The position numbers were made by a program, and so were the translations under genes. From contig JADIIU010000007.1 of NCBI GenBank assembly GCA_027603945.1, positions 1 through 64,000 of the forward strand: a DNA stretch of 64,000 bases, given 5' to 3'. Below, piece after piece: positions 1-64,000 of this stretch. This stretch comes from Terramyces sp. JEL0728 (lineage: Eukaryota; Chytridiomycota; Chytridiomycetes; Rhizophydiales; Terramycetaceae). Positions within the stretch are counted from its first letter, which is position 1; each line of letters opens with the position of its first letter. The notes beneath the pieces are model-generated. The model did no database searches, was not told where the DNA came from, and worked only from the letters and a program-made list of their open reading frames with translations.

Positions 1-3000
1 ATGGATATCCCAGAAAGTACCGACGAATTAATTCTAGTCCCTACAAATGTCTCTTTCCCAGAGGAAGAACACAAAGTACTCGCCTTCTGGAAAGAAATCG
101 ATGCATTCAGAACATCCGTAGAGTTATCTAAAGGAAGAAAAAAGTTCAACTTTTACGATGGTACTGATCGACTAAATATAGGTCCGCCATTCGCAACCGG
201 GTTACCTCACTATGGCCACCTGCTCGCTGGCACTATTAAGGATGTAGTCACCAGATATGCTCATGCAACTGGCCATTATGTTGAACGAAGAAACGGCTGG
301 GATACGCATGGCCTACCAGTCGAATACGAAATTGACAAGGCTCACAATATCAGAGGGCCGGACGATGTTGCTAAAATGGGTATCCCAAAATACAATGAAC
401 TCTGTCGTTCAATTGTCATGACTTATGCTAATGAGTGGGAAAATACCATTACGCGAATCGGTAGATGGATTGATTTCAAGAATGATTACAAAACTTTGGA
501 TCCTACTTTCATGGAATCGATTTGGTGGGTATTTTCCCAGTTGTACAAGAAAGATCAAGTTTACAGAGGATTCCGAATCATGCCATACTCATGGTATTGC
601 AGCACTGTATTATCAAATTTTGAAGCAGGTTTGGACTACAGAGATGTCACAGATCCAGCTGTAGTTGTTTCTTTCCCACTGGTATCAGACCCTTCGGTCT
701 CATTGATTGCATGGACTACTACCCCATGGACATTGCCGTCTAATTTAGCACTTTGTGTGCATCCCGAATTGGACTATGTGAAAATCAAGGATGAAAAGAC
801 TGGAGCAATCTTCATTTTAATGGAAGCACGTTTGGATATTCTGTACACAGCTGCAGAGCTGAAAAAGAAGGACAAAGCATATGCAGTGTTGGAAAAGATG
901 AAAGGTGCAGCTCTCAAAGGACTAGAATACGAACCTCTGTTTGACTTTTTCGCTCATGTAATTATATATAACTTTAGAGAAAAGGACAGTCGTTCAAAGT
1001 TGTCACCGACACCTATGTAACCAGTGATAGTGGTACCGGTATTGTCCACCAAGCACCGGCATTTGGTGAAGACGATTACCGCATTTGCACTGAACAAAAG
1101 ATTATTGCTGGAGAGGACGATCTTCCGTGTCCGGTCGACAACAGTGGAAACTTTACCGACGAAGTTCCGCCATATGCCAAGATGAACTTTAAAGATGCAG
1201 ACAAGCCAATCCAAAAAGACTTGAAAGCCAAAGGACGTCTCATTCGCCAGTCCCAATACACGCACAGCTATCCATTCTGCTACAGGTCAGGACGTCCGTT
1301 GATGTACAAAGCTGTGCCGGCGTGGTTTGTCAGAGTCGCACCAATTGTCGACAAATTATGCAAAAACAACGAGCAAACTTACTGGTAAGTATTGTTGATA
1401 GTAGGGTTCCAGAAAATGTCAAGGAAAAGAGATTCCACAACTGGCTGGCCAACGCCAGAGACTGGAATATTTCTAGATCTAGATACTGGGGTACTCCAAT
1501 TCCGTTGTGGATCAGTGAAGACTTTGAAGAAATTGTAGTAATCGAATCCATTGCACAGCTGCACGAATTGACAGGAGATTACACTATTACAGATATTCAT
1601 CGTGACAAGATTGACCATCTTACTATCCCTTCAAAGACCGGCAAAGGAGTGTTGCGCCGTATCCCAGAAGTGTTTGACTGTTGGTTTGAAAGTGGCAGCA
1701 TGCCTTATGCCCAAAAGCACTATCCGTTTGAGAACAAGGAAGAATTCGACCAGTCTTTCCCTGCAGATTTCATTGCTGAAGGTATCGATCAAACCCGTGG
1801 TTGGTTCTATACTTTGATGGTTCTTTCCACACACTTGTTTGATAAGCCAGCTTGGAAAAACATTATTGTGAATGGGCTTGTGTTGGCATCAGATGGACAG
1901 AAGATGAGTAAAAGCAAAAAGAATTATCCAGATCCAGCGATTGTTTTGGAGGAATTCGGCGCAGATTCTTTGAGGTAAGAGGATCACTTATGCTAGATTA
2001 TTCTTGATGACTTCTGCTGGAGTTCGGGCCGAAAATGTTAGATTCAGAGAAGAAAGTGTCAAGGAGATGGTTTCCAAGGTTATGCTGCCATGGTTCAACT
2101 CGTACCGTTTCCTGTTTGGACAGTTGGCACTGTTAAAGAAGGAGCACGACTTTAATTTTGTGTATAACCCGCACATGGATATGAAGGATGCCAATGTCAT
2201 GGACAGGTGGATTCTTGCTTCTACACAAAGCTTGATCCAGTTTGTGCGAAAAGAGATGGATGCTTACAGATTGTACACGGTTACTCCTAGACTGTTGACT
2301 TTGATTGACACTTTAACGAACTGGTATATTCGCTTGAACCGTAAGCGTCTCAAGGGAGAAAATGGGGTTGAGGATGCAGGTAGAGCCTTGAATGTGCTGT
2401 TTGAAGTTTTGTACACTCTTTGTAGATTGATGGCGCCATTTGCACCGTTTATGGTTGAAACCATGTACCAGAATCTGCGCAAGTTCTTGCCTCCAAGCAC
2501 CGAAGACACTCGCAGTGTTCACTTTTTGCCGTTCCCAGAGCCAAAGGACGAATACTTTAACAAAGAAGTGGAGCGCTCTGTTGGCAGAATGCAAACAGTT
2601 ATTGACCTTGGAAGATTCATCCGCGACCAAAAGACTATTTCGCTCAAGACTCCGTGTCGTGAAATGATTATCATCAACCCAAATGGACAGTTCCACCAAG
2701 ATGTAAAATCTCTCGAATCGTATATCCAAGAAGAAATGAACGTCAAATTAGTCACAGTCACTGCTGAGGAAGACAAGTATGGGGTCAACTACAAATTGCT
2801 TCCAGATGCTAAAGCCCTTGGCACCAAATTCAAGAAGGACGCCAGAACCATCACAGCAGCGCTTCCATCCGTTTCCAAAGAAGAAATCAAGGGCTTCAAC
2901 GCAGCAGGAAAGATCACTATTGCTGGATTTGAATTGACCAGTGCCGAACTGCAGGTTGCCAGAACCTTTGAATCATCCAACAGCAACTACCATGCCCACT

Positions 3001-3326
3001 TTACCAACGAGGTGCTGGTTATCTTGGACACTGCTTTGGACGAAGGATTGATCCAAGAAGGGCATGCCAGAGAAGTCGTAAACCGTGTCCAACGGCTCCG
3101 TAAGGACGCAGGCTTGCAGGCAACAGACGATGTTTTGTACCATGTAACTTTGACAGAAGATGCTGGGGATCTATTAAAGAATGTACTGAGCGAACAAAAG
3201 GAAATGCTGTCCAAGTATTTGAAGCAGGATATTTTGCAAGGACAATACGACAAATCCAAGTTGATCAAGAAAGCAGAGCAAGTTGTTAACGGATCTAAAT
3301 TCTTGCTAGCTCTAGTGAAACACTAA
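1..3326 (+). CDS. ILS1: Cytosolic isoleucyl-tRNA synthetase, five exons
   Basis: This class Ia synthetase charges tRNA(Ile) in the cytosol. The spliced protein is about 1080 residues, the usual length for cytosolic eukaryotic IleRS. The HIGH-class motif appears as PHYGH near residue 63 after GPPFATGL, and KMSKS lies near residue 613 in [10 protein letters not shown]. Introns are inferred at 161-181 (21 nt), 958-977 (20 nt), 1385-1404 (20 nt) and 1975-1996 (22 nt). Each restores a conserved block, for example [10 protein letters not shown] downstream of the third. The window begins exactly on the in-frame ATG that precedes the usual [12 protein letters not shown] start of the domain, so I take it as the true start. 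The stop TAA at 3324-3326 overlaps an AATAAA signal. The family assignment is very secure; exon edges are good to a base or so. Confidence 0.97.
161..181 (+). other. 21-nt in-frame intron inside the IleRS HIGH region
   Basis: The 21 bases start GTACTG, carry ACTAA before the end and finish in TAG. They contain no stop, so the retained reading simply inserts seven residues (TDRLNIG) into [16 protein letters not shown]. Removing them restores the invariant family sequence exactly. A gene caller would miss this intron because the frame stays open. Confidence 0.9.
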
Positions 3327-3628
3327 TAAATGTCGTTATATAATGCGTGTTGATTGACAAAAAGTATTTTGAAGGGTTCGATTAACCTAGAACCAAAATT
3401 CTTGCAGATGCTTGAAAGAATTGAAGCAACTTGACGGTTATAGCAGTGCAGTTCGATTTGCTATCTCCAAACAAATGCTTGCTATTTAATCCAGAAATTC
3501 GGACATGACTTGGATAGTACTAATTACAAATAGAACAAAGAAATTTGAGTATTTCATTAATTAAGCAAATATTTGCCTGTATAATGTATATTTGACTCTT
3601 CCTTTTTTCAGTAATTTTGAAATCTGCA
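3327..3628. other. Intergenic spacer between IleRS and WRAP73
   Basis: About 300 bases hold the AATAAA signal of the upstream gene at 3325-3330 and an AT-rich leader for the downstream gene, with a pyrimidine run CCTTTTTTCAG just before 3612. I see no reading frame or RNA gene. Confidence 0.6.
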
Positions 3629-5092
3629 ATGGCTGACTTTACTGAAATATTTAAACAAACGGATCGATTATGCAGATTTTCACCGAATGGAGAGTACATT
3701 GCAACGGCAGTTCAACAAAGATTAGTTGTTAGGGAAGCTCACTCGCTCCAAATATTATCCCTGTTCAATTGCAATGACCAGATACAAGAGATTCAGTGGG
3801 CAAAAGATTCTGATCTGCTCCTAGTCGGATCGTATAAACAAGCCAAATTTCAGATATGGTCGTTACATGACGAAAAATGGACTGCCAATATTGAAGAAGG
3901 GGTTGTAGGATGTGTAAAGCTCATGTGGGCACCAGATGCCAGACATGTCCTCAGTTTCTCTGATTATCAAGTACTCATTGCTGATGTAGCTGCGAATTAC
4001 TATTTGGTCGTTAATTACAAAGAAACCGCTTTATATGCAATATCCAAAATATGCAGATAGAGGGTATCAGTTCAGAACGGATGGTTACTACTTTGCCATG
4101 GTAGAGAGGGCAGAAGGAAAGGATTATATCAGCATTTTTGATTGCTCGGATTGGACGTTGGCCAAAGTACCGATTGTTAATGTAGCGATTCCCAACCGAA
4201 TCGTCGGATTTAGAAGACTTGGCATGGTCTCCAGACGGAAGATTTATTGCAGTGTGGACGTCGCTTTCTCAAGTACCTTTCCAATTAATTTCAGTACAAT
4301 GTATTTATTTATTATCCCGATGGAAGACTAGTTGCAAATTATTCTGCTTATGATTGTGGACTAGGAATAAAAACTGCCGCTTGGTCACCGTCTGGCCAGA
4401 TATTGGCAGTTGGCAGCTTTGATGAAAAAGTAGGTGTGTATTAATCACAGTGTCGCTTGCTGAACCATTATTCGTGGAAGCCATTGGTTGAACTTGGACA
4501 TGGAAAACAAGTCACTGAAAAGAACATTGTATAGCTATACTAACCCAGAATTACTACAAGGAAATAGATCTGGTGGAAATGAATGGAAATGCACGATCTT
4601 GGTCTACAAAAGTGCGGCCCAAATTATCTTGTAATGAATGTTTAACAAAGACGAGGTAAAGAAACCCCCATGTGCTGTTCCAACCGCCAATGTTGATCCT
4701 GAAAAGCCAAATCCAAAAGTAGGGATTTCAACAGTGACGTTTAATTGTACTGGGAGTCTACTCTTGACAAGGAACGAAAAACAACCAAATGTATTGTGGA
4801 TTTGGGATGCGGTTACATTAAAGCAAACCGCGCTGATACAACAAACACAGTCAATCAAAGCTGTAGCTTGGAATCCTCTGGTGAAGGAAAGATTGGCATT
4901 CTGTTGTGCCAGTGGTATATTATACTTGTGGGAGCAGGGACTTGGCAGCGATGCGATAGAAGTGCCAGCTGGTAATATTTCCTAATCACAGTGAACTTTA
5001 ATGTTGTAGATTTATCTTGGAATCCCGATGGAAAGTCTCTGGTGCTCATGGACAAGGACAAGTTTTGTTTGACTTTTTTGGTTGATGAATAA
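3629..5092 (+). CDS. WRAP73: WD-repeat protein WRAP73/Wdr8, eight exons
   Basis: The protein is about 440 residues and matches WRAP73 (WDR8) along its whole length. That family acts at spindle pole bodies and centriolar satellites; fission yeast Wdr8 works with Msd1 and the kinesin-14 Pkl1 in anchoring the minus ends of spindle microtubules. Landmark stretches are LLCRFSPNGEY-like at the start, LRITIWSL across the first splice, then CSDWTLAK, SAYDCGLGIKTAAWSP and NPKVGISTVTF. Introns lie near 3971-3989, 4167-4185, 4273-4294, 4430-4450, 4529-4548, 4631-4650 and 4972-4991, all 19-22 nt. The start is ATG at 3629 (MADF); an upstream TTG is not needed. It is the most finely split gene of the first 10 kb. 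Identity is strong; each junction is supported by family alignment from memory, not by transcripts. Confidence 0.93.
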
Positions 5093-5181
5093 TATTCTCT
5101 TTTTATAATATCTTTATTTTGAATCCTGCTTGAAGATGAAATATTTCAACAATCTGGCGCCTCGAAAATAGTTTCAAAAAA

Positions 5182-5757
5182 ATGCCGAGAGATAGACCAG
5201 CATCAAAACTAGCTGCTGAAGCAACAGTTGTTCCTTATAGCCCTGGACTCAAGGAGTTTCTTGTTGAATTCTTTAGAGGCGCCAAGCTGGATGTAGAAAT
5301 TACAATTATGGTAGATTCAGTGCAATTGAAGATTCAAGGACCATCGTTGGTATTACCAACAGCTCTGCCATATTTACAGGGCTGTATTGCCAATGAATTT
5401 GACGACGCAATGCTTGACTGGACAGACCTTAATCTAGTTGGCGATTCTGGTTTTGAAGGAATTACTGTAAATTCAAATTTTGTCCAGGATATGTCAGAAT
5501 TGATGGACTCCAAGCTGCAGGGGTTGGATAACAAAATACACTTTAATTCCTTGGACGAATTCTACCTGGAATTACAAAATACTGATTTGTGCAATGAAGA
5601 AATCCTAGGTATCCAGCAAATATTTTCACGCAACAAGATAAAAGTTGGACATTTGGCCAAGCTTGACAGAGGATTTCTCAAGGACTGCGAACTGCCTGTT
5701 GGTCACATAATTTCTATCCTGACACTGCTTGACAGGGCATTTAATATAACTTATTAA
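5182..5757 (+). CDS. Hypothetical protein, 191 aa
   Basis: An intact single-exon frame begins with an ATG after an A-rich leader and ends at TAA. I do not recognise the family. It has no signal peptide or membrane segment. The last 70 residues (from about LDEFYLEL to the end) look like a small helical bundle, with a VGHLAKLDRGFL segment that faintly recalls SAM domains; this is only an impression. The gene lies 89 bp after WRAP73 and 110 bp before the first peroxidase, on the same strand. Its codon use looks like its neighbours, so I believe it is a real gene of unknown role. Confidence 0.6.
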   Translation: MPRDRPASKLAAEATVVPYSPGLKEFLVEFFRGAKLDVEITIMVDSVQLKIQGPSLVLPTALPYLQGCIANEFDDAMLDWTDLNLVGDSGFEGITVNSNFVQDMSELMDSKLQGLDNKIHFNSLDEFYLELQNTDLCNEEILGIQQIFSRNKIKVGHLAKLDRGFLKDCELPVGHIISILTLLDRAFNITY

Positions 5758-5867
5758 CTTTCTTTTCAAAGGTATCCCAAAGAGTACAAGAAGCGGTCAC
5801 ACTGGTACCACGGTGACCGAACTTCCACAAGGTTTTTTGTGTTAATTGTTCTTTGATTTTTCTGCCT

Positions 5868-7113
5868 ATGCAATTGATTCAGCTAGCTCTGGCTTTGTAT
5901 TCTGTAAATGCAGCTTGCCCATATGCTGGGGAACATAAAATCGCAAAACGGTCGGCAAATTGGCAAATAAACTACAAGAACACCATTGGAAACTCTGAAT
6001 GGGACCAAATCAAGTCTGAAATTCAAGGACTTGTTAGACAAGGATACGGACCACTCCTTGTTCGACTAGCCTGGCACGACGCTGGAACTTATGATGCTTC
6101 CTCTGGAAATGGCGGTCCTCACGCTACGATGCGATTTGCACCAGTTGCCAACTACGATGCCAACAATGGTCTTGGCGGAGCTAGAGGCATGCTGGCCCCA
6201 ATTAAAGACAGACACCCAGGCATTTCATATGCTGACTTGTGGTCTTTTGCTGGCGCAGGTAATAGAAAGACTAACTGCAGTATCTGTATCAAATATCGGC
6301 GGACCAGCAATTCAGTGGAGACCAGGTAGAAACGATGCTGTCGATAATACGGATTCGCTAACTCCTGATGGAAGATTGCCAAACGCTGATTTGGGGGCTG
6401 ATCACTTACGCTCGATCTTCTATAGGATGGGTTTCGGGGATAGAGAAATTGTTGCTTTGTCTGGTGGACACAACTTGGGAGCCACACATCTCTCTGTGTC
6501 TGGCTACGATGGTCAATGGACTAATAACCCTGGCGGATTCGGTAACGAATTCTACGTTAGACTCAATAACAATTTCTTCAGCACATATGCGCAAGAAACT
6601 CTTTCATCTGGGAAAACTCAGTACCACGATTCTGGAAACAAAATGATGTTGCCAACAGATGTTAGTCTGATTCAAGATAGTGCTTTCAGAGGATTTGTCC
6701 AGACTTATGCCGCAAACAGAAACGCATTCTACGCGGATTTCAAATCTGCTTTTGAAAGCTTACTAGAACTAGGTGTAGGTGGTGGATTAGGTGCAGCAGT
6801 CGAAACTAGATTTGGAGTCCCAACCACTGGACATGATTCCAGCCCTCCTCCAAAACCACCAACCCCGCAAACTACTAATGCACCAGTTCAGACCACAGTG
6901 CCAGCGAAATCTGCGCCAGCCAAGACCACCGATCCTTCTACCGCAACTGTGAGTGCTGTTTCTGCAGTTGGATCCAACTCTGCCAGCAATTCCGCAATTA
7001 ACTCAGAGTCTACTGCTGCCACGTCTACCACTGCAGCGTCAAAGCCTTCTCCAAACTCTGCAATCAAAATTGGATCCTCCTTTGTATTGTTGTTTTCACT
7101 GTTACTGCTATAA
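5868..7113 (+). CDS. Secreted, probably GPI-anchored class I-type heme peroxidase 1
   Basis: The 407-residue product resembles cytochrome c peroxidase. The distal motif is VRLAWHDAGTYD (Arg, Trp, His) near residue 65, and the proximal heme histidine lies in ALSGGHNLGATH near residue 200. A Trp after SGYDGQ corresponds to the CCP electron-transfer Trp191. Unlike mitochondrial CCP it begins with a clear signal peptide (MQLIQLALALYSVNA, cleavage before ACPY). The catalytic domain is followed by a Pro/Ser/Thr-rich stalk and a hydrophobic tail SSFVLLFSLLLL typical of GPI attachment. One 22-nt intron is at 6259-6280. ATG 5868 is chosen because it begins the signal peptide. The gene is the first of a tandem pair. 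The role is presumably peroxide removal or oxidation at the cell surface; the donor substrate is unknown. Confidence 0.92.
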
Positions 7114-7533
7114 TAAATTAGAATGCTTCATATCATAGATCTCTAATCTTGGATTGGCATCATCTTTCTAAACTGATAGTGATGGTAATTAGTAGTAGTC
7201 GATCGCAATTACCTGACTATCGCTATGCACCGTAATGCTTTCATCTCCTTGAATGCTTGTATTGCCGCCTATTTGAGCCACCACAATCCCCAATTTCATC
7301 AAATTTTCTGAAATACACAGAAATCGGTCGGCATTGACTGGATCCAAACTTTACCTTATTACAATGGAATACATCTGATTTAACTCTAAAGTCCAACCCA
7401 CCTCTGTTATCGGTAACACACGATGAGTAATAAATTCACGATTATTCCATAAACCGCAAATTTTTTCACATTGCAAAGACCATTTATGGATTCAATGTCC
7501 CTGGAAAATTCTTGTATTTGAAGAAAATTCCTA
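7114..7533. other. Intergenic spacer between the peroxidase paralogues
   Basis: These 420 bases contain the overlapping stop and poly(A) signal of the first peroxidase and probably the promoter of the second. I found no convincing reading frame, tRNA-like fold or repeat by eye. Confidence 0.6.
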
Positions 7534-8556
7534 ATGCATTTCACTGCACTCTCACTCTTGTCTTTGGTAGCTCATGCAGCGTGTCCCTTCACTGGGGAAC
7601 ATAAAATCGCAAAACGGTCGGCAAATTGGCAAGTCAACTACAAGAGCACCATTGGAAACTCTGAATGGGATCAAATCAAGGCTGAAATCCAACCATTGGT
7701 TGTTCAAGGCTATGGGCCAATCTTGGTTCGCCTGGCTTGGCACGATGCAGGCACATACGATGCATCTTCAGGAAATGGAGGTCCACACGCTACAATGCGG
7801 TTCAATCCAGTCGGAAACTATTCTGCAAACAATGGGCTGTCCATTGCTAGAGCATTGTTGGATCCAATTAAAGCCAGCCATCCATCAATTAGTTTCGCTG
7901 ATTTGTGGTCCTATGCTGCTGCTGGTATTAAATATTTAATTGTAGTCGCTATTACCAACAGTGGAGGTCCGGTTATATCATTCCGTCCAGGTAGAAACGA
8001 TGCTGTTGACAACACAGACTCGCTAACTCCAGATGGAAGACTTCCAAACGCAGATTTGGGGGCTGCTCATTTACGGTCAATCTTTTATCGAATGGGGTTG
8101 AACGACCAAGAAATTGTAATCTTGGCTGGTGCACACAATCTAGGCAACTGCCACATGAACAATTCTGGTTATGCCGGCCCATGGACGTCATCGCCAAATA
8201 CCTTTGGCAACGAATTCTACGTTAGGCTAAACACCGACTTTTTCACAAATTACAAGAACGTGACTTTATCTTCTGGTAAATCTCAATTCAACGATTCAAG
8301 CAATGCTATGATGTTGCCAACTGATGTCTCTTTGATTCAAGATTCAACTTTCCAAGGATTTGTTAAGGCTTATGCGGCAGACAAGAATACCTTTTACGAC
8401 AATTTCAAAGCAGCCTTTCAAAAATTGATGGAGCTGGGTGTTGGTCCTGGATTAGGTAGTAATGTTGAAACCAGATTTGGCGTAAGTACCACTGGACAAA
8501 ACTCTGCAACTTCCATGGGAATTTCTCTCGCATTCATCACCCTGTTGTTTATTTGA
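7534..8556 (+). CDS. Secreted class I-type heme peroxidase 2 (tandem paralogue)
   Basis: The spliced protein is 333 residues and is very close to the preceding peroxidase, including the block from GEHKIAKRSANWQ to GPHATMRF. The distal motif VRLAWHDAGTYD, the proximal ILAGAHNLGNCH and the Trp in SGYAGPW are intact. The signal peptide is MHFTALSLLSLVAHA, cleaved before ACPF. The Ser/Thr stalk of the first copy is reduced to about 20 residues, but a hydrophobic C-terminus (GISLAFITLLFI) remains, so GPI anchoring is possible. A 21-nt in-frame intron at 7925-7945 is at the same position as the intron of the paralogue, which shows that the duplication copied the intron and that both have drifted since. 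An AATAAA follows the stop by a few bases. Confidence 0.92.
   Translation: MHFTALSLLSLVAHAACPFTGEHKIAKRSANWQVNYKSTIGNSEWDQIKAEIQPLVVQGYGPILVRLAWHDAGTYDASSGNGGPHATMRFNPVGNYSANNGLSIARALLDPIKASHPSISFADLWSYAAAGIKYLIVVAITNSGGPVISFRPGRNDAVDNTDSLTPDGRLPNADLGAAHLRSIFYRMGLNDQEIVILAGAHNLGNCHMNNSGYAGPWTSSPNTFGNEFYVRLNTDFFTNYKNVTLSSGKSQFNDSSNAMMLPTDVSLIQDSTFQGFVKAYAADKNTFYDNFKAAFQKLMELGVGPGLGSNVETRFGVSTTGQNSATSMGISLAFITLLFI
7925..7945 (+). other. 21-nt in-frame intron of peroxidase 2
   Basis: The segment runs GTATTAAATATTTAATTGTAG plus no stop in frame, so it would be read as seven extra residues (GIKYLIV region). Its removal gives AAAVAITNSGGP, which aligns without a gap to AGAVSVSNIGGP of peroxidase 1, where the homologous intron is 22 nt and frame-breaking. 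Confidence 0.88.
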
Positions 8557-8592
8557 ATTCAATAAATTTCATTCCTATAAACAATCGCTTTA

Positions 8593-10393
8593 TTAATCAT
8601 CACCATTGACTACCTCGACTTTTTTGGAAATTCGTTGGATGGTGTCAATAAAGTCGCTTGTACTTTCTCTATTTGCAAATACAATGTCCCAAAACATGTT
8701 TTCTGGAACCTTTGTCGGTGGTTCGATAGGCTTGATTTCTTCATTCTCTTCCTTGCCAAAGTGTACTCGCACCCACCAAAACCAGCCACTGGTAGTTGCT
8801 TGCTGCTTACCAATTGAAGTTAAGGAGTTGTAGTATCCTATATGTCCGTTCTGTAACTGAGCTCCGAGATTCTTTAATTGCGGGAAGCTGGTATCAATTC
8901 TCCAACTTCTCCATCTTTCCACTTTGGTAATTTCCGAAATTCGACCAACACCAAGGACAGTGTATTGCGGAATGACATCAATCAGGAATCCCTTGACATA
9001 GTTGTATTTAGAAGGGTAGCGTGATGAGAATTCAGGTGGGAAAATAGCTGGTGGCCATGCATCCAGGCGTTCTTGAAGGAGATAAAGGAATTCTCTAGTT
9101 CCTAAAATACTAGTATGTTGAATTTCAGCCCCTAATATATCTGTTTCAGGCACTGGCTTAAAGTATCGCAAAAATACTCCAAGCAAATACAATTGTACAA
9201 AATCGAAATCTACTTTGGTAACTTGTTCTTTAATTCCGGAATCGTATTCTTCTGTCGTGAGAGGATTAACTTGGTAGGGCCATGCATCATAACAAAGTAT
9301 CTGAGTTTCTTTTTGGCCAGGCTGCAATATTACGGTATCTTGGAGGTTCTTTATGCACCACTCAATATCTTGATTAATCAAAGTGGATCTATCCCGGGAA
9401 TTCTCCTTGGCTTCGTCTAAAAGAGTTGTAATTGAATCCACAATTTGCGTCGTTAAATATCTTGATCTCGTGTGGAATAATACCGAAAGGATAGCTGGCT
9501 CTTTGGAAGGCAGTCTCGTGTCCGTGTGGAATACCAAGTATTGCCGTCTTGGTCCAACATCTATTCGATCCATTTCGAAAATAGACATTTTATGACATAC
9601 CTCAATCAATTTCGACGGATTCATGTACATTGTTTGCTCATCTTGAAGTGGTTTTTTGAGATTACCTAATCTGAAAAGCGGTTTAGCAATATACACGAAT
9701 TTGTTTGTCAATAGCAGGTAGCCAGGGAAATGCTGGCCAGGAACCTGGTGGCCTTGATTTTCTACATTCTTGAATAGCTTTGCAAAGTTGAAATCTACAT
9801 TAGCTGCAATTACTTGTTTGATTGTTTACAAATGGCGAGCTCTGAACTAGAAAACTGCCGGGTATCCAATAAATGATCCTCTCGTTATCCTGTAAAAGCC
9901 GCAATTTCAAATGCAACTGCAATGCATTTGTCAGTTGCATGAACGGTATCAATGGTTGGGAGCGATCTATAACTGTCTGATCTCTGTATCCGTTTGAAAA
10001 TACAGATCCTGACGAACGAGAATACCTCGGTCCAGATTTTACTGATTTCGGTCTATTTAAAATAATTTCAGAGTTGTGCGATCGAGCGGACTGTTTATCA
10101 ACAATTACTCGAGTGATAGTTGGCGGCACTTTGATTACATTTGGATACGAAGACGAAAATAGCCGTTCTTTTTGCGATGATACTTCTACGATTGATGTGT
10201 ATTTGTGTGGTGTCGGACTTTTGGGCCGTTCAAGTTCCTTCTTTTCCTTCTCTGGCTTTTCATATACTCGAATGTACGGTCCATGAGATGTTAGTTTTGC
10301 TTCTAATGATGAGATTGTGTATGTCTGCGCTTGTTCTATTGCTTTAGATAATTTACTTTCGGGCGGTTCAACTCTTTTTTTTGAAGATGACAT
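8593..10393 (-). CDS. Unrecognised 593-aa protein with PH-like segments, two exons
   Basis: Two open frames join through a 19-nt intron at 9795-9813, giving a continuous product of 593 residues from ATG 10393. The first 150 residues are basic, Ser/Pro-rich and probably disordered. Residues 165-300 alternate strand-like segments (ERIIYWIPGSFLV, GYLLLTNKFVYIA, RRQYLVFHT) in the manner of a PH domain. The C-terminal part contains a second strand-rich run (GWFWWVRVHF, ENMFWDIVFA) followed by a helix, which could be another PH-like fold. This fold guess is weak. I do not recognise the family. The gene is convergent with peroxidase 2, the stops being 37 bp apart, with AATAAA signals facing each other. 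Confidence 0.75.
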
Positions 10394-10434
10394 TTTGGTA
10401 GATTGTGAAAAAGTTTATTATATTTGGTGTATAT

Positions 10435-11189
10435 TCAATCTTCGTCGTCAAATACAAGCGCCTCGCCTTCTTCAGGCTCATCGATTTTCTCTTGAATAAC
10501 AACGTCAACATCCTCACCTTCTCCCATGTATTGCTCGTCACTCTTCAACAACGCGGTGTTTTCTTCAAATAACTGTCTTCCAGTCTTTTTGCCACCAGTC
10601 TCCAGTAACTTTTCCACATCTAATGCGTCTTTCATTGCCTGAATAAAATAATAATTACCAATGGGAGTTCCTTTCCACTCTTTTTCAAATCGAAGGCTTC
10701 CTTTAAAAACGCTTTATGCCATTCTTTAAATGATTCTTTGGTAACTCTTGTCCCGATATATTTAATTCGTTCTTCTTCCTCTTGTCTTTCCAGCCGCTCT
10801 TGTCGTTCCCTTTCTTCTCTTTCCAATCGCTCTTTTATAGTAATTTCAGCTTGTTCTTTAAGCCAAGAAACCATCAGGAATATCATTCCGATACCTAATT
10901 GGTCGTTGCACTGCTGAATTAACTGGCCAGACAAATCTTCAATTTCATTTTCCAACAAATACTGTGAAGTGATTATGAATTCTGGTATTTCTTCAGGGTA
11001 AGTAGGAGTATATGTTATTTCAATAGCAAGTAGCCAATCTTTGTCTTCAAGTCGGATTGATTCCAAATCAGGATCATCCAAGTGGACATTGATAATAAAA
11101 TTCTTTGGGTCATTGATGATTAGTTCCGTTTCTTGGTAAATGAATCCTAATGCTTCTAATTCTTGTTCCTGTTCTGCTTGGTGATCCAT
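10435..11189 (-). CDS. RWD-domain protein, RWDD1/Gir2-like
   Basis: The spliced product is 244 residues. The N-terminal 110 residues form an RWD domain (QEQELEALGFIYQETELI start, YPEEIPEF turn). A highly charged Glu/Arg helix follows (ERLEREERERQERLER) and the tail is acidic. This matches RWDD1/D FRP2 in animals and Gir2 in yeast, which bind the DRG2/Rbg2 GTPase and associate with translating ribosomes and the Gcn1 pathway. The C-terminal block from AMKDALDVEKLLETGGKKTGRQLFE is conserved in that family and appears only after removing a 20-nt intron at 10639-10658. The gene lies 41 bp from the neighbour at 10393 on the same strand. Confidence 0.88.
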
Positions 11190-11206
11190 TCTCTGAAAAA
11201 AAGAAA

Positions 11207-11442
11207 ATGGTATTGACAGTGAATATCAAGTTGGCCGATAACAAAGGCACTAATCCAGTTATGGATTGGACACTGCGAAAGTCCTTGAATATCTGTAAAT
11301 ACTCAATGAGACTCTATACGGTGGCTCTGGGATGGCATTCGAAATGCTTTGATGATAAACGGCGCCAATTGCTGCTTGGTGGCATCATTAACTGGCAGTG
11401 GCAGTATTAACAGGCAATATTGTATTCAGCGGTACAGAGTAA
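11207..11442 (+). CDS. Doubtful small ORF with a weak TMEM256/DUF423-like stretch
   Basis: An ATG at 11207 opens a frame that stops at 11410. If a possible 20-nt intron at 11379-11398 (GTGG donor, ATTAACT before the end) is removed, the product becomes 71 residues ending VLTGNIVFSGTE. The segment YTVALGWHS...LLVAVLTGNIVFSGT has some resemblance to the middle of TMEM256/DUF423 membrane proteins, but the expected N-terminal GAFGAHG motif and C-terminal helix are missing. It may be a degraded gene or chance. It starts only 17 bp from the ATG of the divergent RWD gene. Confidence 0.2.
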
Positions 11443-11607
11443 GCATTATTGGATTTCCTCTCCTGGCTAAAGATTTAATAGCCACGAGTTAGTAATATAC
11501 CAATTTGACAGTGAATTATAAATATCCGGAAAGAGAAATTACAGCAAAATTGAAAGCACACAATCTTAAACAATCACCATTGTGATTTACATTTGTAATT
11601 GTTCATC

Positions 11608-11865
11608 ATGCCCTCAGCTACAAAGAGAAGTGAACCTCGGAGGCTCAATTTGGCGCCTCGATTACCTGCTTTCGGTACCAAAGCTGTGGATGCCTACAGC
11701 AATTTCACAAGGAGCTAGCAGCTAATCAAAATATTTCTGCATCTTACCCTTGCTTGTTCTTTCTTTAGCTCTATTCCTGCCAAGAATATTTTTAGTGACA
11801 CAAGTCCCATGTCATCTCGAAAGCCCCATTACATTGCCTCTCCACTGCAAAAAACTAGAAAATAG
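11608..11865 (+). pseudogene. Possible small gene with broken frames
   Basis: An ATG at 11608 begins MPSATKRSEPRRLNLAPRLP and stops after 36 codons at 11718. Shifting by one base near 11710 would continue as ELAANQNISAS, and a further frame from about 11769 reads SIPAKNIFSDTSPMSSRKP and ends at 11865. The composition (basic, Ser/Pro-rich) looks protein-like in all three pieces, but no 18-23 nt GT-AG intron joins them. It could be a decaying gene, a gene with sequence errors, or chance. I cannot assign a family. Confidence 0.25.
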
Positions 11866-12053
11866 ACATACTAAAATATCCATGTGTGATCCCGACAACT
11901 AGAAAAGAAATTGCAAGATAAAATCTCTGACCGAACTGGAATTTTTTGCATCCATTCAAAGGATACGAAATTTCACAATTTAGCATCATACCAGACAAGC
12001 CTCCCTTGCCGCCATCATTCTATAAATATGCTGCTGAACACAGAAAAGGTAAC
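11866..12053. promoter_or_regulatory. Upstream region of the first seven-helix gene
   Basis: The region is AT-rich. A TATAAATA-like box lies at about 12021-12028, roughly 25-30 bases before the chosen start codon. The frame is open upstream from 11946, but only through a TTG, and the two paralogues begin at the MTDFITALV-equivalent methionine, so I treat this as leader and promoter. Confidence 0.35.
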
Positions 12054-12857
12054 ATGACGGACTTTATTACTGCGCTCGTTAATACTTATACAAATTCAGG
12101 ATTGTCCTCTGTACAAACAGTCTGTACATTTTACATTATCTACGCTTACTGTTTATACACTAGAAAACCGTTATGGCATGTATTGATTGTCCATGCAATT
12201 ACTGGCATGCTCGGTACGTTTGTTGAAAACTCTTTTATTGCAAAGCTCGCTTCCAATCCTGGCGAAAACTGGGCCATTTTGCTTGGTCTTAACGAAGTTA
12301 ATTGGATTTTACATGAATCCGGCACTGTATTATATTCTCTCCTCAAATTAGAAGTCATCGTCGTTCACTCAAAGTACAAGCAAATCCTGCGTGTAGTAAT
12401 GTTGATTTGTTTCATTGCTTTTGCCATTTGCAGAATTAATATCGGGTATCATAGAGTGAAAGACGACACTACAATGAACCCAGAAATTGCCAAAGCTCAT
12501 TCTTACGCATTCATGGTGTGGGGTTTGGCCGACTTGATTCTATTTGGTCTCTTGATTGCAAACACCGTCAATCAGCTCAGAGTCAATGCAAATAGAGGTA
12601 TGATTACCGTGCTATTCAAATCATCGGTTCCCCGCTTCATGTTCATCATTGCCAATACTTTTGTCATTGTAATCCTTGGTCAAATGACTACTCTCAACGA
12701 AGGGCAAGCCAATCTCAATAACCTGGTCTGGGTATTCAAAGGCTCTTACCCACTGGTCTTGTTGTTTGATTTGATTACTACTAGAGATATGCTGATCCAA
12801 AAAGCTGAAAGCATGGATACAAAGACTATTACTGAAAAGAAATCCATCTTTAATTAA
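12054..12857 (+). CDS. Seven-helix membrane protein, paralogue A
   Basis: This intronless gene encodes 267 residues with seven likely membrane helices, at about residues 17-35, 40-60, 72-100, 105-128, 145-170, 190-210 and 222-242. Polar residues sit inside the helices: FVENSFIA in helix 2, NEVNWILHE in helix 3, and a Lys in WVFKGSYPLVLLFD of helix 7. The loop GYHRVKDDTTMN is also shared by the family. There is no signal peptide; the N-terminus is short. I do not recognise the family. The seven-helix topology and the helix-7 lysine invite comparison with microbial rhodopsins, but the diagnostic helix-3 and helix-6 motifs are not evident. The stop overlaps AATAAA. Two close paralogues follow at 13545 and 15536. 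Confidence 0.85.
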   Translation: MTDFITALVNTYTNSGLSSVQTVCTFYIIYAYCLYTRKPLWHVLIVHAITGMLGTFVENSFIAKLASNPGENWAILLGLNEVNWILHESGTVLYSLLKLEVIVVHSKYKQILRVVMLICFIAFAICRINIGYHRVKDDTTMNPEIAKAHSYAFMVWGLADLILFGLLIANTVNQLRVNANRGMITVLFKSSVPRFMFIIANTFVIVILGQMTTLNEGQANLNNLVWVFKGSYPLVLLFDLITTRDMLIQKAESMDTKTITEKKSIFN

Positions 12858-13544
12858 TAAATTTGTTTTACTACTATCGGATTGTATCTTGCGGCATAGA
12901 TTTTTGGCTGGAACAAAGACTATGAATAACCAGGGATTGGTAAAGACTGGACAGTGTTTAACAGGCTGAGTGAACCGCAACAGCCGTATTATAGAAACTT
13001 ACATCCACAAACATTTTCTGCAATAATTGGAACAATATTTCAGACGCGACAACTTGGATAAAACAGTTCCTATGACAACGGGGCTTGTTGAAATAGAATC
13101 GCACTACAAAAAGAAGAGTATTGTTGGTATGGGAAATGGCTTGTGGTAAAGGCTTTATTATATGGTTCAAAAGACAAATACCCAATATTTCAGGAAAATG
13201 TTTACGCGATATCCAAGAGAAAGAATCACCAGCTGTTGCTTTTCGGAAGAGATTCTGGCCATTGTTTCCGAAACCCATTGTTATTTATCAGTTTGGCCAT
13301 CACGTTATCAATCATCCAGGAAGATTATCAAAAATGCCAGTTATCTTCAAATACTCGTTATTGGACTAGGTTGTGAATCATTGGTTAATCTTTGCAACCC
13401 TTATCTTTAATTTCCTTCTTTGGGACGTAATTTTTTCGTGTTTATGAATTTCAATAGCAATTTCTCTCGTCATCTACTCATTGTGTTTGTGTCATTGTTC
13501 AATTGTATAAATCGCATGATAGGTCTCGTCAATAGCAACTTGTA
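12858..13544. other. Spacer between paralogues A and B
   Basis: Nearly 690 bases separate two close paralogues. Several short overlapping frames exist on the plus strand between 13048 and 13410, but none can be linked by introns of the size used elsewhere in the window. The segment just before 13545 is probably the promoter of the next gene. The spacing is large for this genome, so a lost gene is possible. Confidence 0.4.
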
Positions 13545-14351
13545 ATGCCTGATTTTATCACTGCCTTGGTTGGTGTTTATACAGGGTCTGGATTATCATC
13601 TGTCCAAACTGTTTGCGCGTTCTACGTTATCTACGCTTACTGTCTGTATACTAGAAAACCCCTCTGGCACGTACTTATTGTCCATGGTGTCTGTGGGCTG
13701 CTGGGAACCTTTATAGAAAACTGCTTCATTGCAAAAACAATTTCGAATCCAGGCGAAAATTGGGGCATCTTGCTTGGAATCAACGAAATCAACTGGATTC
13801 TCCACGAATCTACAACCGTCTTGTATTCCATGCTCAAATTAGAAACTATCGTTACAAACAACATCCAGAAACTTGTTCTTCGTGTTTTCATGGTTGCATG
13901 TTTCGTTGCCTTTTCCGCTTGTCGAATTAATATTGGGTATCATAGAGTGAAAGACGATACCACGATGAATCTAGAAATTGCCAAAGCTCACTCGTACGCA
14001 TTCATCGTCTGGGGAACATCGGATTTGGTGCTTTTTGTTCTTTTAATATTCAACACTATTAACCAGTGTCGAATCAATGCGGCTAAAGGAATGATTTTGA
14101 CCTTGTTCTCCTCCTCAGTACCGCGGTTCTTGTTCTTGATCATCAATACTTTTATTATTGTCGTGCTTGGCCAATTAACAACTATGGATGAAGGGCAATC
14201 CAATTTGAACAGTTTGGTCTGGACATTCAAAGGATCTTACCCACTCGTGTTGCTGTTTGACTTGATTACTACTAGAGATATGCTTATCCAAAAAATTGAA
14301 AGCAAGCAGTCAGGCAGCGATAAAAAGTCTACTGCTACTGCTATCAAATAA
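13545..14351 (+). CDS. Seven-helix membrane protein, paralogue B
   Basis: The product has 268 residues and aligns with paralogue A without large gaps. The start MPDFITALVGVYTGSGLSS fixes the family's start codon. It keeps FIENCFIA in helix 2, NEINWILHES in helix 3, the CRINIGYHRVKDDTTMN loop, AHSYAFIVWG in helix 5 and WTFKGSYPLVLLFDLITTR in helix 7. The C-terminus is a short basic tail rich in Ser and Lys. No introns are seen, which is unusual because most neighbours have them. Function is unknown; a receptor, channel or transporter are all possible. Confidence 0.85.
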   Translation: MPDFITALVGVYTGSGLSSVQTVCAFYVIYAYCLYTRKPLWHVLIVHGVCGLLGTFIENCFIAKTISNPGENWGILLGINEINWILHESTTVLYSMLKLETIVTNNIQKLVLRVFMVACFVAFSACRINIGYHRVKDDTTMNLEIAKAHSYAFIVWGTSDLVLFVLLIFNTINQCRINAAKGMILTLFSSSVPRFLFLIINTFIIVVLGQLTTMDEGQSNLNSLVWTFKGSYPLVLLFDLITTRDMLIQKIESKQSGSDKKSTATAIK

Positions 14352-14398
14352 GATAAATAAAACTCGTTTTGCTGAATTATTTTTCTTGATCTAAATTT

Positions 14399-15412
14399 AT
14401 GGAGAAGGAAGTCAAGAGGATATTTAAAACAGATTTACGATTCGAATACCATTTATACCTAATTATCAAACATAGACAGTGGGTACCGTTTGATAAACTT
14501 TTTGCCAAACTGGGCTGTGATGATGAGGCAAAGATTGCAAAGGAAATGCGAAAGATCCCTGGACTTGCTGTTTCTGAAGATGGAAGATCAGTTACAATGG
14601 ATCTGCCAAATTTCGATGCAGATGCACAAACAATCTTTGTGCCCTTGGATCACGATATGGACCTTCAGTTGTTTTCAGTGTTCAAGGTCGCTCAAACTTG
14701 GATCGACAGCTCAAGCAAATTCGCATTTGTCACTTTTTCTGTAAATATAGAACAAATACTGGATAAACTGGAGCCAGATGTTCGAGAAAAGATCATGACT
14801 AAATTGGAATGGAACAAGAGGATGGAAGAATATTATCTCGAGTACAATAAGGATATCGAGAAACCAGTAACACCATTTTCAGTTCAGTATCAGGAAGGGA
14901 TTGTTGGGTATTTTGAAAATGTGCACAATGAAACAAATTCCAAAGTACTGAGACAATTGTTTGATTTGGCTGCGCCAGTCGCATACATAGAATATAACAA
15001 CGGCAATACTTTTGGATATGCTCGATTTAAAGATCCAATTCAAGCAGACAATGCAAAGAATCTTTTTAGTCGCGTGACAATATGTCAGAGCAGCAGAGAT
15101 TGTAAAGGCAAGATATTCCCGTTTACCAGGTTCAACAGAGGAATAAAATTAACTATATTGGAAGGAAAGGAAGAAGAAGAGTACTGGGAATGGCTAAACA
15201 ACGAGCGAGAAGAATTGCAGACGAAAATAGTGCCAGAAAATCCAAGTGTTCAAGTCGAAATTGATATCAAGCCCAGAGAACGGAAACCAAAGAAAAAATC
15301 TGTCCATTTAAAGTTTGATGAACCTGAAGAGCCTCGCAAACCTAGGAAACGGAAGATGGAGTCTATTGAATCAGGAACAAAGAAAAAGATCAATGAATCA
15401 TATATAGAATAA
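14399..15412 (+). CDS. LARP7/Pof8-like La-related RNA-binding protein
   Basis: The 337-residue protein has a divergent La motif at about residues 10-68 (RQWVPFDKLFAKLG, then LAVSEDGRSVTM). Its C-terminal xRRM lies around residues 165-270. The diagnostic xRRM features are the GIVGYFENV first strand, AYIEYNNGNTFGYARF, and the trailing KLTILEGKEEEEYWEWL helix. This order matches LARP7, Tetrahymena p65 and fission yeast Pof8, which bind the 3' stem of telomerase RNA (or 7SK in animals). A basic Lys/Arg tail probably acts in nuclear import. The central RRM1 is hard to see. It lies 47 bp after paralogue B, interrupting the seven-helix cluster, and has no intron. The stop is embedded in GAATAAAG. 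Confidence 0.88.
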   Translation: MEKEVKRIFKTDLRFEYHLYLIIKHRQWVPFDKLFAKLGCDDEAKIAKEMRKIPGLAVSEDGRSVTMDLPNFDADAQTIFVPLDHDMDLQLFSVFKVAQTWIDSSSKFAFVTFSVNIEQILDKLEPDVREKIMTKLEWNKRMEEYYLEYNKDIEKPVTPFSVQYQEGIVGYFENVHNETNSKVLRQLFDLAAPVAYIEYNNGNTFGYARFKDPIQADNAKNLFSRVTICQSSRDCKGKIFPFTRFNRGIKLTILEGKEEEEYWEWLNNEREELQTKIVPENPSVQVEIDIKPRERKPKKKSVHLKFDEPEEPRKPRKRKMESIESGTKKKINESYIE

Positions 15413-15535
15413 AGCATTCAGTTTCACATATTCAAGCTTATCTGGTAAATTAGTTGGGAATCGAAACAATCACAGGCGAATGACATCACATTCATTATTT
15501 GGCTCAAGCAACAAAGCATTGCTCCTTTTCTTCTA

Positions 15536-16351
15536 ATGACAGATTATATCACCGCACTGGTAAATACATACTCTGGGTCGGGATTATCATCGGTGCAAAC
15601 AATATGCACTATGTATGTAATATACGCGTTCTGTTTGTACACGAAAAAGACACTCTGGTACGTACTGATAGTTCATGGAATTACAGGATTCTTAGGAACG
15701 TTTATAGAAAACTGCTTTATAGCTAAAAAAGTATCTGATCCAAATGAAAATTGGGCAGTGTTGTTGGGAATGAATGAAATCAATTGGATTTTGCATGAGT
15801 CTACAACAGTATTGTTTTCGCTACTCAAACTAGAGCTAATTGTGTTTAGCAGATTTTATAGAAAAATATTACGTGGAGTGATGCTGGTATGCTTTGTTGC
15901 ATTCGCCAGCTGCAGGATTAACATTGGGGTCGACAGAGTCAGAGATAACACTACAATGAACTTTGCTATTGCTCAGGCACACTCTTACGCTTTTTTGGTC
16001 TGGGGAATAAGCGACCTCATTTTATTCAGTTTACTAATTGCCAATACAATCAGCCAATTAAAATCGAATGGATCAAGCAGAATTGTTGAAGTGCTATTTA
16101 AATCATCGCTGCCCCGGTTCCTATTTTTGATTTCAAATACGTTTGTTATAGTGGTTCTTGGGCAATACCCGACATTGTGCGAGTCTCTACAAAATTTGAA
16201 TAATTTAGTATGGATGTTTAAAGGATCTTATCCGCTGGTATTATTGTTTGATGTCATTACCACCAGAAATATGATTGTTAACAGGGTAGAAGCTGAAATT
16301 ATCAAATCAAGCGGAATCACTAGTAATTTTGCAAAAAGCGCCGCCAGATGA
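15536..16351 (+). CDS. Seven-helix membrane protein, paralogue C
   Basis: The product has 271 residues. It shares the MTDYITALVNTYSGSGLSS start, FIENCFIA, NEINWILHEST, AHSYAFLVWG and WMFKGSYPLVLLFD with A and B. It is the most divergent copy: the conserved loop reads CRINIGVDRVRDNTTMN, and the helix-7 end reads VITTRN where the others have LITTRD. Codon use looks more AT-ending than in A and B. No intron is present. The common ancestor gene probably duplicated in tandem, with the LARP7-like gene either inserted later or already present. Confidence 0.84.
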   Translation: MTDYITALVNTYSGSGLSSVQTICTMYVIYAFCLYTKKTLWYVLIVHGITGFLGTFIENCFIAKKVSDPNENWAVLLGMNEINWILHESTTVLFSLLKLELIVFSRFYRKILRGVMLVCFVAFASCRINIGVDRVRDNTTMNFAIAQAHSYAFLVWGISDLILFSLLIANTISQLKSNGSSRIVEVLFKSSLPRFLFLISNTFVIVVLGQYPTLCESLQNLNNLVWMFKGSYPLVLLFDVITTRNMIVNRVEAEIIKSSGITSNFAKSAAR

Positions 16352-16454
16352 TAAAGTCCATACTGTGTGGTACCTCAAAGCTGTAGGTCAATATTAAAAG
16401 TAACTATATATAACTGTTACTAGAACCCAAAGGAGTGCAAATAAAAACAATTTA

Positions 16455-17291
16455 TTAATGTCCATTGTATCGCTGCCTTTGACTATCATATGAAGGGCGA
16501 CCATAAGCATCAGGGTTCGACGGCCTTCGTTGTTCAAATCTATCTTGTGAAGGTCTTACAAATTGCTCTGGATTAGAAGGTCTCCTCTGATCATATCTAG
16601 AGCTATCAAATGACGGTCGTTGTTGTTGGGGGTAATACTGAGTATTTTGCTGGTAATAATCAGAGTTTTGTGCATAATAGTCTGGACGGGCATAATAGTC
16701 ATTCGATGGCCTGCGTTCATCATAATTTGGTGATTTCTTTGCATATGGGGATTTCCTACCACTTTCAAAACTTGCTTCAGATGCAACATATTGTGAATTA
16801 TAATCAGTTGCATATTTCGCATTATAATCCAAATCCTTAGGAGAATGTATAGCTACAATTGGCGTCCCTGAAACTGAAGGCTCTGATTCTGGTCTGGTAA
16901 GTCGTTGTTTAAAATCACCAGATGGTGCTAATCCAAATTTTCTTACAATAAATATACCAATGACTACACAAACGATTACAACTGCACAGATGATGGATGT
17001 CAGGACCGGAACACCAAAAGAAGATTTTACCTCTTGTTTTACTGCCCCTCCATTCGTAGGTGCAGGAGCAGCAGACGCACTTGAATCATCAGTTGGAATT
17101 ACTTGTCCGCTCTTGGTTTGAGTTGCAATCTGCTGGTTCTTTGTGTTGGTTTGCTGTGCATTTGTAGTGGATTGGGGGATATTATTTTGTGTGGTTTTTG
17201 GTGGTGTGTTTGATGTCACTACAGCTGATGTCTCAGTCCCGTTCCCTTGGGCGAAAATACCAGAAAGGAATATCAACAACCACACTTTCAT
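16455..17291 (-). CDS. Type I membrane protein with Ser/Thr-rich ectodomain and Tyr/Arg-rich tail
   Basis: The 278-residue protein has a signal peptide (MKVWLLIFLSGIFAQ). An ectodomain of about 75 residues follows, rich in Thr, Asn, Gln and Ser and probably O-glycosylated. One membrane helix lies at about residues 95-117 (SIICAVVIVCVVIGIFIV). The cytosolic tail of about 160 residues is rich in Tyr, Gln, Asn and Arg. It repeats RRPSN three times and carries several (Y)Y.Q and SP sites that could be kinase targets (RRPS fits a basophilic kinase consensus). No enzyme domain is present. A surface sensor or adhesin is plausible but unproven. It is the first of three adjacent minus-strand surface or secreted genes. 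Confidence 0.78.
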   Translation of the reverse strand: MKVWLLIFLSGIFAQGNGTETSAVVTSNTPPKTTQNNIPQSTTNAQQTNTKNQQIATQTKSGQVIPTDDSSASAAPAPTNGGAVKQEVKSSFGVPVLTSIICAVVIVCVVIGIFIVRKFGLAPSGDFKQRLTRPESEPSVSGTPIVAIHSPKDLDYNAKYATDYNSQYVASEASFESGRKSPYAKKSPNYDERRPSNDYYARPDYYAQNSDYYQQNTQYYPQQQRPSFDSSRYDQRRPSNPEQFVRPSQDRFEQRRPSNPDAYGRPSYDSQRQRYNGH

Positions 17292-17380
17292 TTTAGCTTG
17301 GAATTTCCTGAATTTTTGGAGTGAAAACGCCTGCTAAGCCCCACAAAGGGATGAATCAAACTAAATTATACTGATTTATT

Positions 17381-18150
17381 CTATAATACAAAGATCCACA
17401 GGAAATTGCTCGGGGAAAAGAGTTGATTTGCGCTATTAGGGATAGATGGGTCATAATCGTACGGACCCGGTAATGTTGTTACATAAGTCTGATTATTTAC
17501 ATCTGTCGTAAAATTAATATCTCCAATCACAACCTGGTTTGGTTGCTGTTGCACCTACATCAAGTTTCAAGTACCTGTGCTGCTCCAGTAGGTTCGGCAG
17601 GTACAGTTACCGGTGGATAGGCAACATGTAGGGTTGCTGGGGGAATAGCATCTTGAGTTATTTGAGGAGCTGCTGTTGCCATTATCACTTGATTTTGGGT
17701 GAATACATTTTCCGCTGGCGGAGTATAAACAGCTGGTACAGGTGGGTTACCATAGTTTGTCGTTCCACTATTTTGTACATCTGACGGGTTCGCTCCATTT
17801 TGAATAGCCTGAGTACCTTGGGTGTTTGTAGACCCACTATTTTGATTTGTTGTGGTGTCAATATTCTGATTTGCATTCGTGTCACTATTCTGAGTTGAAA
17901 TGGTTCCTGATTGGGTTGATTGAGAATTTCCAGCAGATTGACCAGTTGCGTCGGATGTAGTGCCAGTTTGACCGTTGGTTGTACCCACAGCTGCATTGGT
18001 ACTGCCCGTAATTCCAGTGCCTGTATCCTCACTCGTTCCTGTATTGCCCCCATCATTTATCCTGCTAACAGACCCCGTCAATCTGCCAATAGTGCTGCCA
18101 GCCACAGCACTTACACTACCGACACACAATAAATACGCGACACACTTCAT
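17381..18150 (-). CDS. Secreted Ser/Thr/Asn/Gln-rich protein, two exons
   Basis: The start ATG at 18150 gives a signal peptide (MKCVAYLLCVGSVSA). The body is low complexity, rich in Thr, Ser, Gly, Asn and Gln, and becomes Pro/Val-rich toward the end. A 20-nt intron at 17555-17574 extends the protein from VPAEPTGAAQ into VQQQPNQVVIGDINFTTDV and a C-terminus ending NFLWIFVL, followed at once by AATAAA. The total is 249 residues. The hydrophobic end is short, so GPI anchoring is uncertain. It looks like a cell-wall or mucin-type coat protein. Low-complexity proteins of this type evolve fast, so homologues may be hard to find. Confidence 0.75.
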
Positions 18151-18271
18151 TTGAGTTCCAGGCACTACGGCGGTATTTATGATTGTTTGTTTACGCATTC
18201 CACGTCTGAGTTTAACGTGTTTTATCGGACTATGGTAATAATAAAACCGAGCTAGAAAAATCCTTTATTCT

Positions 18272-18565
18272 TTATAATAACAATAACAACAATGAGAATA
18301 TACTGCCTTTCACAGTTTCGGCATTATTTGCTGGGTAGTCTCCAGTCGGTACAGCTAATCCACTTGTACCCATTGTGGTTTGGGCAAAAGTAACTTTAGG
18401 TGCATGAATAACTACTGGTGCCAAATTAGTTTGCGTTGGTGCTGTTCCAGACTGTGTTTGAGACTGCTGTTGCTGCGTCTGTGTTGGCTGTACCTGAGAC
18501 TGTCCCTGTCCTCCCTTTGATTGAGAATACACTAGCGCTGCTAATGCGATAAATTTAATATTCAT
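18272..18565 (-). CDS. Small secreted Gln/Ser/Thr-rich protein, likely GPI-anchored
   Basis: This 97-residue product starts with a signal peptide (MNIKFIALAALVYS), continues through a Gln/Thr/Ser-rich region, and ends with GSIFSLLLLLL, a compact hydrophobic tail preceded by small residues, which fits a GPI signal. There is no intron. Together with the two preceding genes it forms a run of surface proteins on the same strand. Function is unknown. Confidence 0.7.
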   Translation of the reverse strand: MNIKFIALAALVYSQSKGGQGQSQVQPTQTQQQQSQTQSGTAPTQTNLAPVVIHAPKVTFAQTTMGTSGLAVPTGDYPANNAETVKGSIFSLLLLLL

Positions 18566-18686
18566 TTTTAATGGACAAACTTCTCTTTCGAGGGTTGGGC
18601 TTTACAGTGTGCGGCGTATTCAGACTAAAAGAGTGGGCAATTCTTTGAGTGGAGGTCTGTGGGAGTGAATGCATACTAATGCTTTA

Positions 18687-19121
18687 TTAAAAATCAAAAG
18701 AAGAACCAAATTCAAATGTGGGCTCTGCTTCAGATATTGATTCGGCAGAGTCGTATTCCTCAATTGAGACGGTCTCATCAACTTCCATTTTAGCATTGCC
18801 TTCCAGCGCAATCTTTTTCGCTTCCTCTAAATTATCTATAGCATTTCCGTCCGTCTTTTGCAATAATTTAGTGAAATCATCAAACTCCTTCAAATCTTCA
18901 ACTTCAATCTGGTTTAACAGTAAAATACATTCTGGGTTAGTAAAATCTACTGTTTCAACAATATAATCATCCTGTAGGACTCTTTTACTTTCCTGAAGAA
19001 GCGATTCTAGCTGTTTGGTATTTTGCAGAAAAGTGTTGTATTTTGCTAGTGCCTTCCGCTGTATTTCAAGCTTGAGTTTCAGTTCTTGTATTTCCTGGTT
19101 AGCGAATCCATACTCGGTCAT
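18687..19121 (-). CDS. Small coiled-coil protein with acidic tail, 144 aa
   Basis: A single frame starts with ATG at 19121. Residues 5-55 are strongly heptad-like (IQELKLKLEIQRKALAKYN, then LESLLQESKRVLQ). The last 45 residues are acidic and Ser-rich and end FEFGSSFDF. No membrane segment is seen. The family is unrecognised; small coiled-coil proteins with acidic tails occur in chaperones and cytoskeletal complexes. The AT-rich spacer upstream separates it from the next, divergent gene. Confidence 0.6.
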   Translation of the reverse strand: MTEYGFANQEIQELKLKLEIQRKALAKYNTFLQNTKQLESLLQESKRVLQDDYIVETVDFTNPECILLLNQIEVEDLKEFDDFTKLLQKTDGNAIDNLEEAKKIALEGNAKMEVDETVSIEEYDSAESISEAEPTFEFGSSFDF

Positions 19122-19511
19122 AATCTCTCATTAATATTAAATCTCTGTATATTTCGTTCACAGTCATTTTATGATCTGCAGCTTGAATTTTTCAAATCTG
19201 GGAAAATATCGATACAATTTATTCAGTCAAGTATTTGCAGAGATGACTTTTGCAATATCATAAGCGCCATCGATTGTGTGCAGTTTTTGCTGTGATCGTA
19301 TAAATCTGCATTGTCAGATGAATATTAGCAGTAAAGTAGTACTGCCAACCCCTTCGCAGTAAATACTCTGTTGCAAATCGTAAAGGACTCGACATGAAAC
19401 CTAGTTCTCACAAGAATTATCCATCTGGATATTCTAATCAAGACTCAAATATCACGTGAACATGAAACAGAAAGTGTTTCCAAAAAAATTGGTTCAAAAA
19501 TTCTTTCATAA
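19122..19511. promoter_or_regulatory. Divergent intergenic region of 390 bp
   Basis: The region separates two divergently transcribed coiled-coil genes and must hold both promoters. A palindromic CACGTG lies at 19453-19458, about 55 bp before the ATG at 19512; in fungi this is the core of bHLH (Cbf1-type) sites, but a single copy can arise by chance. I see no other feature. Confidence 0.35.
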
Positions 19512-20530
19512 ATGCCTCAAAGCTATCAAAGTGTAATATTGGATTTGCTCAATGAGTGTATTATATGAATAACATAGTGCGACGACAACGGAAAACCTCT
19601 ACTCATTTGGCGACCATAAAAACCCGGTTTAAAGTAACTGCTGACTAATCCAAGCGCCAATTTGAGACGGAAGACCGGATATTAGCTAAAGGTTGGAATC
19701 GTCATGTATTGGCTGCTATTAAAAAGCTTGTTCAAGAAGAAAAATTGATTTCATTGGGGCATAATCGGTATATTTTGCCAGGCAAAACTGACGGGGAAAC
19801 TGCACGAATCAGAAACAGACTTGCTACTCCAAAATCAGTTAAGGTATCTAGCCATGGATTGATTACTCCACCTTCGTCTGTGAGATTGCGCAAATTGCAA
19901 TTGCAACACGTTTCTCACAAAGAAATCCAGTCTCCTGAAACTGAAATGGGGGTTGATGATTCCTTTTTTGAAACATTTGAAACTCTCCCAGAAATTGACT
20001 TTGCACCTTCGCCATCTCCAAATTTCCACTCGACCCAAGGAGTAGATGCTCAAGTAGACTTTGACTTGGAAAGACAGTTGCAAGAAATGGAATCCAAGGT
20101 TCAAGAAAAGACGGTTGAAAGTGACATGTTAAAGGATCAGGTTGCTAGATTGCGGTTCAGCCAGGAATCAATGATGAATTTGGTTGCTGCTATCAAGCAA
20201 GCATTCAGAAATGATATTCAATCTTCCAATACCAAGATTGGGGGACTGAATTCAGCACTTGCGGAAAAGGAAACTGCTATTAATAAGCTTAACCGAGCCA
20301 ATTCAACTTTGAAGCAACAACTGGATGATGTGGAAATGGCAGATCAGCTTCACGTAACCCAATTGGCAGAAAAAGACGAGCTGCACTTGTCTGAGCTCCA
20401 AGCAAAGCAAAAGGAAATCGCAATGTTGCTAAAGGAGCAACTCCAAATGAAAAATCAATTGGAGGGAAACATGAAAGTCTTCCAGTCCATTGATGGCATT
20501 TTGCAAAAAGCCAAATTGGTTTTGCATTAA
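19512..20530 (+). CDS. Winged-helix-like N-terminus plus coiled coil, 325 aa
   Basis: Three exons are joined by 20-nt (19558-19577) and 21-nt (19634-19654) introns. The start MPQSYQSVILDLLNEL is seen only after splicing. Residues 1-75 resemble a histone H1/forkhead-type winged helix: YQSVILDLLNELRRQRK, then FETEDRILAKGWNRHVLAA, IKKLVQEEKLISLGHNRYIL. A Ser/Pro linker follows, and residues 125-320 are predicted coiled coil (LQEMESKVQEKTVESDML, KETAINKLNRAN). A chromatin or kinetochore protein is one possibility, but I do not recognise the family. The fit of the winged-helix pattern across both introns supports the exon model. The stop overlaps AATAAA. Confidence 0.75.
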
Positions 20531-20590
20531 TAAATATGATCATTGGTATTAAAGTAATTCAATTTTTACTGCAAAGGTTGCAATCTCAAA

Positions 20591-23500
20591 ATGGATTTTG
20601 TAACAAGCTCATTTGAACACAACAAAGTAAAAAAGCATATAATTTAGGAACTGCTTTTATTCAAAAACTCTTTCCCGAATTTCAGGAAACAAGAAAGCAG
20701 CTTGATTGACCATGAACTGTACGAATTACTGATTCAACTTCCGAATTTATCTCACCTCTCGTTTCCATTATCACAGGCAATGCGGCAAACTTTGCTAGGA
20801 ATCCTCTCCTTTCGTTTAGCGGGAGGATCGCCGGATAATTATGCAACGATATTTGGAGCTGTTCCAACCATTGTTCAAACAACTGGATCAGCAGCTTGTG
20901 GAAAAGTATTTAAAAAAGGAGACGGGATATACAGATGCATGTAAATTGCTCTTATTGTAGCGATTGTGGATTCGATGAAACATGTGTAATGTGTGTTGAA
21001 TGCTTTAAAGCTTCTGATCATGAAAATCATGAAATCAATTTCAGGTATTCGGAAGGCAACGGGGGGTGTTGTGATTGTGGGGATAAAGAAGCTTGGAAAG
21101 TACCTGGCACATGTAAAATTCATTGTGTATCTGATGAAATGGGGCAAGATTTGGAGGAATTATCCAGCGTGAGTCAATATTAAACGTAGGATGTATTGAT
21201 GCATATCAAAAAGACTATAGCAACTACACTAGAATTTATTTTATCTGTTATTGATCACATGCGATATGAACACAACCTTGAATCTATTGAAAATATTAGA
21301 CCAAATCGAGATATGGATTTAGCTCTACCAAACTCTCAAGAACTGTGGTCGATTTTATTGTGGAATGATGATTATCACAGCTTTGACGAAGTAATTTCCC
21401 AGATGAGCATTGCAGTTGATACTTCAGAGGAAGAATCAAAGGAATATGCACATTTGGTTGATTCTTATGGAAGACATGTGGTTAAAACAGGATCTGATTT
21501 AATTTCTTTACATGGCCAGGCGAAAAAATTTACTGACATTGCTCTAGTTACGTCTATTGAACCAACTAAAGATGTTTACAGGGAATATATTGCAGGATTT
21601 TTGCTCGAGTGGTTGAAATCCTTACCAAAGAATGTTGTTGGATTTCAAACCGTCAGTGGGACTCCAATGGAATCTGTTGAAAAGCAGATCCGCCTAATAC
21701 TGTGCCAGGAGCTGGATCAACCATCAATAATGCAAAAATTAAACACTTTCAATCCACTGCAGGCCCCTCCTCAGAATAGATTGGAATATTTTTTGATATA
21801 TGATAGGAAAATGTGGTTGCAATTTAGGTCAATGGCTAAAGAATTCTTTATTGGAACCATGATTATCCAAGGGGATCATTACAAAAAAAGGATTGCTGGT
21901 AACTTTGCGAACCAGTATATATCTCTTGCGCATTCTTATATCAACGATGATAATTACGAGCAATCGCTAATGCACCTCTCTGTTCAACTTTTGACATCTC
22001 CTTCAATTGTGCATTTCCTGGTAAAAGAGACGAATCTGGTCAACGATATTCTATCGATCCAAAAGATATTTTACTTGCAAAACATCTACAGCAACGATAT
22101 CAACATCAAAGAATCGTTTTTTGACTCTGTTGCGTTTGCAAAAACAAAAGTGCTTGACAAATACCCAACTTTGGAGTTGAAGGATTTTAGTCATAACGAC
22201 TTGCTCAAAATCGTCCATTTGTTTAACGACCTCTATTATATTACCACTGGTATTGGGACTCCGAATGCACAGGGAAAATATGTTTTGTTTAGCGAAAGTA
22301 ACGTCAAGGCACTTTTGGATTTTGTTGGAATATTTGAAGCCATGTGTCCCCAAAAACGTGCACTATTCAACCATGTGGAATACGAATGGGAACAGTATCA
22401 ATTAGCCACTCAAGTGTCATTTAGTTTCTTGCGGACAGAAAACCATATAGCCCATTCTTACATTGCAGCTTGCAAGAATTCGGACGTATCGCAAATACTT
22501 AATTTTGTAAGTGAAATCAATGATGCGTTACTTAAATGGACGTTGGAAGCGCATTACGAGTATATAAAGGAAAATGGAATCGGCTCGTTTGGGTTTAGAG
22601 ATGTGGAAATTGTTCCTGGCATTGTCTGCAGGGTTCCGGATGTCAGGATTGCTATTTTCGAAGTTTCTTTATATCATCCTTTGTTATGGCTGTATGGCAC
22701 TTTAATGGCCCAAGTCCCAAAGTACTTGCATATACAGTCCAGCTCAAATGTTATGTTAATGATTGATCAAGTTATTTTTGGCGCTTCTTCTCTTAACGTT
22801 GGGCAGTCTGGAATCCATCTTCAACTGTCTGTTGAAAATTTAAGCACCACCTTATCAGAAAACGATCGACAAATGTTAATTTATGATGGCGTGTTTCAAT
22901 TTATTAGTTTCATAGCACAAATCAGATCAGGGTTGTGGGTGCGAAATGGAATTACGATACTGGAACAAGCGCGATTTTTCAAGGAAACCTTGTTGCGGGA
23001 ATTCTATGATAGAAATCTATTTTTGCTGCAGATTGCCGCCATCAAATTTGGAGGGGATGTTTTCCTCACTCAATTGATTGACAGGTTTGACGTGCAATAT
23101 TATTTCACTGGAAATTCCAATCATGAAAGGACTAATTCCTTTACTCCAGAAAACGCTATCCACTTGGTTGAAGATTTATTTGAAACCCTGATTTATACCT
23201 TGACTGAAAGAACCTTCCTGCAAGTCCTAGATTCCAAGTCAATCGTAAAAAAGGAAGTCGTCCATCAATTGGCAGTTGCTAAATCTGGTCTTGCTTATAC
23301 GTCGTTAATAAGTAAAATCGGGGCGTTCCAACAAGAGAACGATGCAGAGCTTATTGCTGAAGTACTAAAAACCGTTGCAAATTTCAGATTTCCGGAAGGC
23401 TTAACAGACAATGGCCTGTATACCCTAAAGGATGAATATTATGACCAAGTGGATACGTGGTTCTGGCATTACACCAAAAATCAGAGGGAAGATATCGAAG

Positions 23501-26500
23501 AAATATTAAAGAAGCACCACAAGTTAAAGTACAAGAATACAATTGATCACAATGCCAATTTGAACTTGCCCAAAATCACAAAGCTGGAGACTGGATCGGT
23601 ATTTGACTCGCTAGGTAATCTTGTCGATTCTCCTATTTTTTCACACATGTTGCTGGCAGCACTGTACCACGTTACTTCCACACTCTACCTTTCCAAGTTC
23701 AAAGGTCCGATATCCAATGAAACCATATTTGGAGAAGTGATTTATCTATTGTTGGTAGCTGTTGAGCAAAAGAGCATTAATCCTGGAGGCGGTTTCTTTA
23801 GAAATGTGCTAGACCAAAAGGCCAATCTTAATGTCAAGGACAAGGAGAAATCTCGACCAACTACATTGCTAGATATGATACTATGTATGGTAGATCACGC
23901 AAACGAGGAATGTATTAAAGATTTTGCCCAAAGACTTCGATATATTGTGACAAAATTCGAGCAGTTGGGCGGACCAGATATTGCACAAATTATTTCGGGA
24001 TGGAGAGATAAATCGAACTGGGGCTTCTTCAATGACGAGCAAGTGGTTGATTTGAGTTCAGCCTCGTCTGAAGCAGAGAAAAAGAAACTGGCAGCAAAAG
24101 CTAGACAAGCAGCCATTTTAGCTCAATTTGCGCAAGCACAAAGCAGTTTTATGGCAAACTACGGAGAGGAAATGGACGACTTGGATGATGACGAAATGGA
24201 TGAAGATGCTGCTGTTCCTGAAGATACTGCCGATGTTTCTGATACTAGAAAATGCAATTTTGTGGAGGGGTCGTGCATAGTTTGCCAAGAAGATCTGAAT
24301 TCTTCAAACAAGCTATATGGGCTTTTATGCCTATTGCAAAAGAACTCTATGCGCAGACAAGTTGATTATGAGGATGCAGCAAATTTCCAAAAAGTTCTTG
24401 ATTCCCCTTTAACATTTGATGAAACCCTGCCAAGAAAAAGCACCAGACAGTCAAGTAAAGCGGACTTGTTGGAGCCAGAAGATATACCAACCTATGGCCA
24501 CACTAATCGAAACGGATATAGGATTTTTAAACAGGGTTTATTTTCAACCACATGCGGACACAAAATGCATATTGATTGCTTTCAATCATACGTTGCCAAC
24601 GTTTTTACATCCAGAAGCAGAAATTTCACCCGAAACTTCCCCGAAAATATTCAATTTAAAGAGTATTTGTGTCCGCTGTGTAAGGCTATCGGAAATACAA
24701 TCATCCCAATTCTATGGAGCGAGAGAGAAGAAAGGGTAAACTGGAATGGCACTAGAAAAACGCAATGTGATGCTGATTTGATAGATGGACTGAAAAACTA
24801 TATAATAACAGATGTTGCTGGATTTGCAATTGATACTATACCCAAAAGAAGACCTTCAATTGTCGAACCCCGCCAAGAGCAGTTAAATGAAATATTAGCC
24901 GAAAATGAAGAAATTTCGCAAATCACAATTCCAGGAATGTTTCCACAAGATGACGAAACGGCTACGCGATTGAAGAGCTATTATATTCAAAGTATGTCAA
25001 CATTTATTCCGTTGTTTGGAACAAACCTCACTCCATCTGCTTTGGTTTCATCCCCAATATCGCCCCAGGTAACGCAGACATATGAGCTGTACTTGTTCAA
25101 AAACTTGAACAACCTACTCCCGATCAGAACAAGGGCCAGATCGCCGAAACTTTCAAACATTCGCGATTTATCGCAGTTTTGGGATATGTTCATCGATACA
25201 GTTTGTCATATTGAAATCTATACAAGGGGATCTCCGCCAATCGATACCGACCAGCCTATCAATTCTCTGAAAGTCGGAATCCTAGACCGCTTGAATTCCT
25301 CCACCCTGAACTTGCTCCGTATCTTGGCTGAAACTGGACTCTCCACAGTAATTATGAAAAGGAACAGCAATGTAAAATTTGTAGATTCTCATGCTGGTGA
25401 TTTTCTGGCGTGCATCTTCCCTTCTTTCAATAAGTCGAGTGTGAACAATCAAAATCCAGCGCTGCTAATGAAGGATGGATTTTCCCATCTTGTAAACATT
25501 TCCATGACTGTAATACCGATCTTTAACTTGACAAATCCAGAGCATATTTTCTACTGGATTCGACTGTTTGGGTTCTTTGAAGTTGTTAGAGGAATAGTAT
25601 CCGTTGTGGAGGCAATTTTCAAAGGAAATTTATACTTATCTACGGATACTTTACTACCTGCTAATAATAATATTACCAACCTGCTAAAGCTTGTAATATC
25701 AAGCCTTGGATTGGAAGGAATTGTTGTCGATAGAATACCTCTAGTAGTAGTAGAGAAATTGTGCATGGCAAATCTATTGGTATACTCTCGCAAATGTGTA
25801 TTATTTTTGTACGCACGATATGGAATGGTTCCTCCTGAAGGGTCAACAGGATTTGCAAAGTCAAAGTCTACCTTTATCGATCAGGAGCAGAGTGAACTCC
25901 AGAGACTGTCAAGCTACCTTTCCTTATTATCTTTTGATGCCATGTGCGGACTTGACAAAGACTCTGAATTCGCCTCACTCTGTGGATATTGGTGCGACAC
26001 GCTTGCTTTCAGTGATTTAAATTATTGGCGTGGACGGCCTGAAGTTGGTGATGTATTTGAGCCCAAAGTTACCCTAGAACAAGTTATAGTATTTGAATTG
26101 ATCGAGTTACCTTACAAGCTGGAAGTATTGTTTGAAGAGGCACTGACCAGAAAATGTGTTAATTGTCAGAAAGGTAGGTTGGAGTTAATTATAGTCCCCA
26201 CAGACCCTGCTGTCTGTTTGTTGTGCGGAGAGTTTGTTTGCGTTCAAAACTACTGCTGCGGAGAAGCCGTGGATGAAACTCTTCACGGCGAATGTAATAT
26301 CCACAAAAGAAAGTAATCTTGTCTAATTGTAGATGTGGATTGACGGTTGGACTCTACTTTCACATTAAGAAATGTATTATATTATTTTTGAGCAACGACA
26401 ATGGGTGTTTGTTGAACCCGCCATACCTGGATGCCCATGGAGAAGTGGATATTATGCTGCGAAGAGGGAATCCGCAATTTTTGAACTGGAAAAGATATGA

Positions 26501-26597
26501 TGAAGTGCGAAAGTTGTGGTTGACTGGCTTAATACCAGGCTATGTGGCTCGAAAAATCGAGCAATCTTTCGACCAAGGCGGATGGATTACTTATTAA
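20591..26597 (+). CDS. UBR1: UBR1-type N-recognin E3 ubiquitin ligase
   Basis: The spliced product is about 1974 residues, the size of yeast and animal UBR1. The zinc-binding UBR box is at about residues 95-165 (CGKVF, YRCIDCG, CVMCVECF, CCDCGD). A ClpS-like domain for bulky N-ends is near 220-260 (ELWSILLWNDDYHSFDEVI). A Cys/His RING-H2 region is near 1200-1345 (CIVCQEDL ... TCGHKMHIDCF ... YLCPLCKAIGN). The C-terminal autoinhibitory region ends PPYLDAHGEVD and GGWITY. Introns lie at 20627-20647, 20941-20960, 21169-21189 (GTGAGT donor) and 26313-26332, all 20-21 nt. It would bind N-degrons and ubiquitinate substrates with a Rad6-type E2. The convergent sorting nexin ends 9 bp downstream. Confidence 0.96.
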
Positions 26598-26606
26598 AAA
26601 TGCAGT

Positions 26607-29600
26607 TTATTTCTTTTCAAACATAATATTCTGGAAAATAAGATGGATAGAAGAATCAAGCAGGGTGAATACCAGGTGCTTGTTCAGGGTTTCGTTTTGG
26701 AAAAGATCAAGCAGTTTGCTAATTCCATGATAACTCGATTCTAGGCCAAGTGACCGAACAAATAGATCTAGTCTTAGTGAGAACATACTCGAAAAGCTGG
26801 CCAAGTACTTTTGCTTAGTTTCAATCCTTAAACTTTGCGAAGATGCCATGTTTGTTGAACCCAAGTGCTCTGGGTTCGAAATGATTTCCTTGAACCTTTT
26901 CATCAAACGGCACAAATTCTCATCCGCTATTTGCGATTTAATCAGTCGATGCAGCTTGGTTTCTAGCGGACCTTGTTCAGCAAAATGGTGCTGTAGAATC
27001 ATAGTGGCAGTGTTTTCCTTGAGCCATTGGGGTTGATCATTAAACTGAAATATTTGCATTAGAAGATTTAAAGATGCTTGCAGGAGCGCATTTGTTGGTA
27101 AAGCATCCAAATGGTCATGGAAATTTTCCTCAAAATCGTTTCTAGATTCCAAGCTCTGATCGTCATCACTTGCGGAAGCAATTTCTTCCTGAACCAAAGG
27201 AGACGATACAATTCCTCCAGTGGTTGTAGAATCTGTAGCGGGGGACACTGTCACGGGATTGTAATCCAAATCTACAGCGGGACTTTCCCGATTCCCAGAA
27301 CTCCTCTTTTTTGCACTTTCCAAAAAAGATTTCATTTTTAACGATGCCTGTTCTGGAATTTTCATTGTAGTTAATGTGGAGATGGTTTTTGCCCATTTTT
27401 GTTGAGTCTTCTTCATAGCTGGCTGGTCCGGATCAAAGCTAAATAGTTTCTTTTTGTCTGGTTTGTAAGACGAAGCCAGAAAATATCGAAGGTGATCTGA
27501 TTTGCTAACTTCATGATTATCAATTAATCGCTGGATTAGTTAGAGTTACTTGCAAGTACTTTTCCAGCGCTTTCATTCTACCGGATCTAATTTCGTTTTT
27601 TGCCCTATTTGGCCAAATACCAGATGTTTTTTGAGGCAAATCAAATTCACTGACAAAGGAAAATTCTTCCTTCAGCTTTTGGTGCAACGCATCAAAGTCA
27701 CTGTATCTCCTTTTCACAGTCCACCCCAATTCTCCATTGCCTTGAACTATATGGATAAGATAATAGGTAACACGCTTCCCACCTATATTCACTTCGGCTT
27801 CGTTTTCATCTTCTTCGATATGCACTATGCATTGATTTTGCATTAGTAATTCCCGCTGTTCCTGGCTTTCGTATTTTGCTCGTTGTCTTGTCAGTTCCCC
27901 TACTTCGTAGCCTAGTAGCTCCTTTGTTTGCTCCAGTATGTGCATCATCATCATTTGGTATTCGATATCTACTTTGGTCTTATTTACAAAAATGTTTAGA
28001 TAGTCCAAACATTCAACTTGATACATCAGCGAATGAATTTCAGCTTCAACCTGGGATATTTTTGAAGTATTGTTTTTAAATTCGCCTGGCGGTTGCAAAT
28101 CCAATTCTTCTTCGTCTTCATCTTTTACAGGAGACTTTTCCACTTCCACTGCAACAGCTTCTGTAGGCTCCACAATTATCACATCATCTAATGTAATCAG
28201 AATCGATTCGTATTTCTGCAATTCGTTTGGTTTCTTTTCTCCTCCTTTTCCAATTACTTTTATCGAAATCGCTTGTAATTCTTTCATCAGCGATTTTAGC
28301 AGCCCGCTCTTCACATCTAGTTTTGTATTTTGAATGCTTTGATCCTTGTTTAAAATCTTTGAAGATTGCGACTCTGAGGTCCATTTGAAGAATGATTCTG
28401 AATTCTGAAAGTCGTTGAATATGGACTCTAAAGAATTCAAAACCTCACTTTGTACTTTAATTACACAGAGGTAGTCATCGTGCAATGGAGATTGCGCATT
28501 TTGGCTAATCAAAGGGCCAACAAACCGCTGAAACTGCTCTAAAAGCGATGGGCTTATTGTAACCCCAAGAGTGGAAGGGAGATCTGGAGAGACATGTGTG
28601 TTGTACAGCTTGAGAGCTTCTCTCTGAATTCTACTGATTGCCTCACCAGAGAATATCTCTGATTTATCCGGACTATCAGCAATAGTTTGGTTGGTATCTG
28701 TCACTATTCCCACATTTATTCTCCATATCAGCCGTCTACTATTGGTAATAATTACCTGTATTTTTCAGCAGATGCCCAAAAACGCAATTGATTCATACAT
28801 TTGGCCGAATCCTTACGTTTTCCAAGGTAATCTATAAAGTAAAATAGAGATGTTGATTGAATCGCGCCAACCTCTTCTCCCGAAGCATAGTATTTTTCCA
28901 GAACCATGTTTAAACTAAGGTCGTCTTTCAATTGGGATTGGACAATGGGTGTCTTGCTTTCTTTGCCTTTCAGACTAGGTATGATACTTTCCTTATTTCC
29001 ATTCAAAAATGAAATCTTTTTTTCAAGTTTTGAAAGGGTAAATTCCAACTGTCGCAAATACTTGCTATAATCATCGATCTCATCAAAGCTGTTTGTTCCA
29101 TTCATCTCGGCCAGTTCTTCTGATCTTTTCTTGAGCTCCCGCAACACTTCAAATTTGATTACATTCAAATCAATAAGAGAAATCGCCTTTTTCAAATATT
29201 TTTGAACGTTGATTCCGTAGCGATGCTTTTCAAAAATTGTTTGTGGGAAAGGTCCGCTAACAAGAAACGGCGGAGGAAATATGGTGAAATCGGCCTCGAT
29301 TAAGCTCCTGAAGCTCTTTACTGCCTTTTGAAGAACTAACCTGCGATTGGCCTATTAAAAATTGCTTACCTTTTCCAGCAGGTAGCAGTTTACCGTGTCG
29401 GGCTGACATATTTTGTTTATAAGGGGCCACATGCCTTTGCATACCACCCATTCTCTGAGGGCAACCTGGACAATTTTCGAAGGAGAAGATGGAAACGTTT
29501 TGCTGTATGAATCATTGAAATGGATTACTTGGTTTGCAACACCACGCAAGTATTGTTGTTCGATTTCCGCCCCTCTTCCAACTGACGTGTGTAAGGTGTC

Positions 29601-30198
29601 TGTTGCTTTCATTTTCAGCAGTATCTGTTCCTGAATTTTGTCCAGATTTGAACTCCATGTAATACTTTCGTTATCTGTCTCTGTGGAATACTCGTTAAAA
29701 TCCTAAATTAACGAGTTTTACCTCCAAATGGCGGGGCTCGTCGTTTGAAATTAAACTGCCTTGACATTCATCTCTGAATTTTTGATACTGCTTGATATGG
29801 GCTTCCAGGACTGTCAAAAAGTTCACCCAGAGTGACTCGTACAGCGGGTGATTCGCCAGAAGATGAAGACAGTCAACCAAAATGACGAGAAAGCTGTCCA
29901 TCTTTTCGTCTATTAAGCCTTGCTGCGTTGGTTTCAATAGCTCCATAGGAACAAACTCCTTGATCATTCCGAATACAGTTTCATGGATCTGAGAGTATGC
30001 CGAGCGCTTTGCAGCGATGCGCTTTGGTTTTTCGTAATTGATTACCAGGTTTTTTTGCTTAAATGTAACTTTCTGCAGTTGAAATACTGCACCCAATATA
30101 AAGAATACTGTCAGGATCAGTCCAGATACTGAGAGCACACTCCAAATCCATCCGACGTAAGGGTATAGTATAATCGTAGCAATTACAACCTTAATCAT
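26607..30198 (-). CDS. Mdm1/SNX13-type sorting nexin (TM-PXA-RGS-PX-nexin C)
   Basis: Five frames join through introns at 29703-29721 (19 nt), 29352-29369 (18 nt), 28736-28755 (20 nt) and 27531-27549 (19 nt) into 1171 residues. Two N-terminal membrane helices come first (residues 1-40), then a PXA domain (about 60-290) and an RGS-like bundle (about 400-470, ending FWASAEKYR). The PX domain (about 745-860) carries the RRYSDFDALH phosphoinositide-binding pattern. A nexin C domain closes the protein. This order defines the SNX13/14/25 and yeast Mdm1 family, ER-anchored tethers at ER-vacuole/endosome and lipid-droplet contacts. The 18-nt intron is the shortest in the window. The 28736 acceptor is a tandem TAGTAG that could give one extra residue. 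Confidence 0.93.
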
Positions 30199-30248
30199 CC
30201 GTTATTTTCGCCACGTTGTTGTTTTCACAGTTTGCAAAAAATTAGTGG

Positions 30249-31233
30249 ATGTGGAGATTTTATATAATATGCTTCCTGTGGTATTCCTCTTCGACGCTCA
30301 CAAGTAATATCGGGAAAGAAATATTAACGGAATTCAAATATCCAGTCACACTCACAATTATTCAGTTTGCATTCGCGTCGCTATTTTCGTTCGCATATGG
30401 AGCATTTTATGGTAAAATCAAACGGGTAAACAAGCAGCACATAATTGCAACATTTCCTTTAGCACTATTCCAGATTTTTGGACATATTTTCTCATCCACT
30501 GCCCTTCAATATATTCCTGTAAGCTTCACACACACAATCAAGGTACATTATGCTGATGTAGGCGCTCTCGCCGTTGTTTACAGTTTTCATTTACAGAATT
30601 GCGTTTGGGGTCAGCCATAAGTTGAATGTTTATTACTCATTGTTGACACTTACTTCTGGAGTTGTGCTAGTGTGCGCGACTAATATTAAATTCCATTGGG
30701 TCGGATTTACCTGTACACTGATTTCAACATTAGTATTTGTAGTACAAAACATTATCTCCAAGAAAATATTCAACGAGCACGCCATTTCATCTCTGCACAC
30801 TGAAAAGTTGGACAAATTGAACATGCTGTTTTATTCAGCTGCAACTTCATTTGTTTTAATGATCCCTATATGGCTATATTCAGATGGAAAAGACTTGGCG
30901 AACGCTGAAGCTCCGTCTTTTAAATTAGTAGGTTTGTTTTTGGCCAAAGGAGTAACTCATTTTTCCCAAAGCATGTTTTCATTTTCAATCTTGGCTATGG
31001 TGTCGCCAATCACCTACTCCATTGCGTCGCTCTGCAAGCGTATCTTTGTAATTACTGCCTCCATTGCATATGCTAGAGATCATGTGGATTTTATCCAAGG
31101 AATTGGGATCATTACAACATTTGTTGGGCTGTGGATGTATCAAAAAGCAGGAAAACAAGTTGCAGATGCAGAAAGACAAATGAAAACTCTTTCACAAAGA
31201 CGGTACAGTCTACCAAAGTTTCACAATAATTAA
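30249..31233 (+). CDS. Triose-phosphate-type nucleotide-sugar/phosphate translocator
   Basis: A 19-nt intron at 30543-30561 joins two frames into 321 residues with about ten membrane helices. The join recreates the family signature HTIKALSPLFTVFIYRI. Other hallmarks are WYSSSTLTSNIGKEIL in helix 1, a FVVQNIISKKIF segment in the middle, and the SPITYSIASLCKRIFVI stretch near the end. This places it in the TPT/SLC35E group, like yeast Sly41. Members exchange phosphorylated sugars or related anions across Golgi, ER or plastid membranes; the substrate here cannot be read from sequence. The C-terminus is basic and short. The start is ATG 30249, 50 bp from the divergent sorting-nexin ATG. Confidence 0.93.
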
Positions 31234-31283
31234 ACTCATTTATTAATCCACTATTTCCACTTTGTTGGATTTGGAACCTAGAA

Positions 31284-33525
31284 TTAAATTAATAAATATA
31301 CCGGATACACCCACCGTAATTTTTGAGGGATTTCCCGTGGAAGTTTTTCGATAGCTTTGAGTGCTTCAGTTCTTGGGCCATAGAATTTTTGCAAACTAAC
31401 ACCAAACACCCCAATGTCTTGACCTTCAAGCGAAGGCTCTCCGGCAGCAGAATTATTAGCAATTTCTTTTTCAGGAGCCTCTTTTGAGACGGGTTTTGGA
31501 TTGTGACGGACACTTTGCAGCTGCTTTTCAATCAAAATGGACTTTGATCCGCCCAAAGATTTGGATAGTGCTCTAGGCATTGACAATCGAGTGACAGATT
31601 CTTTGAGCAGCTTTGGCAACTGCAAATGTAGCTTGTCTCCCCTTTTCCTGACAAACGACTTGCGTTTTCGTTGAGTAATAGTAAGGTCTGGTTGCTCTTC
31701 GATTTGGTTGATATTTAGTTGGGACACCCTAGTTGATAGTTTCTCGTGTGCTTCCTTTTCCTCTTCCTTTGGTGGTTTTAGTTGGAAATTTGCCATAAAA
31801 ATCCCGTTACCAGTGTTGTTTGAAGGGCGGATAGTAAAGCATTCCTCAATCTCATCATCCTTTTCTTTTTCAGTAGGTATGTCGGGTAAAACATAAACCA
31901 ACCTCCATTCTACCCCATATCGATCTGGATTAGGGCAGACATACCTAAGGTTTCCTCTACCACTTGCTCGTTTTCTTCAGAGTGTGTTGATCTTGTAACG
32001 TACAGAATATTTTTGACTTTTGGAAGTCTAAAGGCGTGTTTCAACAATGCGATTTGTTGTCTTTTTAAAGTATATAGATCTTTTTGAGTTAGGTGATCCA
32101 CAGGATATTCTTGGTTAAGATTCATGTTTACCTTCTTCCTGTAGCATATAACTTAGTTTATCAACGATTGTAGTTCCGGAATTGACTGGCTCCACTACAG
32201 CTAATTCAACTTTGGCAAACTTTGGGTCATGCATGTCGCAAATTGAGAATTCATCTTCGATAATAGTAACATCTAGCGTAAGAATTGCTTACTTGTGCAT
32301 CCATATAGCTTTAAATTCATATGCAGCGTTTCCAGTCGTCCCGGTCGATTTTCAAATGCAAAAATTTTGCCTGTTGGACCGACTAGTGCAGACAATTGGG
32401 CAATTTTGGTTCCTAAATAAGTTTACTGTTACCACATCCAGCTCTCGCGTCGAGAATATGCATTCCTTTGGTAATATACGCTGCAACTTGTTGTGGGCAA
32501 TACATGCTTGCTTTATCTTGGAAAATTAGGTAGCCCTCGGTCACTAAAGGGCCTGCTTTGATTTCTGCGTATATCGACGGAGGAATAACAAGTAAATCAT
32601 CAAAATCGTCATCTAAATAAATCAATTGGTCAATATGTCGGCTAAATCAGTGTCTGGTTACTTGCAAATTTCATCTGGAATGCTATTTAAAGTTTCCATT
32701 TCCACAAAATATCCCAAATCTTTAATTTTTTTGGTCAATTCTTTCTTTCCAGTTTTCAGTCTATTAATTCGAAGTGTTTTAGGAATATCAACTGCCATGA
32801 TTTCCTTTTCGCGCACCTTTTCCGGTAGGATGTTCTCCATTTGTTCAATTGGGTCGTCTCCTCGTGCTCCCAATTCTATCCTCAATCTTGCGTATGCTGC
32901 ACTGAACTTTACCTGGAAACTGCGCAGTGTTTCATCCAAATCTCTTACTAGCTCAATGCATGCCGTCTGGTAGTTTAGTTCTTGCGGCGACAGATTTGCT
33001 GGCAAGCCGTAATTGATTCCTGGATAGTATTTGAAATCAAAATGGTGTTTCATTAAATCGAAAATCAAAACCTTTGCAAGACCAAGACTATCAAGGAACT
33101 ATGGTCAGCAATATATCTACTTGATTGTTGAATACCAAAAATTGAGTTTTCACGAGTATCAGATCGATATAAGGAAGATATTTCATGGTACCATACACCA
33201 ATTTCAATACCCTGTCGCTCATTTCCTTTCCGACATATTCCAAGTCCTTTTCTCCTGCAAGCCATTTGAATTTTGACCTGACAGTCCCAACAAATGCTCC
33301 CTCGTTAACAATATTCTCTAGAGTCTCGGCGGCAAACAGCAGCTCGTGATAAGTGTGGGTTATCCTGTCATCTGAAGCATCCAGCAGCGGGTGTTTCTTT
33401 TGTAAGTTAGGTTCAGAAATTGCATTTCTATTCAATTTCCTTTGTACTCTGTTATCGTTTGGTTGAATTGCAGGTCTATGCAAATTCCCTTCCGACACAG
33501 ACTGTTTCTTGAGCTCCTTCTTCAT
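31284..33525 (-). CDS. NSUN7-like Rossmann methyltransferase homologue lacking both catalytic cysteines
   Basis: Seven exons give about 705 residues. Introns are at 33099-33120, 32642-32661, 32413-32432, 32273-32292, 32110-32131 and 31925-31944, all 20-22 nt. The product aligns with the RNA m5C methyltransferase family, closest by eye to NSUN7: ILPEKVREKEI, then LIFQDKASMYCPQQVAAY and the SAM-site-like LDARAGCGTK. At the motif IV position, where the family has PC, it reads EPVNSG; at motif VI, where TCS is expected, it reads YVTRSTHSEENE. Both catalytic cysteines are therefore absent. A basic 150-residue tail follows. A further 24-nt intron near the end could replace VYLLI by PNPTKWK and move the stop to about 31256. 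Binding without catalysis is my inference. Confidence 0.85.
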
Positions 33526-33688
33526 CCTAAAGATGTGACGTAAATTACGCGTTTTATTTCATGCAGCACTCCAATTTATTACATACTCATTTCACCAGAT
33601 TGGTACGATTTCCAGAGTTTCAATCCGTGTATAATATCGCAGTTCATTAATGACAGCCTGCGCATGAAAATAACCGTGGATTGAATTC

Positions 33689-36001
33689 ATGGATAAATCT
33701 GGCACCCGACTTTGTGCACTTTATTCAAGGATGTCGTTAAACACCAATGAAATTCAAATTGGAAAGTTCTTGCCCTTGTTGGACATGTCATCTAAATCAC
33801 TATTGATCCAAGGAAACGAAGGATTCCTCCCAGTATCGCTGAAAGCCAGACAGTTATATCAACAAATGGATATCTCATGTCGTGCAATCAACAACTCTAA
33901 AGGACACAAGTTCGCCAAGCCGTCCCATATTAACCACAAATCTTGGTGCAGTTTTGCAAGGAATTCCAAATGTAACTGCCAGCTGTATAACCCGCTTCCT
34001 CCTAAAGAAACTTTAGTCAGGGTCGGTATTGGATTGCTAATCACCAGAGTGTACAAAGGGTAAAATCAATGGATTTGTTGAGTATGCCCAGTGTGCAAAC
34101 GAAAACGGAGCATACCACTTGACCAATAGCATACTCCACTGCTTTGAAGCACAAAAGAATATGGAAATGGAAGAAAGGGCAAACACGATGGTGTATCCCG
34201 TCCTTAATACAAAATGGAATCATCAAGTTGGGGAAGACACGATGCTAAAAGTCAAAGTCCCAGAAATACAGTTCAAGAGAATTACCTCACCAAAAAAGCA
34301 GAAGCCGATACTCAAGAGAAAGTTGCCTGAAAAAGACTTGTCTCTTTTAGCAATGGCAGAATTTTACCCAAAAGAACATGTAACAGAGGATATTTCACTA
34401 TTGGAACAGGCGAAACAGATTGAACAGCAGAGACAGGAAAAAAGGGAAAGAATAACCGAAAAAATCAGGCTTCAAAAAGAAAAGGCAAAGCAAATACAGA
34501 AGCGATTACAAAAGCGAAAAGTGTTTTTCTCAAACCGAGCAGCCAAATTACAACAGGAAGAGGAACAGAAAAAGCTGCTAGAAGCCCAAGAAAAAAAGCT
34601 AAGGCAGCTTGAGATGCAAAAGGAAAGGCGGTCTTCTGTGAATGGGACGTCGCGAAGAAAGAAGAGTAGGAAGAGCATCAAGACTGATAGCCAGTCACAA
34701 CTAAATTCAAATACAGACAGGACTGAAATAGAGTCAAATCTTGAGCTGTCGACAAGTGAAGACCAACTTGTTGAAAACAGTAAAGTGTCCCAAACCAATC
34801 TTGACAGGACTGGAAACTCCCCAGATAGTGAAAAAACTAATTCCGATATGGTGCCAAATTCAAGCGGCAATGATGAAAGTATTTCAAACAAAGACACTTT
34901 GAAGAATGAAAGTGCGGAAACGACGAGTGCATCACCAACTACCTCCACCGAAAAAGTCCCTCCTAAACCGGATGCTGTTGAAACAGCAGCTCCCGTCACT
35001 GATCTATCCAGTGATCCAGAATCGGTTTTGAAATTAGATTCCAGCAAAAAAACAGCAGATGGTGAGCATAATATGCCATTGGAGGACGATAAACAGCAAA
35101 TACTAAATGCAGTTGAAACCCTCAGTCTGGAGCCTTCAAGCGCTGGTGGAAATTCAGACGAAGACCGTCGTCGTCGCGCCAGTATTGATCTGATGAATCG
35201 GCATTCGATAACTGAAGAAACGATACTAAGAGCTAATTACAGAAGCAGTGATGAAATTAGACCGGGAACGGAGGATATAGCATCAACCTCCAAATCAAAT
35301 AGAGGTGGAATTCGGCCATACTCTTCAAAGCTGTCAATTGCTTCCGGAGGAGAGCTTTCTCGAAAGAATTCTCTAAGAAATGTTGTAAGACAGGCGAGAA
35401 AGTCAATTGGGTCTGAAAAAGGCTACTACATGGATGCAGATGGAGTAATAATATTAGCAGATGATGGTAAATGGATACTAACCCAGTACAACTCGATATG
35501 GAACAGCAGAGATACCAAGACGATATCGAAACTCAAATTGCAAACTTGAGAGATATTATAAAAGTCAAAAAACAAAAACCAAAAATTGTGCAAGTGAAAA
35601 AAGAAGAATTGAAAAAGAAAGTTATTTTACCAAAAGCCGAGTATAACAAGGAGTATATTTTAGAGCGTGAATCAAATGTAGATAGGAGATTGATCAAATT
35701 TGGACTAGATTTATATAAAAAGAAAACACTGAAGCCATTTGTAACAAGTATACCAGTAAAGAAATCCAATGTCGAGTACAGCCCTCCAAAGCAGGATTCA
35801 GAACGTAAATACATTGGCAGACCAGAGTTTGCGTCACAAAATCAATTCTTGTACACAGATTCCGCTTACATAATTGATTTTGAAGCTGCTCAAGAAGAGT
35901 CTGAGGATGAGGAAGAAGACCTGCCTTATGTTCCTCCAGAAGATCCCCAAGAAATTCAACTTCAAGGCTCTAATTTTTCATCAACAGACAATTTTTATTA
36001 A
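33689..36001 (+). CDS. Large Ser/Lys/Glu-rich protein of unknown function, 756 aa
   Basis: Three exons are joined by a 22-nt intron (34026-34047) and a 20-nt intron (35467-35486). The first 200 residues look folded and include a Cys-rich turn (SWCSFARNSKCNCQL) and a second conserved-looking stretch after the first splice (FVEYAQCANENGAYHL). A Lys/Glu/Gln coiled coil follows at about residues 235-310. A long Ser/Thr-rich disordered region precedes a C-terminal part with basic helices and an acidic end (EESEDEEEDLPYVPPED). No membrane segment is seen. I do not recognise the family. The stop lies within TTATTAAATTT and is convergent with the next gene. Confidence 0.7.
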
Positions 36002-36020
36002 ATTTCAAATATATTGGAGC

Positions 36021-36444
36021 TCAATTCAGTCTTTTCAACACTTGTTTTTCAATGATATGGTATTTTTCTTGGAATAGGCTTTCAAAGTGGGGACTATTCA
36101 TATCCTGGTCAAGGAGAAACTCAATAACGGAATAATTGGTTCCTTGAAGATCGCCAATCAACGATTCCAATTCCAAAGTAAATTTAATTTTACCTCTTTT
36201 TCATTTCTAACCATTTGCATCAAGTCTGGCATTGGGTTACTAACTGCCTGGTTGATGGCATATTCACCCTGCTTGACAAAAAGCTTTCCTTGGATGATAT
36301 CCTTTGTCAATATTGCATACATGTAGAACGTCAAAGTTCAACTCCTGAGCGGTTTCTGGGCAGCTAGTCATTTCAGAATCAATCAATTCCTAGCTTAATA
36401 ATAGTTACGTTGAATAAATCTTCAGAATGTCTGGAAATTTTCAT
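36021..36444 (-). CDS. Short helical protein, 121 aa, four exons
   Basis: Exons are separated by 19-nt introns at 36390-36408 and 36302-36320 and by an apparent 20-nt intron at 36174-36193 with a non-canonical TG acceptor. The product starts MKISRHSEDLFNELIDSE and is mostly helical, ending SLFQEKYHIIEKQVLKRLN. If the third intron is not spliced, the protein would end earlier in VKLNLLWNWNR. The longer version is preferred because its stop is followed within 25 bases by AATAAA and the extra sequence is protein-like. No family is recognised. Four exons in 424 bp is extreme even here. Confidence 0.6.
36174..36193 (-). other. Apparent 20-nt intron with GT-TG ends
   Basis: Read on the minus strand the segment is GTAAAATTAAATTTACTTTG. 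Its length and donor match the other introns, but it ends TG. Removing exactly these 20 bases reopens the frame into a 51-residue helical C-terminus. No AG lies within the normal size range downstream. A base-call error turning AG into TG is the simplest alternative. Confidence 0.5.
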
Positions 36445-36495
36445 AGTTTTGACAAGATTTCAATTGACAGGTTCTGGTAAACAAAAAATTTTGAC
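36445..36495. promoter_or_regulatory. 51-bp divergent promoter region
   Basis: Only 51 bases separate the start codons of the minus-strand short helical gene and the plus-strand armadillo gene. Both promoters must overlap here or reach into the coding regions. I see no clear TATA box. Confidence 0.4.
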
Positions 36496-38247
36496 ATGGA
36501 TTTTGACATTAGCAAGTTAATAGAAGCATTACATGATCCGAATACACAGAAAAGGGCTGCAGCCAGTATTTTCGACAACCCATTAACAGCGGATGTTATA
36601 CCTTCGGAATTTAATTTCACTGTAGATCAAATTGGGTTGCTGATTGGAATTTTGAAAACTGGCTCAATGCAAGCAGTGAAAGCAGCCATGCTGTTGCTCA
36701 ATCTAGTTGTAGATATTGCATGCGGATTCCAATCTGGAAGAATGGATATGATTGTTAGTGGTGGATTACTGCAACAAATAATTGACAACTCTGTTCCAAT
36801 GCTACTAGTTCAGAAAGAAAAAAGTTTGGAAATGGGAATAGTTTATCTAAGCTTTCTGCTTTCAGTATTGAAATCGAACGAAACAGTCGCAAGAAAGATC
36901 ATCAATGCCGAAACGCCATTGTACAGCACTCTCACAGCTATACTAGGAGCAAGTGACGGTGATTCCCGCTTGCATGAATTATCTTGTAAATGTATAAAGT
37001 CCGTCAGTGAATATCAGTCCTTGCGATCCTTTTTGCGCATTTCACAGACCCATTCAACGTTACTAGCATTTCTCCAGAGCGAAGCTACAAAGACAGATGC
37101 AATGATATTTTATATATGCAAAGGACTAGCAAATATTATGGTTCACAATGAAGAATCCAAACTACACCTGCTGCAATCTGGAATTGTAGAAGTGCTGATT
37201 GAACTGCTCCCAAACCATTCCTCATTAATACTAAAATTATTTGCACATTTATTACCCGAAACCGATACAGATTTGAATGAAAAAGAAAACAAAGAGTTGT
37301 TGCAAATGATGAAATTGATTTTAGCCCTAATGAAAGAAAGCAAAGACAAGGCACTCATAAATGAATGTCTGTTTCCGCTATCTAGGTATTCCAAATACCC
37401 CAGTGTATTGCAGCTTGTTGATTTGTTTGATTGGCTTGTGGAGTTACATGAACAGACAGAATTGTCCTTGTTTATACTTGCAACAATGACATTTCATGAC
37501 AAGAATGAATCATTAAAGAAGCACTACAAAAATCTCATTCGAATACTATGGAAATCAATTTCAAACGAGGAGCTTGCAGCCAATGCACTTGCAGTATTGG
37601 TGAATCTTGCCTTTAACGACAAAGAATCTCAAAAGATATGCAGCGACATTGATCAAGATTTATTTCCCCAATTGTTCAAGCTATCCGAGCACCAGAGTGA
37701 ATCTATTGCCAAGACAAGTTTGCAATGCATAAGGAATTTGTGTATTGACGGCCTAGCATGTACAACTATCCTTCAAGTGGGGTTAAGCAGGATGTTTGAA
37801 ACAATCAAACAAAGAAAACCAGATTTACGGGTGGAAACTATGCAAATTGTCCGCAATATCTTTACTATAAGCCCTGACTGCTTTGACAAAGTGTATCGGC
37901 AAACTTGCTTTATCCCTGAAATCATTTCTTGCCTATCTCAAACCTCTGATTTGCAGAGATGCGCGCTTGATATAATAGAGTTTCTGGTAGACCAACAGCA
38001 CGACAATTACATGGTACTCTTGCTTGAATTCGGAGTGCTGGGTGCCTTACTGGACTTGATTTCGAAAAACAGTGCATACAGAAAAACAGCAAGCAAGTTA
38101 TTCACAGCTCTTAAATCATTCCGAACTAAATTTTTGGATTGTGATATCTGGAAACAATTACTGCGACAGTGGGATGACGACGACAAGAGATATGGCAGAA
38201 AGCGAGTAATTGCAAAACCAAAAAAGAAGATTAAAAAGAAAAAGTAG
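36496..38247 (+). CDS. Armadillo/HEAT-type repeat protein, 583 aa
   Basis: A single intronless frame encodes an all-helical protein with repeating helix pairs, for example LLVQKEKSLEMGIVYLSFLL, KTSLQCIRNLCIDG and LRVETMQIVRNIFTISP, consistent with armadillo-type repeats from about residue 40 to 550. The C-terminus is a lysine-rich run (KPKKKIKKKK), which may be a nuclear or RNA-binding signal. I cannot place it in a named family. Its stop codon is only 1 bp from the stop of a tiny minus-strand ORF. Confidence 0.78.
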   Translation: MDFDISKLIEALHDPNTQKRAAASIFDNPLTADVIPSEFNFTVDQIGLLIGILKTGSMQAVKAAMLLLNLVVDIACGFQSGRMDMIVSGGLLQQIIDNSVPMLLVQKEKSLEMGIVYLSFLLSVLKSNETVARKIINAETPLYSTLTAILGASDGDSRLHELSCKCIKSVSEYQSLRSFLRISQTHSTLLAFLQSEATKTDAMIFYICKGLANIMVHNEESKLHLLQSGIVEVLIELLPNHSSLILKLFAHLLPETDTDLNEKENKELLQMMKLILALMKESKDKALINECLFPLSRYSKYPSVLQLVDLFDWLVELHEQTELSLFILATMTFHDKNESLKKHYKNLIRILWKSISNEELAANALAVLVNLAFNDKESQKICSDIDQDLFPQLFKLSEHQSESIAKTSLQCIRNLCIDGLACTTILQVGLSRMFETIKQRKPDLRVETMQIVRNIFTISPDCFDKVYRQTCFIPEIISCLSQTSDLQRCALDIIEFLVDQQHDNYMVLLLEFGVLGALLDLISKNSAYRKTASKLFTALKSFRTKFLDCDIWKQLLRQWDDDDKRYGRKRVIAKPKKKIKKKK

Positions 38248-38248
38248 T

Positions 38249-38353
38249 TTATTCCTGCAAATACGCATCTACAAGCTCATAATATACTTTTTCCAATGAT
38301 TTCTTGATTTCCGCTTCCTTTGGCGGTGTTTCTTTCTTGACTGGTTCGTCCAT
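38249..38353 (-). CDS. Tiny ORF, 34 aa
   Basis: ATG at 38353 opens MDEPVKKETPPKEAEIKKSL and ends at a TAA embedded in GAATAAAC, exactly the arrangement at the ends of many real genes here. The peptide is charged and ends in a helix-like KVYYELVDAYLQE. No 18-23 nt intron connects it to upstream sequence. An overlapping frame from about 38402 would give a basic 43-residue peptide instead. Either could be real; the stop-in-signal arrangement favours the first. Confidence 0.35.
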   Translation of the reverse strand: MDEPVKKETPPKEAEIKKSLEKVYYELVDAYLQE

Positions 38354-38420
38354 AACTGATGGAGTTTCGCTAATTCAAAACTTGGCTTTAGGATTCGCAT
38401 AATACTGTTGCTTACCCGAA

Positions 38421-39573
38421 ATGGATTTTTTTTCCTTGTTACTGTTCAAAATGGAGATGAAGCTAGCAGCGTATATTTTCCAGTCAATACCATTTGTTCT
38501 CTTGATGCCCACTTTCCACTACTGTCTGATCAAGTACACGTATATACCGATTAAATATTCCACCGTGGTATTTTTGATTTCTTTGGCAGTACTGCCAACG
38601 ATCAAAGTTCCAGGATCGTTTGTGGTTCACCTGATGTTTCCATATCTCATATTATGGTTCAGATTTATATTCTTGCTTCAGATGGATGGTCAACTCGTAA
38701 AATCACTGGAATTCATAGAGTACATGCGGTTTATTATTTCAATGGAAACACCAAAGAGATTTAATTTTGCAGTAGATCCAAGGACAGTCAACCCTAAAGA
38801 TTTGAAATTCAGAACGGTATTACAATATACTGGATATGGTTTGCTTAAATATTTTATTTATTCGTTGATACTATCATATGTCAGAGAAACAAGGACGCAT
38901 TGGAATCCTGCTAAACTGCAGTTTTTCACTTTTGATGATCCTTGGGTTGCATTTGATTTGTATTTACTTGGATTAGCATTGTCGCTCCTTTTGGATTACG
39001 GTACATAATCAATTGATAATAGCGGACCATTTATTGATATTGCCGCTGTGCTATGTATTTCACATGGAATATACCCCAATTATGAATGCAGTATATCTCT
39101 CTTGTTCAGTAAGAGAATTTTGGGGATCAAGGTGGAATTCAATGATTCAGCGCGGACTGAAATGCAGTATTTTCGATCCAGTGTTGCGTATACTGAAACC
39201 AGTTCAAATACCGTTTAAATTCAAAGTATCAATCGCAACTTTGTGTACGTTTGTGTTCAGCGCAATGCTGCACGAATGGTGTATCTTGATATTATGCGAT
39301 GAACCAACAACCTTTGAACAACTGGCGTTCTTTACTGTGCAAGCATTCATTTGCACGCTTGAAGTCATAGTGTCCTTATCATTTAGACGGATCTTTGGCT
39401 TGAAAATTGGGAAATTCTTTCCCAAAATCGTTCAAATACTATGGGCTACCTTTGCAGTAATATCTACGTCTCCATTGTTTCTCAATCCTTTTATTAGAGG
39501 CAAAGTCTTTGATAAATTTCACTTGGATTACGATATCATGAAGGCTTATGTGGAAAGAAACTTTTTGAAATAA
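38421..39573 (+). CDS. MBOAT-type acyltransferase (wax synthase/DGAT1-like)
   Basis: A 22-nt intron at 39001-39022 joins two frames into 376 residues with about nine membrane helices. The motif YLSCSVREFWGSRWNSMIQRGL is the wax-synthase domain signature (FWGxRWN), and the probable catalytic histidine is in FSAMLHEW. Such enzymes sit in the ER and esterify fatty alcohols, sterols or diacylglycerol. The acceptor cannot be inferred. The ATG at 38421 begins a hydrophobic N-terminus. The protein is shorter than DGAT1 and ACAT enzymes (about 500) but typical of wax synthases. Confidence 0.85.
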
Positions 39574-39673
39574 ACTGTGGTCAAATAACGATTGGCATTC
39601 GAAATTGTCAATCACTCCTATTTTGGTCTGAACCTTCCACAGAAATAATTGGAGTTTTTTTTAAAATCAAAAA

Positions 39674-40162
39674 ATGTTGAAATTGTTCAGACCTTTACTT
39701 GGGCCAATTCTCCGGCCAAAACCATTCAATTTGCCATTCAACATCACTCCAGCTCACAAATTTCATACTTCTGCACCAGCATTCGCTACGCTAAACCAAG
39801 TGCTAAGAGGATGTCGCAAACCACAAATCAAAAAAGTGCCATCGCCAGCACTAGACGGATGTCCACAAAGAAGAGGGGTGTGTCTTAAAATATTTACTGT
39901 CAAACCAAAGAAACCCAACTCTGCGCAACGTCAGGTTTGTAGGGTAAAACTATCTACAAACAAAACAGTGTTAGCTTATATTCCGGGGGAAGGACATAAT
40001 TTACAAGAACACTCTGTTGTATTAGTCAGGGGCGGTCGTGTCAGCGATTGTCCGGGTATCAGATATAAGGTTGTCCGCGGTGCATTGGATTGCCAAGGGG
40101 TAGTTGGCAGAACTGTCTCCAGAAGCAAATATGGCACAAAGAAGCCGCAAAAAGAGAAATAG
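39674..40162 (+). CDS. MRPS12: Mitochondrial small-subunit ribosomal protein uS12m
   Basis: The 162-residue protein has an N-terminal extension of about 45 residues, rich in Leu, Pro and Lys without acidic residues, fitting a mitochondrial targeting peptide. The uS12 core follows: [46 protein letters not shown] and ECH-type decoding loop [19 protein letters not shown]. It lines the decoding centre of the mitochondrial ribosome, so the organism translates its own mitochondrial genome. No intron is present. Confidence 0.96.
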
Positions 40163-40223
40163 GTTCATCAAGCATTTTTATTAATATAAATTTGAAAGTC
40201 TTGTTTTCCTTGCTAATCTAACA

Positions 40224-41411
40224 ATGTGTGACGAAAAACTAGTGAAAAAGTATGGATGGCTGTTTGTAGGATTTACGATATTTTTGATTACAGCAACTCC
40301 GTATCTTGCACATGTGTATGTCTTTCACCCATTCGTCTCCTACCATTTTCACGACTACGAATGGCTATTGCTAGGTCCGTTCCACCTGTCTGTCTTGTCA
40401 ATATGGATTAATTACTATTTGGGATGTACGTCAGATCCAGGAACTACCCCAAGGAATTACGATCCAGTGAAAAAGGATATCACGAAACAGAAGCCTAGAT
40501 GGTGCAAGGATTGTTTAGCGTACAAACCACCTCGCTCTCACCATTGTTCAGTATGTAACAAGTGTATTCTAAGGATGGATCACCATTGTCCATGGCTAAA
40601 TAACTGCATTGGGCATAGAAACCATCCTCACTTTTTACGGTTTTTAGCTTCAGTCGGGTTTGCCAGTATTTACGGAGTTGTCCTTATTAGTATGCGCATT
40701 TGGTATGTAATCCAGTACCAGAATCAAATGAATACTTATTTCAGGGGACAGGCTGATTACAAATTCAATGTTCATTATACTCCGGTGTTTACTGATTCGC
40801 AGATATTCTCATTGTTGTTTGTAGTCATTGTATTCTTTGCATTACTGTTTACTGTTGGAATATTGTATTTATGGCAGCTGTGGTATGTGTCCAGAAATGT
40901 CTCGACTATTGAATCGTTTGAAATGAATACAATTGACGATATGAAGAAAAGAGGACAAATCCCTAAAGAGAAACAATACCCGTATGATCTTGGAGCATAT
41001 AGAAACTTCCAAGTAATGTTTGGGAATAATATTCTATTTTGGTGGTTCCCAAAGACAGCCCAAGGAGATGGTATCAATTTTGACAAAGATCCAGCCGTTG
41101 CAAATGAATGGCCGCCAAGGGAATACTATTTATACAAAAAGTATCCCAATGGAAAACCGAGCAAAGACGACCAAGCACAATTGCGTCGATTTAAACACCA
41201 CCGCAGAGGCAGTGAAGGCTATCTGGTGAAGCAACTAACTCCTGAAGAACGCGAGGCGCTAGTCAGCAATCCGCAGGACCAGGTGCCAATTGAAGAAGAA
41301 TACATTTCTAGTACAGACTATGATTCCCTGTACAGCGAGGAAGAGGCGGAAGAAAACAGCGATGAAGAAAGCTTGCTTGCCCGTCAACGCAGGATTTCTA
41401 AAACGGAATAA
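40224..41411 (+). CDS. DHHC palmitoyltransferase, Pfa4/ZDHHC6-like
   Basis: The 395-residue protein has four membrane helices, two before and two after the cysteine-rich domain. The CRD reads WCKDCLAYKPPRSHHC and CILRMDHHCPWLNNCIGHRNH, with an intact DHHC. The TTxE-type motif is TIESFEMN, and the downstream YDLGAYRNFQVMFG block resembles the Pfa4 group, which acts in the ER (yeast Pfa4 modifies chitin synthase Chs3). The C-terminal 90 residues are charged and disordered with a run of acidic residues. Single exon. The stop TAA is inside GAATAAATG. Confidence 0.94.
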   Translation: MCDEKLVKKYGWLFVGFTIFLITATPYLAHVYVFHPFVSYHFHDYEWLLLGPFHLSVLSIWINYYLGCTSDPGTTPRNYDPVKKDITKQKPRWCKDCLAYKPPRSHHCSVCNKCILRMDHHCPWLNNCIGHRNHPHFLRFLASVGFASIYGVVLISMRIWYVIQYQNQMNTYFRGQADYKFNVHYTPVFTDSQIFSLLFVVIVFFALLFTVGILYLWQLWYVSRNVSTIESFEMNTIDDMKKRGQIPKEKQYPYDLGAYRNFQVMFGNNILFWWFPKTAQGDGINFDKDPAVANEWPPREYYLYKKYPNGKPSKDDQAQLRRFKHHRRGSEGYLVKQLTPEEREALVSNPQDQVPIEEEYISSTDYDSLYSEEEAEENSDEESLLARQRRISKTE

Positions 41412-41448
41412 ATGTTTATTATTGAATCAAATTAAGAATTACATTAAT

Positions 41449-42364
41449 CTAGCACGCACATCGTGGCTTTGCAGTTGGCGGTTGTTGGATATCTTGGTAC
41501 GTGATTGTCTCTACCATAGTCATTCCTTTTGGTATCACAGCATTCGCAATGTCTATAAACACTTGCTCAATCCCAATTCCTGTTAACGCTGATGCCTCGT
41601 AATGAGGGAAACTGTTTTCCATATAGGTTCTTTCGTTTAAATCGACGGAAGGTTCGTTTTCTTTGACGTTGTTGATATTAGTAAGGGCAATTGATTCATC
41701 CAACGACACTTGGGATAAAACAGTGTGAAACGAAAGGACAGAATCTCTGTTTCTTTCTCTATTCATTGTCGCTTCCACTTTTCCAATTCGTTCTTTGGTT
41801 CCGCTAATGAGATTTATCTTGGAGCTCAACTGCAATGGAACAGAAATACCGTTATTGACATAATATTCTCTGGCTATTTCGAGGGAGAGCTGCTTGATAT
41901 AGAAGCTTCCTTTGATTCCCAATTGCCGCGTGATTTTTCGTTGTTCTGATAGATCAATCTTGTTGCCAATGATATAAATTGGGAATTTCTCTGGCTCAGT
42001 TATATTTGAATTTTTAATGAAATTGTGTACCCATGTAGTCAAATTATGAAATGATTCTGGTTTGGTAACGTCATAAACTAAGATGCAGGCGTCTGCGCCT
42101 CTATAAAAGGCGGATGATAGGGATAGGAACCGCTCTTGTCCTGATATTAGTTATTTGTACCAGCGGTATCCCAAATTTGAATGGAAACCTGCCGATCTGG
42201 CAATTGCACTGTTTTTGAAATGAAATCCGCGCCAATTGTAGCCCTTAATGTATTTGTAAATTTGCTGTGGATATACTAGGTTAGTGGATATCAACTTGAT
42301 TTCGAAGAGCTGTTTTCCCCACTTCCGAATCTCCAATCATGACTACTTTGAGGTTCTCTCTCAT
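41449..42364 (-). CDS. Rab7/Ypt7-like small GTPase with about 85-residue insertion
   Basis: Three exons (20-nt introns at 42276-42295 with GTT donor and 42141-42160) give 291 residues. The G motifs are GDSEVGKTA (P-loop), RATIGADF (switch I), WDTAGQERF (switch II), GNKIDL (G4) and EASALTG (G5). The C-terminus ends PRCAC, a CXC site for double geranylgeranylation by Rab GGTase. Rab7 controls late endosome/vacuole fusion. The stretch between G4 and G5, about 30 residues in normal Rabs, is about 117 here and is Ser/Asn/Glu-rich. No short intron explains it. Similarity is best to Rab7, but Rab assignment is provisional. Confidence 0.9.
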
Positions 42365-42632
42365 TTTTGCAAGTCAAAAATTCCGTGCAATAATTGGCGT
42401 TCAGCAATTGAAGTTGGGCTTCATGTCGTCACACTCTGATATTTGGCAGTCCACTTGTTTGAATATAAGCTCTTGGTATTAATCTACCAACAACAACTTT
42501 ACGGAAATCCAATTTCTCCTAGAACACTGTTTAATCATTAGCCAATCTAACAGCCAAATAGCAGTGGCAAAGCGATTCATTCGAGTCAGCGTTTCGAAAA
42601 ATATTTAAGAGATTCCAAAAATTAGCATTATT

Positions 42633-44104
42633 ATGGATCAGGAACAAGACGAAAGAGTAGAGGAAGCACAGGTCCAGGAAAGCCCGCTGCCGGTAAAGAC
42701 AATGATTATCCTATGTCTCACCATTCTAGCAGAGCCAATTTCACTCACAATTTGTATTTATATTCTAATCCAGTATTCCCGTTTGTTTATTTCATGGTTA
42801 AAGATTTCAATTTATCCAAAGAAGAAGATATCGGCTATTACGTTGGATTCCTTGGCAGTTCGTTTTGCTTTGCGCAGTTCTTGACTGCTTCTTTTTGGGG
42901 ATATCTCAGTGATAGATTTGGAAGGAGGCCAATCATTTTGATGGCTTTACTTGGCAATTCCTTGTCGCTCCTCATGTTTGGGGTAAGCAAGTCGCTGGCG
43001 TGGGCTATCAGCGCTCGATTGGCTTGCGGGTTGGTAAATGGATCTATTGGGGTTGCAAAATCTTTGTTGGGAGAAATCACCGATAGCACTAATAGGGCTA
43101 GAGCCTTTTCATTAATGTCCTTGAATTTTGGGATTGGCTCAGTAATTGGCCCAGCATTAGGTAACCAATGGATAATAGTAGGTGGTATGTTGGCAAAGCC
43201 GGCAGAAAAATATCCAGATGTATTTGGAAATGTAGAATTCCTGAAGGAATATCCTTACTTTCTCCCCTGTTTATGTAGTGCAGCTATTACCTGGGTTGGA
43301 TTTACCTTGGGATACTTTTTTCTGCCAGAAACATGCTCAACTATCGTTCGATATCAAAGAATTGGCGATGAACCAGTTGAGCAGCAGATTGATGAAGCGG
43401 ACGAGGTAAATGTTGAAGCACAGCTAGAATCGCCTCGAGCCGCCGATCTTGTTGCCGAATCTGCCCAATTGACAGAGAGCAGGGGTCTAGGATTCGCCGC
43501 GGTTACATCTATATTCTCATATTCCATCCTGGCATTCTCTGATGTGTATTTTGTAGAATGTTTTCCGTTGTGGGCTGTCGCTCAATCTCCAATCGGATTA
43601 GGTTTTGACGGAAAACAGATTGGTATGGCTTTTGCAATATGCGGTGTGATTATGCTTTTCAACCAGCTGGTTATCTATCCAGAGGTCGCTAGGTTAACAA
43701 CCACAAAGAACTTGTACCGATTGTGTACTCTGGCGCTAATACTACTGCCCCCCATCTTTCCCCTACTTTCAGCATATATTGCAAGTAACCCCGACCTCCA
43801 TTGGCTCCTGTGGCCCTCGCTGTTACTTACTATGGGGCTACGTACAATTGCCAATGGTTTCTTATTTACCTCGATATTTGTGCTAATCACCGTTTCCGCA
43901 AAGAATGGCCAATTAGGAACCGTGAATGGAATTGCTCATGCAGCAGCCTCATTAACTAGGACTTTTGCACCAACAGTCGGCGGGATATCGTTTGCCTGGT
44001 CGCTTCAAAATGGACTAGCCTTCCCTTTCAACCATTTATTCATATTTACAACATTGACTGTGGTAAGCGTGTTGTTATCTATGCAGGCGTACTTTATGCT
44101 ATAA
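42633..44104 (+). CDS. MFS transporter, ZIFL/fungal-type, paralogue 1
   Basis: The 476-residue protein has twelve predicted helices. The signatures are ILAEPISLTILFPFVYFMVKDF at the first helix (after removing a 20-nt intron at 42754-42773), the GYLSDRFGRRP loop 2-3 motif, and GEITDSTNRARAFS with GIGSVIGPALGG. A 21-nt in-frame intron at 43161-43181 separates PAL from GGM. A central acidic loop of about 80 residues divides the two halves. This type occurs in fungi and plants (zinc-induced facilitator-like); transport substrates vary (zinc, drugs, organic anions). The second copy lies just downstream. Confidence 0.9.
43161..43181 (+). other. 21-nt in-frame intron of MFS paralogue 1
   Basis: The segment starts GTAACC and ends ATAGTAG with no in-frame stop; if retained it inserts GNQWIIV. 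Splicing restores IGPALGGMLAKPAE, which aligns with GPSLGGLLAKPAE of the paralogue, where a 21-nt intron lies at the same codon but contains a stop. Confidence 0.87.
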
Positions 44105-44272
44105 TAAACGCTCTATTGATAGATTTATGGTTGAGCTGTTCCATGACTATTTGGTTGTGGTATTGTTCGATCCACCGCATTGATCATCTTTCGTGAGACA
44201 CATTTGCTGTGGTGAATAGCCTGACTCACCGACGCGCCTTTATATTTTTTGGAGACAGTTTTATGACAAAAG

Positions 44273-45786
44273 ATGGACGAATGGAATGAAACAGAAGATC
44301 AGAACCAGGAAGAACAAGACAAGCCAGAAACGCCTTTACCTATAAAAACTATGGTTATACTATGTCTCACAATTTTGTCTGAACCAATATCGTTTACCAT
44401 TTGTAAGTTGATATTAATTCAGTATTTCCATTTGTATATTTTATGGTGAAGGATTTTAATATTGTCAAGGAAGAAGATATTGGATATTATGTTGGTTTCA
44501 TAGCTAGTTCCTTTAGCTTCGCACAGCTGCTTACTTCAATGTTCTGGGGATATATGAGCGATAGATTTGGAAGAAGGCCGATATTGCTGATAGGATTAAT
44601 TGGGAATTCCGTTTCAATGGTTTTATTTGGGCTAAGCAAGTCGTTACCATGGGCGATTGCTTCAAGATCACTCTGTGGGTTGCTTAACGGAAATATTGGG
44701 GTTGCAAAGTCTGTGCTTGGAGAGATTACGGATAGCACTAACCGTGCAAGAGCATTTTCCTTAATTGCTTTAAATTTTGGCATTGGCTCCATCATAGGTC
44801 CTTCGTAAGTTTGTTGTTAAATTAGGCTTGGCGGATTGCTGGCAAAACCAGCCGAAACCTATCCAAGTATATTTGGAGGCATACAGTTTTTGAAAGACTT
44901 TCCATACTTTTTACCTTGCTTTTGCAGCGCAATGATTACTCTTTGTGGGTTTACATTTGGATACTTTTATCTTCCCGAAACTAATCAAAAGGGATATATC
45001 AAAGTTGCCAATGAAGACAGTGAGGCTAGTCTGGAATTCGAACCAGATAGCGCTTATGTAGCGAACGGAAATGATCAAGAAGTTCCCCGGGAATCCACTG
45101 GCCCTTCGCTAGCAGATTCGTCAAACACTCTTGTAGCGGATAGCGGTCTTGGACTCCCAGCGATTGCCTCAGCGCTGGCTTATGCGCTGTTAGCATTTTC
45201 CGATATTGTTTTTGTCGAAACATTTCCATTGTGGGCTGTTTCAAAGCCTACTGTTGGTTTAGGCTTTGACGGTACGAGAATTGGGATAATGTTTTCAATA
45301 TGTGGGATATTCATCCTTACTAATCAAACTATATTATATCCTGCAATCGCAAAGCACGTCTCATCAATCAAACTGTTCCAGGTTTCATCTTTGGTGATTC
45401 TCGTTTTCCCGTACATGTTTCCACTCATAGCATATTTCTTTGCTGGTAATCCTGATTTAGAATTTTTGGTTTGGCCAGCATTGTTGATCACTATGGCCGC
45501 AAGAACCATAATCAACGGGTTCCTCTTCACGACTGTCTTTGTAGTAGTAATTGCAACTTAAACATAGGTAACTATTTCTGCAAAGCCAGGCCAATTGGGA
45601 TTGGTAAACGGGCTAGCTCAAGGCGCTGCGTCTTTCACACGAACAATTGGTCCTGCACTAGGCGGGAGTATCTGGGCATGGTCTTTACAGAATGGTTTAC
45701 CGACCCCGTTCAACCACGTATTTATCTTCACGTTTTTAATATGTACAAGTGCTGTTCTAGCACTGCAAGCACATGTCATGCTGTGA
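44273..45786 (+). CDS. MFS transporter, paralogue 2
   Basis: The 483-residue product begins MDEWNETEDQNQEEQDKPET and shares most motifs with paralogue 1 (GYMSDRFGRRP, GEITDSTNRARAFS). Introns are at 44403-44422 (20 nt), 44805-44825 (21 nt) and 45547-45567 (21 nt). The last has no counterpart in paralogue 1, where the same residues (FVLITVSAK) are continuous. Paralogue 2 therefore gained this intron or paralogue 1 lost it. The central loop differs in sequence and length. The start is ATG 44273; a nearby upstream ATG is in a frame that stops at once. Confidence 0.9.
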
Positions 45787-45792
45787 TTAACA

Positions 45793-45805
45793 AATAAACT
45801 TTATT
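45793..45805. terminator. Bidirectional poly(A) signal AATAAACTTTATT
   Basis: AATAAA on the plus strand (45793-45798) abuts TTTATT (AATAAA on the minus strand, 45800-45805), between the convergent stops at 45786 and 45809. One 13-base palindrome can serve both genes. Confidence 0.7.
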
Positions 45806-45808
45806 CAA

Positions 45809-46693
45809 TCAATCCTCCTTTTGTTTTGCCGGCATTCTTACACAACAGATGGAATACACCCCAGCAATGATAAATGGAATCGTCCAAGGGTTGTGCGTCG
45901 GATCGACATAGTGACTGATAGCAAAAGCAATAGAAAAGAACACAGAAAGAGCGAAAAGTAAGGCAGTATATGCGACAAGCACTTTTGGGAAATTGTAGTT
46001 CAAAAAGTTGTAAAAGAACACGCCAATTTTTTGCGCCAAAACCCAAGAGAATGCTATATAAGTAATGCCAAACAATCCAGCATATGGGAAATGTGAATAT
46101 TTGAACTTGATGTTGTTCAATACCAATTCGGTAACCATGAACGCGACATTTGCATTGTGGGTTAATAATACTTGGAATCGGAATAGCCCAACCATGTTTT
46201 TAACATCGCCTTTTGCAGCACCAGGCACTAGAACAAATGTTACTACTACAGTAACTAGAATTGCCACGGAAGTTGCCAGTTCAAATAATATAACAATTCC
46301 TTCAAGCACATACAAATTTGTAATGTATCCAAACTGAGCAGCAATTGTTAATGCAAAATAAATCCCTTGAATCAGCCAACTCCACAGTGTAAATGTGCAG
46401 AATCTTATCCCGCCAATCATTCTGACTGTTCTTGGCTGGGTATCGATTTGAAAAGCAGTAATTGTATGTCCAACTTTGTCAAAGAATGTGGGAATGAGAT
46501 CAACGTACAAATTGCAGAGTAAACAGAACGCTCTGAATGCAAGCAAATAATCTGAAGAGATCAAAGAGGAGGAGGTGATTTGATTTACCAGGTCCTCTGC
46601 TGAACGATCTAATTGGTGGTAATTGAATATGAGAAAGGTCAGGCCCAGTGTGATGACTGCAAGCAATCCAAGTGCCTGTGCAAATCCTGCCAT
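45809..46693 (-). CDS. Polytopic membrane protein, 294 aa
   Basis: The product has about seven hydrophobic helices starting at the N-terminus (ALGLLAVITLGLTFLIF). Motifs include RFCTFTLWSWLIQGIYFAL and a conserved-looking LLTHNANVAFMVTEL before LFGITYIAFSWVLAQ. The pattern of RxxTFxxW followed by a polar HN motif and W faintly recalls the AIG1/ADTRP/FAR-17a hydrolase family, but not enough to name it. No intron is seen. It is convergent with MFS paralogue 2, with 22 bp between stops. Confidence 0.72.
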   Translation of the reverse strand: MAGFAQALGLLAVITLGLTFLIFNYHQLDRSAEDLVNQITSSSLISSDYLLAFRAFCLLCNLYVDLIPTFFDKVGHTITAFQIDTQPRTVRMIGGIRFCTFTLWSWLIQGIYFALTIAAQFGYITNLYVLEGIVILFELATSVAILVTVVVTFVLVPGAAKGDVKNMVGLFRFQVLLTHNANVAFMVTELVLNNIKFKYSHFPYAGLFGITYIAFSWVLAQKIGVFFYNFLNYNFPKVLVAYTALLFALSVFFSIAFAISHYVDPTHNPWTIPFIIAGVYSICCVRMPAKQKED

Positions 46694-46738
46694 TTAAATT
46701 GTCGAAATTTTTGAAAAAATAATTCAAATATATTACAA

Positions 46739-47566
46739 CTAAGCAACAATGAGTGCTTCAAAGAATTTGATTTTCGGTCTAATGGAAGGACAAATAAGCC
46801 CAGCGAGATATGGTTCGTTCCTAATCAGCTTTCTGGAATCAATACTGGAGATATCCGACCTTTCCACTAGTCCGTTCCTTAATTGTCTCTTTAACAATTT
46901 GCGCTCCATTATTCCATGAACCGGATACAAGTTCTTTGAAATAAACGATTGAGCAGAGCCTATTATTAAGCTAAACTACCTGCAATATTCTTTGGCAGTT
47001 GGTTCAAGTTTCTTCTCTTGGACATTTGAGAAGCTAGTCGTAGGCGCTTGAATTCCTTTGTCAAGGTAAATATTTGCCCATGCAAAGCAGGAGCGATTGA
47101 GGAGCTGGTAACTAGATTTCTTTGGCTACCATTAATTTCAAATACCTTAAATCGTCAATGGTTGGTCTCTTTTGCAAGTGTCTCGTAAGCACTCTTTTTT
47201 GCTGTAATTGCTTCAATAAAACAGATATCTGGTAGCTAGTAACACCAAATGGCCCAGAGTAGTATGAACCGGTGGTAATATCATTGGTCAATGAGGTAAT
47301 CGAGCTGGAGGAGCGAAGTATATTTCGTTGAACTAAATTTAATCTGTCAGGACGATCAGCTTTAGATAGCAGAAAGTTAACTTGATTTAAATTTCTTTCA
47401 GTGAATATTAGTTTCCATAATATTGGGTCGGTAGCTAAAGTTCTAAATTGTTTGGAAACCAAAGTTAGAGTTCGCAAATCGGTATCGGGAACAAACTAAA
47501 TTAGAAATCCAATACCATTAGAATATTTAGTATAACTTCAAGTGGTAATTCTTGTAAACTTGTCAT
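46739..47566 (-). CDS. F-box protein with three RPEL-like motifs, 255 aa
   Basis: Four exons are joined by 20-nt introns at 47496-47515, 47126-47145 and 46960-46979. The N-terminus is an F-box (LQEL PLEVILNIL, then DLRTLTLVSKQFRTLATDPILWK), the Skp1-binding part of SCF ubiquitin ligases. Downstream are three RPEL-like segments of the form L..L..RP..DEL..RN: LLSKADRPDRLNLVQRNIL, LTRHLQKRPTIDDLSQRNL and MERKLLKRQLRNGLVERSD, the last degenerate in RP. RPEL motifs bind monomeric actin in MRTF and Phactr proteins. The second motif is only complete after splicing. The C-terminus contains a basic, hydrophobic end. An actin-linked SCF adaptor is my inference. Confidence 0.82.
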
Positions 47567-48051
47567 TTCGGAGAGATATTTTGTAAAGTGCAGATGGCTG
47601 AATTTCACTCGAGATGAAACATTGCATGGTGTTTCAACAACAATCTCCTATCACCACAGCGTCGGATCACATTACTTTACAGATAATGATACTAGTGGCA
47701 AAACGCTTTAGGCAGAATCCTCTCTAATGTCTAATTTGCATGACCAAAGGAGGCGATCTCTTTCGTCAGCGGTTTTAAACACTCGGAAGCTCGCATAAGC
47801 CAAGAAGAGTATATTTCAATGTAGATTGCCTTGGGAAAGCTTAAATGGTTCTTTGGGAATGAAGTAATGAGAAATCCGAGCTTTGAACACAAGACAGATA
47901 TTGGTACTCGAGTCGTGTAATCAAGTGAATGAGCATCAAGGAGCATCACAAATGTATGGTAAATATTGCTTATTTGAGCCGATACATATCATCACTAATG
48001 GATGCCTTTGTATTCTATTTAAATTTAGAAGCAAAAATATTTTTTTTCAAA
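47567..48051. other. Divergent intergenic region of 485 bp
   Basis: This spacer is between the F-box gene (minus) and TTC4/Cns1 (plus). A 72-codon minus-strand frame at 47731-47949 has no recognisable features. A GTATTC...TTTAG segment of 19 nt near 48010-48028 could be an intron in the leader of the next gene. Nothing else is seen. Confidence 0.4.
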
Positions 48052-49221
48052 ATGACAATGGACAGTGAAATCAAGGAAATGATGGAAAAGTTGGCGACAG
48101 GACCAATGCCACATTCAAATAAGACTGATGAAGAAAGAATGGAAGCCGTTCTTAGCCATCCATTGTTTATGGATTCCGTAACTGATGATGATATGCAAAA
48201 AGACACTTTGGCAGCACTGCAGTCATTGGTATTTGACGGCACACCAGAAGAAATGGCAGAAAACTTTAAAATCCAAGGAAATAGTTGTTTCCAAGCTGGA
48301 AAGAGCAAGTACAAGGACGCCATTGACTTTTACACAAAGGGAATCCTGGCAAAATGCAATGACAAGGAATTGAATTCTGTATTACACTCAAATAGAGCCG
48401 CTGTCCACTTGAACCTGCAAAACTACCGCTCTGTGTTGTATGATTGCTCCCAAGCTATCAAACTCAATCCAAATAACGTGAAGGCTTATTTCAGGTCTGT
48501 CAAAGCCTTGTATGCTCTGGACAGAGCGGATGAAGCGATCGATTGCTGTCAAAAAGCACTGTTAATAGAGCCAAGCAACCAAAATTTTATCACTGATTTG
48601 AAGAAGCTTCAGGAACGTAAAATTGTGTTGGAAGAAACAGTCAGACTAGAAAAAACCAAACAAGAAAGGAAACAAAAGGAACAGCAACAGCTGGATAACA
48701 TTCTAACGACAAGAATGTACAGATTCGCAAAGCTGGACGACGAGGAAACCACCGCATCCTACCAGCATCCAGATGCACCCATCAACAAGATTCAAATTGA
48801 TGGCGATAGGTTGACTTTCCCCGTTGTATTTCTGTATCCAGAGTTCAGCCAATCTGATACAATTTCTGCTTTCCATGAAGATGACACCTTCTACTCACAC
48901 TTTGAAAACATGTTTAGCGAGCCAGCTCCGTGGGATCACGATCACCTTTACTCTCCTCAATCTCTGGATTGGTATTTCGAAACTCACGTCACAAAGAAAG
49001 CTAGTGAATATCCAAAGCTGGTATCTGTTTTGAAATCAGTTGAAGCAGCAAGTTCACCATCGCAATCACCAGCCCATAAATATGTCTACACCACTCTAGC
49101 GGATGTTCTGAGAAGCAAGGACTTTACTGTGGTTGACGGAGTATTGACTTTTGTAGTATTATCAAGAAACTCTCCATTTGGAGCAGAGTACCGCAAAAAG
49201 CATAGAGAACTGAACAAATAA
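48052..49221 (+). CDS. CNS1: TPR co-chaperone TTC4/Cns1
   Basis: The 389-residue protein matches TTC4 and yeast Cns1, an essential Hsp90/Hsp70 co-chaperone linked to eEF2 folding. The N-terminal region contains HPLFMDSVTDDD. Three TPRs span residues 65-185 (AENFKIQGNSCFQAGK, LHSNRAAVHLNLQNYRSVL, VKAYFRSVKALYALDRADE). A helix and the C-terminal wheel domain follow, with FPVVFLYPEFSQSDTI and APWD. ATG 48052 or 48058 are both possible; the frame stays open upstream to 47929 but that part is not conserved-looking. Single exon. The stop is inside AAATAAAT, 5 bp from the next start codon. Confidence 0.94.
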   Translation: MTMDSEIKEMMEKLATGPMPHSNKTDEERMEAVLSHPLFMDSVTDDDMQKDTLAALQSLVFDGTPEEMAENFKIQGNSCFQAGKSKYKDAIDFYTKGILAKCNDKELNSVLHSNRAAVHLNLQNYRSVLYDCSQAIKLNPNNVKAYFRSVKALYALDRADEAIDCCQKALLIEPSNQNFITDLKKLQERKIVLEETVRLEKTKQERKQKEQQQLDNILTTRMYRFAKLDDEETTASYQHPDAPINKIQIDGDRLTFPVVFLYPEFSQSDTISAFHEDDTFYSHFENMFSEPAPWDHDHLYSPQSLDWYFETHVTKKASEYPKLVSVLKSVEAASSPSQSPAHKYVYTTLADVLRSKDFTVVDGVLTFVVLSRNSPFGAEYRKKHRELNK

Positions 49222-49226
49222 ATTAT

Positions 49227-49970
49227 ATGAGCCGCGTTGAACTCTTGTTTTTCATGTTGCTTTTCATTTCTGCAATCTTGCTAGTGCCGATAGTTTTATG
49301 GGCAGCAGTAACCTCAACTTTCAAACCAAAGATGGAGAATCAAGAAATACTACTAGTAACGGCCCATCCAGATGACGAGTGCATGTTCTTTTCACCTGCA
49401 ATTATCCAGCTCTCAAAAACAAATAATCTTCATATACTTTGTCTATCTGTCGGAAACGATCAAGGATTAGGAAACATTAGAGAAAAGGAGTTGATAAGCA
49501 GTTGTCGGGTATTGGGTATTCAAAATACACTGTCAATAGACGACCCTGAATTGCAAGATGGGATGGATATAGATTGGAAAGCAGGATCAGTATTGAAACA
49601 TGTCAACAAGTACATTTCCAAACATAGCATATCGGCTGTTGTTACATTTGATCAGCTAGGTATTTCCGGACATATTAATCACCGCAAAATTCATACCGCA
49701 TTAACTTCTGCAAAACTATCGGCAAAATTATACTCGCTACATACAATACCAGTATTGCCAAAATTCAGCTTTCTAATAAGTGCATTTGCGACCAAGATTG
49801 AGCAGCTATTCTTTCCAAAGCCAAACTCGCTGTATTTCTTTGCATCTATTCCGGAATACGCTCAAGGCAGAAAAGCAATGTATGCCCATGAATCACAGCT
49901 TGTATGGTTCCGTCATCTATACTTGCTTTCTTCATCATACATGCTTGTAAACCGCCTAGATTTGGAGTGA
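49227..49970 (+). CDS. PIGL: GlcNAc-PI de-N-acetylase PIG-L/Gpi12
   Basis: This 247-residue ER enzyme performs the second step of GPI-anchor synthesis. A single N-terminal membrane helix (about residues 5-30) is followed by the zinc site TAHPDDECMFF and the GISGHINHRKIH motif, both intact. Length equals the human protein (252). The start ATG is 5 bp after the stop of Cns1, so the promoter must lie in the Cns1 coding region, or the two are co-transcribed. GPI synthesis in this organism agrees with the GPI-like tails on the peroxidases and surface proteins elsewhere in the window. Confidence 0.95.
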   Translation: MSRVELLFFMLLFISAILLVPIVLWAAVTSTFKPKMENQEILLVTAHPDDECMFFSPAIIQLSKTNNLHILCLSVGNDQGLGNIREKELISSCRVLGIQNTLSIDDPELQDGMDIDWKAGSVLKHVNKYISKHSISAVVTFDQLGISGHINHRKIHTALTSAKLSAKLYSLHTIPVLPKFSFLISAFATKIEQLFFPKPNSLYFFASIPEYAQGRKAMYAHESQLVWFRHLYLLSSSYMLVNRLDLE

Positions 49971-49994
49971 TGTCATAATAAAGTTTTCCTTGAA

Positions 49995-50357
49995 ATGACC
50001 CTCGAATTTATCGACAATTTTAACAAGCAGCTACAATCTGAGCAGGAAAGGCTGAAGCAGAGACAGCAAGAACGAAATAAACAGCGTGGTTCGTATCACT
50101 GTTTGAAATGTATAGATTTCGCGCCAAAATCAGTTGATATTGATGAAATTGCAAAAGTTGTCACTCAACAGCCAGAGAAAAGTATTTTTTTAATTCCAGA
50201 GAGCTGGGCTGTGCCAAGCTTGCAGCAAAAATCAGAATCAGCGGTTACAATAACTGAAGATACACCTGAAAGACCAAAATCTGCTAAATGTACCTGGTTT
50301 TTCATCTTAGGGGCCAGTGATATTATTCCATCGTTGGGAGTAACTTGGGGATTCTAA
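49995..50357 (+). CDS. Hypothetical protein, 120 aa
   Basis: A frame of 120 residues starts with a charged helix (FNKQLQSEQERLKQRQQERNK), followed by a YHCLKC pair and a mostly polar region that ends LGASDIIPSLGVTWGF. No family is recognised. It begins 24 bp after the PIG-L stop and is convergent with AsnRS, 62 bp apart. It may have a further exon; I found no clear intron. Confidence 0.5.
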   Translation: MTLEFIDNFNKQLQSEQERLKQRQQERNKQRGSYHCLKCIDFAPKSVDIDEIAKVVTQQPEKSIFLIPESWAVPSLQQKSESAVTITEDTPERPKSAKCTWFFILGASDIIPSLGVTWGF

Positions 50358-50419
50358 AATCGCGTTGTAATATACTTTGCTTAATACCCGCAATAAATAT
50401 ACTTGAAACTGCTCTTTTA

Positions 50420-52231
50420 TTATGGTTGGCAGCGGTTCTTGAAACGAGGGTAGAGACAGACATCTCGTACAGAGTATCTGTTCAATAGCCAGGCAAGATA
50501 ACGTTCAACACCTAAACCGAAACCACCGTGTTCGCAAGTACCATATTTTCTTTGGTCAGTGAACCAATAGTATGGTTTTGGGTCAAACCCTTCTCTAGCA
50601 TAAGCGGCCATCAACTCATCCTAAAATTAGAAATATTTACATAGTCTGCAATTCTCATACTCCCGCCAGTAATTTCGCCCACGCCAGGCATCAATACATC
50701 AACGCTTTCTGTCAATCTTGGATCTTCTGGACATTTCTTCATGTAGAAACTCTTGATTTCAACAGGGAATCTGCACAACAAGATTGGCTCGCCAATAGTG
50801 TCGGTCATCAAACGCTCTGGAGATTCAGGGATGTCTTCTCCAAATTCATAGTCAACCTTGATTTCGTTGCCGTTTTCGTCCAAAACTGGCTCGTCGTTTT
50901 CATCAACTAAAGTCTTTTTGATACCGTTGTCCTTGAGCCATTGAATGGCGTCTGCATAGTCCATTCTCCTGAAAGGCTTTTTAGGAGCTTTGAAATCGGG
51001 GTTCAAGTCAAACAGAATTTGTCTACTGATTGGGTTGGCCATAACAGCTTCGACAACAGAAACAATCATGTTTTCAATTTTATCCAAGAGGTCGTCGAAA
51101 GTAATAAAGCCATACTCTGCTTCACAGTGAGTGAACCTGAATTAATATCTAATTACTCTGAAAGATGTCTGCGTGTGTTTGAGTTTTCCGCGCGGAATGA
51201 TTCAGTCATACAATAAGCATCACCAATAGACGGCAATACAGTTTCCAAATATAACTGGGAGCTTTGAGTGAGGTAGGCAGTTTCGCCATAGTAGTTAAAG
51301 TCGAAAATTGCACTTCCTCCTTCAGCTTGTGATTGTACCATCAAAGGAGGAGTAACTTCAAACACGTTTTGCGAATCAAAGTGGTCTCTGAATGCCTTGA
51401 GAGTAATAGAGCGGAATTTCAGCACAGACGAGGCAATATCACCACGAATGACCAAATGACGCTGATCTAAAAGAAGGTCAGGGCTGGAGTCGGCAGTAAA
51501 CAAGTTTCCAAAGGCTTCATCTCCGCCAGGAGCTTTACCGATGATTTCCCAATAATCACAAATCAATTCATGTCCCCCAATTGCCTATTTTAGATAACAA
51601 ATACAGTTTTCCCTTCCGGCAATACTTGAATGACACCATATATGGTGACGGTAGATTCCAAGGTGAGTGTGAGTGCATCAAATGTATGGCATTGCTTTCC
51701 AGTCAACACGCATTGGATTTGGCCGTATCCATCTCTTAACACGATAAACATCATATCTTTTCCTTGGACTCTAAGTCTATGAACCCATCCAGAAACTCTC
51801 ACTCTCTTTCCGCGGTATGCGGTGGAATCTCGCAATCTAATGTATTCCGCTCCGGGTAATGCTGGGTCTTGTTCAAGCACAACAGCTTTTGCAGCTTCCA
51901 ATTTCGCTTGTTCGGCAGCTTTTTGCTGTTCTGCCTTTTCCCTGTCCTGTACTGCTCTTTCTGCGTCTTTTGCAGCTTTCTTTCCTTGAACTTCATACGC
52001 TTTCACTGCTTTTTTCAGTGCAGCTTTTGCTGCTGGTGCATATGGTTCCAAGATTTCCTTCCTTACTTGCACATCATATTTGCTGATTTCCCCCTTTACA
52101 AAGGTGACTGCTTTTAATAGAGATTTGAATGGCATTTTTTCCGTACCGGCTCCTTCGCCGTCATTTCCTTGGACTTCACACACAAATAATTTGCCAATGA
52201 TATCAACTTTTGCTTGTTTAGATTCTGACAT
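50420..52231 (-). CDS. DED81: Cytosolic asparaginyl-tRNA synthetase
   Basis: Four exons with 20-nt introns at 51585-51604, 51137-51156 and 50621-50640 give 583 residues. The N-terminal 110-residue extension contains a Lys/Ala/Glu-rich helix. The OB-fold anticodon domain follows ([20 protein letters not shown]). Class II motif 1 ([16 protein letters not shown]), motif 2 ([15 protein letters not shown], then [10 protein letters not shown] across the splice) and motif 3 ([15 protein letters not shown]) are intact. [10 protein letters not shown] and the tail [13 protein letters not shown] are typical of eukaryotic cytosolic AsnRS. The start [12 protein letters not shown] is chosen because the frame is closed just upstream. 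It charges tRNA(Asn). Confidence 0.96.
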
Positions 52232-52337
52232 ATCAAAATTTTTCTGTGGCTTCAGCTTTTATCTTTTGAAACTCTGCCAAATCGAACGAGTCATTAGATT
52301 TATGAATGCATCATCCATATTATCATAGCAAACTGGT

Positions 52338-53568
52338 TTATTGACAAGATTTTGGGAATTCAACGCGGGTTCTGTCAATAGGAACGCCAAGCATATCCTT
52401 TGCAACCAATTCAGTCTTTTTCAAGACTCGAATTAGATTACCTCCCATAATATTAACAACATCCTTGTCAGAAAACCCTCTTTGAATTAATTCAGCAACC
52501 AGGAACGGATATTTAGATACATCTTCCAATCCTTCAGTGACTACATCAATCCCGTCAAAGTCTCCGCCAAACCCTACATGCTCTGCACCTACAAGTTTTG
52601 AAATGTAAGAAATGTGGTCTGCTACTTGAGACAACGTTGCCTTAGAGGTGCAAGAAATCAAAGCTGGCCAAAAGTTGATCATGATTACACCATCCAGTTC
52701 TTTCATCGCAAGTAAGACGTCATCAGGCTACATAAAGCATCAATTACCATGTTTCGTTCGGTAGGACATAACGCTGCAGAAGAGGAATGCGAGGCGAATA
52801 GCGGTGCTTTTGTCACAGCAATAACATCCCTCATAGTCTTGTGGGAAACATGGGAAATATCTACCATCATACCAATTCTGGATGAATTTAGAGTTACCTG
52901 TTCATTTCCTTTACGATTTTAATGCCAAAATCTGTCAACCCATTGTGGATAGGTGGCATGGAAGCAGAGTCTGCCCAGTTTGTGTGGCATCCATGAGTTA
53001 AAGTCATATAGCGAACCCCTAAATCATAATACATGCGAAGAGCTTCCAAAGAATCGTCAATTTGGTGACCTCCTTCAATACCAATCAGCGAGGATATCTT
53101 TCCCAGTTTGAACAAATCAATAATGTCATCTGCTTCAGTTGCAAAAGCCAGTTCATTATTGTCTTTGATTAACTGCTTGACAATGTCGATCTGCTGCAAG
53201 GTTTTCAAAATAAAGTCTCCCTTCTTTGTTAAATCCTTTTCGCAACCAATAAATGCACTCCATATTTGGCTGGTTAATCCGCCTTCCCTCATCCTGATAA
53301 TATCCGTATGGAAGCTCGGTGGTAGTTGGGTGATGTTCAAGATGCCATCCCTGCGGTTTTTAATTGACCATGGTAAATCATTGTGAGTGTCAACTAGAGG
53401 ATGGTGACTGATTAGGAATCGTGCCCGTTCAAGAGGATCGCTCGGTATTGCGCAGTTGATGCTGTAGTAATAGAAGGAGAATAGTGAAATGAAGAGTATA
53501 AATGGAATCCATCTAAATGGGCATTTTCTTGTTTTAATAACTGGTGGTCCAATTGGCAATCCTTTCAT
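52338..53568 (-). CDS. Membrane dipeptidase (renal dipeptidase family)
   Basis: Three exons with 20-nt introns at 52878-52897 and 52728-52747 give 396 residues. The start at 53568 places one membrane helix at about residues 15-35 (RWIPFILFISLFSFYYY), so this is probably a type II membrane protein. The binuclear zinc ligands are visible: HND in LVDTHNDLPW, Glu in GIEGGHQI, His in DISHVSHKT and in FASHSSSAAL, and Asp in VGFGGDFDG. The family cleaves dipeptides and, in animals, leukotriene D4 and glutathione conjugates. The C-terminus lacks a hydrophobic GPI signal. Only 18 bp separate its start from the divergent SET gene. Confidence 0.94.
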
Positions 53569-53586
53569 CTTGGCTGGAAAAAATAA
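53569..53586. promoter_or_regulatory. 18-bp gap between divergent start codons
   Basis: The dipeptidase (minus) and SET-domain (plus) start codons are only 18 bases apart (sequence TTGGCTGGAAAAAATAAA-like). The 5' leaders must overlap in antisense, or one start lies further in. Confidence 0.5.
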
Positions 53587-54144
53587 ATGAAGCAAGGGTT
53601 TCCACTTGAATTCACGTACTTGACCACATTGGAATGGACGACTGCTGCCGCAGACTATAGGAACAGGAATCAAGAAAAGTTCAGCGATATTCCGGTCTGT
53701 AATAATTTAGTTTCTCTGCAAAGCAATTTGGAAATTCGCAAATGCCCAGAAAATCACCCTTCAACTGGGTATGGATTACATACCACAGTTGATTTACAAC
53801 CAAATACATATATATTGGATTATACAGGAAGGGTGGATTTGGATGATAGTATTCCAAGCCAGAATGACTATTGCATTCACCTGCACGACAAATTATGCGT
53901 GGAGGCAGACGCAAACGGAAACGAAGCCAGATTTATAAACGACTACTTTAAAGTATCATCTCGGCCCAATGTTGCCTTTGATACGTACAAAGATTGCAGC
54001 GGATTAATAGCAGTGGGGGTCTGGGTGTTGAACCAGCCGGTTTTGAAAGGTCAAGAGCTCCTTGTTACATACGGCCATTCGTTTTGGAAGTCTAGAGGAA
54101 TCGCACGGGAGGGTCCTGAATGGGAGGATGAATGGGATAGTTAA
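53587..54144 (+). CDS. SET-domain-only protein, 185 aa
   Basis: The SET fold is seen from about residue 55: GYGLHTTVDLQPNTYILDYTG, DYCIHLHDKLCVEA, then NEARFINDYF (the NH.C-like SAM-binding motif, here ARFIND) and GQELLVTYG at the end. The protein has no pre-SET or post-SET cysteines and no other domain. Similar SET-only proteins occur in zoosporic fungi and bacteria; the substrate (histone or other protein lysine) is unknown. No intron. The stop TAA is at 54142-54144, 35 bp before the next start. Confidence 0.85.
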   Translation: MKQGFPLEFTYLTTLEWTTAAADYRNRNQEKFSDIPVCNNLVSLQSNLEIRKCPENHPSTGYGLHTTVDLQPNTYILDYTGRVDLDDSIPSQNDYCIHLHDKLCVEADANGNEARFINDYFKVSSRPNVAFDTYKDCSGLIAVGVWVLNQPVLKGQELLVTYGHSFWKSRGIAREGPEWEDEWDS

Positions 54145-54179
54145 CTGTATAAATAAAATCTTTGACACGTCACGATAAT

Positions 54180-55410
54180 ATGGCTCAATCACTAAAAGAA
54201 GCAAAATTAGACTATGTAGAAATCAATCCGCTTTCCAACCCGAAAGGAATAAAAAGGCTCTGTGAAATATGCGAAAAGCCAGCGTATCGCCAATGTAAAA
54301 ACTGCAGAGTTACCTACTATTGGTATTTCCTATTAATCAAGCGATGTTGATCATCATACAATAGATTTTAAAGGAATTCACCATTTGATATGCAGCCAAC
54401 TATCGCTTTTGCGTAATTCAGAAGGAATTTTGGGGAGCGAAGAGGAACGAACGGAACAGAAGCGTACGCAAGTCAAAAGACAAGTAACTCCCGTTAATCC
54501 AGATGGAATTGCTCCGTGTCTCAAAGCAGCAGTCGTACAGATATCTCTTTGAAGGCCAGTATGAATTGGCCATTCCTGCTGCGTTGCAATCGCTTCGATT
54601 TTCAATGGCACTATCTGGTGATAACCCAATCAACCTCGTACCTTCCTATTTGATTCTTGGAGAAGCAAGTATAGGTATATTCTATTTTATTCAGGTATGA
54701 AACGGTATTATGAAGCTGAGAATTACCTTTCATTAGCAAAATGGGCAATTCTAAAGTCTGACGACTGCGCCAATGATATTAAATCGCAGTTACATCGTAA
54801 TTTTGGCCAATTATACGCCGCGCAAGGACAATATGATAAAGCACTCCACCAGCTCGCTTTGGATGTATGAAATGTCTCATTTAGATTACTTGTATTACCT
54901 TGCATACCGATAACCCTGAAGATGTGGCAGTTTCCGGAGGATACTACCATATGGGAATAATATTTCAAAAGCAAGGTAGAAATGAAGATGCTCAAGCATT
55001 CTACGAAATTGTCGTGTCCATATGGTCAAAAGTGTGGACTCCAAATTACAAACTTGGTTCGTTTCTTTAATATTAGACATTGCACAAGCTGCTGAAGCAA
55101 TTCAGATGATTTCTTCAATTCACAAATTCAGACAACAGACTGCTGAACTTACAAGTTCTGCCTATCGAACTTCATCTTTCACTTTGGCAAAAATGTACTT
55201 TAGCGCAGGACAGTATGATCGTGCAAAAGAACAAGGATTCAAAGCGCTAGAAGGTTTGTTTTGTTAATTACAGCTTTTGAAGCAGCGCTTGGCAGAGAAC
55301 ATTCTGCGACTATAGAAGTAAGAACATTCTTGAAAAACGCGGCTTCCTTGGCACCAATGATTACTCAAAGAAGACACAGAGGAAGTTTTGGAAACACTCT
55401 GCCGGTTTAA
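54180..55410 (+). CDS. ZMYND12: ZMYND12-like MYND-finger/TPR axonemal protein, seven exons
   Basis: Six introns of 19-20 nt (54323-54341, 54484-54502, 54675-54694, 54865-54884, 55057-55076, 55254-55273) give 370 residues; the human protein is 365. The MYND zinc finger at residues 25-75 reads CEICEKPAYRQCKNC, then YYCDVDHHTIDFKGIHHLIC, with the Cys completed by the first splice. Diagnostic ZMYND12 text follows: SYRYLFEGQYELAIPAALQSLRF, LVPSYLILGEASIG, LQLHRNFGQLYAAQG-like TPRs and HMGIIFQKQGR. In animals ZMYND12 is needed for sperm flagellar motility and associates with axonemal dynein components, and it is generally lost in lineages without cilia. Junctions 5 and 6 have GTT donors. Confidence 0.92.
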
Positions 55411-55663
55411 TATATTTGATTAATAAAACAGTTTGCAAATTGACAGCCAAAAAGCACCGAGATTTTGACAGCTCCTTACCAAACCAACAGAAGGGGAACG
55501 AACACAAACCGGGAGGGTAACGGGATTTAGTTTCCGCCTGAGATCCTCCCAAACTAAAACATTGTTTCACATTACATTTGAATAGTTCTATGCACCATTT
55601 TTGGGGGTTGCCTCATAAAATCAGGTGATTTGTCAGGACCATTTTTTTACCAAATATCAATAC

Positions 55664-55936
55664 ATGTCAGACTCGAACCCTCCAGAACCTTCACAACCCA
55701 TTGATATACCTCCAAAAAAACAAGTTCCAAGCCTGATCAGCATGGACAGCGACGACGACACACACTCTCCGAGCGTATCAGCACAGGAAGAATACTCTGC
55801 CTCACCTTCAAAAAAAGTGCACTTTATAATGGAACCGACAATCCACCTGTATGAATTACCGGAGCCGAAACCAACGAAACTTGAAAAGTTCACACATAAA
55901 ATGTATCTTCTATTCGCCAAACCAAAATCGATTTGA
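55664..55936 (+). CDS. Small protein with PP1-docking-like motif, 90 aa
   Basis: ATG 55664 opens a 90-residue acidic, Pro/Ser-rich protein. The segment SPSKKVHFIMEPTIHLYE contains KKVHF, which fits the RVxF docking motif for protein phosphatase 1, followed by Pro-rich PEPKP as in several PP1 regulators. The C-terminus is basic (TKLEKFTHKMYLLFAKPKSI). No other domain is present. The motif is short, so PP1 binding is inference. The leader holds no obvious intron. AATAAA follows about 35 bases after the stop. Confidence 0.6.
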   Translation: MSDSNPPEPSQPIDIPPKKQVPSLISMDSDDDTHSPSVSAQEEYSASPSKKVHFIMEPTIHLYELPEPKPTKLEKFTHKMYLLFAKPKSI

Positions 55937-56179
55937 AATATGGAAGCCCAGATAAATTTGTATAATAAAGGTGTTTTTAATTCTCTATTGGGAACTTTGT
56001 TTGAGTAGGAACTTGATGTAGCTGATCGAGGAATATTGTGATTGTCCTTGGTATAATATTGCACTCGACATGTTTGTTCCACTTGTATATGTTCTATGGT
56101 GATCGCCATCAAATGAGTTGAGGGTGGCTTTTGATCTCAAACCCTTGCATTTGGAAAAGGAAATCTTTTCAATCTAAAC

Positions 56180-57444
56180 ATGCAAGTCGACTTGGACATA
56201 GCCAGCTATTTAAACCAGCAAAAAACCAAATTCCCAGAATTCAAAGACAGCTTTGGGCAGTTCGAAACCTTATACGATCAAAAGTACTTTTGGCTAACGA
56301 CAGATTATGGCATCAACTCACAGTTTCCCTTGAAAAATTATTGGCAAATCCAAAATCCCATTCTTTATTAATACCATTATATAACAACTTTGTAAAGGAC
56401 TGGGAATCAAAGATGAACTCTATCAGTCTTGTAAAATTTGTTAGTTTGACCAGCGTTCAATTGGGAGGTATCTATTTGCTAAAAAGATCACAAAAAAGCG
56501 CTGGAATTCTTGACCCCGTTTGCTGCAAAGTTATCCAGCGAGGAAAATGCAAAGGATGCTTATGTGTTGATTTCTACTGAAATTGCCCGAAACAAACTAT
56601 TAAGCGGAGATTTAGAAGGATGCAAAACAAATATTGAAGAATGCGAAAAGATTTTGGATTTGTTACCAGGAACTGATCCAGTTATCAATGCAGGATTCTA
56701 CCGCGTATCTTCAGACTATTTCAAAGCAACCATGGGCTATCCCCAATACTACCACAACGCATTGCTATTTTTATCCTCAGTGTCGTTGGATGATCTAAGT
56801 GCTCAGGAAAAGCAAGAACGTGCTTTCGAATTATGCATGAGTGCGTTATTGGGAGAAGGGTTGTATAACTTTGGTGAATTGGTAATTGATCTTTTATTTA
56901 GCTTATGCATCCAATTTTGAACTCGCTACAAGGTGGCAGCTATTCGTGGTTGAGAGATTTACTATTCTATTACAACTCTGGAAATATGGAGGGATTTGAA
57001 AAAACCAGTAAATCAGGAGAATTCCTTCGCCAGGTAATTAATTGTTGATAGCCCAGCCATTGCTAGTAGCTGCCCTTTCATTTTTGAGACAGAAGTTGTG
57101 TCTTATGACTTTGGTTGAGTCGGTTTTCAAAAGATCAAAGGAACAAAGGGGTAAACTATCGTTCGCAGATATTTCCAAAGAGACTAGAGTGACAATTGAT
57201 GAAGTCGAACACTTGGTAATGAAGGCACTGTCCCTTGGTTTGATCAAGGGAAGTATTGACGAAGTTGATTCGATTGTATCTGTAAATATTATTAATTTAG
57301 GTATCTTGGGTACAGCCTCGTGTCTTGGACAAAAATCAAATCACCCATATCGGAAATCGAATTGAAGAATGGAGCTTGAAAGTTAACCAGCAAGTAATTG
57401 GACTCGAAAGCCAAGAAAGCTTCACCTCAGTATTTGCCCAATAA
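56180..57444 (+). CDS. RPN9: 26S proteasome lid subunit Rpn9/PSMD13
   Basis: Six exons (introns 56284-56303, 56468-56486, 56882-56901, 57034-57056 and 57282-57300, lengths 20, 19, 20, 23 and 19 nt) give 387 residues, close to yeast (393) and human (376). Helical repeats (FYRVSSDYFKATMGYPQYYHN, LCMSALLGEGLYNFGEL) lead into the PCI domain: FLRQKLCLMTLVESVFKR, FADISKETRVTIDEVEHLVMKALSLGLIKGSIDEVD and SWVQPRVLD across the last splice. It is a scaffold subunit of the regulatory particle lid. The stop is inside CAATAAAAA. Confidence 0.95.
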
Positions 57445-57480
57445 AAATTTTACTATTACTTTATTAACATGCCATGCTAA

Positions 57481-60400
57481 TCATGTTGGGGGCTGTCCTC
57501 TTCCTCTCCCAGAACCTGGCCTTGAGCCTCGAACTTTAATAGAACCTTTTCCTCTTACCGTGCCTATTGGTACAGTTCTCACGATCTTTGGTTTTGCACC
57601 TTGTTCAGAAGAAGTTGGAGTTGCAGTTTTGGCTTTCTCTGCCTTTAACTTTTCTTGTAAAAGCAATGCTTTCTTTTTTTTCTCCATGGCAGATAAAGTC
57701 AATGTATTTTGTTTAACTGGCGATTGCTGAGGAGTTTTACTTTCGACTTTTGCGGTTGGTGCTGCTTCTGACTTTGCAACTTGAACAGTTGTTGGCGCTT
57801 TGATAGATACAGGAGTAGAAACAGCTTTAGTAAAAGTCGGAGTAGTCTTTTCAGGCTGTGAAATTTCAGGAAGCTTATTTGATGGAGTGATGGCTGGAAC
57901 TGCAGCTGGAGTAGAAGGAGTGCTTTTTTCAGGTGTAGCAGTGATTGGCGGTTGAGTAGCTGTCGTGGCACTTGGGATCGAACTAGTTCTCTGAATAACC
58001 ACAACTTGAGGAGTGCCTATCTTTGTCGGGCTTGACGGGGCTTTAACTGGACTGGATGGAGTTTGTAGCACCACTGGCTCTGGAGCTGGTGTTGTTGCGC
58101 TATTTGCTATTGGATCTTGCTTTGCAGGTATTAAAGATTCTACGACCTGAGGAGGTTTGGACACGGGGTTGGGAAATGCGGTGTCAATAACAGGCTTTGG
58201 AACACTACCTGGCGCGCCAAATGCAGATTGAAGAGTCTGTGAAAACAGTGGAGTACTTGTGCCAAGTGGAACAATTGGGGGAATCGCAGCAACTTCCGGC
58301 TGCTTTACCTCGACATTTTCATTGATTTCCTCGTAAGGGGCAGCTACTTCTTCAGCTTGGGGTGTCGCCAAATCTTCAACAGAATTGGTTTCGACGGAAT
58401 CTCCTGTTTCAGGAACTATATCCTCAGCAGCTGGAGTGGTAGCGTCCATTTGTGCATCACCGTTTGCATCTTCTGGTTCTTGTTCATCTTCATCCTCTGG
58501 AATATCTTCATATTCATCGTTATCGTCCATAACCAAATCTCCTTGGTCTTCTTCGACATTTTCTGTATTATCTGCAACCGCCTCTGGAAGCTGTTCATCG
58601 ACTTTTACTCTTTTTGAGTTTTCTTCAGGCTCGATTTCCACCTCGCGGGGACGCTTTGGAGTTGTTTCTTCGACGACGGTAGTTTCCGGGGTTTTAGTTG
58701 GTATCGCTGCCGATTTTAGTTGCTTTCGCAAATCCTCTGCTTTTGTTTCCCATTCCTTGTTAATTTTTTCAAGTTCTTGATCTTTCTGTTGACTGAGCGT
58801 ATTCTTTTGTTCCAGCAGTTCGGTAACAAGCCGGGATTCAAGTGCATCTTTTTCATTTTGTAGTGCAGTTATATTTTGTTTCAATTCTTTCACCTGTGCT
58901 GCTTTGGCTTTCAATTTTTCGTTAGCCTGAGAGACCACATCTTTGTTTCTTGCAAGAGCTGCATCTAATTTTCCTTGAATTCCAACCTATAATTAACTCT
59001 GAAACCAACCAGCTCTTCTTTGCCGACTTTTTCTTGGGTATCATTTGCAAGTTTTTGGTTTTCGCCAACAATGCGATCTCTTTCGGCAGCTAATGCAGTG
59101 ATTTCAGCAGTGAGCTTGGCCACCTTTTGCTCGCTTTCGTCTATTTTGGTTTCCAATTGATCGCGTAGATTGACGAGCTCCTGGGTAATTTCTTTGTTTT
59201 TAAAAGTAAGAGTAGTAACCAAAGACTTTAATTCCTCGTGTTCCATTGGGTCAATTCTTTCGTATTTTTCAAGAATTTGCTGTGCCCTGCCTTTCCATCT
59301 GGCATTATCTTCGTTTAATGTCGTAATTTCGGCTTTACGGACTTCCACCTCGCCTTCTAACTGGAATATTTGTTCTATAGTTAGAAGTATAAATCCCTTT
59401 CAATGGAGATATCTGTGTTTCAAGGGTTCTAATCTTTGACTCTAGCTGGTCAACCTTTTTGCCAGACGCTTCGAGTTGTGCACGAAGAGTAATATTTGAT
59501 TCGCGAAGGAGGTTGCTTTGTTCAATCTTTTCCATCAATTCCAAATGTTTACGTTCTGATCCCATGTTTTCTTGGCCTCTCTTTCTTTCATCTGCTAAAA
59601 CTAAATTGCTCTCATCCAAAGACCTTTGCAAGTGTTCAATCTGCAATCGAGACCGTTCAGCGTCCTGTCTAGCGATTTGCAGTTTTGTATCAACAATTTC
59701 TTTTTCTCTTCTCAGATACTTGACAACTTCGTTCAGTTCGGCCAGGTTTCCTTGGACTTCTTCACCTTCTACCAATTGGGCAGTTCTGGACGAGGTCAGC
59801 TGTTCGAACTGAGCATGCAGCAAGTTGTTTTGATTGTTCAAGTCTGAAACGCGGCTTTCTAACTCTTCAATGTCTTTCTGCATCTTTTCTCTTGTTGAGT
59901 TGAATGTATTTGTAAGGTGTGCCAAGTTATCTTTAGCGACATTACTTTGGGCAGCTGCCTCCTCTTTTTCTTGGGACAAAATAAGAATGTTTTGTTTCAT
60001 TTGAGACAATGACTGAATTGTTCCAGAGTGTGCTACAATTTCTCGTTCATAATTTTCTTGTGCATCTTTTGCAAACTTTACTTGTCTTTCAACATCTGCT
60101 TTCATGTCATTTACATTAATAATCGCCTAAATTAAAGCAGATATACCATCTTTTCGCGTTCTTTTAAGGAAGCAATTTGTTTTTCGTACAAAGCTAAAGT
60201 ATTTTTGCGCTCGGTCTGTTCCAAGTCCATCGCTTCTTGAGTGGAAGTCAGAGTTTCGCCCAATTTCTTTAATTTTTCAATCAAATCATCTCGCTCTTGT
60301 TCCAAATGCTTTGTTGTGGAAGTCATATCGCAGATGTTTTGCTCCATTTCTGCTTTGTACACATCGAATGTCGAGTTCATTTCATCCAACCTTTCTTCGC

Positions 60401-63400
60401 TTGCTTGACTGATTTGCTTAAAAGTCTCTGCTTGTTCAGTAACCAGAACCAGTTCGGCTTTCAACTTTTCAACTTCAATTCTAGCTTTTGCCAATTCCGA
60501 TTCCAGTGATCTAATTTGATCTACTTCGGTTGCTTCAGGTCCAAGTTCATTTGTGTTCAAAATCTTTTCTTCATAAATACGGGCCTTGCTCTCAGCCTGC
60601 TCCAACCGGATTGTCAACTCAGTTACCCGGGTGGCCGCAGAAGCTTCCTTGGTTTGCACTACAGACAATTCTCCTTTGGTACGTTCATAGCTTGACGTTA
60701 ATTTTTCAGTTTTGAGTTGATATTCACGCATTTCGGCATCTCGCTTGGAAGTGAGACTGCGCTGATCATCCAACAAATCATTCAACTGTTTTCTTGACAG
60801 CTGCAGCTCTCTTCCAAGCTGTTCGATTTGCGATTCGAATTTTTTCACATTCTGCAGATGTGCATGGTCCTTTTCTTCCAAAAGAGATTGGATTTCCCTG
60901 TTTCTGTCGTTTGTAAGATTTCGTTCCTTGATCAAATCTTGCACGTCTTTAGACATCCTGGATTCACTCTGCTTCCACACTTGCTTTTCCAATTTGAGGT
61001 TTTGGTTTTCAAAAGCGACTGTGTCCAGTGATTGACGGGTAGTTGAAAGTGTGTTTGACAACTCTTCAATTTTTAGATCTTGGCGAGTTGACATTGTATT
61101 CAGAGCCGAAAATCGCTCCTTCAACTGCACAAACTCCTTTTCCTTTGAATTCAAATTGCCTAATAACATTTCATGACGATCTAAATTGAATTAGCAATTA
61201 CCATTGAGGTACGAAATTTGATTATTAAGTTTTGCAACTTGAATCGATAACTCCATTTTTTCATTTTGAGTTTGTTCCATTTGTGTTTTGAGCAACCTGG
61301 TGTCAGTCCCACATTCTTTGCGATATACATCAAATTCACGTTGCAACTCTCGGTAATAGGATTCGTAATCTGCACTATTTGTAACTGAAAGTGGCTGTTC
61401 AGTCCCTGGTTCGGGCGATTGATTGGCAGACCTATTTGGAGATCCCCTTCTAGTTTCAGCAATTCGTCTCCATTGATCCCTTTCCCTGGAGTATGATTCT
61501 GAATTCAGCTGTTGTCGCTTCAACTCTTCTTGGAGTTTTTCGATTACGACTGCTGATTCATTTAGCGCCTGGATCTTAGATTCTTCTGCTTCTCTAAGGG
61601 TAACAGATTCTTGCTGGTCCAGTTTCGCGGAAAGACTACGTATAGATCGCAAAAGTTTCTGGTTTTGCGTTTGCAATTCCTGGATGTTTTTGAAGATCAC
61701 AAGGTGGTTTGATATAATTGAATCAGCTTCGGTTTCTTCCAGTGGTATAGCAATTGGCGAATTGTCTTGGAATTGGCCTTTCAAAGAAGCCTGCTCCCTC
61801 AACAAAGCTTGGATTTGTCTCCCGCAGTCCATCAAATTCTTTTCATAGAGCTGGTGTTCAGTTTCCTTGGCTTCTAGCTCTGCTCTGAGCCTCTTCAACT
61901 CACCTTTATATCCTTCATTCTGATGGGCAACTTCACTCAAAGACTTTGCCAATTGTTCATTCTGCTGCTTTGCTTTATGGAAATCCTTATTGGTTTTGTC
62001 GATAAGAGGAGCCTTAATAAATTAAATATTACCCTCTGTTCAAATTCGGATACGATATGGTTCAGACATTCATTCAACCTTGAAACTTCACTTTTTTCTT
62101 TGATGAGTTCTTGCTGGAGGCTTGTATATTCAGCATAAATTTGGGTAAAAGACTTTCCGGTTTTCTGCATACGACTTGCAACGGCTGCAGTCTGACTAAA
62201 TTGTCCAACTTGCTCAGCAGTTGATTTGGCAGAAAGCTCGTTATTGATAGTTTGCAGTTCCGACTCTAATTTTTCGATGTCGAGGTGCAGCTTATTTTTT
62301 TCAAGCTGCATTTCTTCGATAATTTCATTCTTTTCCATGAGTCTACTTTCAGATTCATTGTTTAGTTTGTTCAACTGTTCTTCTACTTTACGTAAAACAT
62401 CTTCAAGTTCTTGATTTTGAGAGGCTAATTCCTGGCATTTAGATTGATATAAATCCGCAAGTTTCTTCTGGCTATTCATTTCTATCTTGAATTGAGATTC
62501 GATTGTGATTTGGTTATTTTCCAATTCGCGAATCTGATTTAGCTTAGTTTCCAGCTTTTCTTGCAATTCGTTGTTTCGTTCGAGAAGCGACTGATTTCTA
62601 ATTTGCAGCGAAGAATTCTCTTGGTTTGCAGTGTCTAACCCCGCTTGAAGGGAGGCAACCTGTTCTGTTTTCTCTTTTCTGTACTGCTGTAGCTGATCTC
62701 CTTTGCTGGCTAGCTCTTGGTTTAGCCAATCAACAATTTTTTTAGATTGCTGGGCTTGCTGATTCGCGTTCGCTAAAAGAGACTTTAATTCCAGTTCATT
62801 AGCTTGGGTTTGGGCCAAAAGCTCTTTGTCTTTTCTCGATTCGATTTTTTTCTCTTGCAGTTGCTTCTTTTTATATTCAAGCTCCTCTGAAGTTAGATGT
62901 TCAAATTTGAAATTGAATTGAAGAATCCAATGCGGTAGGACTTACCTGACAATTGGAAACACTCTTGTTGTTTTGCATTCAGAACAAATTCCAAATTTTG
63001 TTTATCATGATCCAACGTTTCTTGAACTGCCTTGTTTTTTTGTTGGCTTTGATCGCGAATAACTTTTAATTTTTCTTGGATTATGGCTTCCTTTTCATCT
63101 CTTTCCTTTACAATCGATGCATTTTTTGTTTTTTGTTCATCTAGCTGGGCTGAAAGAGAAGAAATTTGCTTAAAGAGATCAGATATCTGAGTTTCATACT
63201 TTAGCGCTTCCTTTTCAAATATGTGATTCCATTCTAGATTCTTTGGTTTCCCCATCGTTCCTGCTTGTGATTTTTGAGGCGACTCTACTTTCCTGGGGTT
63301 TGAGGGTGATTTCTGGTTATTTTCTGTCAGAGAGTTTGACTTGGAGGGCAACGTTGGGACAGAGTTTGAGCTAGATTTAGAAGGTGAGTCTGGATATCCA

Positions 63401-63693
63401 ATTGAAGTCGATTTTAGTTCTCTTTCTCCAGATTTAGGTGTGACTTTAACAGATTTCACAGGTGAATTCGAATCCAAGGTAGCCTTTTTCTGTGGAATTC
63501 CATTTTCACTAGACTTGTCATTTAATTTCTTTGGAGTAACAACATAATTTTCAAATGGATCCATCCCCGCATCCTCATTCAATGCTTCAAAGTCTTCCTT
63601 TGGCGGCTTCATTTCTACATCCTTTGATGGATTTTGTATATCGTCGAGTATGTTTTCATCGTCAAGTTCTGTGTTTGAACTTTTGTTTTCCAT
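57481..63693 (-). CDS. TPR/Mlp1-like nuclear basket coiled-coil protein, about 2015 aa
   Basis: Seven exons join in one frame. Introns are 62887-62945 (59 nt), 62013-62032 (20), 61181-61201 (21), 60127-60146 (20), 59375-59396 (22, GG donor) and 58987-59009 (23). Residues 1-150 are Ser/Pro/Lys-rich with SP sites. Residues 160-1610 are nearly unbroken coiled coil, with the TPR-like text KIVDWLNQELASKGDQ and IEMNSQKKLADLYQSKCQE. An acidic stretch (1640-1720), a Pro/Thr/Val-rich region and a Gly/Arg tail follow. This architecture fits TPR/Mlp1/2 of the nuclear pore basket (human 2363, yeast Mlp1 1875 residues), which anchors mRNP surveillance and spindle checkpoint factors. Exact homology needs alignment; other giant coiled coils are possible but less likely. 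ATG 63693 is chosen over an upstream in-frame one. Confidence 0.86.
59375..59396 (-). other. Apparent 22-nt intron with GG-AG ends
   Basis: Read on the minus strand the segment begins GGATTTATACTTC and ends TAACTATAG. Removing it joins SPLK to EQIFQLEGEVEVRKAE in frame, while retention leads to a stop after about 25 codons. The CTAAC branch-like motif is present, but the donor is GG rather than GT. A T-to-G change or sequencing error at a GTATTT-like donor is the simplest explanation. Confidence 0.55.
62887..62945 (-). other. 59-nt spliceosomal intron, the only long one in the window
   Basis: The donor is GTAAGT and the end is CATCTAACTTCAG, both perfect consensus. The joint restores the coiled coil from CFQLS to EELEYKKKQL. 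No AG occurs between donor and acceptor that would give a shorter intron, so this segment is nearly three times longer than any other intron found. Confidence 0.75.
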
Positions 63694-63727
63694 TGCAGGT
63701 GAAAGATTATTCTCGATCTGGAAAAGA

Positions 63728-64000
63728 ATGGCACTCAAGAAAGTCAAAAAAATCCGCTTGGATCCATTGGAATATCTTCAAAACATTGAACTTGATTATA
63801 TATCGACTGAAAAACGAATTCAACCAACTAAAGTTCACCCGTTCCAGACACCACTTGAGAAACCAGACCTCTTCCAGCATGAATTGCCAATTTATTTGTC
63901 TGAAGGCGTTAATTTACCAAGACTATTTCGAAAAAAGATACCTGTGGAATCTCCTGCAAAGAATCTCGATATACACCATTTTCACGTTGAAATACCTGTA
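63728..64000 (+). CDS. 5' part of an unidentified gene, cut by the window edge
   Basis: An ATG at 63728 opens a frame that stays open to the window end (91 codons). It begins MALKKVKKIRLDPLEYLQNI and continues through KRIQPTKVHPFQTPLEKPD with several basic and proline residues. No domain can be recognised from this much. It is divergent from the TPR-like gene, with 34 bp between start codons, and shows no intron so far. Confidence 0.7.
   Translation, partial: MALKKVKKIRLDPLEYLQNIELDYISTEKRIQPTKVHPFQTPLEKPDLFQHELPIYLSEGVNLPRLFRKKIPVESPAKNLDIHHFHVEIPV

Follow-up and report, generated by a model that had tools for sequence, protein, structure and literature searches.

The nuclear genome of the chytrid Terramyces sp. 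JEL0728 appears to be interrupted by thousands of introns of about 20 nt, a number obtained by extrapolation. With a probability of roughly 0.93 we take them to be U2-type spliceosomal introns, in a population compressed to about this length. The gene-level evidence covers about 1.8% of the 15 Mb nuclear genome plus a few search loci. As originally predicted, the host is an opisthokont with a full nuclear, non-nucleomorph genome.

Introns placed in the window

The window is the whole stretch of DNA that was analysed (64,000 nt). Of its 33 gene models, 17 contain introns of 18-23 nt, 41 in all; re-running the finder on sub-windows adds three and paralogue comparison two. About 46 placed introns can therefore be supported, and the statistical excess is near 50. 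The original prediction of 71 introns in 24 genes stands as a pattern; its exact count is not reproduced and exceeds what can be supported here, though the finder overlooks some introns. The placed introns are the following (WRAP73 and UBR1 are labels of the original prediction):

958..977, +, 20 nt: IleRS intron 1; junction at residue 319, gap pattern shared by 16/113 rows
1385..1404, +, 20 nt: IleRS intron 2; gap pattern shared by 111/113 other rows
1975..1996, +, 22 nt: IleRS intron 3; gap pattern shared by 112/113 other rows
4972..4991, +, 20 nt: putative WRAP73; partial model only
6259..6280, +, 22 nt: peroxidase g3 (Pfam peroxidase); same site as 7925-7945 in tandem paralogue
7925..7945, +, 21 nt: peroxidase paralogue g4; no in-frame stop, missed by finder, paralogue alignment
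9795..9813, -, 19 nt: gene 8593-10393; gene model
10639..10658, -, 20 nt: RWD-domain gene; gene model, Pfam RWD
19634..19654, +, 21 nt: gene 19565-20530; gene model
20941..20960, +, 20 nt: putative UBR1; gene model
21169..21189, +, 21 nt: putative UBR1; gene model
26313..26332, +, 20 nt: putative UBR1; gene model
27531..27549, -, 19 nt: gene 26607-30198; gene model
28736..28755, -, 20 nt: gene 26607-30198; gene model
29352..29369, -, 18 nt: gene 26607-30198; gene model
29703..29721, -, 19 nt: gene 26607-30198; gene model
31925..31944, -, 20 nt: gene 31284-33525; gene model
32110..32131, -, 22 nt: gene 31284-33525; gene model
32273..32292, -, 20 nt: gene 31284-33525; gene model
32413..32432, -, 20 nt: gene 31284-33525; gene model (joined with the preceding one as a single 160-nt intron in an earlier model)
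32642..32661, -, 20 nt: gene 31284-33525; gene model
33099..33120, -, 22 nt: gene 31284-33525; gene model
35467..35486, +, 20 nt: gene 34161-36001; gene model
42141..42160, -, 20 nt: Ras-family gene (Pfam Ras); sub-window re-run
42276..42295, -, 20 nt: Ras-family gene (Pfam Ras); sub-window re-run
42754..42773, +, 20 nt: MFS transporter g22; same site as 44403-44422 in paralogue g23
43161..43181, +, 21 nt: MFS transporter g22; no in-frame stop, missed by finder, paralogue comparison (5 coding nt from the g23 intron, compared by eye)
44403..44422, +, 20 nt: MFS transporter g23; gene model, Pfam MFS_1 match spans site
44805..44825, +, 21 nt: MFS transporter g23; gene model, paralogue comparison
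45547..45567, +, 21 nt: MFS transporter g23; exactly absent from paralogue g22
50621..50640, -, 20 nt: AsnRS; ungapped alignment to solved AsnRS
51137..51156, -, 20 nt: AsnRS; ungapped alignment to solved AsnRS
51585..51604, -, 20 nt: AsnRS; ungapped alignment to solved AsnRS
52728..52747, -, 20 nt: M19 dipeptidase; gene model, Pfam Peptidase_M19
52878..52897, -, 20 nt: M19 dipeptidase; gene model, Pfam Peptidase_M19
55254..55273, +, 20 nt: candidate in low-scoring gene; gene model, uncertain
56284..56303, +, 20 nt: Rpn9; ungapped alignment to solved PSMD13/Rpn9
56468..56486, +, 19 nt: Rpn9; ungapped alignment to solved PSMD13/Rpn9
56882..56901, +, 20 nt: Rpn9; ungapped alignment to solved PSMD13/Rpn9
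57034..57056, +, 23 nt: Rpn9; ungapped alignment to solved PSMD13/Rpn9
57282..57300, +, 19 nt: Rpn9; ungapped alignment to solved PSMD13/Rpn9
58987..59009, -, 23 nt: candidate at end of long coiled-coil-like gene; gene model, uncertain
60127..60146, -, 20 nt: long coiled-coil-like gene; gene model
61181..61201, -, 21 nt: long coiled-coil-like gene; gene model
62013..62032, -, 20 nt: long coiled-coil-like gene; gene model
62941..62960, -, 20 nt: candidate in long coiled-coil-like gene; gene model, atypical motifs, uncertain

Junctions in conserved proteins

All 44 introns drawn in 11 conserved genes measure 19-23 nt. As drawn, in models from a finder that had learned from the sequence under study, 36 of the 44 junctions fall within an ungapped protein alignment. 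Among the remaining eight, one is ungapped given a TG end and five are uncovered or lie beside a gap; two of the 44 were redrawn by hand, without realignment. The claim that intron removal restores conserved blocks is borne out by protein alignment for IleRS, AsnRS and Rpn9 in the window, and such blocks are likewise restored elsewhere in U2AF65, Slu7 and others. In the M19 dipeptidase, residues 1-279 are covered by a single Pfam Peptidase_M19 match. Intron sites are shared between paralogues, and in one instance a 21-nt intron of g23 is exactly absent from g22. Prp18 carries one 20-nt GC-AG intron, placed by homology.

The IleRS model is identical over 1087 aa to a database protein that is already without the three introns. 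Not every IleRS homologue runs through all three junctions without interruption: the first lies in a stretch of variable length, where the 12 nearest homologue rows continue as the model does. When the Vps1 protein of a congener is compared with the C1 DNA, the match is split at the introns as drawn, and the protein reads correctly across them; one Vps1 intron appears to need a TG end.

Since the database IleRS and the congener Vps1 are correct, annotation pipelines have met such introns. This would suit a layout that is ordinary for Rhizophydiales and known in substance, in a genome that is not exceptional, a view to which we allow a minor but real chance. Batrachochytrium dendrobatidis, also a chytrid, belongs to the same order. 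Its genome is nevertheless described, in the available part of the source, as far denser in introns: 37,153 in 9,893 transcripts, about 3.8 per transcript (PMC5364385), against 231 in 136 gene models, about 1.7 per model, here. Furthermore, the literature matches listed, with subscription papers outside their coverage, do not include a study of chytrids with such small introns, and the available parts of PMC11649378, PMC8476143, PMC13391722 and PMC5364385 give no chytrid intron lengths. Viral and prokaryote collections, from which near relatives may be missing, yielded no DNA of relatives for comparison.

Length of the intron class

A spacing test that uses no gene model was applied to 264 kb (the window plus C1:1-200000), with the reversed sequence as control. 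Donor and branch/acceptor motif pairs are in clear excess at 19-22 nt. GTA...TAAY-NN-AG occurs 52 times at 19 nt and 45 times at 20 nt (reversed: 8 and 6), and GTA...TAAY-NNN-AG 47 times at 20 nt and 41 times at 21 nt (reversed: 5 and 7), with a weak signal at 22 nt (14 against 10). Summed over 23-120 nt the same 264 kb yields no excess (543 against 669 and 500 against 759 reversed); the largest single count there is 17 against 9, at 53 nt. Scored motifs put the surplus for lengths of 18-23 nt at 36-50 in the window and at 141-180 in C1:1-200000, depending on the threshold. ORF joining in the window alone is noisy: length 20 stands out (21) and the remaining lengths are close to the controls. 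Introns have a GC content of 0.30, against 0.40 for coding sequence.

Searching the whole genome with an intron pattern (16-46 nt allowed) gave 63 matches, some of them duplicate copies, of which 49 are 20-21 nt long. Backwards-pattern controls outnumber the forward matches in two genome-wide searches (128 against 77 and 78 against 63), so that the totals give no support and the length distribution alone is used. We confirm that the pattern of introns of about 20 nt extends beyond the window. The spacing peak and the 44 introns in conserved genes agree with the near-uniform ultra-short population that had been proposed.

Without motifs, the gene finder (GT-AG ends, 10-150 nt) placed 82 introns, 44 at 19-23 nt and 38 outside this range. 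Four other dinucleotide pairs gave 66-70 'introns' without a length peak, which among the five pairs is thus found with GT-AG alone (GT-AG being imposed in the finder). The motif-trained finder is not neutral, because its matrices were trained on the 17-25 nt class of the same sequence. It reports 212 introns in 130 models: 173 of 17-25 nt, including 91 of exactly 20 nt, and 39 of 29-117 nt. Introns of 21 nt without an in-frame stop are missed by the gene finder; three were seen.

The 38 and 39 calls outside the short class might suggest that this class is real but partial, with many ordinary introns of 50-120 nt missed, and the spacing test would not pick up introns whose motifs differ strongly. 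We consider this very improbable. Motif pairs at 23-120 nt total below the reversed control, although the 53-nt count alone lies above it; other dinucleotide pairs yield as many long 'introns'; and none of the 44 introns in conserved genes exceeds 23 nt. Three of the 39 long calls were checked and all three are artefacts in which a short intron was extended into neighbouring coding sequence: the calls of 61 nt in MCCB, 66 nt in Vps1 and 73 nt in Ste23 remove conserved residues, which introns of 19-22 nt restore.

Intron anatomy and splicing machinery

In the 173 short introns of the motif-trained models the donor is GTAATT-like, most introns start with GTA, and at +5 T is commoner than G. A (C/T)TAAY-like or TRAY-like branch motif is present in 149 and not recognisable in 24. 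In 128 of the 149 its A is at position 14-15, counted from the 5' end, and in 138 it is followed by a tail of 5-6 nt ending in AG, in line with the GTA starts, TAA-type motif and AG ends noted at the outset. The splicing signals are squeezed by the length of about 20 nt into a fixed, ruler-like layout. A GTAATT-like donor with a TAAY branch is not the U12-type donor and branch consensus.

A U2 snRNA is found in the genome (140 bits) with the canonical branch-binding region GUGUAGUAU kept, and the TAAY motif is able to pair with it. GT-AG ends (one GC-AG), this pairable motif and the restored blocks speak for the proposed reading as spliceosomal introns. All four protein factors tested are present: SF1, U2AF65 (below the whole-protein cut-off, found in pieces), and Slu7 and Prp18, both of which exceed the Pfam cut-off and have solved homologues. 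Yeast depends on Slu7 and Prp18 mainly when branch and AG lie far apart; their loss, which the short distance here might have led one to expect, is contradicted by the presence of both genes. From the suggested list of U2, U1, SF1 and U2AF genes, U1 gave no match in the genome (up to E 10), and for U6 none of the matches to two core motifs was acceptable; these misses are weak evidence, because no control genome matched U1, U2 or U6 at E 0.001. Two sub-threshold U6 matches (L030 and L031) were rejected, having an intron-like string in the aligned stretch and lacking the AGC triad, as were the U6-motif pattern matches L042-L045, for which Rfam yielded nothing up to E 1.

On the sequence evidence there is next to no chance that the segments are unspliced (indel errors, bypassing during translation, or removal of the DNA at another point of the life cycle), in view of the fixed length, the GT-AG ends, the U2-complementary box at a fixed position, the identical positions in diverged paralogues, and the canonical U2 and splicing factors.

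Proposed mechanism and significance

If the segments are U2-type introns, U2 snRNA would pair with the UAAY box, branching would give a lariat loop of 14-15 nt with a tail of 5-6 nt, and splicing would use the nearest AG downstream of the branch as acceptor. Since their sites would overlap, U1 on the donor and U2 on the branch box could not sit there together and would have to bind one after the other. Between branch and AG there would be no space for a pyrimidine tract, so any RNA binding by U2AF65 would probably involve the U-rich stretch upstream of the branch. Intron length may be held by a steric floor together with deletion bias, whole introns being lost or gained as units.

A bolder version, which we regard as rather doubtful, is that this is the first fungus with its whole intron population near 20 nt, one whose step-2 factors, SF1 and U2AF65 remain intact but whose donor recognition is rewired: U1 pairing would no longer dominate, and a rigid donor-to-branch ruler of 14-15 nt would apply. 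The preference for T over G at +5 and the undetected canonical U1 suggest that U1 pairing has lost its leading role in donor choice.

If the main reading is true, near-minimal introns arose independently in fungi, in a group that is kept in culture. Intron minimisation would then be separated from the loss of step-2 factors or branch consensus, to which it is joined in other cases, and the reason why Slu7 and Prp18 are retained at a branch-to-AG distance of 5-6 nt becomes testable. Gene finders adjusted to longer introns may also have spoiled part of the family's public gene sets, as two examples suggest.

Comparison with known short-intron systems

The statements below follow the available parts of the cited sources. 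To the few short-intron lineages named at the outset, mikrocytids (PMC10245619) and dicyemids (PMC2483917) must be added. Stentor coeruleus resembles the chytrid in having genome-wide introns of nearly a single length, a fixed branch A, a 5-nt tail and the standard genetic code. Its introns are 15-16 nt without strong branch consensus, and Slu7 and Prp18 are given as N/A in the table (PMC9505925), whereas the fungus has 19-23 nt, a clear TAAY box and both factors. Chlorarachniophyte nucleomorph introns (18-21 nt; PMC10245619, PMC2483917) match in high number and almost in length range, but belong to a relict organelle nucleus and are reported to lack a branch-point signature (PMC2483917), in contrast to a 15 Mb nuclear genome with a motif. 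Mikrocytids share uniform tiny introns (16-17 nt) of conserved sequence; these parasites have 224 introns and a strongly reduced spliceosome (PMC10245619), against thousands (extrapolated) in the chytrid, with all tested protein factors present.

Paramecium and Nyctotherus also have many ultra-short introns in a nuclear genome, but they are ciliates and their introns are longer, around 25 nt; in Paramecium the donor is largely GT(A) and no branch signature is reported (PMC2483917). Dicyemids are animals with short introns, weak splice signals and no reported branch signature (PMC2483917); as they are opisthokonts, the chytrid is not the first of these. The generalisation that ultra-short-intron lineages have no branch-point signature (PMC2483917) does not extend to the chytrid, with its clear TAAY box. 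This motif, together with the retained step-2 factors, sets it apart from the known ultra-short-intron cases.

Intron length

The DNA analysed comprised the window (C7:1-64000) and C1:1-200000 (from another contig of the same assembly), together 264 kb or about 1.8% of the genome (15.0 Mb in 231 contigs), plus search loci of 3-4 kb. Three views of intron length, namely motif spacing, gene finding and homology, agree. On both strands and without gene models, the spacing between GTA and TAAY-NN-AG peaks at 19 nt (52 pairs) and 20 nt (45), and that between GTA and TAAY-NNN-AG at 20 nt (47) and 21 nt (41), against 5 to 8 pairs at these spacings in the reversed sequence. Summed over 23-120 nt, motif pairs are fewer than in the reversed control (543 against 669 and 500 against 759). 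The top single value in that range is that of GTA...TAAY-NN-AG at 53 nt (17 pairs; the control has 9 at this spacing and 14 at its highest). Scored motifs show an excess of 18-23 nt pairs over pairs at 30-106 nt; depending on the threshold, it amounts to 36-50 in the window and to 141-180 in C1:1-200000.

Genome-wide, the pattern GTAAGTN{0,30}TTAACNNNAG, which allows intron lengths of 16-46 nt, gave 63 exact matches, a few being identical copies at two places: 32 of 20 nt, 17 of 21 nt and 14 scattered over 22-45 nt. Because the backwards-pattern control outnumbers the forward matches (78 against 63), the evidence here lies in the length distribution rather than the total. The original observation of a length peak near 20 nt extends beyond the window, as seen in the spacing peak over 264 kb and in the 49 of 63 genome-wide matches at 20-21 nt. 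Extrapolation from 231 short introns per 264 kb yields approximately 13,000 genome-wide, which is arithmetic rather than a count.

A motif-free gene finder using GT-AG models called 82 introns in the 264 kb, 44 of them of 19-23 nt; four other dinucleotide pairs gave 66-70 'introns' each, without a length peak. Once its matrices had been trained on introns of 17-25 nt, and with a flat prior on length, the finder called 212 introns, including 39 of 29-117 nt.

Short introns called by the motif-trained finder
19 nt: 24
20 nt: 91
21 nt: 38
22 nt: 16
23 nt: 3
24 nt: 1

The long introns predicted in MCCB (61 nt), Vps1 (66 nt) and Ste23 (73 nt) were rejected, as each would remove residues found in solved homologues; on re-reading the DNA, introns of 22, 21 and 19 nt bring these residues back. 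Such checks cover 3 of the 39 long predictions.

Homology at the junctions

The homology set holds 11 genes (IleRS, AsnRS, Rpn9, Slu7, U2AF65, Prp18, MCCB, Vps1, Ste23, PCYT2 and eIF3c), those on C1 being chosen for conservation and many predicted introns. We drew 44 introns: 6 of 19 nt, 25 of 20 nt, 10 of 21 nt, 2 of 22 nt and 1 of 23 nt. Inspected by eye, the alignment is free of gaps for three residues to either side of 36 of the 44 junctions in the form drawn. For IleRS, AsnRS and Rpn9, the earlier claim that intron removal restores conserved blocks is supported. IleRS junction 1 is included on its nearest rows only, the gap pattern of the model recurring there in 16 of 113 rows; at junctions 2 and 3 that pattern is common to 111 and 112 of 113 rows. 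The Vps1 junction at aa 481 agrees with the Boothiomyces sp. JEL0866 protein, but requires an intron ending in TG. The junctions at MCCB aa 430 and Ste23 aa 529 are provisional manual placements, made once the alignments had revealed missing residues. Five of the 44 are without support:

U2AF65 aa 3, Prp18 aa 5: beyond the aligned regions
PCYT2 aa 149: in a variable linker
Slu7 aa 227, Ste23 aa 810: adjoining a short gap

Alignment to yeast Prp18 places a 20-nt GC-AG intron in that gene (search locus L034:1790-1809, on C7).

Two public proteins deserve mention. Terramyces Vps1, compared with C1:33250-35434, is short of 26 residues conserved elsewhere, the break falling at a 21-nt segment that resembles a TG-ended intron; this would be a GT-TG intron, a rare type, or else the result of a base error. 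Boothiomyces macroporosus U2AF65, compared with search locus L036 (C2:43438-47652), is fused to the neighbouring L24-like ribosomal protein gene and misses 11 residues that Globomyces and Kappamyces have, likely a gene-prediction error.

Intron anatomy

Donors of the 173 short introns carry A at +3 (91%) and +4 (61%), T more often than G at +5 (46% against 23%) and T at +6 (66%). A TRAY-like box is present in 149 of the 173; its A lies at position 14 or 15 in 128 boxed introns and 5 or 6 nt from the intron end in 138. Lengths therefore differ by one or two bases either side of a rigid layout. Upstream of the branch the interior is T-rich (42% T, 26% A), and GC is 0.30 in introns against 0.40 in exons. 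All 39 called introns of 3n length contain an in-frame stop. This is a finder bias, because stop-free 21-nt introns were missed in g4 (a peroxidase), g22 (an MFS transporter) and Ste23, where taking out such an intron turns a seven-residue insertion back into the homologue's frame.

Splicing machinery and probable mechanism

Of the components proposed for a search, U2, SF1 and U2AF65 were recovered and U1 was not: U2 snRNA is canonical (140 bits), and genes for SF1, U2AF65, Slu7 and Prp18 are present. U2AF65 has RRM1-RRM2 and a C-terminal RRM, and matches TIGR01642 in pieces, the best falling below the whole-protein cut-off. U1 and U6 snRNA were not recovered with Rfam models or core motifs, which is no proof of absence, since the default threshold gave no match to U1, U2 or U6 in any control genome. 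The U6 gene may have diverged, be interrupted by introns or be absent from the assembled sequence.

Most likely, ordinary two-step splicing acts on a minimal substrate, which would consist of a six-base donor, a few free bases, the branch box, two or three free bases and AG. As the donor and branch partners could not both be fully seated at once, a hand-over instead of joint binding would be the natural reading. U2AF65 would presumably make no use of a tract downstream of the branch, because only 5-6 nt are found there. From yeast, the simple expectation is that Slu7 and Prp18 are not retained at a short branch-to-AG distance; their retention goes against it.

Relatives, paralogues and intron density

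In an IleRS tree of 70 rows the window gene joins Globomyces pollinis-pini (support 99), amid chytrids including Gorgonomyces, Batrachochytrium and Polyrhizophydium; these are Rhizophydiales, the order to which Terramyces (family Terramycetaceae) is also assigned. U2AF65 shares 93% identity with that of Boothiomyces macroporosus. For the 15.3 Mb genome of Rhizophydium megarrhizum, 207 genes are reported with a Gonapodya gene model against 9,233 with a yeast model (PMC13391722), a difference in yield from which its introns might also be unusual.

The tandem peroxidase genes g3 and g4 have one intron site in common (22 and 21 nt). The tandem MFS genes g22 and g23 (introns within 42754-43181 and 44403-45567, respectively) share a 20-nt site, have a second pair offset by 5 coding nt and show one exact 21-nt presence/absence; recent gain, loss or slide is possible. 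Identical intron strings at separate loci (C3:117997 and 147288; C115:3963 and 22599; C9:35228 and C19:30807) suggest segmental duplications or uncollapsed haplotypes.

Over the 264 kb, the predicted CDS totals 172 kb and holds 231 introns, a density of 1.3 per kb, or 1.7 per model. As this is below both the mean of 3.93 per kb given for two Chytridiomycota (PMC8476143) and the density described for Batrachochytrium dendrobatidis (PMC5364385), compression was accompanied by intron loss, provided that the finder does not overlook many.

Comparison with other short-intron lineages

A database IleRS protein already omits the three introns, so they are not unknown to databases, just unremarked in the literature searched. 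Ultra-short introns of uniform length have been described before: 15-16 nt is reported for Stentor (PMC9505925), 16-17 nt for mikrocytids and 18-21 nt for nucleomorphs (PMC10245619), and Paramecium and dicyemids are named as further cases (PMC2483917). Whereas a table for Stentor gives Slu7 and Prp18 as N/A (PMC9505925), Terramyces sp. JEL0728 keeps both, and its clear branch box differs from the generalisation in PMC2483917 that such lineages have no branch signature. As far as the literature matches listed show, the new features are the fungal host, the retention of step-2 factors and, for a lineage with such short introns, a clear branch box.
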